This document shows positions 1 to 64,000 of a stretch of DNA of 64,000 nt, piece by piece. The first letter of the stretch is position 1; every line of letters starts with the position of its first letter. The notes under the pieces are model-generated. The model had not been told where the DNA came from. It did not search any database and saw nothing but the letters and a program-made list of their open reading frames with translations. This DNA comes from Bradyrhizobium japonicum USDA 6. GTDB taxonomy: Bacteria > Pseudomonadota > Alphaproteobacteria > Rhizobiales > Xanthobacteraceae. The position numbers were made by a program, and so were the translations under genes. The stretch lies in NCBI RefSeq assembly GCF_000284375.1, contig NC_017249.1, positions 8,549,001 to 8,613,000 of the forward strand, in the 5' to 3' direction.

Positions 1-854
1 CCGCTTGCGGCCTTGCGCGGCTTCTTGGCCGACTTCTTCGGAGCATTTGCAGGCTCCGTCGCCTTCTCTCTCCCGACGCTCTGCCGTAGCGCCTCCATCA
101 GATCAACGACGTTCTCACCCTTTGGCCGCTCTTTAGGGCGGATCAACTTTCCGGCCCGCTTCTGGTTGATCAATTCGACCAGTGCGCTTTCGTAGTGATC
201 CTCGAACTTTTCGGGATCGAACGTGCCTGCCTTCTGGTTCACAATGTGCCTGGCGAGGTCGAGCATATCTTTGGTAACTTTGACATCCTGGATTTCGTCA
301 AAGTACTCCTGCTCGCTGCGGACCTCGTAGGGGTAACGCAGCAACGTTCCCACGAGCCCTTTGTCCATCGGCTCCAGTGCAATGATGTGCTCGCGATTGG
401 TCAGCACGACGCGGCCGATGGCGACCTTGTTCATTTCACGGATGGTCTCGCGGATCACCGCGAAGGCGTCGTGGCCGACCTTGCCGTCCGGACGAAGGTA
501 GTAGGGTCGGATCAGGTAGCACGGGTCGATTTCTGACTTGTCGACGAACTCATCGATTTCGATCGTGCGGGTCGATTCCAACGCGATCTCTTCGAGCTCC
601 TCCTTCGTCACTTCAATGAACTGGCCCTTCTCCAGTTCATAGCCCTTGACGATGTCCTCGTTAGGCACCTCGTCGCCCGTGTCCTGGTCCACCTTGATGT
701 ACTTGATGCGGTGGCCTGTCTGGCGGTTGAGCTGATTGAAGGAGATCTTCTCGGACTCAGAAGTCGCTGGGTACAGCGCCACCGGACAAGTCACGAGGGA
801 CAGACGCAGGAAGCCTTTCCAATTGGCACGGGGGCCGTGTACGCAGAACTCCAT
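1..854 (-). CDS. ku: Ku, DNA end-binding protein of non-homologous end joining (3' end outside window)
   Basis: Prokaryotic Ku forms a homodimeric ring on double-strand break ends and recruits the ligase LigD. Read from the ATG at 854, the protein opens with MEFCVHGPRANWKGFLRLSL and continues VTCPVALYPATSESEKISFN, the characteristic start of the Ku core. Further family blocks follow: HRIKYIKVDQDTGDEVPNED, ELEKGQFIEV, IEIDEFVDKSEIDPRYLIRP, GRVVLTNREH and LLRYPYEVR. The last visible part is a Lys/Ala-rich tail (KKSAKKPRKAAS), the basic C-terminal extension usual for bacterial Ku. The reading frame is still open at base 1, so the stop lies outside the window. About 284 codons are visible, close to full family length. 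Many rhizobia carry several Ku copies, so a partner ligase gene may lie to the left. No strong ribosome site precedes the ATG; a start a few codons downstream is possible. Confidence 0.95.
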   Translation of the reverse strand, partial: MEFCVHGPRANWKGFLRLSLVTCPVALYPATSESEKISFNQLNRQTGHRIKYIKVDQDTGDEVPNEDIVKGYELEKGQFIEVTKEELEEIALESTRTIEIDEFVDKSEIDPCYLIRPYYLRPDGKVGHDAFAVIRETIREMNKVAIGRVVLTNREHIIALEPMDKGLVGTLLRYPYEVRSEQEYFDEIQDVKVTKDMLDLARHIVNQKAGTFDPEKFEDHYESALVELINQKRAGKLIRPKERPKGENVVDLMEALRQSVGREKATEPANAPKKSAKKPRKAAS

Positions 855-977
855 GTTGGACGGCTCGGACTCAAGACGATCGAAAGCGGCTGGTTCCGAC
901 AATGTCAGGGGCAAATAATTCGGCCAGCCTCCCTTCGTCGGACTCGACTTTTGTTCTCTTTATGTTCTAATTCCGGG

Positions 978-1382
978 ATGAACGATCGGCCTGCGAGTTG
1001 GCGAATGCCCACCCCGAAGCAAATGGAAAAGCTAGCCGCCTCAATGGGAAAGAAAGCCGCGAGGGAGCGTTCGCTCGGTCCCAAGGACGACATGCCGGAC
1101 GAGTACTGGCATGCCCTCCTCGATGATGCCGATGACCAGGCCGCGGTTTCGGGACGTTCGAGCCCCGGCCAGCGCCTCTGTGAGATGCCGCAGCATGTCC
1201 TGCGGGTTTCCTGCCGCAGGTGCGAGCGCATTGTTGAGATCCAGAAAGCGGATGCCGCCCGTCTCTACGGGCAACAGGCGAGCTGGAAGGAGGTCGGGCA
1301 CCGTTTGCTGGACAACACATGCCAGAACCGAACCGGCCGCCACGAGGAGGACGGTTGCTGGCCGGCCTTCGGGCCGGTTTGA
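978..1382 (+). CDS. Small conserved rhizobial hypothetical protein with CxxC and Cys-rich tail
   Basis: A 134-residue protein of unknown function starting at an ATG (MNDRPASWRMPTPKQMEKLA). The second half has a likely metal- or redox-related cysteine set: VSCRRCERIVEIQKADAARL contains CxxC, and the C-terminus carries TCQNRTGRHEEDGCWPAF with two more cysteines. That cysteine and aromatic pattern resembles small proteins I recall from Bradyrhizobium genomes; this is memory, not a search. A 100-codon frame on the opposite strand (1041-1343) overlaps it, but the plus-strand product has the more protein-like motifs. It is divergent from the Ku gene, about 120 bp away. Function cannot be assigned. 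Confidence 0.7.
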   Translation: MNDRPASWRMPTPKQMEKLAASMGKKAARERSLGPKDDMPDEYWHALLDDADDQAAVSGRSSPGQRLCEMPQHVLRVSCRRCERIVEIQKADAARLYGQQASWKEVGHRLLDNTCQNRTGRHEEDGCWPAFGPV

Positions 1383-2146
1383 CCGATCCCCCCTGCGTCG
1401 GCCCCGGATGGCTCCGAAGCATCACCCGACGCCGCTCTCCGGCGGCGACCGGAAAGCCCTTGGCAAGGAGCTCGGCAACCCGAAGCCTATGATTACGCTT
1501 CGTCCAAATTGCGTGCGTTCACCGAGCAAGCGAGCGAAGCAACCACAGACCAGTTGGACTGAAAGTTAAATGAGGCATATCACGAAAGTGATCGATACCC
1601 GCACCTAGGACGACGTTGGCGCGGCCGCCACCAAGCCTTCTCCGCGCCGGCCCATATCGGCTCAAACAGCAGCTCGTCGCAATTGAGCTATCGCCCGCGC
1701 GTTGATTGTATGTGCCAATGGGCACTGGCGATCTCGAGGCGGATAGCACCAACGGAAGGATTCGCAATAGCAGCAGCGTTGAGCAGAACGTTGCCGTTAC
1801 TCAGCGTTGCCACACATTTCGAATCCCCACATCTGCCCCTTGCTTCTCGGCAAGCGCACTCCTCCGACGAATAGAATCGCGTCGATGCCGCCCGCATAAA
1901 GCTCGATCACCGTTAGTCCCTCGCAGATCGCGATTCGGCTAACATGATCGAGATAACAAAGCGCCCGAAGGGCGTTGGTCTGCACGATCCACTCCGTCTT
2001 GCTGTAGCAGCGGCCGTGGCATTCCCCGATGGTTCGATGACCGCTTCCGGACTGCGCAGAGAGAGCGCCCGCGGACGACTCATCATCGAGCGCATTGCGG
2101 GCAAGGACTACACAACACTCTTTTATATAGAGAGAATGAGGGAATT
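1383..2146. other. Intergenic stretch before the integrase relic
   Basis: No frame on either strand shows a recognisable protein, a convincing ribosome site or an RNA gene. Short overlapping frames here look like chance frames in GC-rich DNA. A good Shine-Dalgarno sequence (GAGGGAA) sits at its right edge, serving the integrase start at 2147. Confidence 0.5.
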
Positions 2147-3374
2147 ATGCCGCGTCGAAGCAAGGGTGCCAGGCTCCATCTCAAGGCCGCTCGACGAGAC
2201 AAAGCCGGCAAGATTACCCACCGGGCAACGTGGATCATCCGAGACAACGGCCTGGATATCAGCACAGGCTGCGCGTCAGATGAAATTACGGCCGCCGAGC
2301 AAGCGTTAAAGGATTATATTGCCTCGAAATACGCCCCCAAGCGCAAGGCCCAAGACATTGAATCAATCCCGATCGGGGATGTGCTCTCGATCTACCTCGA
2401 TGCAGAGCTCGCCAAGCTCCGCGATCGCTTCAAGGTCGCTGAAGATGATGAAGAGACGATTCCCGGCATCCGCAAGTTCAAGGCGGATTGGGCGCCTGAA
2501 CGATTGGTGGGGCGCAAAAATGCTAGCCGGGGTCGACGGTGAGCAGTGCCGTCAATACGCTAAGGAGCGCGGCAACAAGGGCGGCTCAAGGCGCGATCTT
2601 GAAGACCTACGCGCAGCTATCAATCATCATGCGGCGGAAGGTTATCATCGAGGGATCGTCAAGATCACGTTGCCAGCAAAGGGCGAGCCCCGCGATAAGT
2701 GGCTCACGAGATCCGATGCCGCAAAGCTGATCTGGACGTGCTGGAGATACCGCGAGCTGCAGAAGATGTCGCGGGGGCCACTGAAAGGCCAGAAAGTCGC
2801 GACCGGAAAGCGGCCCTTACGGCACCTGGCACGGTTCATTTTGATTGGTGTTTACAGCGGGTCGCGAGCCGGCGCTATCGCCGCCGCTTCGCCGATTCCG
2901 GCAGTCGGCCGCGCGTTTGTCGACCTGGAGCGCGGTATATACTATCGGCGCCGCCAGGGCGACGCAAAGACCAACAAGCGGCAACCGCCAGTGCCGATCC
3001 CGCCGCGCCTGCTTGCGCATCTCAGGCGTTGGCACCGGATCGATCATCACGCGAAACACTTCGTGGAATTCAATGGAAAACCCGTCATCTCAGTGAAGAC
3101 GGCCTTCAAAACCGCCGTGCGACTGGCCGGCCTTGGCGTGGGTATTTCGCCCCATACGCTTCGGCATACAGCAGCGACTTGGTTGATGCAGCGTGGCGCC
3201 GATCCGTGGCAGGCAGCGGGCTACCTAGGCATGTCGCTTGACGTTCTGCTCAACACCTACGGCCATCATCACCCCGATTATCTCGCAGACGCCGTTGAGA
3301 AGATCGCCAAGCGAGAGAGGAAGATCGAAGGAAACCGCGGCAACTTCGATTCGGTACTGCCGCTGCGTCGATAG
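2147..3374 (+). pseudogene. Tyrosine recombinase (phage/island integrase) broken by a frameshift
   Basis: Site-specific tyrosine recombinases integrate and excise phages and genomic islands, often at tRNA genes. The reading starts at ATG 2147 behind a GAGGGAA ribosome site and runs to about 2490 in one frame (KARRDKAGKITHRATWIIRD...). It then continues in the next frame (LNDWWGAKMLAGVDGEQCRQ...) to the stop at 3374. The catalytic domain is complete in the second frame: the first arginine in GVYSGSRAGAI, the box II motif PHTLRHTAATWLM, and the tyrosine in LNTYGHHHP. The frame change lies near 2488-2505, where both frames hold sensible sequence on either side. With all catalytic residues present, the gene has decayed recently or the base is a sequencing error. 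The product is probably inactive as read. Confidence 0.85.
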
Positions 3375-3866
3375 AAGAATGGAGTTCGTGGGGATTGGAT
3401 TGCTGGTGCAACCCGAACTGATGACTATCGAGCTCACCCGACGTCCGTCAGAAGACCTTTGTTCGAGGCAGAGAGAGTATCAGGAAATTCCCATTGAAAA
3501 ATAGAGCATTTTTCGATCTTGCCGGACAAGCAACCACTGTTTGAGCTACGGCCTGAAGATAAATTCCGGCTCCGTTCCGTTAATGGCCGATCCATCCGCC
3601 GACCATCAAACGACCAACGAGCGGCGAACTAGTTGAACCAACCACTCTAATCGTTAGCCTATCCTCCGAGGGCAAAGGTCCACGCTTTCGGATCGTGACG
3701 GGCGGGCCAAAATGCAATAAGGTTGATGCTGGCAAGACATGCTACCTTTGCTTCGCTCCAACATCACGCAACCGCGTGGCAGCTAAGTGAGGGCAAGAAA
3801 CTAGAAAAATCCGGCTATATTTCATAGACTTAAGTGCCTAGTTCGCACAAACAATAATGTCCCAAT
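3375..3866. other. Intergenic region downstream of the integrase
   Basis: About 490 bp that is more AT-rich than the rest. I see no gene, tRNA or clear hairpin. It presumably carries the promoter of the following protease operon. Confidence 0.5.
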
Positions 3867-5618
3867 TTGACTTGGGGAAGGGCTGTGCTGTTGAGCGAAT
3901 TGTTGCGCGAGGCAGTTATTGTTGCACTGGTCCTCGCAATCAGTTGGTCAGCCTCGGTAGGTGGTGCTGCCTCACAGGAGCGCCCGTCTGACACATTCAG
4001 GGCATCGGCAGTCTCCCTGCTAGCCAGTTTTCTTCGAGTGAACGCCAGCTTCAAGGGTTGCAACGCGAAGGAGGGCTTTGCGTTTATCGTTGGCGAAAAC
4101 GACGACAAGCTTTTCTTGGCGGTGCCGGATCACGTAATCCACTGCCGGGTATTTACTCCACCGGTTGCCGAAGTCGTCCAATTGGGGGGGTATTCGAGCG
4201 ACGGGAAGCCTTTCAGCTTTGGCCGGGCAGACCCGATCGCCTTGCCTGCGGCGGGTACCAGTGGCTCCGAGGACATCGCCTTCCTATCGGTACCTAAGCC
4301 TCAAACCTGGACAACGAAGCACACGTTAATGGCGGACGCCGCCGAACTAGCGAACGGTACGGCTGTGACATTTCTGGGCTATTTACAGCGGCCGATCATC
4401 CCCCAACAGCTAGGTGTCGTCGTTGATGTCTGCGACACCGCTTATACAACCAAAGCATGTGGAATCCTGGTTGAAAGGCTTGCGACGCAAGTCGGGACCT
4501 CTGGCGCGGTCGTCTTCAACGAGCAAGGACACGTCGTTGGATTGAACATTCTGGGAGAGCGCGATGAATCGCTTGCGCTTGCGCTTAGGCTTGATGAGAT
4601 TCGGAGAATTGCAGAAAAAGCCGGGGTGCCGTGGAACATTTATACTGACGCCGAGGAACTCAAGTTCGGCGAGCGGTTGGGACGGGCCATCAATGGCGGC
4701 GACCGAGAGAAATTTAAGGCGGTCGTGGCCAAGCGCATCAATCTCGATCGATCATATAAGTTCAACGATGAGAATAGCCCGTACCCACCGCTTGCCGTTG
4801 CCGGTTGGGCGAACCAGATCGACATGGCCGTGACTTTGATCAAGTCCGGCGCGCGTGCTCACTATGGCCCCGCTATTGGCGCGGCAATGGCAGCGCAGCG
4901 CTACGATGCCCTGAAGATCATGCTGGACGCAGGCATGGGTACCGCGTGCCCTTTTAATACCGCGCTCAGCAAGGGAGATGAGACTTCGATCAGGATGATC
5001 CTAGCGGCAAACTCCCGCGAGCTCGTAACGGGAAACTGCGGCGGGCTTACGCCAGTGAATGCAGCGATCAAGGCTGGAAGAGAGGACGTCGCAGCAGCCT
5101 TGTTCGAGTTAAGGCCAGCCGGCCTAGGCGACGAGGACCAACTGCTTGTTTCTGCTATCCTCAAAGGGCAGTCAAGCATGGTTGAAAAACTCCTGAACAC
5201 CGGCGCTGGCAAAGGGTTAGTGGGCGATAACGTGACGGGAAGTCCGCTTCATGCCGCGGCTTTTGTGGGAAATTCAGAACTGGTCGAGCGATTGCTAGCG
5301 ATGGGTGTGCCCGTGGACCTTCGCGACTATCAGGGCGGGTTGTATGGACCAACGCCTTTTGAAGCAGCGATTTTTGGCGGCAACTTCCAAATTGCACGGC
5401 TGCTAGCCAAGCGAGGAGGTAGCCCGCTCGGGTACCGCAACGGCAAGGAGCGTATCTTCAGTGACCTTATCTTTTATAAGCTGACAGACGTCCAACAACA
5501 GCAGGCCAGACGCGTGGTGATAGAACTGGCTACGGACTACTGCAGTAAGCTAAAAGAAACCCAGTTCAGCGAAGCACGCGACTTCCGCATTCAGCGACGG
5601 AATTGCGAGAATCTATGA
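3867..5618 (+). CDS. Exported trypsin-like serine protease with C-terminal ankyrin repeats
   Basis: Predicted periplasmic protein of up to 583 residues. A hydrophobic segment at residues 15-36, ending near AASQE, fits a signal peptide or anchor. Residues about 45-260 form a trypsin-like fold with a plausible triad: His89 in VPDHVIHC, Asp136 in SEDIAFLSV and Ser212 in VGTSGAVVFN followed by GHVVGLN. Residues about 265-550 hold ankyrin-type repeats, for example PLHAAAFVGNSELVERLLAM, TPFEAAIFGGNFQIARLLAK and ALKIMLDAGM. Ankyrin repeats usually bind partner proteins, so they may deliver substrates or sense a partner. The first in-frame start is TTG 3867; GTG 3885 and TTG 3891 follow a GGGGAAGG sequence and are also possible. 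The stop overlaps the next gene as ATGA, so the two are probably co-translated. Substrate unknown. Confidence 0.8.
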   Translation: MTWGRAVLLSELLREAVIVALVLAISWSASVGGAASQERPSDTFRASAVSLLASFLRVNASFKGCNAKEGFAFIVGENDDKLFLAVPDHVIHCRVFTPPVAEVVQLGGYSSDGKPFSFGRADPIALPAAGTSGSEDIAFLSVPKPQTWTTKHTLMADAAELANGTAVTFLGYLQRPIIPQQLGVVVDVCDTAYTTKACGILVERLATQVGTSGAVVFNEQGHVVGLNILGERDESLALALRLDEIRRIAEKAGVPWNIYTDAEELKFGERLGRAINGGDREKFKAVVAKRINLDRSYKFNDENSPYPPLAVAGWANQIDMAVTLIKSGARAHYGPAIGAAMAAQRYDALKIMLDAGMGTACPFNTALSKGDETSIRMILAANSRELVTGNCGGLTPVNAAIKAGREDVAAALFELRPAGLGDEDQLLVSAILKGQSSMVEKLLNTGAGKGLVGDNVTGSPLHAAAFVGNSELVERLLAMGVPVDLRDYQGGLYGPTPFEAAIFGGNFQIARLLAKRGGSPLGYRNGKERIFSDLIFYKLTDVQQQQARRVVIELATDYCSKLKETQFSEARDFRIQRRNCENL

Positions 5619-6418
5619 CCACCTGTATCAGTGGCTCACGCTTAATGACCATCTTGCCGGTCGCGGTTATTAGCTTTTCGTCCATTCAGCGGTCACAAGC
5701 CGCCATGGACTGTGGTGCCGTGCTTACGATGGACAACCAATCGCCGGCACATGGCGCGAGTTCGTACGGACGGCGCTCTGAGGAGCGATGCGAGGGGACT
5801 ATTCGGGAAGATCAAGCTGGCTCGGTCGGTGTCGCGATATTGCGTCTCGAAGTCCTACCAAGGGTAGACCTCACTTTGGTCAAGACCGTGACGATAACTC
5901 GCACCGCCGATATACCCAAAGGCGCGAGCGCCATTGCAACCATTTTGGAGAGGACAGCACAACACTTCTATCGTCTCGACGCGGCGCTCGATAAGGCGAA
6001 GGCCGTTGCTTGGCCGCTCGACGATGTTGCCAAACCACTTGGTGTCTCTCTGACTAGCCTGGACCTGGTCGGTCGGATCCAAGATCCGGCACAACCTGGA
6101 CAGACGATCTTTTTCCCCATAGCTCTGCGCCAGCCACAGTCAGCTGGTCCCTCCGAACAGTCCGACCTCGCGCTTCGGATGATGCTTACAGCGCCGGCCC
6201 GAAATGTATCTGTCAGCGTCGGCCGCTCCGACCTATCCAATAAGTGCACCGTTGATCGCGAGCTTCTGAGCCTGGCATCCTCGTCGCCTTCAACGCCCAT
6301 AGAATTGACGCTACCTGCTGCTATTCCCCGAATGTTTTGTATCGAGGTTACCTTCAGCACCAAGAATCTTGACGGGAAGTTCGTCGAAGGTAGTACCTAC
6401 CTGTCCTTTCGAAAATAA
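5615..6418 (+). CDS. Exported protein of unknown function, second gene of the protease-ankyrin operon
   Basis: A 267-residue protein starting at ATG 5615, whose first bases overlap the stop of the protease gene (ATGA), a typical coupled start. A TTG four codons upstream is also in frame but less likely. The N-terminus has a hydrophobic segment (MTILPVAVISFSSIQRSQAA) that looks like a signal peptide cleaved after an Ala. The mature part carries five cysteines (for instance MDCGAV, SEERCEGT, NKCTVD and MFCIEV), consistent with disulfides in the periplasm, and beta-strand-like sequence such as VDLTLVKTVTITRTADIP. I do not recognise a family. Linkage with the protease suggests it is a partner, substrate or inhibitor. 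Confidence 0.75.
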   Translation: MTTCISGSRLMTILPVAVISFSSIQRSQAAMDCGAVLTMDNQSPAHGASSYGRRSEERCEGTIREDQAGSVGVAILRLEVLPRVDLTLVKTVTITRTADIPKGASAIATILERTAQHFYRLDAALDKAKAVAWPLDDVAKPLGVSLTSLDLVGRIQDPAQPGQTIFFPIALRQPQSAGPSEQSDLALRMMLTAPARNVSVSVGRSDLSNKCTVDRELLSLASSSPSTPIELTLPAAIPRMFCIEVTFSTKNLDGKFVEGSTYLSFRK

Positions 6419-6429
6419 GGGGGCGCGGC

Positions 6430-7551
6430 ATGGGTCTGGAGGCCGCTAAGGACTGGGCCCGAAGCCAGAAGCAATTGGCACTCTCCGAACTCGACGCTGC
6501 CCGTCGAGCCAACGATGCCAACGCAATTGAAGAAGCTGCCAACAGACTCATACACCTCAGCCAGTTCACAGTTGCGTTGAGTGGCGAGGCGCCGGATGCG
6601 AGCGATGGCAAGCTAGGACCAGGGGGATGGTTTCTTCTTATCGGGATAGCATGTGCGTTGGTTGCGCTATTGCTCAGCATTCACCCCACCGCCGGACTGA
6701 TTTCAATGGAAGCGTCGTCCCGAGGTGTTCGTCTCGCATTCGAGAAAGACGTTAGGCTGAAGGGAGAAGGACTAGCATTCGTCGGATACGACATCACCGA
6801 AATATCTGGAGCCGCAGCGGTCACGGACGCCCGAGGCGGGGCCACGTTACCGCTAAACGTAAAGAACGAGCGACTTAAGATTGAGGCAGACGCAGCTATC
6901 GCCGAGATCCACGTCGCGAAGGATGACGAACTTTCCGTGGAGCTTTTCGGTTCCGATCTAATGCGGTTGTCCCTGCACGGTCCGGGGTCCGGCATAGACT
7001 TATCGCTCAATGGCACAGCTGTTCGATTGCTCGATGGCGATGGCAAGCCTCTCCAAGCTGGAGCGCTCACGGCAAAGAGGAATGTTCATTTTCAGAGCGG
7101 ACCCGCACTTGAAGTGCTGTTGACGAGACGGCCAAAAGCCGGTGAACGTCTGTCCGTCATTCAATATAGCGGTCAAATGGGCCTAATCGCGTTCGACAAG
7201 CGGGTGCCCGTCAATGGCATACTGAATGGCCGCAGCAACCTTCTCCAGTCAGCGACGGTCGCATTTTTGGGCTTCGGCGACGAAAAAACGTCCCCCTTCG
7301 GCGGACAGGCACTTTCGGTAATTAGGGGAAATGGCGCTTTTGAACTGAGCGCCACGGCCACGACGCTGAATGTGGCATTTAATGGCAACGCCGTAGACGT
7401 TCGTGGTACCCAATCGACTCTCACGCCGAGCCTTCTTCACTGGCTATGGAAGAATACAACAATCACTTTCACATTTGGTGCAATCATCAGCGTTCTTGGC
7501 TTCCTTCTAACAAGTCGCACTCGGATACGCGAGTTTCTAAACAAGGGTTAG
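6430..7551 (+). CDS. Two-TM membrane protein of unknown function, third gene of the operon
   Basis: A 373-residue protein beginning at ATG 6430 behind AAGGGGG, 11 bp after the preceding stop. The N-terminal 60 residues are charged and helical (KDWARSQKQLALSELDAARR), probably cytoplasmic. A transmembrane helix follows at about 67-87 (GWFLLIGIACALVALLLSI). A beta-rich domain of about 250 residues, likely periplasmic, leads to a second helix near 345-363 (FTFGAIISVLGFLLTS) and a basic tail (RTRIREFLNKG). This topology would place the central domain beside the exported protease and exported partner encoded upstream. No family was recognised. Confidence 0.75.
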   Translation: MGLEAAKDWARSQKQLALSELDAARRANDANAIEEAANRLIHLSQFTVALSGEAPDASDGKLGPGGWFLLIGIACALVALLLSIHPTAGLISMEASSRGVRLAFEKDVRLKGEGLAFVGYDITEISGAAAVTDARGGATLPLNVKNERLKIEADAAIAEIHVAKDDELSVELFGSDLMRLSLHGPGSGIDLSLNGTAVRLLDGDGKPLQAGALTAKRNVHFQSGPALEVLLTRRPKAGERLSVIQYSGQMGLIAFDKRVPVNGILNGRSNLLQSATVAFLGFGDEKTSPFGGQALSVIRGNGAFELSATATTLNVAFNGNAVDVRGTQSTLTPSLLHWLWKNTTITFTFGAIISVLGFLLTSRTRIREFLNKG

Positions 7552-7841
7552 GCTTAGAGGTCCATTCAAAGTCCGAGAGTTCATGCAGCATGACTCGAGG
7601 CCCCGGTTTGGACGCTTGAATCACGTCCAAACCGATGCCTTCAATCAGCGGAAGCCGGACAATCGGCATTTCCGAGATTGCCCCCTTACCGGACATGCGG
7701 ACATGCCAAAATCGACGTAAATGGACGATGCGAGCCAATTGCTGGAATTTCTCTGTGATGTAAGGTGAGTGTATTCCCTGAGCCGACAATCGCGTTGGCG
7801 CCGTACCAACTTTACTTTGTTACTTGGCGGAGTTTGCGCAA

Positions 7842-8447
7842 ATGATCGATCCAAAAGTCGTCAAGACATTCATTGGACTTATAAAAGAGCTTGTTGGGGC
7901 GGGTTTCAAAATCGACGCGAAGCATAAAGGGCGTCTGGGGAAGAACCTTCGAGAAATTGCAGAGCTTCTTGAGACCACCAAGGATCAACTAGCGAACGGC
8001 ATGGTGCCGCGTGAATCGTCGCACCAAGTTGCAACACTTATCAATTTCACAAACGACACCCTACAAGGCGTGTTCAAAATTCCCAACGCTGATGAGTTGG
8101 ACGACATATTCTCGAAGCAGCTTCCCCACATTGGCTACTTGTTACGCAGCGCCGACGTGTTCATTGATGGCAAACCTCGAACTGGCCGCCACAAATACAT
8201 GTATGGGCTGGAGGCCCGCGACGGTGATTATCAGGTTTCGCCTCAATCCGTCAGTTCGGCCATAGAGGAAATTGAACGAGCTGCAGGTCGACTTCGCGGC
8301 GCGGCGAATTTTCTTGATCCCAACGCCGGCATCAGCAGAAATAGGAAGTCAAGCAGCAAGCCCAAGGCCTCAAATACTTCGAAGGGAAACATCGCAGCAA
8401 AGAGAGGTTCGGTGAGGAAGGCTGCCAAACCAAGCGGCAAACGCTAG
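7842..8447 (+). CDS. Hypothetical protein with helical N-terminus and Lys/Ser-rich tail
   Basis: A 201-residue soluble protein. ATG 7842 is preferred; a TTG six codons upstream (7824) is also in frame. The first 150 residues are helical (KVVKTFIGLIKELVGAGFKI, LREIAELLETTKDQLANGMV, DELDDIFSKQLPHIGYLLRS). The last 40 are rich in Lys, Ser and Ala (NRKSSSKPKASNTSKGN..., RKAAKPSGKR), a disordered basic tail that could contact nucleic acid. It lies 290 bp after the membrane-protein gene on the same strand, so it could be a separate unit. No known family is evident. Confidence 0.65.
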   Translation: MIDPKVVKTFIGLIKELVGAGFKIDAKHKGRLGKNLREIAELLETTKDQLANGMVPRESSHQVATLINFTNDTLQGVFKIPNADELDDIFSKQLPHIGYLLRSADVFIDGKPRTGRHKYMYGLEARDGDYQVSPQSVSSAIEEIERAAGRLRGAANFLDPNAGISRNRKSSSKPKASNTSKGNIAAKRGSVRKAAKPSGKR

Positions 8448-8612
8448 GCATGCGGCCTTAGTCCAGCTTCGTAATTGAAGTAGACAAAGTCAGTTAATGG
8501 ACCATCTCGCCGTTCCGCTGCTGTGCAACAATACGTCGGCTATCGGGGCAGAGCGGACTTCGACAAGCCGTCAGCCCTGTACGTTTGTGGGTTCACGGCC
8601 TACGTAAAGCCG

Positions 8613-8966
8613 TCACGAGCCGAAAATCGTCAACGCTGGAGGTCCACTGGATGCAACGCACTTGTAATGGCTCAAGTTATCAAGCATCGCTACAACGCCG
8701 GGCATAGGCTTTAAATCGCGTGCAAATAACTCTGAGACGCGCCCGCGATCGTTGTTTTCAAACGTATCGGGCAGGCTTCCGCCGATACGATGTTCGATAT
8801 CGGCGAGAATAGCCGAGAGCTTTTTGCCACGGTATCTTTTGACTAATACCTCGGCAGGATCGCTCAACTCCGGCAGCAGGTCGAGAAAGGCTTGATTACA
8901 AAGGGTCTCGCTGTCAACGAGCGTTCCATCCAGATCAAAAATGACACAGATATCTGGCATCTGCAA
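8613..8966 (-). pseudogene. HAD-superfamily phosphatase, C-terminally truncated
   Basis: The N-terminal third to half of a haloacid-dehalogenase-type phosphatase of the phosphoglycolate phosphatase / beta-phosphoglucomutase subgroup. Motif I is intact (VIFDLDGTLVDSE, residues 7-19) with the nucleophile and general-acid aspartates. A helical cap follows, and motif II appears as CVASSGP near residue 104. The protein then stops within about 10 unrelated residues. Motif III lysine and motif IV aspartates are absent, so it cannot be catalytically complete; relatives are about 210-230 residues and this is 117. It begins right beside the decayed IS66 element, suggesting the element and deletions remodelled the locus. 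Confidence 0.75.
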
Positions 8967-9000
8967 AAGGTCCCACTGCCGTTTCAGTGTCGTCCCAACC

Positions 9001-10543
9001 TTAGATCACTGTATTGGCTACAGCCATGATTTCGGGCTTGTCAGCATAGGCCCAAGGCAGCAGATCATGTATCTCGCTATTTGGATGCCCATTGACGATT
9101 TTGTTGAGGACATCGGTCGGGTAGGCAAGCGGATCGACATCGTTCAGCTTGCAAGTCTTGATCAGGGAGGCGATCACTGCCCAATGCTCGGCACCGCCGT
9201 CGGAGCCTGCGAACAACGCATTTTTCCGATTGAGGGTGATCGGACGGATCGCGCGTTCGACGGCATTCTTGTCGAGTTCGATACGGCCATCATCGATGAA
9301 GCGCGTCAGTCCCTCCCAACGGATTGGGTCGGCCATGCCGCCTGGCACCTGCGTCCGCTGCACGAACGACTTCTCGTCACGCTCCGGCAAAGATCAAAGC
9401 TGTTCGCCGACGAGACAACGGTGCCGGTGCTCGATCCGGGCCGTGGCCGCACCAAGACAGGGCAACTGTGGACCTATGCCGTGGATGACCGGCCATGGAG
9501 TGGGCGCCGATCCGCCATGCGTCGCTTATGTCTACGCCCCTGACCGCAAGGCGAACGGCCGATCGCTCATCTCGAAGGCTTCAAGGGGATTCTTCAAGTC
9601 GACGGCTATGCCGGCTACGGCAAGCTCGCCGAGCGCGGCGACGTTGCGCTCGCGTTCTGCCGGGTGCATATGCGGCGCAACTTCTACGAACTCGCCACCC
9701 CCGGCCCGGCGCCAATTGCCAGCGAGGCGCTCAAGCACAACCGAGTTCTACGCCATCGAGAAGAACATCCGGGGCCGCAGTGCCGAAGAGCGGTGCCTCA
9801 TCCGGCAGCGCAAGAGTCGGCCACTCGCCGATACGTTCCAGAATTGGCTACGCGCAAAGCTCGCCCTGATCAGCCAGAAGGGCAAGCTCGCCGAGGCCAT
9901 CCGCTATGCGCTCTCACGCCAGCATCGAGCGATCCAGCGCGATGCCTTGCCGCGCGTAAATCTGGACCTGCCGGTACAGCGGCAGATGATCGGCGCATTT
10001 GGACACCAGAACCTGGGCGACGGTGGCCTCGGTCGGCAGCCCGCCCTCGATCAACCGCGCCGGAGCCGGCGCTTGCATGACGCCGTCCTCGCAGGATCGG
10101 CAGGCCTATTTGGGCCGCCGGGTGACCAAGATCCGGAACTGCGCCGGCACTAGGTCCAGCCGCTCGCTTTTGTCCTCGCCGATCCGGTGCAACTTGCCCT
10201 TGCAGCAGGGACAAGTCTTGGCGTCGATGTCGACGACGACCTCGATCCGCGGCAGGTGCGCCGGCAGGGCTCCACGATTGATGCGACGATTGCGGGCCCG
10301 TGTTACGCGACCTTCGGGCGCTCTCGCATCCTGCTCTGCTTCGCCGCACGCTGCGACCTGCTCGACGTCTTCCAGACCAAGCAGCATCTGCTCCTCGCGC
10401 TGTGTCTCCGCCCGGCGGCCAAAGCGATGGCGCTGCAATTCCTTGATGATCTGGCACAGCCGCTCGCTCTCGCACCGCTCGGCGAGCAGCATCGCTTTCA
10501 ATATCTCAGGATCGTCAGGCAGGGAGTCGCTCGGCACCAGCAA
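9001..10543 (-). pseudogene. tnpC: IS66 TnpC transposase, broken by several frameshifts
   Basis: TnpC is the DDE transposase of IS66 elements. The N-terminal part reads from ATG 10543 (ILKAMLLAERCESERLCQII, HRFGRRAETQREEQML, then the zinc-binding CPCCKGKLHRIGED) and stops near 10106 after LVTRRPK. Middle pieces continue in other frames, for instance KCADHLPLYRQVQIYARQGI. The C-terminal block at 9001-9390 is recognisable as KNAVERAIRPITLNRKNALF, GSDGGAEHWAVIASLIKTCK and HDLLPWAYADKP. At least two or three frame changes and short deletions separate these blocks, so no functional transposase can be made. The native C-terminus is present. Confidence 0.85.
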
Positions 10544-10617
10544 ATCAGATCACACTCGGCGGCACTTTGCGACGAGCGCGGGGCGTCTGATTCATTTCGC
10601 CGCAGCGCTGCTAACAA

Positions 10618-10970
10618 TTATCCGGGCTGCGTCGGTGTCGCCGTCTCCCGTGCCTCATGGACCCGCCGCCAGTCCAGCCCCTCCAGCAGCGCAGACAATT
10701 GCGCCGCCGACAAACGCATCACGCCATCCTCGATCTTCGGCCAGCGACGCCGTTCTCCAAACGCTTGACGAACAAGAACAGACCCGTTCCGTCCCAGAAG
10801 ATCAGCTTGATCCGGTCCGCTCGCTTGGCCCGAAACACATACACCGTGCCCGAGAACGGCTCGGCCAGCATGCTCTCGCGCACCAGTGTGGACAGCCCTT
10901 CTGCGCCCTTGCGGAAGTCGAGCGGCTTGGTCGCCACCATCACTCGAACCGTCCCGGATGGACCGGTCAC
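10618..10970 (-). pseudogene. tnpB: IS66 TnpB accessory protein with a frameshift
   Basis: TnpB (IS66 Orf2) is a small protein needed for IS66 transposition. The frame from ATG 10970 gives VMVATKPLDFRKGAEGLSTL, FSGTVYVFRAKRADRIKLIF and WDGTGLFLFVKRLENGV, then leaves frame at about 10735 and stops early (83 residues). In the next frame the expected ending appears (WPKIEDGVMRLSAAQLSALL, LDWRRVHEARE, stop at 10618), giving the usual length of about 115 residues. Its start overlaps the tnpA stop as ATGA, the coupled arrangement normal for the family. Confidence 0.85.
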
Positions 10971-11398
10971 CGGCCAGCCTTCAGCGCCTGAACGATGGCC
11001 GCGATCATCGTCGCATCCGCGCCACGGCCGACCCGGATCGTGACGCCGTCGACCTCAATCTCGATCATTCCGACGTCGGACCTGGACTTGCATCGCGGCG
11101 GTTTGCGCTCATTGCCAAGAACAGGCGTCTGCGCGACCGCGCCTACCACGGCCGGCACGAACTGCAAGTCTTCCGATCGGGAACGCTCGGCCGCGGCTTC
11201 TCGCAGTTGGCGGCGCCAACCAAACTGCGGCGATAATCCATGGCGCCGAGCCACGGCACAGACCGAGTCACCACTCGCAACGATCTCGGCAACAATCCAC
11301 GCCCTGTCTTCGTCGCTCCACTTCCGCCGACGACCGGCGCCGGTGAAGACTTCCAGACGCCGAACCGGCTCCGTGATAGCACTATGCACTGCGTCCAT
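10967..11398 (-). CDS. tnpA: IS66 TnpA (Orf1), HTH protein, apparently intact
   Basis: A 143-residue IS66 Orf1-type protein with an N-terminal helix-turn-helix, probably binding the element ends. Visible motifs are RRRKWSDEDRAWIVAEIVAS, VCAVARRHGLSPQFGWRRQL, and the C-terminal IEIEVDGVTIRVGRGADATM. Compared with the usual GLSPQQLFGWRRQ, two residues appear missing in the recognition-helix loop, an in-frame change. It overlaps tnpB by 4 bp. It is the only unbroken gene of this IS66 copy and is unlikely to support transposition alone. Confidence 0.85.
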   Translation of the reverse strand: MDAVHSAITEPVRRLEVFTGAGRRRKWSDEDRAWIVAEIVASGDSVCAVARRHGLSPQFGWRRQLREAAAERSRSEDLQFVPAVVGAVAQTPVLGNERKPPRCKSRSDVGMIEIEVDGVTIRVGRGADATMIAAIVQALKAGR

Positions 11399-11456
11399 TC
11401 TACGCCTAGCGGTCGAAACTAACCGCAGGCTCGCAGATTACCACTTCATCCGAAAC

Positions 11457-11478
11457 GTGGCCGCAGGACGCCGCTTAC
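11457..11478 (-). repeat. IS66 terminal inverted repeat, tnpA-side end
   Basis: Minus-strand sequence beginning GTAAGCGGCGTCCTGCGGCC at 11478. GTAA is the usual first tetranucleotide of IS66 ends. It lies about 80 bp upstream of tnpA. The partner repeat was not found near 9000. Confidence 0.65.
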
Positions 11479-11631
11479 CCTAGTTCGATGGTGATGCCCG
11501 CTATAGTCGGGCCAAGGCCTGCTCGGATTTCTAGTCTTAGCTTCGCACTTCGGATATCCGATCGCTTGCAGCGGCGCCTGCCAAAAGGGCCTAGTTGCAG
11601 CACCTAAATCCGAATCCCGCGAGAGAAACAA

Positions 11632-13089
11632 GTGACGCTACGCTTAACGCGCGAACAACTCTATGAATTGGTTTGGCCGGAGGCCATGAGCCGAATTTGC
11701 AAAGCGATCGGCATTTCTGACGTGGCGATAGCCAAGCACTGCGGCAAGGCGGATATACCCATCCCGGAACGCGGATACTGGAACAAGCTGCATGTTGGTC
11801 AAAAGGTTACGCGAACGCCTCTTCCTCCGCGCGATCTCGCAACGATCAATCTGATTGAAATGGGTGGAGCATTGCCGCCCGAACTAAAAGCTCGGATTAC
11901 CGGTGAGCCCGGCATTGACGGCGAACCGGAGAACATAGATGTGCTGACGGAGCGGTTTCGGAAGCGTCTCGGCAAAGTAAGCTTATCCCGCGACCTGACG
12001 CGCGCAGATCCCGCCATCGCCAAACTGCTCAATCGCGATGAAACGATTCGTCAGAAGATGGCAGCAAGCTCCTTCCATTGGGAGAAGCCTCGTTTCGAAT
12101 CATCCTACGAACGGCGGCGTCTACGCATTCTCAACTCAATCTTTCTCGCCTTTGCCAGGGTGGGGGGAGGAAGTGCTTACATCCGCGATCGGGAGGCACG
12201 CGAGATTTCAATCCGCGGACCTGCGGGCGTCAGCATAACTTTGGGTTCCCCAAAGAAGCGTCAGGCCCGTAACCGGCGCTCTGACGATGCGGACGCAAAG
12301 GACAAGCTGGAGCTACGGGCTGAAGGTGGTCGGCACCATCCAGATATTATTTCGAGTTGGATGGATGATGATGCAGGTAAGCTCGAAGACAAGCTGACTG
12401 AAATTGTGATCGGCCTTGCTGTTGTGAGTGAACGCGAATCGCGGCGATGGCAGTCCGAGATGGCGACGTGGCAGCGCAAGCGTGAGGAAGGGGAAGCCGA
12501 AGCACGGCGCAAAGCTAAGGAGAAAGCTGAACGCGAAGAACGGGAACGCATTGCAGCCGAGGAGAAGGCGCGCCGCGATGGGCTTTTAACCGAGGCCAAG
12601 AACTGGCGAAATGCCAGGCTAATACGTGAATACGTCGAGGCAAGACGCAGATCAGAAGTAGCGCAAGTGCCAGAATTCGAAAAATGGGCGCGTTGGGCGC
12701 TGGAGGTAGCAGATCAGATGGATCCGCTCTTCAACATTAAGTCTAACTCTGACATTGAGGGCGTCAAAATTCGTCCGTCTCGGAAACAGAGTTTCCGCCT
12801 TCACCCAGAGCCGGTGCTTCCGATAGCCAGTCGTCCTGATCAAGCCGATCGTGGCTACGCATCTTGCCATGCCCGGAGCGACAGAGCGATACGCACCGCG
12901 ACACTGCGCGCCTCAAGCGCTTGCAGGCTTGCGAAACCGATTGGACCGGCTATTGTCTGGGCGTGCGGATCGGCGAACGATGCCGGAAAGTCCGCGCGGT
13001 TAGTGCTGCACTGGTTTTGGCGACGGCGTGTCAGCAGCCTTTGCCACAAGATAGGTGGCGTGACTGACAGCCAGCATGGCGGCCATTGA
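11632..13089 (+). CDS. HTH-like N-terminus plus coiled-coil protein, with an anomalous C-terminal tail
   Basis: Starts at GTG 11632 and reads 485 residues. Residues 1-65 match a widespread unannotated family with an HTH-like pattern: LTREQLYELVWPEAMSRICK, ISDVAIAKHCGKADIPIPER, GYWNKLHVGQK. Residues about 275-330 form a highly charged coiled coil (QRKREEGEAEARRKAKEKAE, EREERERIAAEEKARRD). The family-like part ends near residue 367 (ALEVADQMDPLFN). The remaining 115 residues are Arg/Ser/Ala-rich, do not resemble the rest, and the last 30 codons overlap the convergent membrane-protein gene. The native stop has probably been lost by a frameshift or deletion. The family is frequent near mobile DNA; function unknown, possibly a DNA-binding regulator. 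Confidence 0.7.
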   Translation: MTLRLTREQLYELVWPEAMSRICKAIGISDVAIAKHCGKADIPIPERGYWNKLHVGQKVTRTPLPPRDLATINLIEMGGALPPELKARITGEPGIDGEPENIDVLTERFRKRLGKVSLSRDLTRADPAIAKLLNRDETIRQKMAASSFHWEKPRFESSYERRRLRILNSIFLAFARVGGGSAYIRDREAREISIRGPAGVSITLGSPKKRQARNRRSDDADAKDKLELRAEGGRHHPDIISSWMDDDAGKLEDKLTEIVIGLAVVSERESRRWQSEMATWQRKREEGEAEARRKAKEKAEREERERIAAEEKARRDGLLTEAKNWRNARLIREYVEARRRSEVAQVPEFEKWARWALEVADQMDPLFNIKSNSDIEGVKIRPSRKQSFRLHPEPVLPIASRPDQADRGYASCHARSDRAIRTATLRASSACRLAKPIGPAIVWACGSANDAGKSARLVLHWFWRRRVSSLCHKIGGVTDSQHGGH

Positions 13090-14307
13090 CGTTCCTACCG
13101 GCGGCAAAGCGCCAATGAGGACATCAACCTTCTGGATCACGAGCAAGATTTCCTGCGCAGTGAGATCGCGGACCGCCGCGAAGATCGCGTTTCCGTAGGT
13201 GACAAGCAGCCCGGACGTTATCAGCACCATCTGCACGCGCGTGATGTCTATCTTGTCCTTGTTGTCGGTGTCTTCACCCAGGAACCAGTCTGCAATGGAG
13301 GCGCGGTGCCGCGGGTCGTATCCCGCGACCTTGTCCTTGAACATGGTCACGCTGCCGACTGGCTGCGACCTCTCGGACGAAACAACCGTTGGCGAATCGT
13401 CGGTGCCCTTGATTGACTTGATCAGCGTGGACAAGACGGTTGACCCGAACGAAATCCCCAGCACACCCCAGATCCCGGTAGGGATATCCGGAAAGAATCC
13501 ATTCTTGACAGCATTGGGCAGGTCGCTCACCGCTCTTGGGAAATTACGGACCATCTCGGAGACAAGACCTCCGTTGAAGATAGCGATCGCCATCACGCTC
13601 GTCAGTACGAGAACAGTCCAGGAGGTCACTTGGGCGAGCGCGAGCGAGTATCGGCCATTTGGACTGATCAGCGCACCAAGTGGAGTACCGTTGACGCCCT
13701 TGCCCAACCCAACAAGCACAAGGATCACGCCGAGCATCATCAGAGCCGTTGGCATACCAAGCGACACGGCCTGCGCTCCGCTCGTCGGCACATGCCAGCC
13801 AAACAGCCACCAACCCACGAATTGTGCGGCGTGTCCGACCCACGTGTCGGCCTTGATGACGAGATTTTGCGCAGCAAACTTGACCGCGTCTCCGAGCAGG
13901 GCAAGGCAGAACAGATTTTTGGCTTGATCGTCGGCCGAAATCGGCTTCTTCGTTTTCGGATCAACTGGCGGTTTCGTTTCGTCAGCCCATTTCGTCAACC
14001 GTTCAACGCACGTAGGTCCTTGATCGGAAAAGAGGTCATACAGTTTTTTGTCACGACTCTTTCTCGCGTCATCCAGCGCTGTGCCGCTCTTGCCTTTTAG
14101 AGTGTCGGCTGCGGTTTCGCAAGCCTTCTGATCCGGCCCCCCTCCAGCTGGACACGCCGGCAACGGCAGGGAACTGCTGAACTTCTGACCGTCTTCGATC
14201 TGCCGATTCGCGAGCAGATCATACGCTAGGCTGAAGCTGCTCGCGGTCCACAGCAAGCTGAAAGCCGCTAGAAAAAAAGCGCGCCGCCGGAAAGTCCTAT
14301 CCCCCAA
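13000..14307 (-). CDS. Polytopic membrane protein beside the giant-gene locus
   Basis: A 435-residue integral membrane protein of unknown family. Hydrophobic helices are visible at about 11-29 (AFFLAAFSLLWTASSFSLAY), 183-203 (LGMPTALMMLGVILVLVGLG), 225-248, 277-296 (GIWGVLGISFGSTVLSTLI), 355-377 and 385-420. Residues 30-150 form a soluble loop with paired cysteines (LPACPAGG, KACETA, GPTCVERL, NLFCLAL), probably periplasmic. A charged loop at 297-352 (YDPRHRASIADWFLGEDTDN) is probably cytoplasmic. It overlaps the upstream gene by 40 bp, so the two are likely translated together, and they diverge from the giant genes. Conserved placement could make it the membrane partner of the giants; that is inference. 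Confidence 0.75.
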   Translation of the reverse strand: MGDRTFRRRAFFLAAFSLLWTASSFSLAYDLLANRQIEDGQKFSSSLPLPACPAGGGPDQKACETAADTLKGKSGTALDDARKSRDKKLYDLFSDQGPTCVERLTKWADETKPPVDPKTKKPISADDQAKNLFCLALLGDAVKFAAQNLVIKADTWVGHAAQFVGWWLFGWHVPTSGAQAVSLGMPTALMMLGVILVLVGLGKGVNGTPLGALISPNGRYSLALAQVTSWTVLVLTSVMAIAIFNGGLVSEMVRNFPRAVSDLPNAVKNGFFPDIPTGIWGVLGISFGSTVLSTLIKSIKGTDDSPTVVSSERSQPVGSVTMFKDKVAGYDPRHRASIADWFLGEDTDNKDKIDITRVQMVLITSGLLVTYGNAIFAAVRDLTAQEILLVIQKVDVLIGALPPVGTSMAAMLAVSHATYLVAKAADTPSPKPVQH

Positions 14308-14837
14308 GCTGGGCTTCGATACCAGCGTCGCCGGTCCGAAGGCCGAACGACACCGGAATCGGTATAACCGGAGACGTAGGGCAACTCGTCCTCGGCAGGA
14401 AGTTTGGGCGATTCAAAGAGCCGGTAGGTTCGCGTATCGGCGCCGGTACCGGCAACAAAATCGCCGCCGGACGTGACATCCGCGTCGAACATCCAGGCGA
14501 CGGATGTTGGCGGCAAATTGTCGCGCGGCGGCGCGCCGTTTTCGTTGACCTCCCAGAGCACTGCGCGCGCTGGCAACTCCATCTCGGCGCGATACGTGTT
14601 CGTCTCGACTGCGCTCACCGTCGACGACATCGCGTTGTAGGTGACCATTGCCACTGCGTCGTTGGCGCGCGGCGCCAGTTGCTGTTTCAGATTTCCACCG
14701 AGACCGCGGCGCTGAGCGGCGGCGGCCAGCTTAGCGACCACCGCGTGTAATCGTGCGAGCGTCTGATTGCTACCATCCTTAGCCGCGAGCCCCGAGGTCT
14801 CTCCCCACACGATCGCGAGTAATTGCTGATCGGCCAT
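14268..14837 (-). CDS. Unknown protein paired with the membrane protein, divergent from the giant genes
   Basis: A 189-residue protein from ATG 14837 (MADQQLLAIVWGETSGLAAK). It looks globular: a helical N-terminal half (LARLHAVVAKLAAAAQRRGL), then ALWEVNENGAPPRDNLPPTS and VAWMFDADVTSGGDFVAGTG. The opening LLAIVWGET and the Asn/Tyr-containing segments recall peptidoglycan-hydrolase-like or cell-envelope proteins only loosely; I cannot name a family. It lacks a clear signal peptide. Its 3' end overlaps the membrane-protein gene by 40 bp, indicating an operon. The start faces the first giant gene across a short divergent intergenic region. Confidence 0.65.
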   Translation of the reverse strand: MADQQLLAIVWGETSGLAAKDGSNQTLARLHAVVAKLAAAAQRRGLGGNLKQQLAPRANDAVAMVTYNAMSSTVSAVETNTYRAEMELPARAVLWEVNENGAPPRDNLPPTSVAWMFDADVTSGGDFVAGTGADTRTYRLFESPKLPAEDELPYVSGYTDSGVVRPSDRRRWYRSPAWGIGLSGGALFF

Positions 14838-14964
14838 CTTGCGTCCCCCGGCGCGGTTGAAAAACCATTTCTAAAAATCTGACGATGTCGCTTGGCAATG
14901 GCCTATCATTTATGATTGAATGGCAAGATACAACTGAAAATTGTTGGCATATTTCGCCAACTCA
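14838..14964. promoter_or_regulatory. Divergent intergenic region between membrane pair and giant genes
   Basis: About 127 bp separating the minus-strand pair from the giant operon. It is AT-richer than its surroundings (around ATGGCCTATCATTTATGATT). It must hold promoters for both directions unless transcription reads through from elsewhere. I see no certain -35/-10 pair. Confidence 0.35.
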
Positions 14965-17900
14965 ATGCCGACACCGGGGGCGTGGATGGCGGCGAGCATA
15001 ATTTTTTTCTCCGGCGCAACGAATGCGCTGACCATCGCGGGCCTAACCCCGAACGATCCATTCAAGGTCGAGGAGATTCTCGTCACGACGCCGCAAGGCA
15101 GCGGAAGAATCAAAATCAATCCGTTTGTAATTCCGTCCCATGCATCCCAGACGCCCGGCCATCCACTAGAATCTATCCTGATCGAAGACGCGGATGTCGC
15201 GCTCGATCCGTGGAAGCTAAAGTCCTGGAGTCAGATCCAAAAGGACATCAAGTCCCTCAGAGACAGTGCGGCATTCGCGCTGGCCGCAGCCGCCGAAGCT
15301 GAACGGGACACGCTGCGGCAAGCGCTTCAAGGCGTATCGATAGACCTTGCGGCTGCAGGCTTTTTCGGCATCAGCGGGATACCGTTCGCAGCGGCCGGAG
15401 CTTTCGAGGCCCATCTCGGTATCGACATTGCGGCTTTTGATCCTGGCCAGGACGATACTCCACTGCTGACCGCGACGCTGACCGGAACTGGCCAGATATC
15501 GGTGCCGAACCAAATCACCCGCGCTGACGTCCGCTTTGAGGTCTCGCTGACCCGCAACGAAGTGGTCGATCTGCTGCCCTCGATATCGCTGCACCCGCTG
15601 CCCCAGTTTCCCGCGCTGCATCTGCGCTGGCCGAAGATCCCGTGGCCCCAACTAAGCTGGCCCGCGCTCGATTTGAGCGGTCTGATCAATCTGTTCAAGT
15701 TCGATCTACCGATTCCGAAACTCGATCTCGGCAAGTGGCCGATATCGATCCGATGGGCTACCGCGCCCAAGCCCACACTGGCGATCAACGCGCAGAAGCA
15801 GCTGGAGATCACCACCAGTCCGGCGCAGCGCGGCGATGGTACGCTGATCTACGAGAGCGCAGGCCACACTACCGATATCGCTGCGATCAACGGCTTCGGC
15901 ATCACGCTCGATGCCGCCGGCACATTGTCGCTTGCGGGGAAAGTCATCCCGACCGGCGTGCCCCCCATCGATCTGCCAGCGACCACCATCGAAAAGCCCG
16001 ACGCGCTGCCGTTCAAGATCGAACTGGCGGCCTCGGAGCTGAGCCTCGCTATGCCCCCGGTCGACCTCTCAAATCCGACGGCGGTGGGCGTCACCGCCAC
16101 GCTCAACATGCCGCGCATCCTGGTCCGCGCCAAGAACGATCCGGCACTGCTGATCGCCGTTCATGCCGCCTATTCACAGACGTTCGACACCCTTACCGGC
16201 AATTCGTCGGGCCAACTGACCGCGCTGGAAATTGTCGAACCCTATCCGGTCAAACTTGTCGCGCTGGCAGCGCAGGAAGCGGCCGATCTTGCCCAGGCGC
16301 TGGTCCGGTTCGTGTCGGCGCTCCACGTTCAGGGTCCGAACGTCCCCGATCTGTCAAATGTTCTCAAGGTGCTCGAACGTTTCGCGGACATGATGGCGGC
16401 GGCAGTGCGCTGGCTGGCGCAGCAGGCCGGCTCCGCCGCCAGTTCGCTGCTCGGCGTCGCCGAAGCGGTCGCCGAGGTCCTGGCGAAGCTGATGCGCATG
16501 CTGTGGGATGCAATCAAGGCCCTCGGGACGAGCGGCCCCGGCATCGCAATCGTCGTGGAGGTGCGGCTCGACGCGCGCAGCTATGCGCTGCGCCAAATCG
16601 TCATCACGCCGGCATGGGTCAATGCGCCGGGCGGGAATTTTTCAGGTCAGGAGCTCGGCCTCAGCATCGACATACCGCTGGACTGGCAACCGATGCTCCT
16701 CGTCGAGCTGGATGGCTCGCCGAGCGTCGCGCTGATGGCCGTACCGCCGGTAGGTTCACTCGCAACCTTGGGAACCGATCTCTGGCTGTCGCGCGACGCC
16801 GGCGTGGAAGCCGTGAGGGATACCGACCCGGACGGCAAACGGGCTGATAAGCGTCTGATCCAAGCCACCGCGAAATTCAATACTACGACGGCGATTGCGG
16901 TCATCCGCCTGAGTGGCGGCAAGGCCCAATTCATGCAGGCCTGCAAGGCGACAGTCCAGGCGACGCCGATCATGCCGCCGGCCGGGACCAGCCTGCCCGC
17001 GGGCTTGATGGTCGCGCGCATGACGGGCGCGATCACCTATTCGCCGCTCGATTGGGCGAGTGTCGATGTCAACATCGAGGCTCAGACCGACAGGCTGCTG
17101 CCGTTCCTTCAATCATCCAAACAGAGTACGCCGAAGTTTGTTGACGCGCTCGGCCAGTACATCCAGGTCACCGCGAAGAAATCTGCTGTTCCGGTCGGAA
17201 ACGGTGCCTTTGATCTGCCGATCAGCGTGACGCTGAAAATCAAGGACGCAAATGTCGATTTCGATCTCAACGTCCACATCGACCTCACGAATTTCAGCGT
17301 ACGATTGTCCGGCGGCGATAAGGTCCGCATCTTCGGCGAAGCCAGCAAATCGGATTTCAGTTTGCTTGGCCTGAACGGCAACATCGTCCTGAATGCGCCC
17401 AGAAGCGCCGATTGGCCTGCCGGCAAATTTCCGTTCTTCGGGCTGGATTTCTCGAGCGGCGACGTGCGCCTCTCACTGGCTCCTGAGGCGCGGCTCGACC
17501 TTGCCTACGGCCAGGTGGCCAGCGGCGGCCGCGGCATCGTGTTTCATGTCGATGAGCTCGGAATGTCGCGCAGCGGGCTCGACCTGGCGGCCAAGGTCGA
17601 CCGTGACACTCCGGTGCAACTCGCCGGCGTCGACATGCCGTTCCGCTTCGATGGCGGCGGGCTCTCGATCAAGAACAGCGAAATCCAGGCATTTTCGATC
17701 AAAGGCTCCGGGCAACTGCCTCCTGAACTGGTCGGCGAAGCCAACGCCACGATTTCCATCTCGATGGGAAGGGGAAGCGACGGCTCGCTGATTGTGCAGA
17801 GCGCCGAAGCCAAACTCGACAAGGCCAACGATCCGATCGTTTGCCACGCCACACGGTTCGTGCTGACTATCACCGCGCTTGGCCTCGAATTTCAGAACTT

Positions 17901-20900
17901 TACCGGCAATGGCGCCGGCTATCATTTCTACTTCACCCTGACTGGGACCGCGGTATTCCAGCCACGGGAGGGCGAATTCACCGACGGGCTGCTGAAATAC
18001 CTCGGTAGCATTACCATCACCCTGGACAAGGCGCCGCTCGCTCGGGATTCGTCGATGCTGCTGCGCGCGATTAAGTTCCAGGTCGCCGTGGTTCCGGCCA
18101 AGCGATTCAACTTCTTCAATCTATTCAACTTCGAGCTGCGCGGCATCGGATTCCATCCGGCTTCGCCGGCGTTCGGCGGCAAGCCGGCATTGTCGATTTC
18201 CGGACAGGTCAATTTCGTCGAAGCCGGCGATATCGTCAGCCCGAGAATTGATTTTCACGAGCTATGGATCGCGCCGCCGAAGGCTGGCCAGTCACTCCCG
18301 CAGATCCGGTTCGACGGATTGACGCTCGGCATACGCTTCGGCGGTGCGGCATCGATCGAAGGCACGGCGATGACCGTGGACGATACCTTGCCGAGTCTTT
18401 ACTCGCCGGGCGCACTTCCAAAGGACGTCACCGTCCACGGCTTCCTTGCTTCCGGCAAGCTGACCATCAAGGGCTGGGGCGCTATGTCCGCCGCGATGGG
18501 CTTCCTCGAGCTTCGCAAACCGGGCGGCGATTTGCGCCAGGCGTTTTTCCTTTATGGCGAGGCCGACGACCTTTCGATCGAAATACCGACCCCGGTCGGT
18601 CCGATCTATCTTCGGGAGGTCGGCTTTGGCTTCGGCTACCGCTTTACGCTCGCCGCCTTCAACCGCGCCGATCAGGTGACCAACGTCAAGGACCTCATCA
18701 AAGTCCTGGACGACATATCCAAATACCAGGGCAACCTTGCCTCGGTAAAATCGTGGGAGCCGGAGGCGGAGGGCAATCGCGTCACGCTGGCGCTACGGGG
18801 CTTGATCACGATCGAGAGCGCCTCCGAGGAAACCGAATATAACGCCGACGGCGAAAAGGAGCTTCCTAACCCGATCCTATTCGACATCGTCGCAGCCCTG
18901 CGCAGCGACTTCACCTTCTTCTTGAACGCGCGGGTCTGGATCGCACGCAACTACGCTGACTGGCATGATTCCAGTGTCAATGATGGATGGCGCAACAACC
19001 CGACCCTGCGCGGTTATGTCTACCTTTCAGTCCCGCGCAAGGAGTTTCTCGGGCGCCTAATCGCCGATGGCACCGGCGACGTCGAGGGTACTCATCCAAA
19101 ACTGCCGGCGCCGCTCGTCAAGGCCATGAAGAACATTCGGTGGTCGGCGACGACATACATCCGTCCCGGGCTGTTCCACCAGGAATTCGGCTGGCCTTAC
19201 GAACTCGGTTTCACGTTCGAGGAGAGGCAGAGCGGCGGCAGCTTCCAGATCGTCTGCGAGGGCGGGCTGATCAACCGCATCGAGGACGGCTCGATGCTGT
19301 ATGGCATCGCCTTCCGCGCCCGAGGTTACGCCCAATTTGGCGGCCAGGTCGGCGGCCGCTCGTTCGGCGCTTCTGTGGCGGCGCGCGCGGACTTCGCCAT
19401 CGATGCAAAATTCATTGCGTACATCTCGGTCAAGCGCTTCAGCGAAACACTGTTCTACGGCTCGATCGCTTTCGACATCTCGCTTTCGCTGCAGGTTCGC
19501 GTATGGCTCGAGTTCAGTGTCGGTTTCACCGACATCCATCTGGAAGTCGGTTTTTCGATTTCGCTGACGATCTCGATCGCACTTGAGGCCGCCGCCACGC
19601 CGAACAGCATCGCAGCGCGTGGTGCGGCATCGGTTGCCGTCGGGGCGTTTGGTCGTCACATCCGGCTGGGTATCGGGTTTGCGATCAATCCCGGACGCCT
19701 CGACGAGGCACGGGCGCGCGTCGAACGCTTCATGCAGCTTGGCCTTACGGTTGCGATGCCGGACGCTGAAAAGGGCATCGCGCCGCCGGCACCGGAGCTG
19801 CCGCGCGGACCTAGTGCAGCCGATGCCGACCAGGCTGCCAACGACGCGCTGGACAAGCACGACGCGGTGACCGCCCCCGCACCCGGCGCGGCCCCGACCG
19901 CGCAGGGGCGGCCGCTGCAGCCGACCGCGTATTGGGCGATGCTGTTTCCGGTCGCCGGCGACCAAGGCACCGGCGACGACGAGCGATTTGTGATGGTCTT
20001 CGTGCCCCGGGATCACACCGAAACCGGATTGGATACCAACAAACTCCCGACCAGCAGAGATGGCCAGTCCTTCAGCAGCTTCTACCCACCGCCGACGATT
20101 TTCGAGTCGGGCGGCGGTGTTTACCCGACGGCGCTGCGCATATCGACGCGAACGAAAGCAGACGGCACTCCTTTGATGACGCCCGTCGATCTGTTCCGAC
20201 TTGATGCCGAGTCAGGCAAGCAGCCTATCCAATTCGGAACCCCTCCGGCAACTCCCGTGCCGCTGACTTACAATCTGGACTGGAAGATCGCCGTGTCCGG
20301 CGGCGAAGCGCTCCCGATGGGCCGGTTCCTGTCGCAATGTTTCATTCGGCAGCCAAACGCGGCCGGCGCGGCGGATCTGAACGAGCCGTTGAATACGCAT
20401 ATCAAGGCTGACCGCGAGAGACTGCCGGATAACCGCGAGTCCGCCGCTCAAGTGCTCACCGAAGCGGGCCGAGATCAGATCAATCTCGGAATCGAATATC
20501 GCGCAGCCAACGATATCGAGGAACGACGCTCGGCCGCGATCGCCTCGTTGTGCGATTCCGCAGCCAGGCTTGCGGCCGGCGCCGATGCTTCCTGGCAGGC
20601 GGGCGCGGCTGAGGTCGGGCTGGACATCCGGACCATGGGAATTGCCTTTGTCGTGAAACGAGGCGACATCGACAAGCTGTTCGAACGGGCTTCAGCCGAC
20701 GATCTTCCGCGTGTCGCAAATTTCAACGTGGATTCCGCAGTCAGCTCGATCGTTCCGCTCGATGGCAACGTCCATCTCTTCAATCCGCCGGAACGGATGT
20801 TCAGGGAGCGCGCGCCGAGGCTGGCCGATCCGGTCATCGAAGCGACCGCGAGCGGCATCCGGCTCGACTGGGACCTCGAGCCCGCATTCGGCGCATCGAC

Positions 20901-23900
20901 CGGTGTGTGGAACGACCCTGAATTCAACCTGAAGCACTACCGGATCGAGCGCGTCGTAACGACGCCGGATAGCGTCGACAGCCAGTACAAGCCGATGCGC
21001 ATCACGACCAAGGCGGCCGGTCCCATGCGTCTGGTGCGCGACCCGGTCACCGCCAATTTCGTTTGGCGTTTCGTGCGACCCAACGCGCAATTCGTCGACG
21101 ATCTGTCTGACCTTCCCGATGAGCTGCGCCGCTTGCTGCTGCCGCCGTCGAACATACCCGCGAGCAAGCCGGGCGGACCACCGGCGAACATTCCGAACCC
21201 GCCACCCAATGTGCTGCGCTACGTCGTTGTGCCGGTCGACACGGCCGGCACAGATGGACCGCCGACGCCGCTGGTGTTGCAAACCGAAGCGGTCAAGCCG
21301 GCGCGCAAAAGTGTCAGCCGTGCGGTGCTGCATTTCGAATATCGCGGCAGCAAAGACCAGGTAATCGCCGACGTTACCTCGACGGCCTCCTTCATACCGA
21401 CCTTTACGCTCGGTATCGACGACGCTGCCGACCACCCGGCCGCCGACCCGAAGAAGCGCAATGACCTGAAGTCGCCGCGCTCCTACGTCGTGCGGGTCCG
21501 GAATGAACTTGCGGTTCCGATCGGGCTCTATGGTTCGGATGCGGTGAGCGACGCCCGTGCACGGCCGTCCGCGGCCGACTTCGCGATCAAGCGCCCGACA
21601 GACCGGGATTTCGTCATCACCTTGACCGATGGAGTGCTGCCCGGACCCGACGCAGGCAAGGTAAAGGAGCCGAGCTTCGACGACCCGACCGGGGTCGTGG
21701 CCGCGGCATTGCCGCCGAAGCCGGGGTACATGATTGATAACCTGGATGGCTTCAGGGAGGCCATCGGAGCAAAACGGACAGCGCGGAATCGGCTCGACAG
21801 CGGACCGATCGGCGTTCGCTTCGCGATCCAGCCCAAGCTTGACCTCGGCCTTAAAGGCGTTGAGCCGCCGTGGTGCCCGATGGACGCAACGATCCTGATT
21901 GATCTGACCGGCGTCGCTACCAAGGACAATTTACCGGCGGTCGCCGCGCCGGTCGAAGTATTCGAACACCCGGTCAAAATCGAGTCGGCGCCGTTGCTGT
22001 CGGAAGATCTCGATGGGGACGCCGGCCGGGTCACCATCCTGCACCCCGACAAGGATGCCACCCTTGCCCAATTGCTCGGCTGGAACGACGGCTCAACAGG
22101 TACGCCGCCGGTTCGGCGCATGCGCGATGCTGCGCGCCGCGTCGCTACGAAGGTTCGATGGAACGCCCGGCCCGCCGCATCAGACACGCTGGCCGCGGAC
22201 CATAGTGCCAAGCGGTCTGCGTTGTACTTCGGTGGATACGACATTTTCGAGCTCGATGTCGCCGGCGAAGCCGAAGGCGCCACCAGTGCCCCGGCGGCGC
22301 TGAGCCTGCGTTACCCATTCAGTAATTCCACCGTGGATGCCAATCCTGGCACCGCACTGCGCATCCACACCGTAGATGGCACGATGGATGCGATCTACGT
22401 CGGCGGCGATTTGGCGGCGCTGGACCGGCTTGACGATTCCGGCGACGCTGCCAAAGGCCAGATCCGCCTAGTCCAGATCGACAATCTGGCGAACGCCCTG
22501 ACCTTCGATCTCAAATTATGCGTGCGCGCGCGCGGCTATCGCAAACTCATCGTCGAGCCCGTACGCGGCAAGCCTCCCTTCGCCAATGGCAAAATTCTGG
22601 CACTGATTTTCACACGTGATCCTCCCGCAGGCCACCTGGCGCGCGTTCAAGCCTTACCGCCGTCGCTGGCGCGGCTCGATCCAGCCGAAATCATTGATTT
22701 CGCCAAGCTCGAGGCGCACTATCCAAGTGAAACCAGCCGGCTGTTGGCGTCGAGCTCCATAAGGCAGGGCGCGTGGTATTCACCTGCGGAATCCTTCCTT
22801 GTCTGGCCGGAGCGGATCTTGCGCCGCTCGCTGGCGATCAATGTTGACGAGCCGCTGTTGACCGAACTGCTCTCCAACGGTCGGCCTGAACGCATTGCCG
22901 TTGCACTCAAGATTAGCGATCAACTCAGCGGCGAGGTGCGGCGGCTTCTGGCCGACGGAGCCGAAGAAATCCTGCATCCGGAAGGACTGAAGGCACAATG
23001 GACCGCCGCGGTCTTGCGCGAACTCTTTCAAAACCTGGTCTGGAATGCGAACGCTCCGGATATTCGCGCGGCATTTGAAGCGAACCCCGCACCGTTCCGC
23101 AACGCGCGCATCACCGTCCGGGCCCTCAAACCCGGCGCGACCGGCGCGCCGGACATCGTGCTTGGTAGCACCGACTGGCAGATCGATCTCGACCCGCCCG
23201 TGCATCCCGTGCTCGCCGACGTCATCGACTGGGCGCGATATCAGACCGCGCCGCGCCTCAGGCTGCGATACCCTCAGTTGGATCTGGCCAAGCCGGCTAT
23301 AGAGGCGATCGAGACGTGGCTATCCGACCCGGCAACCAACATCGGACCCTCGGTCCAATTCTCCATCGCAGACTGGAGCGGCCTGGTGCCGGCGCTCGGC
23401 TTCCAACTCGGCCAGGACTTCCAGTTCCCGCCGGCGGGTCAAATCACCGAATTACGGCTCGAAGTTCCGAAAGGGAAAACGGCAGCCAGTCGGACCGACA
23501 TCGTCAACCAGATCATGACCGCGATCAGTCGGCTGGCCCTGCGACTCGACGGCGTACAAGTCGCAGCACTTGGCGCGCAGCAGGCGGCGGCGAAACTCGT
23601 CATCAATCTCGGCGCAACACCAGGTACGCCCGGTCCAGGTCCACAGCCGTTCAAGATCGCGGCGCAGACCAGGCCGGGACCGCGGTATCGCCGTTACGAA
23701 CCGGTTCTGGAGCAATCGCCCAAGATCGGCGCAAAGGAGGTCGCAGGCTGGTTCGATGAAACGCCGGTGCAGCGCGATCCCTACGGCTGGAGTATCATGC
23801 GCAGCCTCGGGCTCGCCGCGGGCCTCAAGCTCTACGACACCGAGGCCCGTGACTATGTCCCTCCCGCCGATGCGCTGGAGATCCTGCGGACCGCCTTTGA

Positions 23901-26900
23901 TGAGATTCTGCGGAGATATCCGCTGACCGATTTCGGCTCGCCGTTCGTCGATATCGTCACCCACGCCGGCGGGACCATGTCGCTGGCCTCGTTCGACGGC
24001 GGCATGAGTGGCGTTGCGGCCAACGAAGTAGCTGCGCTTCTTGACGATAAGGCGTTGTCGCTGGTCCAGATTTCGCTGCGACCGACCGTCGATAGATTTG
24101 CCGGCGCTTGGGTCGACAGCGGCGATGAAAGGGGCGGAAGCCGCCAGCCGATCGATAAGGTCGTGGCGTACTTCGCCATCAAGTCAGCCTTCCCGGACCG
24201 TACCGACAAGGCGAAAATCCAAATCGATCTGAACGGCCTCAATCCTGCCCAGGGGCTGGTGGCCATTGCAGAGGTTATCGATCTTTCGTCCGGACTGGCG
24301 AAACCCCCGATCGTGACGTTGATCGCCAAGGCCGATACCGGCGATGCGGTCAAGACCTTGCGCGAGGCCATGCTCGACGGCGCCGGCGAGCAGCAAACGC
24401 TCGAAATCGACGCTAGCAAACTCAAGAAGGGCGACATTGCAGCCCTTGCGCGCGTCACCGTCAACCTGGCCGATGCAGCGGCCGTGTTCGGCCAGCCTAC
24501 CGGCGCGGCATGGGTCACCGGCGCCGACATCGAGCAGGTCGCATCACCCGACGATTGCAAGGTGCAGCCTTTCGGTCGCTTCCCGGAGATGACGGCACGG
24601 CGGTACAGCGCACTGGCCGGGCCGGGGGGGCACAAGTCCTTGCTGGACGCAATCAAGCGCTTCCGCAGCTACGCGCTGCGCCGCCTGCCGGATGGGTGGC
24701 CAAACGCAACCGACGAGCCGACCGTGGTGGCGCGTATTCCCGAATGGACGCGGCGCTTCATCGAACACGGGCCTGCGTCGCGGCCGGAGCGGACGAAGAT
24801 GCCGTTGTTCGCGATCGCCGAGGTCTCACGCCCGGATCCTTGGCGCGTCGGCGTGGCCGGTGACGGCACGATGGAGGTATTGTTCACGCATGACGACCGC
24901 AAGCGGCGCTTGAAGCGGTACGCGGTACGCCCATACGGAAGGTACGAGGCTTTCACCGATGCGCTGACCCACGCGACTGACCCCGACGTTCCGCCAAAGC
25001 CGCCGCGACTCGGCGGCGCTTGGGTCGACGTGCTGGCTGACAGCACCGACGCACAACAAAAGTTCGAGAACAATTGGAGCCAGCGATTCTTCGACGTTGT
25101 GATCCCGCGAAGCGAACCTTTGGCGCCTCCGGTCCTCGTCGATGCCCGGCGCATCGAGATTCTGCCACCGACCGCCGCCACCGATCCCGCGCCGCGCAAG
25201 GTGCTCGAGTTTCTTTACTCACGACATCCGGAAGAAGTTCTTTCCGAGGCCAACGTCACCGTCGAGGGCGCGTTGTCGTTCGAGACCGTCTCGTTCGGCT
25301 TCTGGCGTGAATTCCCGATGCAGAGCTGGGCCAACGACCTGCAAGCGAATATCGACACCACGGAGGCGTTTGGCGGCTGGGACCATCGCCCTGCCCCGTT
25401 CAAGCTGATCGACAGCAGCGACGAGTTCGGCGGACTTGCGCAATTGCCTCCGCCGCAGGGCAAGACCGACTTTGTCCCCGGCCGCTACACTGATGGCTGG
25501 CGTGGTGCTCTAGCGCTACGCACCGAAGCGCTTCCGTTCTTCTTCCGCACCCATGTCGCAGCATTTGCCTCGGCCGGCGTGGTGGTGTCGGAGCCGGTCG
25601 TCGCGACGATCGAGGAAGGGCACTACGAACTCGCGTTGCCGTGGAGGCCGAGCGTCCCGCCCAAGCCTGGTGACATCAATGCTCCCACTCCGCCGCCTGA
25701 CTGGTGTGTCAAAAGGCTGAACAATCCCGATCGCGTCTGGGTAACCTTCCGTCTTCCCCTTGCGCGGTTGTTCGATTCGATGCCGCAGGACTCGCGGAAA
25801 GTCTGGTTGCAAGCCAACAATATTCCCGACGTCTTCATGTTGCCCGATCCAGTGGCGCGCTATGAGATCGGCGTTGTCGCGACTGATGACGCCGGGCTGT
25901 CGGCCGCATCGGCTGAACTCGACATCATCGGACAGCAGCGGCCAGTCATACCAGTGCCCGGGCAGCCGGCCGCAGCATCCGGCTACCGGATGAACCTGGT
26001 CGGCCCCTTGTTCGACCCGTCGTCGCCGACGTCTCCCCCCGTCGAGCCGCCCGCCGTCAACGGGATATGTTGGAAACTCTATCCGTCGGTGCTGGTAAAG
26101 GGCGACGCGACGCTGCCATCGGAAAAATTCGCGCCATCGATCGCCACGACGGATCCTACAAGCGGTGGCGGCGACCCGTTGCGCAAATTCGTGCTTGCGC
26201 CGGAAGATTTTGGCGCGGCCGGAATCTGGCCGGTCGTTGCGCCGACCACGACACTCACCTTCGAAGTGCATGTCCCCGCCGTCAACACTGGCTGGCCGGC
26301 CTTTACCGCAGCCGTCGCGGCGTGGCGCGATGTCTATCAAGACTACCGGGCCATTGTGGGAGCCAAGGACATTTGGGAATTCCTTGATCTTTGGGCCCGC
26401 ACCAATTGGCCTCCGCCGGCAGACCAGCCGAGACAATTCACCACCGCCGCGTTCGCCGCGGGTCTTCCGTGGCCATCGACCCTGCCGGCCGACGTCAGCA
26501 CCACCCAGACTGGCGGATGGACATGGCCGACGCTCGCCAGTAGCGCCGGCGGCATCACGCAGCGCCAAAGTGTCCGTGCTCTCATCCCAAGGACCGGTTA
26601 CAACGCGGCAGATTTCAAGACCATGATCAGCGGACCCATTTGCGCCGAAATGCGTCGCGTCGTTGCCGCGCGCAAGGAGGCCAAGAGCCGCTTTGCGAAC
26701 TATTCGCCGCTCAACACCGTGTTGCCGGCCGATCCAGCCGTCCTGCCGGCGTCCGGCTCCATCGCAAAGGCGGCCTATCGCCTCGCCACCACCAAGACGC
26801 TGCCAAGTTCTGTCGATGTGATTGTCGCGATCCCGATCACTGTCGATACCCGCGCGGCAGGTACGTACGCCAAGATCAACGCACTGATCCTGGCGGTTGA

Positions 26901-27291
26901 AGCCAGGGATTTCACGGCAACCGCCATTCTCGATCTCGGCGCCTTTGAGGACGGGGTTGCCGCCGTGCTGGAGATGCATCTGCCCTGTCAAGCACTGTCC
27001 GACCCGAGCATTGTCGCAGCACTGGGGGATCTCGATGGCAACGCCATGGCAAGGCTCCGCGTCTGCTCGCTATTGCTGCGGCAGCCACCTGACGACGGAG
27101 AGCGCAAGTCGATCATGGATGCGATCAATCAACTCGCGTCTGATCCGCAAGAGGACAAGGCCGGCCTAGTGAAATTTGTGGACCGCTGCCTTGCCGACCA
27201 GATTTTCGGCAGTGGGCGATCGCCGCGCGTGAAAGTCTACCGCGGCACAGCCGTACCGTTGTTTGATCCAATCGCAAGAGCAGGGACGTAG
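14965..27291 (+). CDS. Giant protein of about 4,100 residues, beta-strand-rich; family unknown (possibly DUF6603-like)
   Basis: One uninterrupted frame of 12.3 kb. ATG 14965 is used; TTG 14941 and ATG 14986 are alternatives, none with a strong ribosome site. No clear signal peptide is seen. Residues about 218-271 are unusually Trp/Pro/Leu-rich (WPKIPWPQLSWPALDLSGLI). Up to about residue 1600 the sequence is a long run of amphipathic beta strands (VDFDLNVHIDLTNFSVRLSG, VRVWLEFSVGFTDIHLEVGF). A block near 1180-1230 (FYLYGEAD-type, then VGFGFGYRFTLAAFN) recalls large DUF6603 proteins; this is unverified memory. An acidic Ala/Pro linker lies near 1620-1670. A fibronectin-III-like module is near 1960-2010 (SGIRLDWD, LKHYRIERV). 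The C-terminal 2,000 residues appear to be several further beta domains. Stop is 2 bp before the next giant gene. Extracellular, periplasmic or scaffold roles are all possible. Confidence 0.85.
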   Translation: MPTPGAWMAASIIFFSGATNALTIAGLTPNDPFKVEEILVTTPQGSGRIKINPFVIPSHASQTPGHPLESILIEDADVALDPWKLKSWSQIQKDIKSLRDSAAFALAAAAEAERDTLRQALQGVSIDLAAAGFFGISGIPFAAAGAFEAHLGIDIAAFDPGQDDTPLLTATLTGTGQISVPNQITRADVRFEVSLTRNEVVDLLPSISLHPLPQFPALHLRWPKIPWPQLSWPALDLSGLINLFKFDLPIPKLDLGKWPISIRWATAPKPTLAINAQKQLEITTSPAQRGDGTLIYESAGHTTDIAAINGFGITLDAAGTLSLAGKVIPTGVPPIDLPATTIEKPDALPFKIELAASELSLAMPPVDLSNPTAVGVTATLNMPRILVRAKNDPALLIAVHAAYSQTFDTLTGNSSGQLTALEIVEPYPVKLVALAAQEAADLAQALVRFVSALHVQGPNVPDLSNVLKVLERFADMMAAAVRWLAQQAGSAASSLLGVAEAVAEVLAKLMRMLWDAIKALGTSGPGIAIVVEVRLDARSYALRQIVITPAWVNAPGGNFSGQELGLSIDIPLDWQPMLLVELDGSPSVALMAVPPVGSLATLGTDLWLSRDAGVEAVRDTDPDGKRADKRLIQATAKFNTTTAIAVIRLSGGKAQFMQACKATVQATPIMPPAGTSLPAGLMVARMTGAITYSPLDWASVDVNIEAQTDRLLPFLQSSKQSTPKFVDALGQYIQVTAKKSAVPVGNGAFDLPISVTLKIKDANVDFDLNVHIDLTNFSVRLSGGDKVRIFGEASKSDFSLLGLNGNIVLNAPRSADWPAGKFPFFGLDFSSGDVRLSLAPEARLDLAYGQVASGGRGIVFHVDELGMSRSGLDLAAKVDRDTPVQLAGVDMPFRFDGGGLSIKNSEIQAFSIKGSGQLPPELVGEANATISISMGRGSDGSLIVQSAEAKLDKANDPIVCHATRFVLTITALGLEFQNFTGNGAGYHFYFTLTGTAVFQPREGEFTDGLLKYLGSITITLDKAPLARDSSMLLRAIKFQVAVVPAKRFNFFNLFNFELRGIGFHPASPAFGGKPALSISGQVNFVEAGDIVSPRIDFHELWIAPPKAGQSLPQIRFDGLTLGIRFGGAASIEGTAMTVDDTLPSLYSPGALPKDVTVHGFLASGKLTIKGWGAMSAAMGFLELRKPGGDLRQAFFLYGEADDLSIEIPTPVGPIYLREVGFGFGYRFTLAAFNRADQVTNVKDLIKVLDDISKYQGNLASVKSWEPEAEGNRVTLALRGLITIESASEETEYNADGEKELPNPILFDIVAALRSDFTFFLNARVWIARNYADWHDSSVNDGWRNNPTLRGYVYLSVPRKEFLGRLIADGTGDVEGTHPKLPAPLVKAMKNIRWSATTYIRPGLFHQEFGWPYELGFTFEERQSGGSFQIVCEGGLINRIEDGSMLYGIAFRARGYAQFGGQVGGRSFGASVAARADFAIDAKFIAYISVKRFSETLFYGSIAFDISLSLQVRVWLEFSVGFTDIHLEVGFSISLTISIALEAAATPNSIAARGAASVAVGAFGRHIRLGIGFAINPGRLDEARARVERFMQLGLTVAMPDAEKGIAPPAPELPRGPSAADADQAANDALDKHDAVTAPAPGAAPTAQGRPLQPTAYWAMLFPVAGDQGTGDDERFVMVFVPRDHTETGLDTNKLPTSRDGQSFSSFYPPPTIFESGGGVYPTALRISTRTKADGTPLMTPVDLFRLDAESGKQPIQFGTPPATPVPLTYNLDWKIAVSGGEALPMGRFLSQCFIRQPNAAGAADLNEPLNTHIKADRERLPDNRESAAQVLTEAGRDQINLGIEYRAANDIEERRSAAIASLCDSAARLAAGADASWQAGAAEVGLDIRTMGIAFVVKRGDIDKLFERASADDLPRVANFNVDSAVSSIVPLDGNVHLFNPPERMFRERAPRLADPVIEATASGIRLDWDLEPAFGASTGVWNDPEFNLKHYRIERVVTTPDSVDSQYKPMRITTKAAGPMRLVRDPVTANFVWRFVRPNAQFVDDLSDLPDELRRLLLPPSNIPASKPGGPPANIPNPPPNVLRYVVVPVDTAGTDGPPTPLVLQTEAVKPARKSVSRAVLHFEYRGSKDQVIADVTSTASFIPTFTLGIDDAADHPAADPKKRNDLKSPRSYVVRVRNELAVPIGLYGSDAVSDARARPSAADFAIKRPTDRDFVITLTDGVLPGPDAGKVKEPSFDDPTGVVAAALPPKPGYMIDNLDGFREAIGAKRTARNRLDSGPIGVRFAIQPKLDLGLKGVEPPWCPMDATILIDLTGVATKDNLPAVAAPVEVFEHPVKIESAPLLSEDLDGDAGRVTILHPDKDATLAQLLGWNDGSTGTPPVRRMRDAARRVATKVRWNARPAASDTLAADHSAKRSALYFGGYDIFELDVAGEAEGATSAPAALSLRYPFSNSTVDANPGTALRIHTVDGTMDAIYVGGDLAALDRLDDSGDAAKGQIRLVQIDNLANALTFDLKLCVRARGYRKLIVEPVRGKPPFANGKILALIFTRDPPAGHLARVQALPPSLARLDPAEIIDFAKLEAHYPSETSRLLASSSIRQGAWYSPAESFLVWPERILRRSLAINVDEPLLTELLSNGRPERIAVALKISDQLSGEVRRLLADGAEEILHPEGLKAQWTAAVLRELFQNLVWNANAPDIRAAFEANPAPFRNARITVRALKPGATGAPDIVLGSTDWQIDLDPPVHPVLADVIDWARYQTAPRLRLRYPQLDLAKPAIEAIETWLSDPATNIGPSVQFSIADWSGLVPALGFQLGQDFQFPPAGQITELRLEVPKGKTAASRTDIVNQIMTAISRLALRLDGVQVAALGAQQAAAKLVINLGATPGTPGPGPQPFKIAAQTRPGPRYRRYEPVLEQSPKIGAKEVAGWFDETPVQRDPYGWSIMRSLGLAAGLKLYDTEARDYVPPADALEILRTAFDEILRRYPLTDFGSPFVDIVTHAGGTMSLASFDGGMSGVAANEVAALLDDKALSLVQISLRPTVDRFAGAWVDSGDERGGSRQPIDKVVAYFAIKSAFPDRTDKAKIQIDLNGLNPAQGLVAIAEVIDLSSGLAKPPIVTLIAKADTGDAVKTLREAMLDGAGEQQTLEIDASKLKKGDIAALARVTVNLADAAAVFGQPTGAAWVTGADIEQVASPDDCKVQPFGRFPEMTARRYSALAGPGGHKSLLDAIKRFRSYALRRLPDGWPNATDEPTVVARIPEWTRRFIEHGPASRPERTKMPLFAIAEVSRPDPWRVGVAGDGTMEVLFTHDDRKRRLKRYAVRPYGRYEAFTDALTHATDPDVPPKPPRLGGAWVDVLADSTDAQQKFENNWSQRFFDVVIPRSEPLAPPVLVDARRIEILPPTAATDPAPRKVLEFLYSRHPEEVLSEANVTVEGALSFETVSFGFWREFPMQSWANDLQANIDTTEAFGGWDHRPAPFKLIDSSDEFGGLAQLPPPQGKTDFVPGRYTDGWRGALALRTEALPFFFRTHVAAFASAGVVVSEPVVATIEEGHYELALPWRPSVPPKPGDINAPTPPPDWCVKRLNNPDRVWVTFRLPLARLFDSMPQDSRKVWLQANNIPDVFMLPDPVARYEIGVVATDDAGLSAASAELDIIGQQRPVIPVPGQPAAASGYRMNLVGPLFDPSSPTSPPVEPPAVNGICWKLYPSVLVKGDATLPSEKFAPSIATTDPTSGGGDPLRKFVLAPEDFGAAGIWPVVAPTTTLTFEVHVPAVNTGWPAFTAAVAAWRDVYQDYRAIVGAKDIWEFLDLWARTNWPPPADQPRQFTTAAFAAGLPWPSTLPADVSTTQTGGWTWPTLASSAGGITQRQSVRALIPRTGYNAADFKTMISGPICAEMRRVVAARKEAKSRFANYSPLNTVLPADPAVLPASGSIAKAAYRLATTKTLPSSVDVIVAIPITVDTRAAGTYAKINALILAVEARDFTATAILDLGAFEDGVAAVLEMHLPCQALSDPSIVAALGDLDGNAMARLRVCSLLLRQPPDDGERKSIMDAINQLASDPQEDKAGLVKFVDRCLADQIFGSGRSPRVKVYRGTAVPLFDPIARAGT

Positions 27292-27293
27292 CG

Positions 27294-30200
27294 ATGGCTG
27301 GTCGCATGACCGCATTTCGCCGGGTAGGCATCGACGGGCCTGACTATGGCAGCAACGGAGCGCTGTGGCAGGCCTGGCTCGATCTCGGCTCGCAACCCAA
27401 AGCGGCCGACCAACCGCCGCGAAATAGTTCGATCCGAGTGATCTTGCAGGCCGCGCGCGCCGATCAGGTACCCATCCAGGATCAGGCCGACGTCCTGTTC
27501 CAGGAACCGATGTTGCTGGCGATGGCGGCAACAACCGTCGACTTCCGCAACGACCCTGGCTCGGCGCCTTCTATCACGATCGGAAGAGCGCAATTCACGC
27601 CGCTCGCCCTCGCCGATTTGTCGCCGTTGCCGGCGGCGGCCGGCGTGGCTGGACCGCCGCCCCGCCCTTCCCGCTATTCGGATTTGAGGGTGGCGCCGAA
27701 AACCGCATGGCCGCCGCGGCCGGACGGATTCGTCAAGATCGACAACGTATTCGAACTTGCCGCGCCTCAGCTTCGCGCTACACGCGGCCGGATTCCCGTC
27801 GCCTGCGCGCTGGATGCCGAACCGAAACCTAGCGTCGGCTACGCGCTGACCAAACAGCTGTCAATCGAATGGGCGACGCCTGGCGACTACATTCGAATCT
27901 TCGGCGGGCTGTTCATCCGGCGGCGGAAAACCGCAAAGCCCATCCCCGGCCATACCAAGGTCTCGGATGCCATCACCTTCGATCTTACGCCAGACGGAGT
28001 CGAATTCGACGTCCTCGCCCCCAATCCGTTCGGAACCAGCAATGGTGACCGATTGCCGTTGCGCCTTCGTCTGGTTCCGGTGGAAATCGGCAACGGACTG
28101 ACCGGCCTGCAACTGGACCTGATCGATCCAGTTTCGGATTCGGCATCGTTGATCAAATTGAAAGCCGGCCTGAACTGGATGTCGCGCGACCTCACCGATC
28201 GAGGCGGCTGCATCTCGCTGCAGGTCGATACTTCCGCCCTTCCACCGCTGGCCTGGCCGCTTCAGGTCAAAGGTGAACCGGCTGCGCCGGTCTGGGTGTG
28301 CGACAATCCGGCTGCTGTGCCCGGCGCGGATCTGATTCCGTCAATCCGCATGCTTGAAGACGCGGTGGCCGCTCGGCTGCTGACGCGCGAGGACTATGGC
28401 GGCGGCGAACCCGGCGTCGCCGAGCTTACCGGTCACAGGGCCACCCTATCCGCACGCAGGGGGACCGATCCTGTTGTCCTGACCATCACATCGCAAGCCG
28501 AACGTCCGGCCGCGCTGGAAGAAGCTGCCACGGCATCGCCCACTATCCTGCTGACATGGAGCGAGGCCGCCAAGCCGCCGTTCAATCCGGACAAGATAGA
28601 GGTCAAGCCGTTTTCGGGAATTGTCGACGCCTCTCCGCTCGCGGCGCGTCTCGGCGAGGTCTGGGCGGTATCCGGCGCCATCGCCAGCGGGACGCGGCCG
28701 CCCTATGCTTTCATTGCGCTCGAACGCGGCTGGGTTCAGATGCCGCTTCCCCCCGCGCCGAAGCCCGATGATCCACCGCCGGTCAAGCTGCTCGCCGCAG
28801 GCTCAGCGTTCCGCGGCTTCCTTCGGGTTGCGGTCGATGCCGGCGGCTCCACCGCACGTGCCGACGATCCGACGCTGCCGGGTCTGGAAATCGTCGGCGC
28901 GCAAAGCGTCAACGCCACCGTGATCTGGAAGAAGCCGCTCGACACCGCTCTGCCGCGCAGCATCGCCGTTGCGGTAAATGCTGCGGCCGGAACGCTTGAA
29001 GGCGTATTGTGGGCGGGCGAGGCCAGTCCTTCGCCGACCGAAATCTTGCCGCCGCTGGACGCCGGTCCGGCTTCCCTGACCAGCGCTCCAATTGCATTCG
29101 GTGTCAGCGGTCCGACAAACTGGCAAGTCCAGGTGGCCGGCTTCCGTGAAAAAGGCGTTGGGTCGATCAGCTTTAGGCTGCCGCTGTTCCCGTCTGCTGT
29201 GGATCCCCTGCTGGTCTGGCAGCCGCATCAGACCCTTGCGCTGGTCTCATCGGTATCGATGACCAGAACTGCCGAAAGCGCCAAGCGGCCCTCGGCAACA
29301 CGCGAGCTGGTCCCTGCCGAAGTGATCGGCAGCCCGACCACACCGTTGACATTGACTTTCGCCACCGACACCGACGGCAACGCGCTACGGCTGCCGTACA
29401 TCGATACACTGCCGTTGAATACGACGGCCTATGGCGACGGCCGCTGGCGCTGGCCTTGGCCACCGCAGCGGGCCGTGGCGCCCGGGCCGTATCCGTCATC
29501 TCCCGAAGAAAGCGCGGGCGTGGCGCTGGCTTCGCTGACATTGCCGGGCATCGAGTTCACGCCTTCGGCGGATGCAGCCACGCCTGTGTCGAGCAGCCAG
29601 ATGCGGGTGTCACTCCGCTACGACTTGCCGGTGCTCGACGAGCTGTTCGCAGATTCCAAGGCGCCGGAGCCGAAGGTGCCGATTTCCGGTGACGCGAAAT
29701 CGCAAGCCGGATCGTCCGATGCGGCGCCCGAGAGCCCGAAAAGGATCGACACACCGCCAACGGCACTCGATCTGGCGCGGCTATCCGGCGTGTGGTTCGA
29801 AAACGCACGACGATTGGCGCGCGCACGGACCGAAGGCGATCGCGTCGTGCTTCGTGAATTGCAAGATCAAGACCACAAGCCCGTTGTTGAACTTTGGCAT
29901 CGGTTAAGCGGCGTAACCGATGGCATCGTTCGCGGTATCGCAGAGCCGTATGTCTGGAAGCCGCCGACATTCGGTTTCAGTGCTCTGCCTCCGGCACCAA
30001 ACGTTGACGTCCATCTCGGCGCTTATATCCTTGGTAACACTTGGCAGTATGGACCCGCGGCGCTGGCTGGCCTGCCCGACACTAACTTCACAATTCCCAC
30101 GACCGGCAATGAACTGAAGCCCTCGACGGCGCCCGGTCCCGGCCAGATCGAGGTGAAGGGCTTCGCAGCATCTTCTTTCCCCGTCGCCTTCACGTCACCC

Positions 30201-33200
30201 GGTTCAGCGACGCCCGTGACCCAGCCCAACCATCTGCAAGACGCGCGTGGCTTGTCGCTCGCGTTGGTTCCGGATCTGACTTCGCCTCTTCAAACTAGCC
30301 GGACCGCGGCGCTGCGTGCGGCGCCCGACGACCTGGCCCTGGTGCTGGCAACGTTGCGCAAGCCGGTCAAAGTCATGGTCGGTGACGTCGGTTGCAGTTT
30401 CTGGTTCCGTGACCTGCCGCTCAAGACGGACGCCGGCCAGCTGACCTTCGATACCTCCGGTGGTCTTGAAACCGGACTCGGGCCCGATCCCGCCGCCATC
30501 AATCGCAACCGGGTCACACGCACGGTGTACGAATGGGGTTTCTTCGGTCCGCAAGAAGAGAGACCGCCGGGGGGGAAATCGTGGAACCAGAAAAAACCAA
30601 AGCGCGGTCGGTTTGAGTTCGACTTGGCTGGTCCTTTGTCCGCCCGACCGTTACGTCTGCTCAGTGTTGACATCGCTTCCGCTGGCGGTGTGCTGCAGTT
30701 CGAATTGCTGGCTTCCGTGCAATACAAGTCGCCTCCTTCCGACGACAATGACACCGCGCCGTTCGCCGCCGAAGCGATCTATGCGACCGGCAATCTTGTG
30801 CGGCTGACGTTTGGGCCCGGATCGATGCCGGACGGTAGTCTCGCCCTGACCAAGATGATTCGGATCGAAATCAAGGATCCTTCGGATCCGACCATGGTCT
30901 CCGACCCGTTCGTTCCGCCGTCCAAGGTTGATCCAAAACCCGGCGACAAACCGAAGTCGGTTTCTCTGGTGTCGGATGTTGAGGTACATCACGGGCCCAA
31001 TCAGGCTGCCTCGAAGACCTCGAAAACACGCTTGAGCCTCGATTTCCATTTCACCCGGGACGTCCAGAACAGTAAACCCGACATCGCGTCCGCCAACCTT
31101 CGTGTGCGTCTGTTCGGACAGGACTGCAATCTCGACACCACTGATGCGGGCTTCAATCCGCCCGGATTGACCGCGTCATTCAGCGCTTCGCCGGTAGAAG
31201 GCATCCTGAACCTCAAGAAGATGGAACTGATCTGGCCGGAGCGCGGCGGTCCGATGCTTTATCTCGCCGACGGCGACCTCACCGTTCCGCTACGCAACGC
31301 GAATAGCCCGCCAGTTTTCAAGCGCAACTTTACCAACGGTACGCTGCAATGGCTTGGCCTCGGATCTCGCCCCGCCGATGGGGCGGAATCGATCGATCAC
31401 GAAACCGGGGTGGTCACGATCGAAGTCAAGGACAAGATCGCCGGCCCGGTCGACGGGCAGCAACCTCCGATGCTTTTCCGCGGCTTCCATCTGCCGGCCG
31501 GGACGTTGCAGGGGGTGGTGGCCGTCGTATTCCCGAAAGGACATGCCGTCGAAGGCCAGAAATGGCCGACATGGCCAACCCCTGCGCTCGGCTCGGCCTT
31601 GGTCGAATTCGCGTTTGACGCCGATACGTCGACATCGCCGCAACGGATCACCGCCATCCGGCATCGTCACAGCGGCGCCGCGGCAGTTGACGGCAACCCG
31701 GTGCGCTGGACCTCGCGGTTGTTGTTCGACGCCGCATTTGCGGCGCCGGGCCTCGACATCAGTTCGGTTTCGTGGCCCGTCGGCTACGCGACGCCGAGCC
31801 GCGTCACGTTCGATCCCGATTCCTCCGTGCCGGGGGACTGGCCGGCAACGCTGACCATGCGTGGCAGCGGCGACCCGCTTGCAAAGCTGATGCTCGCGCA
31901 CAAGGTACAACCGCGGCTTTGCGCACATGAATTGCCGACGGACATCCTTGTTGCCAACGGGAACGCCGTGCTCCTTGGCAGGTCGTGGTCGTTCCGAGCT
32001 GTCGTCGATCACACATTGACACCCGTGAAGGGAGCGTGGCCGGGTGCGCCAGCCACGCTGGCGAACACTCCGCTGATATGGACGTCAATCGATGAAGTCA
32101 TTATGTTCGACATGCACGGGCTCATTGCGGCGGCAAATCTGCAGCCGGATCCGGCGCGAGATCGATACGCATTCCTCGCGCGCTACAAGGACTCCGCGCT
32201 GGACGCCGATGTCCGCATAGCCGGCGTGGTTCGCCGCGCGCTTGCTGATGCAGGCTTCCCCGTTGAATATGTCATGCAGGCGCTGAAAGGGACCGTCGCA
32301 CCGGACTCGCTCGTTCTCACCGGCGCTGCACTGACCGAAGTCGTGACGTCGCTGGAAACGCCGAACCGAGGCGTCGTGCTTGTCCCCCAATGGATCCTGC
32401 CATGGTCGCCCCTGTCCAGTTCTCCGGGGGGAGACGCGAACGGCGAGGCCGCCCTTGGTGCGCTGAAAGCCTGTCCGCAAACCCACACCGACAACGGCGA
32501 TCGCGTTTACAATATTGCTCTGTATGACGCGACAGCCGGCACGCCACGGTCGCTGGAGGGACCGCCGCCCAGTTCGTGTGCGGTTCAGGACGGAACGCAA
32601 AGTCTGCTTGAAACACTGATGTCTTCCATCGTGGGCGGCGGCAAGGCCCGCGCGATGGTCGCCGTCGATCAGGCCATGCTAGTGCCAAAGACCGCGGCCG
32701 TTCCCCCGCTGTCCCGGCCGCTTTTCCCGCGCACGCTGCTGGCGTTGAGTGCGGTGGCGGAAGCCTACGGCAAGGCGCTGAGCAGCAATCCCGTGCCACC
32801 ATTTGTCCGGCGGATCAGTTGCTTGACGGCACGGGAGGTACCCCTTGACGGTGTCCGTGCTTCTGGCGAGGTCAGGTTTACGGTGACGGCATGGCCCCCG
32901 AATTCGCCGCCCCTCGATCCTGCCGCGCCGGCGGTGACACTTATCGTGACCGACGCAGCATCGGTGCAAAATGACTTTCTTCCCGCCGCGCTTGCCGCCA
33001 CGCTGGTCGATTCCGCCAGCAACCAGGTGGTCCTTGACGGCAAGCAACGCGCCGATGCGTCGATGCGCGCATTCGGGTTGAGCGCGAATCCGCGGGTTCT
33101 GATACTCGCCAGCGTCGACAGCAGCTACTTGACGATTCACGATCCTAAATCGTCTCGCGATCCGGATTCGCCGTCGCGGATTCCGCCACCGCACGTTTCG

Positions 33201-35426
33201 TGGCTGGTTACGCAGCCCGCGATGCCGCTCATGAAGGAGCAGCGGCCGCACGTTTTGCGAAGACTGTCCGATACGATCTATGCCTCGCCGGCACTGGGTT
33301 GGCCGCTGGTTACCCGTGCCGATGACACCGCGAAAGCGCAGGTCAGTCTTGGCGAGGAAGAAGTTCGCCGCAACGAGCAGCACGCCTGGGCGGGGCGCGT
33401 GCGGGGCTTGGCATGGCCAGCAATCGCATGGAACCGCAGCGCGATTGCGGATGACGAGATCCAGCACGACCCGACCGGCGCTCCTGACCAGACTGTTGAA
33501 GGCGGCTATCTCCCGGCCGATGCCGCAGAAATGCGCGAGAGCGCCTTCATCACGGCCGGACAACGGGTTGCATTCCGTCGCCGTGCCGCAAAGAGTCTGC
33601 GCGCCCCACCCGACCGGCATTCCGTGCTGGCTCCTCCGCGAGCCCGCGCGCCGACCATTGACGCGATCGCCGCGGCGTTCGGTCAGGCTCGAAATCCGCT
33701 GCCTGAAGCCGCCAAATCGGCGGACCGTGCCGGTCTCGCGCCGATGCTTCCGGGCGCGATCGAAGCCACTGTCACCGGACAACGGCCTGGTGTCATGCTC
33801 TCGCAGTTTGAGGGCGTACTGCTGACATCGTTCATGGTGCCGTTCGACAAGGATTTCAGCCGGTTCGGTCGCCCGGCCTGGCGTGGACCCCTAACCCTAC
33901 GCCAGGTTCGAGCCCCGCGATCATCGGCGCTCCCCGAAATCTCCGACCTGGCGATCCGGCGCAAGACTTACCTCTCGATGGACGAGATCGATGGCGCGAA
34001 GAATCTGAAAGCCTTCAAGGTTGTCGCGGGGCCGGCGCAAGTCGTACGCTTCGATCGCCACCTGACAGGCGATACGCGGAGCCCACATGCCGTGACGATC
34101 CGCGTGGAGAATCCAGATCACGGGCGTCTTTCGGCCGATTGGGACGGAAGACTCCGCCTGATCGCAACCGTGCCAACTGATCTGACCGGGCCCGATCCCG
34201 CCGCTCACGTCGCACTGGCACGGATCGGCCTCCTGCCTTCACAGACCGAGAAGCGGCGTCCACGGGTTGAGCTCAGGGTTGGGGACATCATTGTCGTATT
34301 CACCCAAATGATTTGGGCACCGCTTCCTTCAAGCGGACCCAGACCAACACGCTTGATGATCGATTTCATCGTCGAGGGACCGGCGCGTGACGCGGCGCAG
34401 GCAGCCGTCGCGCAGGCGCTTCGCGATTCCTCGGCAGACACACCGGTACGGATAACGATCCGCGGCACGCGGCCCAATCAGGCGAATGAAGGCGATCCGT
34501 CGATAAATGGATCCGGCTCTGCACAGCTTGAAACCGGAACCGTCAATCAGCTTCTGCCCGGTCCGCCGCATGTTCTGGTTTTCGACCTGCCGCACATCCC
34601 GAGCCGGCAGCGATGGCTGCCAGTCAAGACGTTCACGCTGGCGTTCGGCGATCCGGCCTATGATCGCGAACTCGGCGGCCCAACGTCCAGCAATCAGGTC
34701 GGTATCGGAGACGTACCGCACGTCCTTGCGGTCGATCGGGCCGAATATGATCCTGCCGCGACGATCCATTTGGCGTTCTGGAAGCGGCAAAAAGGCCTCA
34801 ACACGAAGGTCGAAAAGCCTGCGGGCTCCTGGGCGTTGATCGTTCAGGTCGTGCCGGGCGACGGCGGACCGTCGCGATCACTGCAAATCGCGGCGACCGA
34901 GGCCAAACCCTCGAACCCCAAATTCCCTGGTTCGCGTTATGTCGTGGAAGGTTGCGAAATCTATGCGATTCCGCTCTCCGCGCTGCGAGAGCCCGTTGAT
35001 CCGAAAAGCCCGTCGGCCGACGTGCCCGCAAAATTGAAGGCGGGTGACCGGTTGCAGGTCACGGTGAACAACGAAGCAGCCGACAAAGAACAACTGACAC
35101 TTAATGTCGGCGTCATTGCCCAACCGGTGCTACCACCGCCGGCCGCCACGTATGGGCTCGCAACCCTGCAACGTGTGGACGCTGCCGTCGGCACAACGCT
35201 GTTTGCGACGGCGCCACTGCCCCAAGCGATCGAGTATCCCGATCTGCTCAGCGACTTGGTCGCAGGTCACGTTCGCCGGCGCGGAATGTTTCTCTGGCCG
35301 TTTGCCGGCAACGGACCGGCAGGAGCGGATTCGGGTCACGCGTTCGGATTTCTCGTCAAGGTGGATCGAACAGGCGGCGGCCAGCTGCCTTCGGCCAAGG
35401 CTGACTTCGAGAAATCCGAGAGCTGA
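27294..35426 (+). CDS. Second giant protein, 2,710 residues, unknown family
   Basis: Starts at ATG 27294, 2 bp after the stop of the first giant gene and behind AGGGACG, so translation is probably coupled. It begins MAGRMTAFRRVGIDGPDYGS with no signal peptide or transmembrane helix. The composition resembles the C-terminal half of the first giant: Pro/Asp/Ala-rich beta-type sequence with few cysteines (FIALERGWVQMPLPPAPKPD, SFRLPLFPSAVDPLLVWQPH). Charged linkers are present, for example near 790-820 (SKAPEPKVPISGDAKSQAGS). The C-terminus is compact (LVAGHVRRRGMFLWPFAGNG, HAFGFLVKVDRTGGG). I see no catalytic motif. The uninterrupted 8.1 kb frame shows strong selection, in contrast with the broken genes elsewhere. 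It likely acts with the first giant as a complex. Confidence 0.85.
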   Translation: MAGRMTAFRRVGIDGPDYGSNGALWQAWLDLGSQPKAADQPPRNSSIRVILQAARADQVPIQDQADVLFQEPMLLAMAATTVDFRNDPGSAPSITIGRAQFTPLALADLSPLPAAAGVAGPPPRPSRYSDLRVAPKTAWPPRPDGFVKIDNVFELAAPQLRATRGRIPVACALDAEPKPSVGYALTKQLSIEWATPGDYIRIFGGLFIRRRKTAKPIPGHTKVSDAITFDLTPDGVEFDVLAPNPFGTSNGDRLPLRLRLVPVEIGNGLTGLQLDLIDPVSDSASLIKLKAGLNWMSRDLTDRGGCISLQVDTSALPPLAWPLQVKGEPAAPVWVCDNPAAVPGADLIPSIRMLEDAVAARLLTREDYGGGEPGVAELTGHRATLSARRGTDPVVLTITSQAERPAALEEAATASPTILLTWSEAAKPPFNPDKIEVKPFSGIVDASPLAARLGEVWAVSGAIASGTRPPYAFIALERGWVQMPLPPAPKPDDPPPVKLLAAGSAFRGFLRVAVDAGGSTARADDPTLPGLEIVGAQSVNATVIWKKPLDTALPRSIAVAVNAAAGTLEGVLWAGEASPSPTEILPPLDAGPASLTSAPIAFGVSGPTNWQVQVAGFREKGVGSISFRLPLFPSAVDPLLVWQPHQTLALVSSVSMTRTAESAKRPSATRELVPAEVIGSPTTPLTLTFATDTDGNALRLPYIDTLPLNTTAYGDGRWRWPWPPQRAVAPGPYPSSPEESAGVALASLTLPGIEFTPSADAATPVSSSQMRVSLRYDLPVLDELFADSKAPEPKVPISGDAKSQAGSSDAAPESPKRIDTPPTALDLARLSGVWFENARRLARARTEGDRVVLRELQDQDHKPVVELWHRLSGVTDGIVRGIAEPYVWKPPTFGFSALPPAPNVDVHLGAYILGNTWQYGPAALAGLPDTNFTIPTTGNELKPSTAPGPGQIEVKGFAASSFPVAFTSPGSATPVTQPNHLQDARGLSLALVPDLTSPLQTSRTAALRAAPDDLALVLATLRKPVKVMVGDVGCSFWFRDLPLKTDAGQLTFDTSGGLETGLGPDPAAINRNRVTRTVYEWGFFGPQEERPPGGKSWNQKKPKRGRFEFDLAGPLSARPLRLLSVDIASAGGVLQFELLASVQYKSPPSDDNDTAPFAAEAIYATGNLVRLTFGPGSMPDGSLALTKMIRIEIKDPSDPTMVSDPFVPPSKVDPKPGDKPKSVSLVSDVEVHHGPNQAASKTSKTRLSLDFHFTRDVQNSKPDIASANLRVRLFGQDCNLDTTDAGFNPPGLTASFSASPVEGILNLKKMELIWPERGGPMLYLADGDLTVPLRNANSPPVFKRNFTNGTLQWLGLGSRPADGAESIDHETGVVTIEVKDKIAGPVDGQQPPMLFRGFHLPAGTLQGVVAVVFPKGHAVEGQKWPTWPTPALGSALVEFAFDADTSTSPQRITAIRHRHSGAAAVDGNPVRWTSRLLFDAAFAAPGLDISSVSWPVGYATPSRVTFDPDSSVPGDWPATLTMRGSGDPLAKLMLAHKVQPRLCAHELPTDILVANGNAVLLGRSWSFRAVVDHTLTPVKGAWPGAPATLANTPLIWTSIDEVIMFDMHGLIAAANLQPDPARDRYAFLARYKDSALDADVRIAGVVRRALADAGFPVEYVMQALKGTVAPDSLVLTGAALTEVVTSLETPNRGVVLVPQWILPWSPLSSSPGGDANGEAALGALKACPQTHTDNGDRVYNIALYDATAGTPRSLEGPPPSSCAVQDGTQSLLETLMSSIVGGGKARAMVAVDQAMLVPKTAAVPPLSRPLFPRTLLALSAVAEAYGKALSSNPVPPFVRRISCLTAREVPLDGVRASGEVRFTVTAWPPNSPPLDPAAPAVTLIVTDAASVQNDFLPAALAATLVDSASNQVVLDGKQRADASMRAFGLSANPRVLILASVDSSYLTIHDPKSSRDPDSPSRIPPPHVSWLVTQPAMPLMKEQRPHVLRRLSDTIYASPALGWPLVTRADDTAKAQVSLGEEEVRRNEQHAWAGRVRGLAWPAIAWNRSAIADDEIQHDPTGAPDQTVEGGYLPADAAEMRESAFITAGQRVAFRRRAAKSLRAPPDRHSVLAPPRARAPTIDAIAAAFGQARNPLPEAAKSADRAGLAPMLPGAIEATVTGQRPGVMLSQFEGVLLTSFMVPFDKDFSRFGRPAWRGPLTLRQVRAPRSSALPEISDLAIRRKTYLSMDEIDGAKNLKAFKVVAGPAQVVRFDRHLTGDTRSPHAVTIRVENPDHGRLSADWDGRLRLIATVPTDLTGPDPAAHVALARIGLLPSQTEKRRPRVELRVGDIIVVFTQMIWAPLPSSGPRPTRLMIDFIVEGPARDAAQAAVAQALRDSSADTPVRITIRGTRPNQANEGDPSINGSGSAQLETGTVNQLLPGPPHVLVFDLPHIPSRQRWLPVKTFTLAFGDPAYDRELGGPTSSNQVGIGDVPHVLAVDRAEYDPAATIHLAFWKRQKGLNTKVEKPAGSWALIVQVVPGDGGPSRSLQIAATEAKPSNPKFPGSRYVVEGCEIYAIPLSALREPVDPKSPSADVPAKLKAGDRLQVTVNNEAADKEQLTLNVGVIAQPVLPPPAATYGLATLQRVDAAVGTTLFATAPLPQAIEYPDLLSDLVAGHVRRRGMFLWPFAGNGPAGADSGHAFGFLVKVDRTGGGQLPSAKADFEKSES

Positions 35427-35544
35427 TCGGAAGGATGGCCGGCGTGCCGATTCGAATACCATCGCATGCCTGCGTACGTCTTCTACGTCGTCGTAAATGA
35501 CATTGCTTCGATCTGTTTTTTAACTGAGCACATAACGAGGTAAA

Positions 35545-36156
35545 ATGACATACGATCGTACCAAGGCGCTCGCGTACGCCCGCAAGTATTGGACGAAGTC
35601 ATGCTCTGATGGATACATCGGCGTTCGCGAAGCAACTCCTTACGTTAAGGTTCCGAACGGGACCATCTTCGTCCGCACTGACACTAACGAAACAGCGCGC
35701 CGACCAGATGGGATGGAGATCGACAATGTCGATGATTGCGCCCACTTTCTCTCATGCTGCCTTGGACATGAGGCAAACGAGGCCGGCGGCGGACTGCCAA
35801 TACGCCGGGATTTCCCGTCTGCGATCTATGGGGTCATCAGCGCCCGTCGATTGTTCAGCACACTGACCGAGGACGGATTGATCGAAACAATACTCGAAAA
35901 GGCAAATCACACGCAAACTGCGAACAAGCTTTCTCAACTCGCCGCCGGAGATTTGATCTTTTATTGGGATCCATCGGCGAATGCATATGGTCATTCCGCG
36001 ATGTATCTCGCTGATGCAAAGAAACGAATTGCATGTCATACGCGATGCCGATGCGATCAAACCAACGAAACCGGCCAGGAATGGGATAGCGTCGCTATTA
36101 CCAATGTCAGCTACACGCTAGCGCGAGTGCGTGACACGGCGCCTCTGGTTGCATAG
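35545..36156 (+). CDS. Amidase_6 / NlpC-P60-like cysteine hydrolase
   Basis: A 203-residue protein from ATG 35545 behind a good ribosome site (CGAGGTAAA), 118 bp after the second giant. It resembles the putative amidase domain (Amidase_6) of papain-like peptidoglycan hydrolases: RTKALAYARKYWTKSC at the start, a DDCAHFLSCCLG block with the candidate nucleophile Cys65, then GDLIFYW and YGHSAMYL with the candidate His150, and IACHTR near 165. No signal peptide is visible, so it would need another export route or act inside the cell. The position directly behind the giant genes suggests it works with them, perhaps opening peptidoglycan or cleaving an amide bond in a partner. Family assignment comes from motif pattern only. 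Confidence 0.7.
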   Translation: MTYDRTKALAYARKYWTKSCSDGYIGVREATPYVKVPNGTIFVRTDTNETARRPDGMEIDNVDDCAHFLSCCLGHEANEAGGGLPIRRDFPSAIYGVISARRLFSTLTEDGLIETILEKANHTQTANKLSQLAAGDLIFYWDPSANAYGHSAMYLADAKKRIACHTRCRCDQTNETGQEWDSVAITNVSYTLARVRDTAPLVA

Positions 36157-36322
36157 CGTTCCGTAGACCGGCTGCCCTCGGTTCACTCGTAGCGCCCGCA
36201 GGCTCCGGAATACGATAAGCATGTGTTCAGCAGAGGGCGTGCATGATAAGGTCCACAACTACCGCGATGGCCGTTGGTCGGGTAGGACTGGCCGGCTTTC
36301 GTCGGAGATCCGGGGATAGACA

Positions 36323-37063
36323 ATGGGACGGCTACGAATTCTCGCGCTTCTTCCAGTTGTGTATTGCTCATCAATCGTTTCGCTCCGCGCGCAGGACGAG
36401 CAATGCCGAACGAGCCCAGAACCGCAGTGCCAGTGTGCGTGCCGTGAGGTACGGTCGATCGCATCGTTCGCGCCGCGAGGGACGTGCCGGATCATCGAAC
36501 CGGGCGGCGGCGCATGCCAGCTTCGCTGGTTCGATGCTGCGCGCGGCAACGACGAAAAGCTCACTGATCCGAATCGAGCCGGGGCAACGCAGCGTCAATT
36601 TCTGGATCGCGTGCGCAGCGGCAGCCTGTCGGTCAGAACAAGGGACACAGCATATCTCCGCGTCGATTTTCTTGAAGAGAAAGTGAAGAGCAGCGACATC
36701 AAATTGCCGCCTGAGCCAACGCCCTTGGAGACAGCCGCCGCCTATCTCGCCATCGATCCGAACAAGCTCGAGCCAGAACCGCTCCTCATCAGCCTTCTGA
36801 TCTTGTTGGGACCAGCCGTGTCGGGCCAGGCAGGCGACGCCGTGGCAGCGGCGCTGGTGGACTACCTTGCCAACAACCCCAAGATGATTCTTGCCCGCTT
36901 TCAGGCCGAAAAACCAGAGGTCATTTCGGACAAGGCTGGTTCCTTTGAGTTCGTCGACATGAGCGCACGCGGCTGTCTCGAGTTAGTGGTCCGCGGCGAG
37001 AAACCCGTCACGTTAATGGTCAAGTCTCCCAGAGCCGTAGGACGCACCCGATGCCGCGAATAG
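36323..37063 (+). CDS. Exported cysteine-containing protein of unknown function
   Basis: A 246-residue protein with a signal peptide at residues 1-23 (MGRLRILALLPVVYCSSIVS, cleavage likely after LRA). The mature N-terminus has a cysteine cluster (EQCRTSPEPQCQCACREVRS) followed by GTCRII and GACQLRW, consistent with a disulfide-linked periplasmic domain. A hydrophobic helix lies near 150-180 (LLISLLILLGPAVSGQAGDA). The last part (GCLELVVRGEKPVTLMVKSP) is beta-type. It overlaps the start of the following hydrolase gene by 13 bp, so the two form an operon. It may be a chaperone, inhibitor or partner of the hydrolase. No family was recognised. Confidence 0.7.
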   Translation: MGRLRILALLPVVYCSSIVSLRAQDEQCRTSPEPQCQCACREVRSIASFAPRGTCRIIEPGGGACQLRWFDAARGNDEKLTDPNRAGATQRQFLDRVRSGSLSVRTRDTAYLRVDFLEEKVKSSDIKLPPEPTPLETAAAYLAIDPNKLEPEPLLISLLILLGPAVSGQAGDAVAAALVDYLANNPKMILARFQAEKPEVISDKAGSFEFVDMSARGCLELVVRGEKPVTLMVKSPRAVGRTRCRE

Positions 37064-38391
37064 GGTTCCTGGTCTTCATGCTTCTCCTCACCTCGATAGG
37101 CTCCGCGGCCGCGATCGGGGTCGAAACCATTCGTAAACATCCTCAAGGCGCGGATGTCGCCTTGGTCTTCGTCCATGGGCTTGGAGGCGGTCCTTGCTCG
37201 ACCTTCGAAAGCAGCACCACGAATGCCGATGCTGCCGAACGATCCTTCGAATGCCCGCGCTACGAGCCTGGGAAGCGAACGGTGAACGGAAAGCCAGCAC
37301 TGAGCTGGTTCACAATTTTCGAGCGGGACCACGCGGCAGCACTGCCCGGCGGCAGGACGCTCGGCGATATCGACTTGTATACGGTTAGCTATATGGATGC
37401 GGCGCCCGCAACGATTTCTGCGACCGAGATCGGTGAATCGCTCGTACGCAATCCGGAGTTCCTTCGGATTTTGGACGAATACAACAACGTCCTTTTTGTA
37501 GCCCATAGCATGGGCGGTATTGTTCTGAGACGCGCCATTGTCCGTCTCCAGTTGAATGGCGAGCAAGCTCGTCTCGACCGGATCGTGGGCCTCGGCCTTC
37601 TCGGGTCACCCTCTGAAGGTGCACCGCTCGCTGATTTCGTCAAGACGTGGGGTTGTTGGATTCCAGCCATCTTGCGCAAAGTTTGCTGGGGTGAATACGT
37701 CGCGCAATGGTATGGCGCGGGCTGGCACCAGATTACGGACCTGCAAACGCTGGAAGGACACAATCATCTCCTGGCTGGGTTGCAGACGGACTGGGGCTCG
37801 GTAATCAAGGCGCGCCAGGGAAAACCCTTTGTCGTATCGTGCGCGTACGAAACGGTCGCAGAGATCCCGGCACTCAAGTTGACTGTCGTCGAGCGCATAT
37901 ATACCCATACCGCCGGATGCTTCGAGCAGGAGCCAATCACTCAGAGCCACATGGCCTTGGCCAAACCGATCGACATTGAAGACAACCGGCATCAGTGGTT
38001 ACGCCGAACAATCGTTGAGGCGCTCCAGCGTGTCGAGAACTTCAAACTGCGCAACTGGTCGCAGAACGACCCTCTCGGTGCGCTCATCGACCAGATCAAT
38101 CTCGAGGCCGGACAGCCGCGTCCGTCAGGTGCCTTGGGAGAAACCGTGCGGGTGCGGCCCGAATCCGAGGCAGAAGTCAATGCGCTTCGCCTGAAACCGG
38201 ACAACCGCGACTATGGCGGTCCGACGTGGGGAGCCCTTTTGAAGTCAATCGCCCGTTATAATTCCTGTTTGAAGGTGCAGTCCGACCGTCAGCGACGAGA
38301 GCACGAGGTATGGACCAAAGGCGCAATGGCGTGCCCGAACTCAATCGAAGCAAAGCGCATCTACGCTTGCGATCTACGCTTTTGTTCTTGA
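37051..38391 (+). CDS. Exported alpha/beta hydrolase (lipase/esterase-like)
   Basis: A 446-residue protein with a signal peptide (residues 1-21, LVFMLLLTSIGSAAA). The alpha/beta-hydrolase core shows the oxyanion motif VFVHGLGGGP (40-48), the nucleophile elbow VAHSMGG with Ser153, and a likely catalytic His300 in TQSHMALAKP, a placement like that of SERAC1/DUF676-type esterases. Several cysteines (CSTF, FECPR, GCWIP, KVCW, VSCAY, AGCFE) suggest disulfides. The C-terminal 130 residues after the hydrolase core are of unknown fold. It is the second gene of a two-gene unit and converges on another hydrolase gene at 38602. The substrate could be a lipid, polymer or envelope ester. Confidence 0.85.
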   Translation: MPRIGFLVFMLLLTSIGSAAAIGVETIRKHPQGADVALVFVHGLGGGPCSTFESSTTNADAAERSFECPRYEPGKRTVNGKPALSWFTIFERDHAAALPGGRTLGDIDLYTVSYMDAAPATISATEIGESLVRNPEFLRILDEYNNVLFVAHSMGGIVLRRAIVRLQLNGEQARLDRIVGLGLLGSPSEGAPLADFVKTWGCWIPAILRKVCWGEYVAQWYGAGWHQITDLQTLEGHNHLLAGLQTDWGSVIKARQGKPFVVSCAYETVAEIPALKLTVVERIYTHTAGCFEQEPITQSHMALAKPIDIEDNRHQWLRRTIVEALQRVENFKLRNWSQNDPLGALIDQINLEAGQPRPSGALGETVRVRPESEAEVNALRLKPDNRDYGGPTWGALLKSIARYNSCLKVQSDRQRREHEVWTKGAMACPNSIEAKRIYACDLRFCS

Positions 38392-38601
38392 GAACAAGCT
38401 ATCTGGCACGTGCAAGCGAAGCGCTGCAAAAGCATCCCATTCTTGGCCGCGTACGAACTAGCAGGACCCGTCTGAGCGCCGCCAGCACAGACAAACCGAA
38501 TTCCTGTTTCGAGTTCAGACTTTGCGCTACACCGTGGTCCATCGGCGCGCTCTGCCTGCCCATAATTGCAACGCATGAGGCAGCCGCTCCTCCGCAAACT
38601 C

Positions 38602-41430
38602 CTATTCGTTCGACTTCACTCCATCGATCTCGAAATAGTGCTCGAGGTTAGAGACCAGATGTGGAACACGTTCGGCGGCCGCTGGTGGAGCACGCTGTAC
38701 GCGGCAGCCTTCGAGGGTGAACGTCAGACTTTCATCCGCTTCGATTACGGCTGACAGCAACCGGCCTACGCAACTCAGATTCAATTGAGCCAGATCGATG
38801 CGCGGTGTCAATGCTTCGCCGTCTAGTGCTGAGTAAAGCCGAATCTTGCTACCGACCTGCGCAATTAGTATTCGGCTTCCAGATCGCGCCGTTAGCTCAG
38901 CAACTGTATCGCCTAGGTCTAGCTGTTGTACGCTCCACCGAAGAGGGATCGACGCATCCGGGAGCACCTGACGTTTTACAAACCAGCTCGAGATCGTCCC
39001 GGCGGCCTGATCAAACCAACTCGTCGGCGTTGGAACGTCGAGGGCGATTAGCGTGTCCGGCATCATGGAGAGGACGAACGCGCCGCCCGTGAACACCAAC
39101 CTGGGCCGAGCCGCATCATTCTTGTTGGCCGAACCGCGTTCGTGAGTGAGCACGCCGTCATAGGGCGCTTCAAACGTGCGCCGACCAGTCAATTTCACCT
39201 CATCAGCTTCGAGGCGATAGGCGGACACCTCTGCGGCGCCCGGATATCCTTCCACGTCGGAGATCACCATCACCGCGTGCCGTTCGCTATCGACCGCGGC
39301 GGCAAAAACAGTTCCAGGTGGAATGTCATTGGGCGCGAGCTGCGTGCCACTCGCAAGTTCTACGATTGTAAACCCGCCTGGATTCGTCTCAGTCCTCGCG
39401 TCGCCGAGGACTGCGAGATCTCCTGCAGCGGACTTCCATATGCTGCCCCCACCTTCGGACGCAAACGGGTAGATCCCGCATCTACCGACCCGCCGCTCGT
39501 CTATCATCTCACAAATCACACGACCGTACATCCATTGTCCGACTGCGATAGCTGTCGCTAAATATTGTTTCCCTTTGCTTCCGGAGAATATCTGAGGGCA
39601 TCCCATATCTTGGATGTCTGACTTAGCCTGCTCAAGCGACGTGCTGGTCCCTTTGATGAGGCTCATGGACGTCAAGTCAAGCGACGTCATGTCTTTTACT
39701 ACCCGCGTATCGGTACCCAGATTGTGGTCGGGCGTGCAGGCATCTTCGGCTGCCTCATTCTCCATTGTCGGGGCTTGCACTATCTGGAACAGTTTCTGCT
39801 CGGGAACCGATCGAGGGAATTGCAGCCTGGATATTCCGAGAACCTCTAGAGTCGTTCCGCAGTCCTGGTGTAGATCATCAGAATAGGATTTCGACGTATC
39901 CTCATGTCGCGGCACCGTGCGTCTCTCGATAGCATCCTCGAACAGGTAGCTCAGTGGTGCAATTGAGATTGTCTTTTTTGCATCGTTATCTTCATCGTCG
40001 AACCATGCCAAGTTCTGGCAGTTCGAATGAAAGCGGAGATCAATATCCTCCCTTATCGCCGATGTCCGGGCTGTTCGGCGCGCAAGGTCAATACCTACGT
40101 AGTATGTCGTACTGTCGTCTCCTTCGATTTCCCTCACGGCAAATTCGATGAGAATGCGGTTCCGGTCGGCACGCAAGGGTCGCACGACAAATTCTCGGCT
40201 CGCGCGACCATCGTGGTTGATAGGAACGCGCATCAGAACCGTGGCACGCTTTAGATCAAACACGATGAACTCGATCTGACGTTGCTGCCGCTCCTGCTCA
40301 ACGACCTCGACTACTTTCTCGGTGATAAGGACCGATACTCCAGCGTCGGAGTGTCGAAACTGAAAGAGCGGCGGCGGAACGTCGAGCCGCAGAACCCTAT
40401 CCCCCTTGAGGTAGATTCCACCGGACCACCGGAAGATGCTTCCCGCTGGAACTGTAGCAAGAACCTCGTTCGCGGTGAGCAGGCGTTGCAAGCCGAACCT
40501 CGCGACATCGGACATTCGGGCCACGTCCCTTTCGGTAGTGAATGTCCCTGCATTGATCAGACGAGCGAGGGACGCCACGGCATCCGACACGAGCCGGTCG
40601 CTACCCACTTGTCCGGCGGCGGCCTGATATTGGCGCCGTCCCTCTTCAAGCGCCGTCTCACGTCGCGGTTGAACGTATCCGAAGAAAACTAAAATGGCGA
40701 TCAGTCCAAAATACAGTCCACCCTTCAATGGATCCGCAATCCGCATGAATGCATGTAAAACGCCTTGCAGAGTCCCGCCTAGCGATAGCGCGCCGGCCGG
40801 CTTCGGAGCTTGAGCAAGAGCGGCGATGGGTACCCACCATTCGCGCATAAACGAATCCGGATCGTTCCCGACAGGGCGGAAGTAATGGCTGTGACCGCCT
40901 GCGAAGTACCTGTTGACAATGAAGTCGTCGGTGAATCCGTAGAAGCCGACCCGTCCGGCCATACCAGTTAACAGTACCAGCATTTGGCTCAGCACTAGAA
41001 TTCCGTCGTTCGTTCCGCAATCATTGACCACCAACTTCAACTTTCCAGTCGCACGCAAGCGACGCCAGTTGAAATTGGATCGAAGGACGCTTCCGGAAAG
41101 GATCAGTGCTGGGATGACAGGTAATTCGTCAGGCTTGATGCCGCGGAGGGCGTGAGCCACAAGGTGCGTTCCGAAAGAGTGACAAACTATCGTGATCGGA
41201 CTTCCTGGATTTTCCCGGATAATCTCACGAAGCCGGTTGCGGAAAGATCGGACAGCCAGCCAGCGAAAAATCGGAATCAGGAAGGCGATAACGCTAAAGT
41301 AGCCGTAACGGTACGATTTGACGTCGATGTTCGGATTTGCGTCCTGAACGAGGCTCTTAAGCCGCTCTTGCCATTCCCCAAACGTTCGAATCCCATGGAC
41401 CGTTATGAGAATTGTTCGGCTCGCGGACAT
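38602..41430 (-). CDS. Esterase domain, membrane anchor and large C-terminal beta-propeller-like region
   Basis: A 942-residue protein from ATG 41430. Residues 1-205 are an alpha/beta hydrolase: ILITVHGIRTFGEWQERL, the nucleophile elbow IVCHSFGTHL with Ser85, a possible acid at Asp137 (VVNDCGTND) and His180 (AGGHSHYF). The lack of a signal peptide implies this domain faces the cytoplasm. A transmembrane helix follows at about 238-254 (LYFGLIAILVFFGYV). A helical segment at 260-330 leads to a C-terminal region of about 600 residues of repeated short strands (GSIFRWSGGIYLKGDRVLRL, AAGDLAVLGDARTE, GSRILIAQVGSKIRLYSALD), which fits a WD40-like beta-propeller. Transcribed towards the exported hydrolase gene. 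Possibly a membrane-bound sensor-hydrolase. Confidence 0.8.
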   Translation of the reverse strand: MSASRTILITVHGIRTFGEWQERLKSLVQDANPNIDVKSYRYGYFSVIAFLIPIFRWLAVRSFRNRLREIIRENPGSPITIVCHSFGTHLVAHALRGIKPDELPVIPALILSGSVLRSNFNWRRLRATGKLKLVVNDCGTNDGILVLSQMLVLLTGMAGRVGFYGFTDDFIVNRYFAGGHSHYFRPVGNDPDSFMREWWVPIAALAQAPKPAGALSLGGTLQGVLHAFMRIADPLKGGLYFGLIAILVFFGYVQPRRETALEEGRRQYQAAAGQVGSDRLVSDAVASLARLINAGTFTTERDVARMSDVARFGLQRLLTANEVLATVPAGSIFRWSGGIYLKGDRVLRLDVPPPLFQFRHSDAGVSVLITEKVVEVVEQERQQRQIEFIVFDLKRATVLMRVPINHDGRASREFVVRPLRADRNRILIEFAVREIEGDDSTTYYVGIDLARRTARTSAIREDIDLRFHSNCQNLAWFDDEDNDAKKTISIAPLSYLFEDAIERRTVPRHEDTSKSYSDDLHQDCGTTLEVLGISRLQFPRSVPEQKLFQIVQAPTMENEAAEDACTPDHNLGTDTRVVKDMTSLDLTSMSLIKGTSTSLEQAKSDIQDMGCPQIFSGSKGKQYLATAIAVGQWMYGRVICEMIDERRVGRCGIYPFASEGGGSIWKSAAGDLAVLGDARTETNPGGFTIVELASGTQLAPNDIPPGTVFAAAVDSERHAVMVISDVEGYPGAAEVSAYRLEADEVKLTGRRTFEAPYDGVLTHERGSANKNDAARPRLVFTGGAFVLSMMPDTLIALDVPTPTSWFDQAAGTISSWFVKRQVLPDASIPLRWSVQQLDLGDTVAELTARSGSRILIAQVGSKIRLYSALDGEALTPRIDLAQLNLSCVGRLLSAVIEADESLTFTLEGCRVQRAPPAAAERVPHLVSNLEHYFEIDGVKSNE

Positions 41431-42259
41431 GTTCGCTCGCTAGAAAAATTCAGCCATTATGGCAGCATCTACCGTCACTACGGCGAACCAGGCGACGAAG
41501 TTTGTGTCAGAGGCTCTAGCAGTCATTTGCTGCAATGCTAGGAAAGTAGCATCGTAATACAATGCTAGTAGAAGTGGAAGAGCGGATCGCTCGAAAATCC
41601 GTGAAAGAATCTGATCTGAGGTATCAAATGACCTCGGAAGCCAACTTGCGGCTTCTCTATCAGATATGCCGGACTGAAAGTCCGGACAGGCTAGACTGGG
41701 GGCGAACCAAGTTGCAATGGCAATGCGTCTCGTCGGCACTACCATTGCGGGCATCTGGCACCCACACGACCCAAGGCGGGTAAAATTGACGCGAAGTGCA
41801 TGCAGCGAGGCTTCAAGAAAGAGACCTCGACCGGCCCCCCTTGCTCGACTCGCCCTCTGAAGTAGATGATGTCGTAATTTGCTCCGCTGCCCTGAATATT
41901 TCTCGTACGATCGACATCGGATCCTTCTGTTAGATCGGTCAGACCTGTGTCGTCGTCTCCGGTCAGATCAGCCTCAACGGTCTTCAGAAGCTTCGCCCGC
42001 CGTCACGACGTCACTCACATTTTTAACTGCTGATGATGCTTCGCTTTTTCAGATGTCCCGGTCCAATCCAGCATGGGCCAGGCTCACACCCCGACATGCA
42101 GTGTTCCGAACGATCGGGGCTAGCCAAGTTCGATCCCGATTCACTAACCGCACCAGTTTCGCACCAGAAACGACCTCAACAAAACGCAACGAACGCGATC
42201 AAACTCAAACGAAAAAGCAGCAAAATCAACGAAGCCGATCGATATCCTGCCGCATCCTG
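41431..42259. other. Intergenic stretch up to the tRNA fragment
   Basis: About 830 bp with no convincing gene on either strand. Short frames such as the one near 41562 lack motifs and ribosome sites. It holds the promoter side of the esterase gene and the island edge next to the tRNA fragment. Confidence 0.45.
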
Positions 42260-42307
42260 CCGCTCATAACGGTCTGGTTGCAGGTTCGAGTCCTGCCGGG
42301 CCCACCA
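42260..42307 (+). other. 3' fragment of tRNA-Met(CAU), putative attachment site
   Basis: The sequence contains the 3' half of a tRNA: anticodon loop CTCATAA (anticodon CAT) followed by CGGTC, a T-arm GCAGG-TTCGAGT-CCTGC, acceptor strand CGGGCCC, discriminator A and CCA. The 5' half (acceptor 5' strand and D-arm) is absent; the bases upstream do not fold as one. A 3' tRNA end without its 5' half is the usual signature of an att repeat left by an integrase that targets a tRNA gene. An integrase remnant lies 50 bp away. The intact tRNA copy would be outside this window. Confidence 0.8.
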
Positions 42308-42355
42308 GTATTTTCAAGGAGGGCTTGGCCCGCCCGTTCGCGCTTCGTCTTTTCG

Positions 42356-42577
42356 TCAACCAACGAAACAACCAATCCTACGTTCTTGCTCGGTGCCGAA
42401 TGCGTTCCGATAGCGTTCGCTGCGGTACGCAGGGCGGGCCGGGTGGTGATGACCATAGGTTTCGCGAAGCGTCATTTCGCTCATACCCAAGAAGCCCGCG
42501 GCTTCCCACATCGGTGCCGCTCGCTGCATCAGCCAAGTTGCGGCGGTATAGCCGGTAGGTGAGACGTGGACAGTCCG
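42356..42577 (-). pseudogene. C-terminal remnant of a tyrosine integrase
   Basis: Minus-strand fragment with the end of a tyrosine recombinase: [36 protein letters not shown] with the catalytic tyrosine. Upstream of TAATWLMQ the box II HTLRH is damaged ([10 protein letters not shown]), and the rest of the gene is missing. It resembles the integrase relic at 2147-3374 ([20 protein letters not shown]) but is a different gene. It sits beside the tRNA fragment, as integrases usually do. Confidence 0.8.
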
Positions 42578-42593
42578 ACCGCGGGCGAATTGG

Positions 42594-42782
42594 CTAGGGG
42601 TGGGCCTCAAGCAGTTCTTTGCGGCCGATCTGAGCGCCGTCGATCCCGGCATGGCTGACGCTGATTGGTGAGGTTATGCGCTTTTGAGATGGCTCGGGTA
42701 CTACGACGGCGGATGCGGCCCGCAAGATCGTCGGGCATGCCAGCAAGGAAAAACCTGCCAGCAGGTGTCTACGGGTCAGCAT
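42594..42782 (-). pseudogene. Truncated Tat-signal exported protein
   Basis: A 62-residue frame starting MLTRRHLLAGFSLLACPTIL, with a twin-arginine motif (TRRHLLAGF) and an Ala cleavage region typical of Tat signal peptides. After about 40 residues the sequence runs into the integrase remnant and stops, so only the N-terminus remains. Its start overlaps the stop of the broken coiled-coil gene upstream by 14 bp, so the two once formed an operon. Confidence 0.5.
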
Positions 42783-43272
42783 GCGCAGGTGTCTTGCTGA
42801 GATTAGCTAGTTTCTGCGCGAGCAGGATGCTTTGGCGCTGCAGGGCCTCCTCGATCACGTCAAGCTTCGCGCGCATCAGGCGCAGCGCAGTGGCCGATGC
42901 CGGCCGGTGCGCCACATCGAGTAGCATCAGCCGAGTGGACATCGCCTGATATTGCGCGGCGAAGTCGGTCACCTCGGAGCGGTAGGTTCGCAAAGCGTTC
43001 GTCAGCGCAACGATCGCTTGATCGGTCGATTTCTGCTCATGTTTGATGGCCCCCTAAATCACGGTCGGTGGATGCCTGCTCATGTTTGACGGCCTCTAGA
43101 TCACGGCCGGTAGATGCTTGCTGATGTTTGATGACCTCTAAAGCGCGGCCGATCGAAGCCTGCTGAAGTTTCATGGCCGTGAGTTCGTCACGCGCCTTGT
43201 TCTGTAGACCACGCCGGCGGCCGCCAGGATGGCCAGTGCGGCAAGCAGCCATCGACGAGTGGGGTGGGTCAT
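42769..43272 (-). pseudogene. Membrane-anchored coiled-coil protein broken by two frameshifts
   Basis: From ATG 43272 the first frame gives an N-terminal membrane anchor (MTHPTRRWLLAALAILAAAG). A one-base loss near 43205 then shifts to a coiled-coil frame (NKARDELTAMKLQQASIGRA). A second shift near 43053, at a GGGGG run, leads to the last frame (ALRTYRSEVTDFAAQYQAMS to KLANLSKTPAHADP). Joining the three frames gives about 167 residues: anchor, four 14-residue heptad repeats, then a helical domain. Each frame ends soon after the switch, so the gene as read is not functional. Unknown function. Confidence 0.65.
42994..43162 (-). repeat. Four 42-bp repeats encoding 14-residue coiled-coil units
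   Basis: On the minus strand the units read QASIGRALEVIKHQ, QASTGRDLEAVKHE, QASTDRDLG(A)IKHE and QKSTDQAIVALTNA. Each is two heptads, so the array encodes a continuous coiled coil. The second frameshift falls within the third unit. Confidence 0.65.
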
Positions 43273-43467
43273 TCTGGGGTGCGGCGTTCAGAACTACTGA
43301 CGGCTCGGGACAATCCTATAGCCGACACAATCGCCGCGAGTAAGCCCCGCAGGGGTCTCCCGCCGGCGCAGACAGATCTCCCGACTTTCCGGTCCCGATT
43401 TTTTAGCGACCTAGAATCGCCGCGCAATGATTTCACGCATTTCCCACATAACGTGAAGGAAAACTTC

Positions 43468-43662
43468 ATGAAACGCATCATATGCGCGTTTTTTGCCGCG
43501 CTGATGCTCCTTGTCGCCGATTTGGCACATGCCGCAGCAAGTATCCGGGCGGCATTCCAATTATGGTTGATGATACTGATCCCGGTAGATGGCAGTCGCG
43601 ATGATAATCAGCGCAGGAGGGCCTTCGTGCGCTGTCTTTCTGCGCCGCTTCTTCCGCGTTAA
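43468..43662 (+). pseudogene. Short exported protein fragment
   Basis: ATG 43468 behind AAGGAAAA starts a clear signal peptide (MKRIICAFFAALMLLVADLA, cleavage after AHA). The mature part is only about 40 residues and the frame looks wrong: another frame in the same bases reads GGIPIMVDDTDPGRWQSR and stops near 43604, which is more protein-like. A frameshift or internal deletion after the signal peptide is the likely reason. Original function unknown. Confidence 0.45.
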
Positions 43663-43984
43663 ACGGGACCGTCATCTTTCTTGGATATTCGCGCTGGCCA
43701 ATCTCGTGCAGCTCGCGGCCAACAGCCCAACTAAAGAGATTTGCACATGAGATTTCACGGCGCTCATAGGTCTCCTGGCGTCTACCACGCTTGCCGTTGC
43801 ATTTTTGTGGACTTCGCGGTGACAACATGCAGACGCGCTTCGTCATATTCGATCGTGGCTGTATGCACCTCCGAGGCGATAGGCTAACCGATTGATTTCT
43901 GAGGTATGTGATAATCACACGATCGAGGCCGATTACGGGATCGATCATTCGCAGCGTTGTTTGGCAAGCGGGTTGGGACACTTG

Positions 43985-44368
43985 ATGCGAACGATTCTTA
44001 TAGCTCTAAGTATTTGGTTGTTGATCAACGTCCTCTTTGTACTAGTCATGATTCCTCCGCGCAAACCGCGGAAATCTAGCCGTCAGAACGGCACCGCCGG
44101 TAGGCTTTCACCCGCATTAATTAAGGAGAACGCCGAACCATCAAGCGAAGAGGATGATAGCTCTTCTCTTCGCCACGTTGTCATCGCGATCGGGCTGGGC
44201 GTCTTCTTTTCGCTGACGCCGCCTTTGCTTCAGGCTTACGATGCTATCAACGAGTTCGTTAACCGTCGCCGATCAAGACGAAACGCTTCGGCGACCCATC
44301 ACAGCCTTGATCAGCACGCTGACGAAGTCTCCGATGTTGAGACCGGCCAGGACAAGAACCGTCGGTAG
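43985..44368 (+). CDS. Small membrane protein of unknown function
   Basis: A 127-residue protein starting at ATG 43985 (MRTILIALSIWLLINVLFVL). The first 25 residues form a membrane helix followed by the basic MIPPRKPRKSSRQ. A Ser/Glu/Asp-rich linker (EPSSEEDDSSSLRH) leads to a second hydrophobic segment near 75-95 (VVIAIGLGVFFSLTPPLLQA), then an Arg-rich tail. An upstream in-frame start at 43892 is possible but adds no hydrophobic or family-like sequence. No recognised domain. Confidence 0.6.
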   Translation: MRTILIALSIWLLINVLFVLVMIPPRKPRKSSRQNGTAGRLSPALIKENAEPSSEEDDSSSLRHVVIAIGLGVFFSLTPPLLQAYDAINEFVNRRRSRRNASATHHSLDQHADEVSDVETGQDKNRR

Positions 44369-44675
44369 CCACCATTCGGGATGAATGTTCAATCCCATTA
44401 AGTCGTAGTCGGTCAGTGTTTCGCCGCCCGTGTCGCATTGGTGCTTTCCGGCGAATTGATCCACTTTTAGCAGTGGGCTCGGCGCGCGGCCGCCAGGAAC
44501 CATGTCGGGGTAACGGTGCCGGGGGGCTCGACGGAGTCCGACTCCGCCGCGATCCAGCGCTACCTGGCGCATATGCGCCGCATTCCGTTGCCTAATGCGA
44601 GATAAGAGCAGCGAACATGACCTCAAGTTGAACCACACTACATGATCTTTAAGCGACTAATTTTGGGGCTTCAAT
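44369..44675. other. Intergenic stretch before the avidin gene
   Basis: About 300 bp. A minus-strand frame crossing it contains a hydrophobic segment (WWLPTVLVLAGLNIGDFVSV) that could be the end of a lost membrane-protein gene, but it has no credible start. Nothing else is supported. Confidence 0.35.
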
Positions 44676-45068
44676 ATGAAGAGACTTCTGGGGCTTTTGC
44701 TGCTCGCCCAATCCTTCTTGCTTTCCGCCGAGGCCATGGCGCAGGGGCTTCCCGCTCCCTCATACTGGAAAAATGAACGAGGTTCGGAACTGCTTATTTG
44801 GTCCGCCAATAGCGGGACGATACAAGGGACTTTCACAAACCATGCTCAAGGGTTTGCGTGCCAGGGCATCCCGTATCCTGCAGCGGGATCCGTTAGTCCA
44901 ACCGGCTTGTATTTTGTTGTTACCTTTGCCCAGTGCAATTCCTTTACCCGCTGGGTTGGAACAATTAAGGGGTCTCAGATGCCAACGTCTTGGACGCTGT
45001 TCTACGTTGATAACAAAGGCAAGCCTAGCAGGTTGAAGGGTGGGGATATATTCACGCGCGTATGGTAG
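44676..45068 (+). CDS. Avidin/streptavidin-family biotin-binding protein, bradavidin II-like
   Basis: A 130-residue exported avidin. The signal peptide covers residues 1-23 (MKRLLGLLLLAQSFLLSAEA, cleavage after MAQ). The mature protein has the avidin strand pattern: SYWKNERGSELLIWSANSGT, IQGTFTNHAQGF, LYFVVTFAQCNSFTRWVGTI, MPTSWTLFYV, and the ending GGDIFTRVW. Trp93 and Trp106 sit where biotin-stacking tryptophans occur in the family, and Cys62/Cys87 could form a disulfide. The sequence agrees closely with what I remember of bradavidin II from Bradyrhizobium, which supports the organism call. Avidins form tetramers or dimers and bind biotin tightly; outside the cell they may deprive competitors. 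It is monocistronic, with ATG 44676 after CTTCAAT. Confidence 0.9.
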   Translation: MKRLLGLLLLAQSFLLSAEAMAQGLPAPSYWKNERGSELLIWSANSGTIQGTFTNHAQGFACQGIPYPAAGSVSPTGLYFVVTFAQCNSFTRWVGTIKGSQMPTSWTLFYVDNKGKPSRLKGGDIFTRVW

Positions 45069-45411
45069 TTTTCAATCTTCCTGCAAACGCAGCGACCTAA
45101 GATTTGAAGATCGCTCTCGCGACGTCTGCACTCCGAAGCGGCGTGTGACGCTGAGCCCGGCGCGCGCGGGCCCAGCGTCGCGCCGACGCGGCGGATTTCG
45201 GCCTATTCTCCGCCCTCGTAGAAGAGCTCGAGCGGCAGGTTGACCAGCACCGATCCAGTCCCGAGCAGTTGCATTCGGCGGTTCGGGTGGTAGACACTTC
45301 GCTAATACTTCGGTTCGAAGCGCGCTACTCTGCGCGTCATCCCTGAGCTCTAGGTTCATTCTCGAGGAGATCCTCAGCACGTGCCTTGGCGTCGTTTCTC
45401 GGGATTATTTT
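45069..45411. other. Intergenic stretch after the avidin gene
   Basis: About 340 bp. It contains a GC-rich inverted segment near 45150-45175 (GCTGAGCCCGGCGCGCGCGG) that could fold, without a T-run. No gene is supported. Confidence 0.4.
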
Positions 45412-45903
45412 ATGTCACCTATTCAAGCGATTAAAGACTGGTACGTGTCCCTGGACAACGAACTTCAATCAGACATCGCGTACATGTTCGTATCTCTGAC
45501 TCTCGGTGATCGCCAGTTTGCTCCCGCTGCCGCTGTCCGAAGACTGTTGCAATGGTTTGACGTGCGTAGTGAAGGCACGGAACACGAGGATGCTCTAGCA
45601 GCCGTTACGTTTCGGGCCTCATTCGAATACATCTTTGCTGAGCGCTTCACGGGCGCCGGGTGGATCTTTCCGGAGCAAACGTTCAAGGACGTGATCCGCG
45701 AGGCTGCTGAAGGTAAAGAGGCAAGCAAGATTGCAACGAGCGCATTCCGGTTACTGCGGAGCCTTCCGGACCGGAGAACGAAATGGAAAGAGGCAGGTGA
45801 GAACTGGAATGCCCTAGTCAACTCGACAATCAACGATGATGCGTTGAGGCAGTGGACACAAGATCAGTTCCTGGCGAGCGACTACGGGCCGGCGCAAGAC
45901 TGA
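45412..45903 (+). CDS. Hypothetical protein of 163 residues
   Basis: A soluble, mostly helical protein starting at ATG 45412 (MSPIQAIKDWYVSLDNELQS). It has many aromatic residues in helical contexts (IAYMFVSLTLGD, VRRLLQWFDV, FRASFEYIFAERFTGAGWIF, NWNALVNSTI). Codon use is normal for the region and the frame is open throughout, which argues it is real. No signal peptide, transmembrane helix or motif. It is convergent with the Crp/Fnr gene. Function unknown. Confidence 0.6.
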   Translation: MSPIQAIKDWYVSLDNELQSDIAYMFVSLTLGDRQFAPAAAVRRLLQWFDVRSEGTEHEDALAAVTFRASFEYIFAERFTGAGWIFPEQTFKDVIREAAEGKEASKIATSAFRLLRSLPDRRTKWKEAGENWNALVNSTINDDALRQWTQDQFLASDYGPAQD

Positions 45904-46109
45904 AAAAGCTCCTCACCTCCCGCAATCCTCGCGACGGTGCACTTGCCAGGCGATTCTGGCGCCATCGATGTTAGAACCTCCATCCTCACTTGCTTTGTTT
46001 GAGTAGGAGTCAAGCGCAAATGCTGTTCGGCTCTTCGCTCCGCGCAGCAATACCGTGTTCGGCAAGTCGTCTCGATATGAACTGGAGAGGTGAAGCCTAT
46101 GCGACGTTG

Positions 46110-46994
46110 TTACCCCATCAGCTCTTTTGCTGGAATCGCGGACTGAGACGAGGCATAGGCGCCTGAAATGAGCTTGTAACAACAACATGCCCTTTTCTCG
46201 AGGCACTTGGGTTCATCAATCTCCAAGACACCGCGCATCTTGCGGATCAGCCCTCGTTCTTCGAATCGGCTTAGAGTCTGCGTCACCCCAGCGCGACGAA
46301 GTCCCAAGACAGACGAAAGGTAGTCATGGGTAACTGGCAGCACACGAACGTCAGCAGCATCACTCGCCAAACAAAGCCAGCTCGCGAGCCTCTGTTCACG
46401 ATCGTGCCGAACCCCGCACAATCCTGTCTGAACGCACTGAAATGTCAGCGCTTGAACGTACTCAAAGAGATGCTCTCGGATCTCAGGACGCTCTTCTACT
46501 AGCCGGCGCAATTCCTCAACACGGATCCTGTACGCGCTTCCGGGAAAGAACACCACAGATTGATGCGTCGAAAGATGTCCTCCCCACAAGAACGAAGCAC
46601 CGACCACACCCCGATATCCTATGACGGCCGTTTCAAGCATGCTCCCCGCCGCGACAACCCTTAGCGAGACGAGGCCCGACTCCACGAAGTAGACGTGCTC
46701 TACATGCCTTTTCGGCTCTTGCAGAACCATACGCTCTTTCAGGACGATCGGCTCAAGGCACTCCCCCAATGCCGCGAGGCCGTCCGGAGAAATTCTGGAC
46801 AGGATAGCATTTCTGACAGGGGGCCGCGTATTAGGTCGCAGGCTATCGAGCCGACGAAGCGTCGGCTGTGTGCCGGTAACTCCTGCGAGAGCGGGGTCAC
46901 CCGAGCTGTCCCGCGGTTCAAGGACGGCTGGCACCCGATTGGTCATAGTGCAGTGCGTCCTCATAGCGTGGATATCTGCTGGAAACGTAGCCAA
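46110..46994 (-). CDS. Crp/Fnr-family transcriptional regulator
   Basis: Up to 294 residues from ATG 46994; internal Met at residue 17 (MTNRVPAVL) is another possible start, and the first 55 residues are unlike the family. Residues about 60-185 form the cyclic-nucleotide-binding-like beta roll (EPIVLKERMVLQEPKRHVEH, VYFVESGLVSLRVVAAGSML). Residues 210-265 form the winged helix-turn-helix (THDYLSSVLGLRRAGVTQTL, RFEERGLIRKMRGVLEI). The typical N-terminal Fnr cysteines for an iron-sulfur cluster are absent; cysteines lie at the C-terminus (EKRACCCYKL). This type of regulator is abundant in Bradyrhizobium and often controls stress or nutrient genes. The effector is unknown. Confidence 0.85.
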   Translation of the reverse strand: MATFPADIHAMRTHCTMTNRVPAVLEPRDSSGDPALAGVTGTQPTLRRLDSLRPNTRPPVRNAILSRISPDGLAALGECLEPIVLKERMVLQEPKRHVEHVYFVESGLVSLRVVAAGSMLETAVIGYRGVVGASFLWGGHLSTHQSVVFFPGSAYRIRVEELRRLVEERPEIREHLFEYVQALTFQCVQTGLCGVRHDREQRLASWLCLASDAADVRVLPVTHDYLSSVLGLRRAGVTQTLSRFEERGLIRKMRGVLEIDEPKCLEKRACCCYKLISGAYASSQSAIPAKELMG

Positions 46995-47610
46995 ATACCC
47001 ATACGGATTCCTGCAATGTGCAGCGCGTTGAGCACAAATCCGGCCTTAAGACGGCGTCTTTGACGAATTTCAACGCCTGACGGGGACCGACCGGGGTGTG
47101 GAGCAACTCGCCTTGGACTCGTCGGCGCCGGAACGCCGTCAGACCAGCGCGCCACGCTGTTACCGCCTGGCCGGGGATTGCGAAGTCCGTTGCGTGAGAC
47201 GAACACAGCACCACTAAGGCAACCGCGCCTCGCCAGAGAACATTTCAGATGTCAGGCGAGAGTTTAGTCATGCTCCCTCTATGCCGAAATTCATTGTGAC
47301 CCACACGAGTTTTGCACTGATGATCTCAAGACAATTAATCAACCTTTTCAACCGCTGATGCCATGAGGGAGCACCGTTTGTCTCGCCGCAGGGACACCTG
47401 GCGACGACTGGCAGTCCCCTCGCACCGCCAAAGCGCAAACATGCTGCGTGGACACAGCCGGCCGCCTGCCTCGCGTCAGTTTTCCTCTAATAATGATTGG
47501 AACCGAGGCGCAAAATAAAGATCAATCTGTCATAAGTGTCGCTAGTCCCGGGCTCCGGCGGTCCGCGGTAAGGTCGCATTTTTATAGAATTTAGCTTCAG
47601 TGAGGTCGGA
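46995..47610. other. Intergenic region between Crp/Fnr regulator and cupredoxin
   Basis: About 616 bp between divergent genes. The first 200 bp hold antisense-like frames with no support. The part from 47260 is AT-richer and contains half-sites resembling Crp/Fnr boxes (TTAATCAAC near 47335, AAGATCAATC near 47518), but no full TTGAT-N4-ATCAA palindrome. It carries the promoters of both genes. Confidence 0.4.
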
Positions 47611-47970
47611 ATGAGAGAAAGGCTAATACCTTCACGCACAGGCAAGTTCGGTTTTCAGATGATAGCCGCAATAGTGGGAGGGCTCCTCGCTGGAGCCGCT
47701 CTAGGCGCCACCCCCTATGTAATTTCGCAAAAGGACCGAGAATTCAGACCCCAAGAAATCGTAATAAAGCGCGGCGAGACCCTACGGTTTATCAACGATG
47801 ACGGTGAGCTCATGCACCACACCTATTTGAGCTCAGACACCTTCGAGTTCGATTCTGGCGATCAACAGCCAGGCAGCCAATTCGACGTCGTCTTTTCTGT
47901 GGCTGGTGATTACACTGTGTTGTGCGGCATTCATCCCAAGATGAAGCTTGGCGTGCACGTCAAAAAGTAG
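47611..47970 (+). CDS. Exported cupredoxin (plastocyanin/azurin-like blue copper protein)
   Basis: A 119-residue protein from ATG 47611 behind TGAGGTCGG. Residues 12-33 form a signal or anchor (FGFQMIAAIVGGLLAGAALG). The mature domain is a small cupredoxin with type-1 copper ligands: a histidine in ELMHHTYLSS (His69 or His70), Cys105 and His108 in LCGIHPKMKL, and Met111. EFRPQEIVIKRGETLRFIN and QFDVVFSVAGDYTV are typical strands of the fold. It would carry electrons in the periplasm. A di-haem peroxidase lies 1.5 kb downstream on the other strand, a natural partner. It converges with the membrane-protein gene, 4 bp apart. Confidence 0.85.
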   Translation: MRERLIPSRTGKFGFQMIAAIVGGLLAGAALGATPYVISQKDREFRPQEIVIKRGETLRFINDDGELMHHTYLSSDTFEFDSGDQQPGSQFDVVFSVAGDYTVLCGIHPKMKLGVHVKK

Positions 47971-47974
47971 GGCC

Positions 47975-49036
47975 CTACAGAATTGAGGTGTTGAAGATCG
48001 CTGCATGACCGACATAGTAGGCGAACAGCGTAACCGTCAACGCCGCACATAGTCCGGCCGGAGCGAGCCAGGGAGCGCGATAGTCGGCTTCCCTCGGCTG
48101 ATTATCGGAAAGTATCGCGACCAGTACGACGATGATCGCCGAGTGCCCGATCACATCAAGCTTGCCAAATTCGAAGCACGCGCTGATGAACATTCCAAGC
48201 AGTATGGCAGCCGCAACGCGCCGGACCAAGGGCGTCCAAGCTAGGGCAAACGCGAGCGTGAATTCGATCATGCCAGCGGCGCGCATATAGAACTCACTAT
48301 CGAACCCGAGCGTCATGCCGGGGTGCTCGATCAGAAGTGGGAAGCTCCATTCCGGGTAGGCCCACTTTTCCACCGAAGCCCACATCAACGTGACGGCGGT
48401 TGCGTAGCGCACGACATCGAGTGGCGGAACGCCGAACAGATCTTTTTGCAAGCCAGCGAGGGCGAGGTAGGCCGCAAGGCCCAAAAAGATCGGATAATCG
48501 GCCAGATGAAACGTGCCGTAATCTCGAACGGCGAGCCCGAACAGAACGACAATTCCCGCCGCGGAGAAGGGCATCGTGCGGCGCGACAGCAGGCCTGCTG
48601 CGATGGCGAGTTGCAAAGGCCCAACCATTGACGAAGTCGTTTTCAATTCCGGGGTCAGCAAGATACCGCCCACCGCCCAAAGCGAGATGAAGAAAAATCC
48701 GCAGACAGCCCGGATGATTTCCTCAGTGAGTAGTCGCAATCCGTCCGTGAAGCGGTTGAGGGAGCGGGCCGCCAGCTCACCCAAAGACGTCCGTTCAACC
48801 ATGCAGCCGGAAAAAAACCAGAGCAGGGCAAGAGCCAACAGCAGTTCAAAATCCTGGCACAGTACGTTTTCGAGGCTTCGGGGCTGGCCGGCAGCGTCAT
48901 AGGCACAGAACCATTTGACATGGGCACTGGCACCTTGTGTCCCCAAGAACCAGAAAGAAAGTGCCACGATGGACCTTGCAAAAAGGGAGCTTCTCCGGAA
49001 TGCCGCAAAGGCATCCCGCGTCGGAGACCTGAACAT
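47975..49036 (-). CDS. Polytopic membrane protein of unknown function (DoxX-like organisation possible)
   Basis: A 353-residue membrane protein from ATG 49036 with an AAAGGGG ribosome site. It has about eight hydrophobic helices: SIVALSFWFLGTQGA (possible signal, followed by AHVKWFCAYD), LLLALALLWFFSGCMV, FFFISLWAVGGILL, LQLAIAAGLLS, MPFSAAGIVVLFGLAV, YPIFLGLAAYLALA, MIEFTLAFALAWTPLVRRVA and VIGHSAIIVVLVAILS. The Trp-Ala-Ser-Val-Glu-Lys segment (LMWASVEKWAYPEWSFPLL) and a following Glu in a helix recall DoxX/terminal quinol-oxidase-like proteins, but I would not assign this firmly. It is upstream of the cytochrome peroxidase region in the same direction. Confidence 0.7.
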   Translation of the reverse strand: MFRSPTRDAFAAFRRSSLFARSIVALSFWFLGTQGASAHVKWFCAYDAAGQPRSLENVLCQDFELLLALALLWFFSGCMVERTSLGELAARSLNRFTDGLRLLTEEIIRAVCGFFFISLWAVGGILLTPELKTTSSMVGPLQLAIAAGLLSRRTMPFSAAGIVVLFGLAVRDYGTFHLADYPIFLGLAAYLALAGLQKDLFGVPPLDVVRYATAVTLMWASVEKWAYPEWSFPLLIEHPGMTLGFDSEFYMRAAGMIEFTLAFALAWTPLVRRVAAAILLGMFISACFEFGKLDVIGHSAIIVVLVAILSDNQPREADYRAPWLAPAGLCAALTVTLFAYYVGHAAIFNTSIL

Positions 49037-49474
49037 AAAAAACCACCCCTTTTGGAAAAGCGCCCGCCTCTGACGATTTGTTCAACTTAGCACAAATCTT
49101 AAGGATGTGACGGCGCTCGCATCCGAAGGTTGTTTGCTGGGTTAATGGGGACACGCCGGCAAGGATTTGTGCGGCGAGACTATCGCGCACGTCCCTTCAA
49201 TTTTACAGATTTTGACGACGGGCCTTCAATGCAAGTGTCGTACTGAATGTCAGACAAAAAACGGATGTCCGGTGTAGTCCATGTTTGGTGCGTTTCGTAC
49301 GAAGAGGGTGCCAGTCGGCTCTGCGCTGGCCCGCACCGCGATGCGGCTCACAGCATGCAGTGAAACCCTGGAGACGTGGGCGGGCGGTTTCCTCATCCTC
49401 GTGTTGGGCTTGCTGGGAGCGGCATTGCCGCACTTCCCCTGAGAGCCTCCCCGACCGCGCGATCGGGGTACCGG
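49037..49474. other. Intergenic region upstream of the membrane-protein gene
   Basis: About 440 bp between the membrane-protein start and the 3' end of the peroxidase gene, both on the minus strand. Frames found here are short, basic and motif-free. It contains the promoter of the membrane-protein gene; I see no other element. Confidence 0.4.
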
Positions 49475-50497
49475 TCATCGCGCCAACCTGGGAAAAGTCG
49501 TATCCGTCGAGGATGCGGTGAGCGTCTGAAGAAAAGCGATCAGATCCGCCTTTTCGCTTTCCGTCAGAGATAGAGGCTCTATTGAAGGCGAGCGGCTCGG
49601 ACGGTCAATCCCACCCTTGTCATAGAGTTCGATGACCTCTTCGAGGGTTGCGACCGATCCATCATGCATGTAGGGAGCACGCCGCGCGACATCGCGCAGT
49701 GTCGGCGTTTTGAATGCGTACCGCAGCTTTTGCGACGTCGGAAAAAGCCGACCGCGTCCAACGTCGTCGTTCCTTGCGACGCCAATATCGTGAAACGATC
49801 CGTCAGTGAACGATGGTCCACTGTGGCAGTTTGAGCAATGGGCTTTGCCGTTGAAAATCTCAAAGCCGCGTTTTGCCGCGGCGCTGACGGATGTCACGTC
49901 TCCCATGATCCACCGGTCGAATGGCGCTTCGCCAGCCACGATGGTTCGTTCAAAAGTCGCCAACGCGGCTTCGATCCTGGGTCGCGTGATCGCACCGTCC
50001 CCGAATGCGGCTGCGAATGCATCAGCATAGGCCGGGATAGCGGAGAGACGCGCGATCAATTCTGATTCCGTCAAATTCATGTTGGCCCGGCCTGTGATCG
50101 GCCCGAACGTGACGGCTTCGAGAGTCTTGAATTTGCCGTCCCACCCCAACGGTTCGGTGAACGCCACGTCGATCAGGGTCGGCGCACGCAATGGCAGGCC
50201 GCTGGGATCCTCGCCGACCGCACGCGCGAGGCCATCACCCCAGGAAAGCGACGGATTGTGGCACGTTGCGCAGGAACGGGTGCGGGACTTCGAGAGCAGC
50301 GCATCGAAGAAGAGTCTTTCCCCGAGAGCAGCTTTCGGCACCGTGTAGGGATTACGATCGGGAAAAGGGATCGCCGCCGGCCGACGATAGCTGGCGCGCG
50401 CCGTGGCATCCGCTGATGTCTCCGCCGCTGCCGAGGCAAAAGGTTGGCCCAGCGGAAAAAGGGCCGCGAGCAAAGCTAAGCTGACCCAGATCCTCAT
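49475..50497 (-). CDS. Di-haem cytochrome c peroxidase (MauG/CcpA-like), periplasmic
   Basis: A 340-residue exported di-haem protein from ATG 50497 with a GAGGAG ribosome site. The signal peptide covers residues 1-24 (MRIWVSLALLAALFPLGQPF). Two haem-c sites are CATCH (76-80) and CSNCH (221-225). Other family blocks are LGERLFFDALLSKSRTRSCA, SLSWGDGLARAVGEDPSG, RAPTLIDVAFTEPLGWDGKF, and KTPTLRDVARRAPYMHDGSV with the distal methionine region. Length and motifs match bacterial cytochrome c peroxidases that reduce H2O2 with electrons from a periplasmic cupredoxin or cytochrome; MauG relatives instead oxidise protein substrates. The nearby cupredoxin gene is a plausible donor. Confidence 0.92.
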   Translation of the reverse strand: MRIWVSLALLAALFPLGQPFASAAAETSADATARASYRRPAAIPFPDRNPYTVPKAALGERLFFDALLSKSRTRSCATCHNPSLSWGDGLARAVGEDPSGLPLRAPTLIDVAFTEPLGWDGKFKTLEAVTFGPITGRANMNLTESELIARLSAIPAYADAFAAAFGDGAITRPRIEAALATFERTIVAGEAPFDRWIMGDVTSVSAAAKRGFEIFNGKAHCSNCHSGPSFTDGSFHDIGVARNDDVGRGRLFPTSQKLRYAFKTPTLRDVARRAPYMHDGSVATLEEVIELYDKGGIDRPSRSPSIEPLSLTESEKADLIAFLQTLTASSTDTTFPRLAR

Positions 50498-50885
50498 CGG
50501 CTCCTCGACGATATAGTGCTCCTATATGGCAACCCCGGAAAAAAAGCCTTAATAGCAAGTATCGGATGCTGGCGATTAATCGAAATCTCCTTCAGAGAAC
50601 CCTTGCGCCTCCATGACTGGGGCGCGCCAACAATTGATGAAGTGGGCCCGTGTGACATTATAATGGAAGCCCTCGATGAGTTTCATTTCAGAGCGCTCAA
50701 CAAAACCGTAGGCAGGAGCTGCGGCGCGCTGATAGCGCCGTTGATTATGATCGCGCCCGACGATCGGAACCTTTGTGGCTCGGTTGCTAACATGTCGACG
50801 CACCATGTGGATCCTGAACGCATTGAAACCCAACGGCGAGAGCGAACTCAGGACCGAACAACACTCAGGAAAGTCCTGGTTCGTC
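50498..50885. other. Intergenic stretch upstream of the peroxidase gene
   Basis: About 390 bp between the peroxidase start and the end of the GGDEF-EAL gene. Frames here are short and motif-free. It holds the peroxidase promoter. Confidence 0.4.
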
Positions 50886-52610
50886 TTAGCCGGTCATCGC
50901 ACCGCTTAAATGACGTCTCGCGAGGCCGCCTCTCAGATTCAGGATCGTTGATGCGATCTCGGTAGCAGGGACCGGGCGGCTGAATAGGAATCCCTGCGCC
51001 TCGTTGCACCCTTCCGCCCTTATTTGATCCAACTGTTCAATCGTCTCGACCCCCTCCGCCGTTATTGTTATGCCAAGGCTTCTTCCAAGGCTGGTAATGG
51101 CTCTTACGATTAATTTAGATCCATTTGTCGCTGTTGCATCACGGACGAATGACTGATCGATCTTGAGCTTGTCAAAGGGGAAGCTGCGCAGATAGCTCAG
51201 CGAGGAGTATCCAGTACCAAAATCATCTAAGGCGATGCTCAGCCCCTGCGCCTTCAGCTTGTGCAGTGTTGCAACCGTCTCGGCGCTGTTTCCAAGGAGA
51301 ACAGACTCCGTGATTTCCAATTCGAGCCGGTGCGGGGCCAGCGTTGAAGCATCAAGCGCGTTGGCGATAACCTCTGCAAATCTTGGATCCCGAATCTGAG
51401 TCGCCGAGACATTGACGGCAATCTTGAGCTCGCTCGGCCAACCGGCCGCCTGCTCGCAGGCGCGGTTGAGAACCCACTCACCCAGTGGAGTGATGAGACC
51501 GATGTCTTCTGCAATGGGAATGAATTGGTCGGGTGGCACCAGGCCACGCTTCGGATGAGGCCAGCGCAATAATGCTTCGAAGCCGCTGATCCGGTCCATC
51601 CGCAGGTCATAAATGGGTTGATAGAACAGAGTGAACTCGTCCTTGTCCATGGCCTCGCGAAGATCGAGTTCGAGCGCGCGGCGGCTCTGCAAACTTGCGT
51701 CCATCGCCGGCTCGAAAAACCGCCACGTTCCCCTGCCCCCGGCCTTGGATCGGTACAAGGCCATGTCCGCATTTTTCAGGAGCATTTCCCGTGTCATGCC
51801 GTCACCGGGCGCGAGCGCAATTCCGACGCTGCACCCGACGATAACGCGATGCCCATTTAGCTCATAAGGAGCTCCGATACATTCCACCACGCGGCGGGCG
51901 AGACGTTCGGCGTCTGCAGCGTTTTGGACATCAGATTGTATGATCGCAAACTCATCGCCCCCCAACCGGGCGACGGTATCAATCTCGCGGACACACGCGC
52001 TCAGTCGGTCGGCGACCGCGCAAAGCAACCCATCACCCACCGGGTGGCCCAAGGTGTCATTGATCTGTTTGAAATTATCCAGATCCAGGCAGAACACCGC
52101 AAAGCCGGAACCCCGGCCGACCTCCGCGACGGCGTGTTCAATGCGCTCGGCGAACAATGAGCGGTTAGGTAGTCGGGTCAGATCATCATGCCGCGCCATG
52201 AAGGTAATCTGAGATTGGGCTCTCCGTTGTTCGGTCACATCTTCGCAACTGACGAGTAAGCCGCCATCAGAAGTGGAGCGATGGCCAATAGAGATGACGC
52301 GTCCGTCGTTAAGGCGCTGGAGGTAGTTGCCGCTCTCGTGGCGAGGCAAAATTTTCTCCCGCTCCGCCAGCAGATCGGGCACCGTCTGGCCGCCATGACT
52401 TCCAGCCGCAACACTCAGACCGAACACTTCCTCGAAAGTCATGCCCGGAGCAACGAGCTCAGGCGAAAGATCAAAGATCTCACAGAAGCGTCGGTTTACG
52501 ACCTGCAGCCGTGCCTCGCTATCGTAGAGGCAGAGGCCCTGAGACATGTGTGACAGCGCCGCATCCAGTCTCAGATTCGTCGCATGCAACTCGGCTTCCT
52601 GACGCTTCAA
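50886..52610 (-). CDS. PAS-GGDEF-EAL cyclic-di-GMP enzyme, C-terminal part of a frameshifted gene
   Basis: Reads 574 residues: a PAS domain at about 10-130 (ALSHMSQGLCLYDSEARLQV), a GGDEF diguanylate cyclase at 135-300 with intact GGDEF (217-221) and an allosteric I-site RxxD (REID, 208-211) exactly five residues before it, and an EAL phosphodiesterase from 310 on. The EAL catalytic motifs are complete (GFEALLRW, EITESVLL, DDFGTGYSSL, KIDQSFVR, AEGVE). Both domains look active, so the net effect on cyclic-di-GMP depends on regulation. The frame before the ATG continues upstream as VILVYSDITSLKRQ, showing this is the end of a larger protein that also includes the HAMP-PAS part encoded at 52607-53827. 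As read it is separated from its sensor by a single-base shift at 52642-52646. Confidence 0.85.
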   Translation of the reverse strand: MKRQEAELHATNLRLDAALSHMSQGLCLYDSEARLQVVNRRFCEIFDLSPELVAPGMTFEEVFGLSVAAGSHGGQTVPDLLAEREKILPRHESGNYLQRLNDGRVISIGHRSTSDGGLLVSCEDVTEQRRAQSQITFMARHDDLTRLPNRSLFAERIEHAVAEVGRGSGFAVFCLDLDNFKQINDTLGHPVGDGLLCAVADRLSACVREIDTVARLGGDEFAIIQSDVQNAADAERLARRVVECIGAPYELNGHRVIVGCSVGIALAPGDGMTREMLLKNADMALYRSKAGGRGTWRFFEPAMDASLQSRRALELDLREAMDKDEFTLFYQPIYDLRMDRISGFEALLRWPHPKRGLVPPDQFIPIAEDIGLITPLGEWVLNRACEQAAGWPSELKIAVNVSATQIRDPRFAEVIANALDASTLAPHRLELEITESVLLGNSAETVATLHKLKAQGLSIALDDFGTGYSSLSYLRSFPFDKLKIDQSFVRDATATNGSKLIVRAITSLGRSLGITITAEGVETIEQLDQIRAEGCNEAQGFLFSRPVPATEIASTILNLRGGLARRHLSGAMTG

Positions 52611-53827
52611 GCTGGTGATATCGCTATAAACGAGGATAACTCCCCCTCTTGGGTCGGACTGCGGCTAACTCGCAGCCACCGTCCATCTGGGAGTCGGGCT
52701 TCGCTCGCCGATCCTTCGACGTCGCGAGAGACCTTTCGTTGAGTGATTTCGGCTCCGGTTGATTCATCGCTTGGCACCTGCTCTACTCGAAAAGGATCCG
52801 GATGAACAAGCTGCGAAGAGCAGCCGATGAATTCGCTGGCTCGGGAATTGACCAATGCTATCTGTCCGCTCGCGTCCAGGAGCACGATGCCTTCTCGAGA
52901 ATTTTCAAGCGCATCGGAAAGCCGCGCTTGCGCGGAGCGACGTTGCGCCACCTCTCGGTCGACCATCTTCCTGATGTTGTCCCGCATCTTCCTCATGGCC
53001 GCGAGTAGCGAACCCAACTCGTCACTGCTGCCTCTGGGAATGTCCGCGTTCAAGTCGCCATCGGCAATACTCCTTGCCGCTTTCGACGCAATGGCGACAG
53101 GCCCGATAATCCGCCGTGCCAGCAACCACGAAAAAAGCCCGGACAGAAGGAGCGCAACGGTCAGCGCCACCACATTCAGTTGCAGATCCCGTTTGATCGC
53201 GGCAAGGGCTCGCTGACGGAATAGAAAACCATCCCCGGCCGTATAGTTCACCAGCAATTCAATCTGCTGATTTACGACGTTTGAGAGCTGGTCAACGTCA
53301 TCGATTTCCCGAGCGCTCGCTTCATTATTCCCGGTGCCATCAGCTTGAAAGCGACGGCGATGAATCGCGACCCAGGCGTTTGCAGCTTCTTTAACTTTTG
53401 CGGCTGCCTTCGCAGCTCGCGCTGATTGCGACCTTTCAGCCGCAATAGTGACATCTTCCGAAAGCGTCTTCGCCAGCTTGTCGATTTCATCATCTAGTCG
53501 AGGACGGGCCGACGGCTGCCTTGTGACGTGTGAAGATGCCACGCGCATCGCGGCAAAATCGGCACCAGCCGCACGTGCGTAGTTGATCGACATCAAGGAC
53601 TCATCGAAAGTCCGCGCAACCAGGTCGCCTGCGTGCCGGATACCAAGGACGGAATACCCTCCGAGGCTCACTGCGATCGCGCTCATCGCAAGACAAAAGC
53701 ACAAGATCGCAATTCGGATCGACCCTCGAGCCGAGACAAAGCGGGAGAAACAGGCCGTCACGGACTGAAATGCCTCAAGGACCACTTTCGATTGATTGGC
53801 AAATCTGCCGACGACCAAAAGACTCAT
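52607..53827 (-). CDS. Membrane sensor part (TM-HAMP-PAS) of the same frameshifted GGDEF-EAL gene
   Basis: From ATG 53827 (MSLLVVGRFANQSKVVLEAF) about 406 residues; an ATG further upstream at 53989 is in frame but its first 54 residues do not look like a membrane-sensor start. A transmembrane helix (IRIAILCFCLAMSAIAVSLG), a periplasmic helical domain of about 150 residues, and a second helix (VVALTVALLLSGLFSWLLA) precede a HAMP domain (IASKAARSIADGDLNADIPR). A PAS domain follows (ALENSREGIVLLDASGQIAL). The frame stops at 52607 after SSFIAISPA. Shifting by one base in a five-C run (plus strand 52642-52646) restores the expected sequence VILVYSDITSLKRQ into the downstream GGDEF-EAL part. The intact protein would be about 980 residues. 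Confidence 0.75.
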   Translation of the reverse strand: MSLLVVGRFANQSKVVLEAFQSVTACFSRFVSARGSIRIAILCFCLAMSAIAVSLGGYSVLGIRHAGDLVARTFDESLMSINYARAAGADFAAMRVASSHVTRQPSARPRLDDEIDKLAKTLSEDVTIAAERSQSARAAKAAAKVKEAANAWVAIHRRRFQADGTGNNEASAREIDDVDQLSNVVNQQIELLVNYTAGDGFLFRQRALAAIKRDLQLNVVALTVALLLSGLFSWLLARRIIGPVAIASKAARSIADGDLNADIPRGSSDELGSLLAAMRKMRDNIRKMVDREVAQRRSAQARLSDALENSREGIVLLDASGQIALVNSRASEFIGCSSQLVHPDPFRVEQVPSDESTGAEITQRKVSRDVEGSASEARLPDGRWLRVSRSPTQEGELSSFIAISPA

Positions 53828-54005
53828 CCAGGTGTCTTTCGCTAAAACAAGAATTTCCGAGCAGCAGCATCGAGACGATCCGTTCACCCCCTCGCCGCAC
53901 CAATTCTCAAGTTCCGCCGAATTCAGAGAACTAGCTCGCCTCTGACTAGAGCTGTTCTTGCACATGCGGTGGAGAAAAGAGGTCGCCAAGGGAGGCGGCT
54001 TTTGA

Positions 54006-54167
54006 TTATTTCAGAGAGCTGCTGATCGAAGCGAATTTCGTATTGAGTTTAGTGCCTAGCCCATTCACGACCGCGATGATTGCAAGCGAAATACCCGCCG
54101 CTATCAGCCCATATTCTATGGCAGTAGCCCCGGACTCATCGCGTAAAAAGTGTACTAGCGTTTTCAC
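54006..54167 (-). CDS. Flp/Fap-type pilin component
   Basis: A 53-residue Flp pilin from GTG 54167 with AAGG upstream. The sequence carries the diagnostic block: LVHFLRDESGATAIEYGLIA followed by AAGISLAIIAVVNGLG and KLNTKFASISSSLK. The conserved glutamate and tyrosine of the prepilin cleavage and methylation region are both present (AIEYGLIA), and the hydrophobic segment is of Flp length. Flp pilins form tight-adherence (Tad) pili. No other tad/cpa genes are seen nearby, so this is a solitary copy, as is common in Bradyrhizobium. Confidence 0.9.
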   Translation of the reverse strand: MKTLVHFLRDESGATAIEYGLIAAGISLAIIAVVNGLGTKLNTKFASISSSLK

Positions 54168-54266
54168 GGTGCGTGCCCTTCTAAGATCTAACGCTCGGGA
54201 TTTACCGGCAATTTGTTAAAGCCGGCAGAATCTCATTCGAGAATCCGTTTGGTGTGGCGCCAAAAC

Positions 54267-54285
54267 TTTGTACGGAACGTACAAA
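54267..54285. promoter_or_regulatory. Dyad TTTGTAC-N5-GTACAAA upstream of the Flp pilin gene
   Basis: A perfect 7-bp inverted repeat with a five-base spacer (TTTGTACGGAACGTACAAA), about 100 bp upstream of the pilin start. A near-identical dyad occurs at 56675-56693. The symmetry suggests a dimeric repressor or activator site; the protein is unknown. Confidence 0.45.
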
Positions 54286-54337
54286 TACGCGCACACTTTG
54301 CAAAGTCGCGGTGAACCTCTCGTCGTCCAGTTACTAG

Positions 54338-55167
54338 AACCTATCTCAAAATTGAAGATCAGCGTCGATCGGCTATAAAGGAAAGATGATTCGGCTGACG
54401 GACGAGCAATGGGAGCGCATCCGGAAACACTTTCCGGAAGAGCACATTGCCGACGGCCGGCCGGGCCGGAAGCCGATTGCGACACGTCAGGTTCTCGAAG
54501 CCGCTCTTTGGATTTTGAACACGGGCGCGCAGTGGCACATGCTGCCGCAGTGCTATCCGAACTATAAGACCGTACACCGTCGCTTTCAGAACTGGTGTCG
54601 CAATGAAGTGTTGCGGCGCGTTCTGACCGATATAGCCAACGAACTTCGTGAGAAAGGCTTGCTCGACGAAGAGGAGTGTTTCATCGACGCGACCTTTGCG
54701 ATGGCCAAAGGCGGCGGTGCAGAGATCGGCCCAACGAGGCGCGGAAAAGGCTTAAAAATCATGGCGATTGTGGATCGCCACGGTTTGCCGCTTTCAGTGA
54801 GCACGCATGCCGCGAACCATCACGAAGTGCGCTTGGTACAGCTCTGCTTCGACTTCTACATGATCGAGGCCAAGCCAGAGAACCTGATCGGCGACCGCGC
54901 CTATGACAGCGATTCGCTCGACGATGAACTGCGCTCACAAGGCATCGAGATGATCGCGCCACATCGTTCAAACCGAGTGAGGTCGCTCACCCAGGACGGC
55001 CGCAGGCTCCGTCGTTATACTCGGCGTTGGCTGGTCGAACGCTTCTTCGCCTGGATACAGTGGCGGCGGCGCCTGCTGGTCCGCTGGGAGTTCTATCCGC
55101 AAAACTTCCTCGGCTTCGTCCAGCTCGCTTGCCTGCTGATCCTGTTTCGACAATTTTGAGATAGGTT
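54338..55167 (+). mobile_element. IS5-family insertion sequence, intact, 830 bp
   Basis: Terminal inverted repeats AACCTATCTCAAAATTG and its complement CAATTTTGAGATAGGTT match perfectly over 17 bp. Both ends are flanked by CTAG (54334-54337 and 55168-55171), a 4-bp target duplication. The transposase is intact. A full-length, perfectly bounded copy suggests recent insertion. Confidence 0.92.
54386..55159 (+). CDS. IS5-family DDE transposase, intact
   Basis: A 257-residue transposase from ATG 54386 with AAGGAAAG. Motifs of the IS5/IS1182 DDE type: RLTDEQWERIRKHFPEEHIA, ATRQVLEAALWILNTGAQWH, PQCYPNYKTVHRRFQNWCRN; first catalytic Asp in CFIDATFAMAKGG, second in IGDRAYDSDSLDDEL, and Glu in LVERFFAWIQWRRRL. 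The protein is single-frame, unlike the other IS5-type copy in this window. It fills nearly the whole element, and its stop lies within the right inverted-repeat border. Confidence 0.93.
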   Translation: MIRLTDEQWERIRKHFPEEHIADGRPGRKPIATRQVLEAALWILNTGAQWHMLPQCYPNYKTVHRRFQNWCRNEVLRRVLTDIANELREKGLLDEEECFIDATFAMAKGGGAEIGPTRRGKGLKIMAIVDRHGLPLSVSTHAANHHEVRLVQLCFDFYMIEAKPENLIGDRAYDSDSLDDELRSQGIEMIAPHRSNRVRSLTQDGRRLRRYTRRWLVERFFAWIQWRRRLLVRWEFYPQNFLGFVQLACLLILFRQF

Positions 55168-55171
55168 CTAG

Positions 55172-56674
55172 TCTCAGGCGGGTGCAGGTGGCGATCTCGG
55201 CGTTGGCGATCGACATCTCGCCCGAGGAGTATCGCGCCGAACACGGCCGCGCGGTCGGATGCCCGGTCGAGGATAGGCCCCCTGCTGGCCTTCTAAGGAT
55301 TTCCCGCAGAGTATCGGGATCATCGTGTGCTCTCACAATATCTCCTGGAGAACGGTTCGGGATAGTTCGGCAGTGGCCATAAACCTGCACGCTAGGGAGT
55401 TTGGGCTCCGCCTACCTGCATGACCCGTCACCCCCGCATGGTTGACGGAACACTCGATCAACCGTCCTCGTTGAACTGCTGCCGTGGAAAGCTGGGGAAA
55501 TCTTGTCAGAGCTGCGCGACGTGCAGGGACCGGACGCTTCCTCGCCGGCGAGTAGCACTCGGGCGAGAAACAGCGTCCCGGCGGTTCGTCTTCACCAGAT
55601 CGCTAGGCTTCCTTAGGATCAGAGACGCCGCCACCGTGCATTCATGGCCGGACGACCGGATCAGGCGATAATTGCAATAGGCAGCCGAACAGGCCCGTAG
55701 CAGATTGCAGGTGGTCAAACCGGCCGGCGATCCGCTTTATGATGGCACATGTTGGTCGCCGAAGCGTCGACTTCATCGAGGAAGTGAACTTCTCTTATCG
55801 CCAGCTTCCGCAATCGCGACAACGTTTCTCAGCTTGGCTACATCGATCCGACAAGTGCTTCCCCAATCTGCCACTCCGTCTTTACAGATCGAGACCAGCT
55901 TTGATGGAGTGATCAGTACCGTCGCGAGAAGGGCTAAGCGATCGACCATTTTTGTGGTTTCGGCCTGCTGCGCAGTTGCGTCTCTGTTATCGGCAGGAAG
56001 GCGCCCGTCTGAACGGTTGCCGATGTTGCCTGACAGTCGACCGTTTGCCCCGCTGCCACTCGCGCCAACTGCCGAATGTCAAACAAGCCTCCCGATCAGC
56101 AAACTATGCCGACCCACTGATCAAGCTAGCTGCAAGCGCAAGAATCCGAGGCCAATGTAATGAATACTTAAGCGCTGGGCTGGGTTGAATGGCGCCTCCG
56201 GGTTTCAATCGAGCGCAGCTCGGCGAGCGCGCTCACAGTGTTAGAATAATTAGGTACTGCTCGCTCGAAAGCTCGAGAATAATCGTCAAGCGGAGCTTCG
56301 CCACTATTCAGGAACAAACAATCTCGATGCACACCCCACACACCTCTCGTTAATGACGGTCGCGTTTGCGATCGCAACTGACGCCCAATAAGGTTCTAGA
56401 TTTGATCAATACGTTTTCAAGGTTCTGCTGCGCCGGGCTTGGAAGTGTCCGCCCCTCCGAGATGGAAGCACCAAAGCGATAGAGGCCTTAGCATCCCGCA
56501 TGCGAATTCGGCGCAGTACAGCGTTAAAGTAGATTTCCGGTGTCGAGGCATTTTGCAATAGGTCTCATTCAATATCCTGAAAAGGGCCAAGGGCGGGATT
56601 CCGAGCTTCTAATGGGGGAGAATGCGATGCGACCGCTGCGTAAAGCACGAGAGTCATAGCCGAGCGGACGATAT
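55172..56674. other. Gene-poor stretch downstream of the IS
   Basis: About 1.5 kb with no convincing full gene. From 55336 to the IS border there is a minus-strand frame with a good ribosome site (AGGAGATATT before GTG 55336) that runs into the IS; removing the IS would let it continue to a stop at 54233. Other frames are short and lack motifs. Confidence 0.4.
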
Positions 56675-56693
56675 TTTGTACATAACGTTCAAA
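56675..56693. promoter_or_regulatory. Dyad TTTGTAC-N5-GTTCAAA, second copy
   Basis: TTTGTACATAACGTTCAAA shares 7+7 arm structure and the AAC spacer end with the dyad at 54267. It lies about 150 bp upstream of the small gene at 56845. One arm base differs, reducing the symmetry. Likely the same regulator binds both. Confidence 0.4.
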
Positions 56694-56844
56694 TCTGTGG
56701 CCGAAGCAACACGCTCGGGCGAGTAACGGGATCGTTCGTACGTCCCGTGCTGTGTTTGTCGCCACCGCCCTGATTTGGCTATTAATGGTTGGCGAGCACA
56801 GGGAAACTCTTCGTTCGTACTCACTTGCTCGGAAAAGGTTCGAT

Positions 56845-57024
56845 ATGAATCATGACGACAACGGAAATCGCCATGAAGTATCGGTGATGACGGACGAACA
56901 GCTCGAGCTGGAGCACTGCAAGCAACAGATTGCTCGTCTCAAACAGCTGGTTATTCGCCTTTCTGAAATTGCGTTGCGCAACGTCGTAAGAGCCGCCGAG
57001 GACCGAAAATCGGAACGCGCCTGA
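56845..57024 (+). CDS. Small coiled-coil protein of 59 residues
   Basis: ATG 56845 is placed six bases after AAAAGG, a good ribosome site; an upstream start at 56752 in the same frame is less likely. The product (MTDEQLELEHCKQQIARLKQ, then LVIRLSEIALRNVV) is a short amphipathic helix with leucine heptads, a possible dimerisation module. A perfect terminator hairpin follows about 100 bp after the stop. Similar short proteins occur in Bradyrhizobium, as far as I recall. Function unknown. Confidence 0.6.
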   Translation: MNHDDNGNRHEVSVMTDEQLELEHCKQQIARLKQLVIRLSEIALRNVVRAAEDRKSERA

Positions 57025-57124
57025 GTCTCTGTCGGCCCACCGAACGACCAGCCCCGGAGGGAAACGAACGTTGCGCCGTAGCGCGCTGTTCTTTGCAGCG
57101 CGGCTCCCGCCGGGGGCAGGGAGC

Positions 57125-57156
57125 AGCCTCGCCCCTATCTCCATAGGGGCGAGGCT
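57125..57156 (+). terminator. Rho-independent-type terminator hairpin
   Basis: A perfect 14-bp stem (AGCCTCGCCCCTAT, loop CTCC, ATAGGGGCGAGGCT) followed by CCTATTTT. It lies about 100 bp downstream of the small gene ending at 57024 and would terminate its transcript; the stem could also serve the other strand. Confidence 0.8.
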
Positions 57157-57641
57157 CCTATTTTACAGCCGGAACTTTGAGGGTTCAGACCGGCATCGAG
57201 CTTGGCGTATCGCGCGGCCTTGAGGCGCCGCGGGGAGGTTGGGATGCTGGTGGTGGAGACGATTGCGAAGATCCATCGCAGAAGCATATGGGCCGAATGA
57301 ACGCCGGCGTGCATCCAACCGGCGACGAGCACCCTCTGTGTGTTCGGCGGCCTGGGCCCGTCTCGAAAGTGAGCACAACTTCACGGTCGGCCAAGCGCAA
57401 CGTCTGGGAAACGCTCTTCGCCCGACGCGTGGATATTCCTTCGCATCGACAGCGATCACGCGCGACGTGCCGAGCACATTCTTGCGAGAGCAGTGGCTCG
57501 CATTTGCGACGGCAACGCCAGCAAGCAGTGCCGTCGCCGCGCCGGCGAGTTGTGAGGCCCATTGGTGCAGGCCTAGTCTACCAGCGCAACGGAGAAAAGC
57601 GGCGCGCCTATTTTGTACCAAGGGAAGCTGTCTCGCTCCTC
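57157..57641. other. Intergenic stretch after the terminator
   Basis: Overlapping frames on both strands are Arg/Ser/Ala-rich and lack motifs, so they look like chance frames. The plus-strand frame ending at 57755 has a more normal end (REAVSLLSMGREVDFDPDRN) that could be a remnant. Nothing firm is supported. Confidence 0.35.
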
Positions 57642-58238
57642 TCAATGGGGCGCGAAGTGGATTTCGATCCTGACCGCAACCGGATGGGCGGGCCGGCATT
57701 GGGCGAAATGTCGTTTACTCAAGAGTACTTTCGCCGGCTGGCTCGGGAAATGTGAGCTGCCCGCGCGCTTTTTCGCGCTGCTTGACGGCGACGCCTCAGA
57801 GTACGCCCCCGAGGAAGCCGAGCAGGAGTGTTGCCGGAAACACTCTGCGTCCCGCAACGGCTCCCACCTCTCCAGATCGGCGTGGATAACCAGGTCACGT
57901 GGCCCAAGGAGGAAGCGCTTATCACCTTTGAACAATACCGCCTGCTCCTCATGCCCAAGACCAAGGATCACTTGCAGTCCGTCCACATCGACCTGACGGC
58001 CAACTGTCTCGACGAACGCGGCGCCTTGACGGTCGCCTCTCCTTCTCAGCTGCACCGGCTCGATGCCGGAGGCAATCTCGATCACCGGCTGGTAGCGCTT
58101 GGCGGAAGCGCTGAAATATATCACGCCCGAACGCCGCCGCTGAAACAACTGCACGTCGCTCGAGCCCTGCGGCGTCGAGATTTTGACTTTGTGCTCGCGG
58201 TTGATGAAGCCGAACACGCGCAAGGTTTCCGAATCCAC
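57642..58238 (-). CDS. Uncertain ORF of 198 residues, unknown
   Basis: A minus-strand frame from ATG 58238 (MDSETLRVFGFINREHKVKI, SDVQLFQRRRSGVIYFSASA). The opposite plus-strand frame (57828-58268) also shows high GC at third positions, so the coding strand is not certain. Neither product has a recognisable motif. The first 120 residues of the minus-strand frame look more protein-like than the Ser/Arg-rich tail. It may be a decaying gene or a chance antisense frame. Confidence 0.3.
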   Translation of the reverse strand: MDSETLRVFGFINREHKVKISTPQGSSDVQLFQRRRSGVIYFSASAKRYQPVIEIASGIEPVQLRRRGDRQGAAFVETVGRQVDVDGLQVILGLGHEEQAVLFKGDKRFLLGPRDLVIHADLERWEPLRDAECFRQHSCSASSGAYSEASPSSSAKKRAGSSHFPSQPAKVLLSKRHFAQCRPAHPVAVRIEIHFAPH

Positions 58239-58302
58239 TCCTGGCGCTGCTGCACAAACCAGCTCTAGCCAAGCGCGGCCCCTTGGTCATTGCGTAGCTC
58301 GA

Positions 58303-58604
58303 TTACGTCGGGGTCAGCTTGTGGCGGTCGCCGTTCCAGATCGTTATCGCTTCCTCGGGCGTGCCGACCGCCTTGGTCGAGACCTCCATGCCGTAGGGTT
58401 CGCTCGCAACGAAGGCGCCTGCTCGCATCCTCCTGGATCAGGACCGGGTAGCACTTGGCAATCAAGCACCTCCGGATCGGACGCCCCCGATTTCGTGTTG
58501 CTCTCACTGGTATTCGGATCAACTGCCATTCTGTAGTCTGCCTCAAGCAGCTCCACTAGCCGCTCGATGCGAGCGATCCGGAATGGTTGGGACGGCTTTG
58601 TCAT
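58303..58604 (-). pseudogene. Small gene broken by two frameshifts
   Basis: From ATG 58604 the first frame reads MTKPSQPFRIARIERLVELL and EADYRMAVDPNTSESNT. A shift near 58468 gives LIAKCYPVLIQEDASRRL, and another near 58415 gives AFVASEPYGMEVSTKAVGTP, EEAITIWNGDRHKLTPT and a stop at 58303. Each piece is protein-like only in its own frame, so the gene is decayed. About 98 residues originally; function unknown. Confidence 0.45.
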
Positions 58605-58674
58605 CAGGGCAGGCCCCTCGGATCGAATGCGAAGAATCCAATGATGAAGATGACGAGCGTGCGCGGAGTGGCGT

Positions 58675-58908
58675 TCATGCGCCGGGCTGTCGGTCCTCCG
58701 CCGAATGCCAGTCCGCGCCGTGGAGGCGGATCATCTCGCGACGGGACCGCTCGATGAAGACGCGCTCAACGCAAAAGCCGGCGGTGACTGAAGCCGCCAG
58801 CGCAAGGCCGCAGGCGATATAATCATTCATGAAATTCCAAAACATGTTGCTGCCGGCGACGCCGACAAAAGTAAGTGCCATGACGGTGTTGCGAATTGCC
58901 TTAACCAC
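58675..58908 (-). CDS. Small membrane protein of 77 residues
   Basis: Starts at GTG 58908 behind GGGGGAACAAC (MVKAIRNTVMALTFVGVAGS). It contains one or two hydrophobic segments (NTVMALTFVGVAGSNMFWNF and YIACGLALAASVTAGFCVER) and ends in a charged tail (RREMIRLHGADWHSAEDRQP). The good ribosome site and even codon use favour a real gene. It is probably an inner-membrane protein of unknown role. Confidence 0.55.
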   Translation of the reverse strand: MVKAIRNTVMALTFVGVAGSNMFWNFMNDYIACGLALAASVTAGFCVERVFIERSRREMIRLHGADWHSAEDRQPGA

Positions 58909-59383
58909 GTTGTTCCCCCAGCCGGTCGGCGAGGCACTTTAGCATTGCAACCATGACGCTTAGCAGCGTTTGATGGTTGTGATCCGCCGTCTTTCTGCTC
59001 AATCAGCTTGGGTCCGGCCGTGTTGTCGCGCCCCGTGGAATCCGATCGATAACGTATCTCGCTCTGTGCCATGAAACGTGGTGATGATTTGGCAGACAGC
59101 CTTCGCCAGCCGATAGGACGCAGCATCCGCTTTGCAGCGGTTTCGGCCAGCGCAGCCGAGCAGAACAAATAGCACTGCATCTCTGGACCATAGAACGAGG
59201 CGTTCTCGGCGTCGGCAGCAATTCGTGCGGGCTCAATCCGTTCCAAAGCCCACGCACGAAAGCGCTTCGCATTTCGCCAATCATTCGCAGAATTTCGGCA
59301 TCATGAGGCCCTACATCAGAGAACTTCTGCTTAATTGCCCAATACTATCATTATTCCCGTGGGGCAACGAAGCGAGCGAACGA
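58909..59383. other. Intergenic stretch
   Basis: About 475 bp. A minus-strand frame from 59246 (MERIEPARIAADAENASFYG) runs through it but becomes Arg/Ser-rich and overlaps the gene at 58675; I do not support it as a gene. Nothing else is seen. Confidence 0.35.
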
Positions 59384-59587
59384 ATGGCCCGTTTCTACTT
59401 TAATCTGGCAGGCAAGCAGAATGTCGACGACCCCGGCGGGTTAGCATTCGAAGACGAGCTGCAGGCCTTCCGTGCGGCAGAACGCTTAGCAAAAGATCTG
59501 GCGAGTGCTCAACCTCTGCTGCGGGGTACAACCTGCGTGGTCGTTACACGCAGGGACCGAGGTGAGGCCTATTACGTAGGCGTGTGA
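59384..59587 (+). CDS. DUF6894-like small protein
   Basis: A 67-residue protein from ATG 59384. The pattern MARFYFNLAGKQNVDDPGGL, AFEDELQAFRAAERLAKDLA, TTCVVVTRRDRGEAYYVGV fits the DUF6894 family of short rhizobial proteins: N-terminal YFxL strand, D-x-G in the middle, an alanine-rich helix and a final VVV strand. Upstream in-frame codons extend to 59132 but look non-coding. Function is unknown for the family. Confidence 0.75.
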   Translation: MARFYFNLAGKQNVDDPGGLAFEDELQAFRAAERLAKDLASAQPLLRGTTCVVVTRRDRGEAYYVGV

Positions 59588-59936
59588 CAGCGCTTCCAAA
59601 TCAGACGTCTCGGCCACTACTGACGTATCATCTGCCGGGGCAGCCGCCCCGAGTTGTGGGACCACCGAGCCGATTGAGGGAGGGCTCGTTTTCCCTAGTT
59701 AGACTTGCCTGCAACGCCACCGTCAGGCACGATTTCGAAGAACCCCGATTGCACCATGTCCATCAAGACCTATATCGGCGCGGTCGAAGCGGCGCACGAT
59801 GATGGCTGATTGGGCCGCGTTCTCCGATGGCAAGCGCGCTGCGGACGGCGTGGTCGTGCCGATGTCTCGCGCGATTGCGTGACGAATAACTTTCTGACTT
59901 TCGAATCGTGGAGAGCCTGTTTCCCACCAAGTAGAA
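59588..59936. other. Stretch before the second IS5-type element
   Basis: About 350 bp. One frame from 59584 has no motif or ribosome site. Nothing is supported. Confidence 0.4.
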
Positions 59937-59940
59937 CTAG

Positions 59941-60772
59941 GGTCTGTACCTAAATAGCGCCACGTGATTCTCTTGCCTACGTGTTGATTCGGGGGCGAGA
60001 GAATGCGCGCTGGTTTGTTTTGGCTGAACGACAGGCAATGGGCGCGTATCGAACCGCATCTGCCGAGGGGACTGACGGGGCCGGATCGGGACGACGACCG
60101 ACGCATCGTCAGCGGCATCATTCACATGCTGCAATCGGGTGCACGATGGCGTGATTGTCCACGTGAATACGGCCCTTACACGACGATCTACAATCGCTTC
60201 AATCGCTGGGCCAAGCGAGGACGATGGTGCGCAATCTTCGAAGCGCTGGCCAAGCCTGGCGAAGACGGCGTCGTACTGTCGCTCGACTCGACCTCGATTA
60301 AAGCTCACCGGTGTGCCTCCGGCGGAAAAGGGGGGAGCACAATCAAGCAATCGGCCGCTCGCGCGGAGGCCGCACGACAAAAATCCATGCGCTGAGCGAT
60401 CCGCTCTGCCGGCCGGTCGTCCTGCATCTGACTCCAGGCCAGGATGCCGATATCGCTGCGGCTCCCGATGTCCTGGCGCTCGCGCCACCCATGAGCGTGC
60501 TCCTCGCCGACAAAGGGTATGATGGCGACAAGCTTCGCGGCGAAATCATTCGTCGTGGCGCCAAGCCCGTAATCCCCAATAAATCTAACCGTGTCGTCAT
60601 CCATCGCTTCAACAAACGCGCCTACAAAGGACGAAATGTCATCGAACGCTGCTTTTGCAGGCTCAAGGACTTCCGGCGCATCGCCACGCGATATGACAAG
60701 CTCGCCCGTAATTTTTTGGCCGCTGTTCATCTCGCCGCTCTCGTCGCATATTGGCTCAATTGAGTCTGGACC
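59941..60772 (+). mobile_element. IS427-group (IS5-type) insertion sequence, 832 bp
   Basis: The ends read GGTCTGTACCTAAATAG inward at the left and GGTCCAGACTCAATTGAG inward at the right; the outer 10-15 bp are imperfect inverted repeats. CTAG flanks both sides (59937-59940 and 60773-60776). Two overlapping transposase frames with a slippery run between them match the IS427 group. Distinct from the copy at 54338 in sequence but the same target tetranucleotide. Confidence 0.88.
60003..60763 (+). CDS. IS427-type transposase expressed by -1 frameshift
   Basis: The first frame starts at ATG 60003 (MRAGLFWLNDRQWARIEPHL, IIHMLQSGARWRDCPREYGP, TTIYNRFNRWAKRGRW, LSLDSTSIKAHRCASGGKGG). It ends at 60395 after the frame has drifted. 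A -1 slip in AAAAGGGGGG (60327-60336) joins it to the second frame (EHNQAIGRSRGGRTTKIHAL, LLADKGYDGDKLRGEIIRRG, RNVIERCFCRLKDFRRIATR, LAALVAYWLN) with stop at 60763. The catalytic residues are then Asp in SLDSTS, Asp in ADKGYDGD and Glu in VIERCF. A programmed frameshift of this kind is normal in this IS group, so this copy may be functional. Confidence 0.85.
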
Positions 60773-60776
60773 CTAG

Positions 60777-61187
60777 GCCCTGAACCCATCTGTGGACGCC
60801 CCGCGAGATGCAAGCGGTTTTTGAAACAGACCACGAAAAGCACCAGAGAGTTGCAGCTACTGGGTCCACCATTGTGCCTCCGAAATCCCGCGCGCGCCGC
60901 CCTATCGCCTGAAGGGATTTCGTTGGGACCCGGCGCAACTGGAAAAACTGCAAGGACCGCCAGATGAGGGGTGAGCGCCACCCGGGTTTATTAACCCTCC
61001 GCCGATCATGCAGAAAGACGGCAAAAGGTGGCCCATCGGCGCCGATTATGGAACCGGTTGTGGTGTTAAATGCCCCGAAACGATGGCAGAAACGAAGGGG
61101 ATGCTCCGGCTCCGCATACTCGGCTCACACACCGACGACTGACGCAGGATCGCCCGCGATGACAAAACAGAGCGAGCATAGATCAGC
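60777..61187. other. Stretch between the IS and the next gene
   Basis: About 410 bp. It contains a short plus-strand frame near 60807 (MQAVFETDHEKHQRVAATGS) ending after 34 residues, possibly a gene tail cut by the IS. No firm gene. Confidence 0.35.
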
Positions 61188-61601
61188 ATGGCGTATCTGC
61201 AGAAGCAGCTCGCTAGGCAGCGAAAAGCCCTCGGCGAACTCGGTGAGCGCGTGTTGCGTGCCGAACGTGAGATCACGAAAGATCGCGCCGACAGACTCGA
61301 GCCGGCATTGCTTGGACTAGTGTCGACTGAAAACCCCGACACTGACGAAGAGAAGATCATGCCCGTACAAATGAACGCCGAGCTTTTCTGCAAGCTGCAG
61401 GAACTATCCCGCCATAACGCGGTCGCCCGCGCGCTTGTCTTCTTGTGGGAAACCGGCACCCTGACCTACGAGGACTGGGCGACGAAGGCGATCTCTCTTC
61501 TCATTGATCAGAACGAAACGCTCTCGGCGATCGCCGTGGATGCGGAGAAGCGCGCCTGCCGCCTGCCCAAAACTCCGCCCGTAGCCTCACCCACACGTTG
61601 A
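61188..61601 (+). CDS. Hypothetical protein of 137 residues
   Basis: ATG 61188 (MAYLQKQLARQRKALGELGE). The sequence is helical with leucine spacing in the first 40 residues (RVLRAEREITKDRADRLEPA), possibly coiled coil, followed by a segment (MNAELFCKLQELSRHNAVAR, ALVFLWETGTLTYEDWATKA). An internal ATG at 61359 behind GAAGAGAAG is an alternative start. It lies 13 bp before the next gene on the same strand, so the two are probably an operon. Unknown function. Confidence 0.6.
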   Translation: MAYLQKQLARQRKALGELGERVLRAEREITKDRADRLEPALLGLVSTENPDTDEEKIMPVQMNAELFCKLQELSRHNAVARALVFLWETGTLTYEDWATKAISLLIDQNETLSAIAVDAEKRACRLPKTPPVASPTR

Positions 61602-61614
61602 GAGAGATCGTCCC

Positions 61615-61929
61615 GTGTCCGACACCCCCAAGACCGGAACACCGCACCCCGGGCCCGCGCTGCGGCTTGTCAGCGGCGCGAAACAGGAGCCGCTGCGCTG
61701 CCCCGCCGCTGGCCGCGATGCCGAAAGCGAGAAGACGCTTTGCTTCTACTTCAACCGGCGCATGACCGATGACGAGATGCGGCACCTTCACGCGGTCATA
61801 CGGCAGGCGGCAGCCTACTCGCCGATCATCGACGGCCAGCCCAGCAAGCAAACGAGCGGAGTCTCAGAGCAGGAGGCGGCGGCAGTGCTGCGGCGCTACC
61901 TGCTCATGCGCGAGATTGACGGTCACTGA
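61615..61929 (+). CDS. Hypothetical protein of 104 residues
   Basis: GTG 61615 follows GAGAGAGAT. The product (MSDTPKTGTPHPGPALRLVS, LCFYFNRRMTDDEMRHLHAV, IRQAAAYSPIIDGQPSKQTS) has a Pro-rich N-terminus and a helical C-terminus (EQEAAAVLRRYLLMREIDGH). Closely spaced behind the preceding gene. No signal peptide, no motif recognised. Confidence 0.6.
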   Translation: MSDTPKTGTPHPGPALRLVSGAKQEPLRCPAAGRDAESEKTLCFYFNRRMTDDEMRHLHAVIRQAAAYSPIIDGQPSKQTSGVSEQEAAAVLRRYLLMREIDGH

Positions 61930-63173
61930 GAAAGTTCCTCTTTTTCATCCGCGCCCCCGACAAAGTCTCGCTAAATTTCGAACTGAGACACTACCCGTTA
62001 GTCGGTTCAACTCGCAGCGTCAGGACGCCCGTGATTGCGGAGGCGACGAAGACAGTGACTCGCACCACTTCCGCGAACAGCACACCAATCAATGGTGTCA
62101 GAGTCCGGGAAGACCCCAGTAGAACACGCCGACCAGGCCGGCAATAAGGCTTGTATAGAGGGCGGGGGGACAATGGAGAGCAGGTACTGCTTACTCGCTC
62201 ACCGCTGTGAGTGCCCTGCCGGCGGCCAATCGGCTCCTTGGTTCGGGCGACGATCAGAAGGCGGCGAACGATTATCTGCTGACCTGCGCTTCCTCGGAGA
62301 CGACAAGGATTGAAGCAACGCAATCCACCGGGAGCAACAAGCCGCCGCATCGGCCCATCAGACGCGTTTCCACGGTGAAGATCAGCGCTTGCGAGGCCGG
62401 TTCGTGGAAAATTTTCGCGATTGGATGGGCTCCTGCAAAAAGATTGTCTTTTCAGACTCCACCGCATTTTGCGGCACCGGCCGAAGAAGGCCTCCCTTGT
62501 GGTCTTCCATATCTCCCCAAGCGACGAAGGTAGTGGCTAAAACAGGCGGCGTCTCAGCAATTCCTCCGTGCGTATACTCAGATCAGGACAACCGCATCTA
62601 GCGTCGTGCGCCACGATTTGTCGGCCGACCGCCGGATTTCACTGATCAATGAAGCCGTCTCGTCTGCGGCAACCGCTGGCATCAGACGGAGCGGATAACT
62701 GCACCGCTAAATATGGACACGGGCACGGACTTTCGTCGCCGTCAGGCGCAAGTTTTTTTACTCCGCCTTGTTTGGCAAGAATTCTCTCGCCTACGACCGC
62801 TATCGCAGGAATGCGCTAACGCCCGATGTGGAGCACCGCGACACCAGAAAACTCTCATTTTCATTGACCGCTGCAGCGGTCAACATGATTGGACCCACAA
62901 TTACTCAGATCGAGACTTCCGTGAGCACTCCAGAGGCAAACGTCAAGTGTGGACCTTCTGTGATTTCTGTCGGCGCACGGCCAAGGCTGACGAAAGATGT
63001 GGTTGAAGGACGATCTGAACCTGAACACCACGCCGACGAAAATTGTGAAATCAGCGAGGGGTCTCTGCCGGCGCGATCGACGCTCCGAATAACAGAAGCA
63101 GGCACCGCAAGTGATCACAGCCCAGCTATCGCGCTGGGCGACAATTTACGTTAACGTTTGCCGGTCGGTCCAT
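61930..63173. other. Gene-poor stretch before the recombinase
   Basis: About 1.24 kb. A 128-codon frame from a TTG at 62768 (IETSVSTPEANVKCGPSVIS) has a normal look near its middle but no ribosome site, and overlapping minus-strand frames compete with it. I see no RNA gene or hairpin. Confidence 0.35.
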
Positions 63174-63362
63174 ATGCGTACTCGAATCCGATCGCCTCGG
63201 AGGCAGAAGGCGATCATCCGACCGCTTGATCCTTCCCACCCTCAGGGTTGGGATAATCCTGACAATGAGGAAGTTTGGCTTGAGCTGGCGCGCGCCATCG
63301 GACGGCAGATTGCGCGAGACGAAAACGACGGTTTGGAGCAGCCAAAAGGAGGAAGGGCATGA
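63174..63362 (+). CDS. Small protein preceding the serine recombinase
   Basis: A 62-residue protein starting at ATG 63174 (MRTRIRSPRRQKAIIRPLDP). It is Arg-rich in front and acidic later (NPDNEEVWLELARAIGRQIA, RDENDGLEQPKG). Its stop overlaps the recombinase start as ATGA, so it is translationally coupled to that gene. Such small genes sometimes precede large serine recombinases in mobile elements, where they may act as accessory or regulatory factors; this role is inference. Confidence 0.6.
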   Translation: MRTRIRSPRRQKAIIRPLDPSHPQGWDNPDNEEVWLELARAIGRQIARDENDGLEQPKGGRA

Positions 63363-64000
63363 TGACGAGGCCAATAAAAAAGAGGGCCGTGTTATACGCC
63401 CGCTATTCGAGCGACATGCAAAAGGCGACCTCGATTGACGGTCAGCTATTGCTCTGCCGGAAGATCGCGGCACGCAACGACCTAGATGTCATCGGTGCAT
63501 TTGTTGATGCCGCGAAGTCTGGCCTAACCGAAAATGCGAGGGACGGCTATCAGCAATTGCTCAATGGCGTGCGAAACCATGATTTTGATGTTGTGATCGT
63601 TGAGCATTTCGATCGCCTGTCGCGCGATCCCGCAACCATCCAGCGTCTCAAGCAAGTTTTCGAGTTCAATGGCGTTGAGCTGATGGATCAGAAAGGCGTT
63701 TACGCGACTGCCACCGACATCAGCATCGCAAGTCTCTACAACACGATTTATAAGCCGCAGCTCGCCGACAAGGTTCGGCGTGGCCATGATAATGCTGTCG
63801 CTAGTGGAAGAATTCCTGGCTCATACGCTTACGGTTACCGGCCAAGGCCGGGCGCGCCCGGTGAGCGCGTGATCGATGAGAACGAAGCGAAGATCGTGGT
63901 CCGCATCTTCACCGAATATGTATCGGGGCGTTCAACCCGAGATATTGCGGCCGATCTCACGCGCCAAGGCTTGCCCTCGCCTGGCGCCACCCGTCACAAG
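63359..64000 (+). CDS. Large serine recombinase (resolvase/integrase), N-terminal part; 3' end outside window
   Basis: The gene starts at ATG 63359 after AAAGGAGGAAGGGC, a strong ribosome site. The N-terminal resolvase domain has the catalytic serine in VLYARYSSDMQKATSIDGQL, and the motif block VVIVEHFDRLSRDPATIQRL. The next part is the recombinase (zinc ribbon / Recombinase) domain: KVRRGHDNAVASGRIPGSYA, YGYRPRPGAPGERVIDENEA, KIVVRIFTEYVSGRSTRDIA. The frame is open at 64000, with 214 codons visible. Large serine recombinases integrate or mobilise phages, ICEs and transposons, so an element may extend to the right. Confidence 0.92.
   Translation, partial: MMTRPIKKRAVLYARYSSDMQKATSIDGQLLLCRKIAARNDLDVIGAFVDAAKSGLTENARDGYQQLLNGVRNHDFDVVIVEHFDRLSRDPATIQRLKQVFEFNGVELMDQKGVYATATDISIASLYNTIYKPQLADKVRRGHDNAVASGRIPGSYAYGYRPRPGAPGERVIDENEAKIVVRIFTEYVSGRSTRDIAADLTRQGLPSPGATRHK

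What the first reader, a model, noticed from the sequence alone, without database searches (positions are those of the whole stretch)
14965..35426. Two giant head-to-tail genes of about 4,100 and 2,710 residues, family not identified
Directly visible: 20 kb of nearly continuous coding sequence in two genes 2 bp apart, without a stop or frameshift, while small genes elsewhere in the window are decaying. Inference: both are maintained by selection and act together. No signal peptide, ABC exporter, or RTX/adhesin repeats are visible, so this is not an ordinary giant adhesin. A DUF6603 resemblance in the first is unverified memory.
Basis: partly seen in the sequence, partly recalled or inferred. 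Interest (0 to 1): 0.9.

Follow-up and report, generated by a model that had tools for sequence, protein, structure and literature searches.

The report
Giant mobile two-gene protein system
Two enormous neighbouring bacterial genes of unknown family travel together between unrelated bacteria, sometimes beside a small enzyme of a cell-wall-cutting type, which hints at a large protein machine that has to cross cell walls.

Summary
Gene A (14965-27291, 4,108 aa) and gene B (27294-35426, 2,710 aa) are intact same-strand ORFs 2 bp apart. Neither matches Pfam, PHROGs or PADLOC, or any NCBIfam model above cut-off. In 31 of 31 readable loci, from rhizobia to Pseudomonas, a myxobacterium and a planctomycete, B follows A; in two of them B is split in two. 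Both genes are under purifying selection (dN/dS 0.17, 0.19) and their divergence correlates (r = 0.97). The pair is rare (2 of 296 genomes of the family, its own included) and horizontally transferred. A's conserved core models as a long beta-strand meander and has a remote, control-tested but sub-threshold resemblance to DUF6603; B's C-terminal half holds a beta-sandwich. The place after B is variable: in 5 of 31 loci it holds putative cell-wall enzymes of four unrelated families without obvious signal peptide (Amidase_6 here; YkuD, Tlde1-like, M23 elsewhere), and in five loci B carries an extra C-terminal segment; in the other loci no such enzyme was recognised. Best inference, 0.35: a cytoplasmically made giant complex that works outside the producing cell, with an exchangeable wall-breaching module. 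Function is not shown.

The parts
14965..27291 (+). Gene A, 4,108 aa, no known family (alternative starts 14941, 14986)
   Evidence: dN/dS 0.167
17032..19884 (+). Gene A residues 690-1640: holds the most conserved part (about 850-1600), modelled as a long beta-strand meander; the remote DUF6603-like region lies here
   Evidence: conservation; model (pLDDT 76.6, pTM 0.52); profile comparison
19786..19929 (+). Gene A residues about 1608-1655: less conserved Ala/Pro-rich linker after the core
   Evidence: low pLDDT at the end of the model
20857..21144 (+). Gene A residues about 1965-2060: FnIII-like by eye; best match to a large gene beside DUF6603 in myxobacteria
   Evidence: E 0.0025, reversed control 0.33; 32 comparisons made; fold name by eye
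27282..27288 (+). Putative ribosome-binding site of B (AGGGACG), directly before A's stop codon: translational coupling is likely
   Evidence: motif recalled
27294..35426 (+). Gene B, 2,710 aa, no known family
   Evidence: dN/dS 0.186
34674..35135 (+). Gene B residues 2461-2614: a beta-sandwich of the Vps26/arrestin or complement/alpha-2-macroglobulin type
35265..35393 (+). Gene B residues 2658-2700: conserved C-terminal motif GHVRRR...KxDRTGGGQLP; the extra segments of some relatives begin after it
35545..36156 (+). Putative Amidase_6 enzyme, 203 aa, no obvious signal peptide, 118 bp after B; present also in L006 and L007
   Evidence: Pfam E 6.6e-7, 30 bits over cut-off 23.2; dN/dS 0.086
13000..14837 (-). 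Divergent upstream gene: N-terminal (V)WGET(S) domain plus membrane segments; one 612-aa ORF in L006, two overlapping ORFs here; relatives beside 8 of 33 sequences compared (window and L006 counted apart although near-identical)

Best explanation
A and B are translationally coupled subunits of one giant, largely beta-structured complex that is made in the cytoplasm (no recognisable export signal) and does its work outside the producing cell, most likely in contact with other cells' envelopes. It is an accessory trait carried on plasmids and islands. A variable module around it supplies, in some lineages, a cell-wall-type enzyme and a membrane protein through which the complex leaves the producer (like the lysis-type 'type 10' release of Tc toxins) or gets through the wall of a target. 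Shown: two intact, selected, always-linked genes with correlated divergence; horizontal spread; the beta-rich core model; unrelated putative cell-wall enzymes in the same downstream place in a minority of loci; extra C-terminal segments on some B proteins. Inferred: the physical complex, action outside the cell, the role of the enzymes.
For: Linkage in 31 of 31 readable loci; gap -28 to +289 bp in the 23 loci, longer overlaps (-124 to -349) in six where the ORF finder took an upstream alternative start; two genes in the place of B in L005 and L104. Identity matrices of A and B correlate at r = 0.97 over 378 pairs of 28 loci. dN/dS 0.17/0.19. Tree: Bradyrhizobium rows fall in four separate clades, one with Undibacterium; 5 of 7 plasmid records with a B match are typed conjugative; 2 of 296 family genomes hold the core. 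No consistent TM or signal-like N-terminus. Putative cell-wall enzymes of four families as first or second same-strand gene after B in 5 of 31 loci: Amidase_6 in L006 and L007, YkuD in L004 and Tlde1 just under its cut-off in L012, M23 in L011 = L103 (lysostaphin E 7e-7). Sister loci L013/L041, L103 and L104 keep a 52-95% identical membrane protein after B, but the next gene differs: a GETS-type protein, M23, or an L,D-transpeptidase-like protein (the last by eye only). B C-terminal extensions in five loci: a GETS-type domain in L011, L013 and L104, an unrelated one of about 215 aa in L025 and a 128-aa tail in L004. For YkuD, M23 and Tlde1 a rough chance estimate is P 0.0001-0.002, post hoc and with an assumed gene number. 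YenTc, a cytoplasmically folded giant complex, is released by holin/endolysin/spanin lysis, and such cassettes sit in some Tc operons (PMC10847048: abstract and passages).
Against: In the other 26 of 31 loci no enzyme of those four families was recognised over or near its cut-off after B (not every downstream gene was scanned): an insertion sequence in L009, SLOG-like genes by eye in L014, L015 and L027, a 1,385-aa gene in L022, other peptidases in L005 (C70, second ORF), L020 (trypsin with a signal-like start) and L001 (M10/M12 at 2 kb), a weak NlpC/Amidase_6-like gene in L010 (E 0.03), an L,D-transpeptidase-like gene by eye in L104, unknown genes or nothing in line elsewhere. No holin or spanin family appeared in the lists shown. 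The (V)WGET domain showed no profile link to cell-wall hydrolases; the L025 tail has no known family; the peptidoglycan activity of Amidase_6 here is assumed. The membrane protein of the rhizobial sister loci was not looked for beside every other pair. Several neighbourhoods hold defence-type genes. There are no expression, localisation or activity data.
Confidence: 0.35

Rival explanations
1. The cell-wall-type enzymes are the payload: A and B are a delivery body for interbacterial killing, and the variable 3' end (downstream gene or B C-terminal extension) is the toxin, as in polymorphic toxin and T6SS effector systems.
For: Enzyme types overlap with T6SS cell-wall effectors (Tlde1, L,D-transpeptidase fold; PMC9638812 and PMC9927483 seen as search listing and start of abstract). 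Variable segments sit just after a conserved B C-terminal motif. The enzyme differs between sister loci.
Against: The same membrane protein accompanies different enzymes in the three sister loci, unlike a specific immunity protein; no immunity gene was recognised, though none was searched for as such; most B proteins have no extension.
Confidence: 0.22
2. A and B are an intracellular anti-phage or conflict system in defence islands, with the enzymes as abortive-infection lysis effectors.
For: Neighbours include AbiE, restriction-modification, TIR and Gabija-like ATPase proteins and Avs1c; mobile, sporadic distribution.
Against: A and B match no PADLOC model at E 0.1 and no Pfam domain of any kind; defence genes are common on mobile islands and no control neighbourhoods were counted.
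Confidence: 0.15
3. A is a lipid-handling or envelope protein (LptD/porin/ApoB-like strand meander) and B a structural partner; the pair builds an envelope or extracellular structure.
Against: Foldseek TM-scores are 0.21 or less in the rows up to E 0.001 and most VIA rows have rmsd above 8, so the match may be of strand topology only; no recognisable signal peptide, so the normal route to the outer membrane is missing.
Confidence: 0.15
4. The pair serves only its mobile element, for example in plasmid competition or stability.
For: Plasmid and island location.
Against: The window's copy lies on a single 9.2 Mb contig; several different replicon types among the typed plasmids.
Confidence: 0.08

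Closest known systems
DUF6603 (Pfam PF20248)
   Same: Remote profile similarity within A's core and roughly co-linear best-matching stretches; large proteins; in myxobacteria flanked by other large genes, seven of which were tested and have no Pfam family.
   Different: The Pfam model does not hit A or the window's genome; A is longer than the DUF6603 proteins fetched and is paired with B, which shows no similarity to DUF6603 or to the four neighbour clusters tested. No paper with the name DUF6603 was found in the held library.
Tc toxin complexes with type 10 secretion (YenTc)
   Same: Giant proteins without obvious export signal, with putative cell-wall enzymes nearby in some loci (PMC10847048).
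   Different: No Tc or Rhs family in A or B and none among the flank families shown; no holin or spanin recognised; the resemblance is of logic only.
T6SS cell-wall effectors (Tlde1, L,D-transpeptidase, M23-type)
   Same: Similar enzyme classes without obvious signal peptide at the variable end of the cluster.
   Different: No T6SS component in A or B or among the flank families shown. One flank (L024/L048, Jannaschia) does hold GTA/phage-tail-like genes (GTA_TIM, Phage-tail_3).
LptD, porins, ApoB-100
   Same: Long beta-strand meander.
   Different: No sequence similarity; TM-scores low; membership not claimed.

Membership tests
DUF6603 (PF20248) | Match to the Pfam model over its cut-off (27 bits) | tested here: not met
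   No match in P0001/P0002 at E 1; 0 matches in the window's genome; the same search hit 10 of 146 genomes over cut-off elsewhere
DUF6603 (PF20248) | Profile-profile similarity above controls | tested here: inconclusive
   E 0.0012-0.012 with four reference rows; lowest of 96 controls 0.098; hhalign probability 19% at best
Tc toxin complex | TcA, TcB or TcC/Rhs domains | tested here: not met
   No Pfam family in A or B at E 1
Type 10 secretion (holin/endolysin/spanin) | Cell-wall enzyme without signal peptide beside the cargo | tested here: inconclusive
   Window Amidase_6 over its cut-off, 118 bp after B; no TM/signal segment by hydropathy; that it cuts peptidoglycan, and that A/B is a cargo, is untested
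Type 10 secretion (holin/endolysin/spanin) | Holin | tested here: inconclusive
   Membrane proteins occur in several loci; none matched a holin family in the scans and lists shown
Type 10 secretion (holin/endolysin/spanin) | Spanin | not tested
   No search made
Giant adhesin (RTX, autotransporter, two-partner) | Signal peptide, secretion domain or adhesin repeats | tested here: not met
   No Pfam family, no tandem repeats in A or B, no signal-like N-terminus in 10 A and 8 B proteins (crude)
Known anti-phage systems | Match of A or B to a PADLOC model | tested here: not met
   No match at E 0.1
Phage structural proteins | PHROG match or presence in phage records | tested here: not met
   No PHROG match at E 0.1; B without match in 50,697 phage records; one IMG/VR contig, of the same length and range as the Jannaschia contig already found
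LptD/porin/ApoB-type fold | Superposable fold over a domain | tested here: inconclusive
Alpha-2-macroglobulin/complement-like | MG-type beta-sandwich | tested here: inconclusive

The most novel reading that the evidence does not exclude
A new class of giant two-protein particle, unrelated to phage tails and Tc toxins, that moves between distant bacteria on mobile elements and carries an exchangeable cell-wall-breaching module at its 3' end, either as a separate gene or fused to the B subunit.
Probability: 0.3. Interest if true: 0.9.

Novelty: categorically new. Interest (0 to 1): 0.66.

Why it matters
Nearly 7,000 residues in two always-linked genes are kept under purifying selection and passed between distant bacteria, which implies a substantial benefit, yet none of the four family libraries searched has a match above cut-off for them. 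If the particle reading is right, this is a new kind of large bacterial protein machine with built-in passage through cell walls, and it may tie the family DUF6603 to a testable function. The rating 'categorically new' refers to the two-gene system; its function is inferred, not shown.

Tried and rejected
Cell-wall hydrolase identity of the (V)WGET domain: by eye it recalled SleB/Hydrolase_2; profile comparison of three GETS-type sequences with 20 Hydrolase_2 rows gave E 0.06, no better than the 20 shuffled controls (down to 0.013), and the upstream (V)WGET domains gave E 0.8, so it is dropped; a PDB profile search also gave nothing. The relation between the GETS-type proteins and the upstream (V)WGET domain is likewise unproven (E 0.016; 19% identity).

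Lysozyme-like reading of the L025 B extension and of the L024 downstream gene: by eye only; Pfam and PDB searches gave nothing, and the protein search for the L025 tail found one unnamed-domain relative. The L,D-transpeptidase-like motif of the L104 protein is by eye; a PDB search found nothing relevant. The window amidase has no PDB relative better than E 0.11.

B as a phage gene: no match in phage records. Sequence relatives of A or B in the PDB: none meaningful. Viral structure library for A's core: two rows under E 0.001, with TM 0.07-0.12. B's Foldseek search: two rows under E 0.001 (a nuclear pore chain, visual arrestin), TM to the query 0.07. Large genes beside DUF6603 as relatives of B: no; one cluster touches A's FnIII-like stretch at E 0.0025, among 32 comparisons. 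In one search two neighbour proteins also reached A relatives by BLAST at E 0.010, too weak to use.

The promoter scan was not completed. A residues 1-689 and 1641-4108 and B residues 1-1510 were not modelled; nothing is claimed about their folds. Papers: searches of the open-licence library listed no paper recognisably on these genes; 80 and 116 were seen as listings with the start of abstracts, PMC10847048 as abstract and passages.

Full report
Observation. The two giant ORFs are real and intact: A 14965-27291 (4,108 codons from the first ATG; starts at 14941 or 14986 are possible) and B 27294-35426 (2,710 aa). They are 2 bp apart, and a plausible ribosome-binding site of B lies directly before A's stop (motif recalled). 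Comparison with the Tardiphaga pair (L007; 83% and 82% amino-acid identity) gives dN/dS 0.167 for A and 0.186 for B. The share of changed nonsynonymous sites per 500-codon block runs from 0.036 (A codons 1001-1500) to 0.136 in A and from 0.083 to 0.102 in B; the share of changed synonymous sites is 0.35-0.47 throughout. A and B have 62.7% and 63.5% GC against 57.2% in the rest of the window.

Identity. Neither protein matches Pfam at E 1 or PHROGs or PADLOC at E 0.1; NCBIfam gives one chance-level match for A under its cut-off. Profiles of 23 A and 22 B relatives find nothing meaningful in the PDB. The protein search returned 57 A-like and 29 B-like proteins, the window's own entries included, from the candidates sharing most words; lengths are mostly near the query's, local coverage of A is 25-100%. 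Where a source gives a protein name it is 'hypothetical' or 'uncharacterized' protein, apart from one LysM name for a B. quebecense entry (P0009) that was not tested. One 6,766-aa EukProt prediction (P0054) was found as an A relative; reading it, a B-like part and further parts follow (by eye), and its tail is 40% identical over 181 aa to a metallopeptidase near the pair in Sinorhizobium. I take it for a bacterial contig with merged genes, which is inference.

Distribution and linkage. A scan of one genome per species found 29 loci. Four (L030, L032, L033, L034) are cut or broken and cannot be judged. In the other 25 (L006-L029, L031) and in 6 plasmid loci (L001-L005, L104; L103 is the same record as L011 and not counted again) B follows A on the same strand: 31 of 31. 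In Undibacterium (L005) and R. ruizarguesonis (L104) two consecutive genes fill the place of B. The readable pairs include Pseudomonas, Pyxidicoccus and a planctomycete; cut A loci come from Desulfobulbaceae and Binatia assemblies. Only 2 of 296 genomes of the window's family hold the core, the window's own included. A tree of 35 A cores puts Bradyrhizobium rows in four separate clades, one beside Undibacterium; some long branches are uncertain. Identity matrices of A and B correlate at r = 0.97 (28 loci, 378 pairs), which shared ancestry alone can also produce.

DUF6603. The Pfam model does not hit the window's genome, but the same search hit 10 of 146 genomes over cut-off in another phylum, so the search works. 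hhalign of A 820-1620 against a profile of 11 DUF6603 proteins gives E 0.0012, 0.0081, 0.012 and 0.012 with four reference rows. Per row there were 24 controls (one reversed, 12 shuffled, 11 other A or B segments, four of them reversed), 96 in all; none went below 0.098. One DUF6603 protein also aligns to A 1132-1270 by BLAST at E 0.007, near the place of the profile match. The hhalign probability stays at about 19% or less, so this is a supported lead, not membership.

Neighbourhood. Immediately downstream in the window is a 203-aa putative Amidase_6 protein, kept in L006 and L007. Elsewhere the place is filled by unrelated genes: YkuD in L004 and a Tlde1-type protein just below cut-off in L012; an NlpC/Amidase_6-like protein below cut-off in L010 and C70 papain as second ORF in L005; trypsin in L020, DUF3238 in L026 and M10/M12 in L001 at 2 kb. 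Three related rhizobial loci are the most telling. B ends in a GETS-type domain in all three; the next gene is a membrane protein, 52-95% identical between them; the gene after that differs: a free GETS-type protein in L013/L041, an M23 peptidase in L103 (annotated so; lysostaphin E 7e-7), and an L,D-transpeptidase-like protein in L104 (by eye; not confirmed). In L025 B carries an unrelated C-terminal segment of about 215 aa, in L004 a 128-aa tail, and the 79%-identical B of L002 none. In the remaining loci no enzyme of these families was recognised after B, though not every gene there was scanned: an insertion sequence in L009, SLOG-like genes in L014, L015 and L027 (by eye), a large gene in L022, unknown proteins in L016, L018 and L019, or nothing in line. 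The window's genome has 20 YkuD, 5 M23 and 2 Tlde1 matches; finding these three families in 3 of 31 loci has P about 0.0001-0.002 if one or two genes per locus are looked at and 7,000-9,000 genes are assumed. The families were chosen after seeing the data, so this is only a guide.

Upstream and islands. A gene with a (V)WGET-type N-domain and membrane segments, divergent from A in the window, has relatives beside 8 of the 33 sequences compared, the window and its near-identical L006 counted apart; the L016 relative lies on A's strand and lacks the WGET letters. Flank scans of 78 downstream and 91 upstream ORFs (169 of 218 listed, the rest left out to meet size limits; some ORFs are probably not genes) show transposases, integrases, AAA/OLD, AbiE, restriction-modification and TIR proteins, and GTA/phage-tail-like genes in one flank (the tool shows only the top 25 families of each list). 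No control neighbourhoods were scanned.

Mechanism. The evidence fits a cytoplasmically made giant complex acting outside the cell, with an exchangeable module that opens a cell wall, either the producer's (release, as for YenTc; PMC10847048, abstract and passages only) or a target's. The extra segments on B favour functions that stay with the complex; the shared membrane protein with changing enzymes favours an export module. I cannot decide between them and give the broader reading 0.35. The payload, defence, envelope and element-serving readings are kept as rivals.

Noticed in passing
window 13000-14837 (-): The gene divergent from A is two overlapping ORFs here but one intact 612-aa ORF in a 99.96% identical stretch of another genome (L006): sequencing error, phase variation or fresh decay.
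   Followed up: partly
window 2319-3374 (+): Tyrosine-recombinase-like ORF (by eye) near the left end, and transposase-like ORFs at 54386-55159 and 60311-60763 (by eye): the pair may lie on an island.
   Followed up: no
window 3867-5618 (+): Trypsin-like plus ankyrin-repeat protein (Pfam) upstream; CHAT, caspase or trypsin-type proteins also lie near some other pairs (L001, L002, L028/L052, L104).
   Followed up: partly
window 37051-38391 and 38602-41430: Two alpha/beta-hydrolase-like proteins on the right side (the first weak in Pfam; the second by eye).
   Followed up: no
L032 (Pseudomonas rubra contig 45): A broken second copy of part of the A-B region in a genome that also has an intact pair (L025); an in-frame stop is reported in a B-like piece on that contig.
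   Followed up: no
P0054 (EukProt g939.t1): A 6,766-aa eukaryote-collection protein holds A-like and, by eye, B-like parts, a membrane segment and a metallopeptidase: probably bacterial contamination with merged genes.
   Followed up: partly
L094-L102 (myxobacterial phylum genomes): DUF6603 genes sit beside other large genes (about 650-1,830 aa); seven tested have no Pfam family: another uncharacterised multi-gene system.
   Followed up: partly
L105, about 2.9 kb after B of L015: A 313-aa membrane protein resembling by eye the segment that follows B in P0054; possibly another export or lysis component.
   Followed up: no
L024/L048 (Jannaschia): GTA/phage-tail-like genes lie downstream on the opposite strand, and the contig is listed in IMG/VR: the pair sits beside a prophage or gene-transfer-agent-like cluster there.
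   Followed up: no
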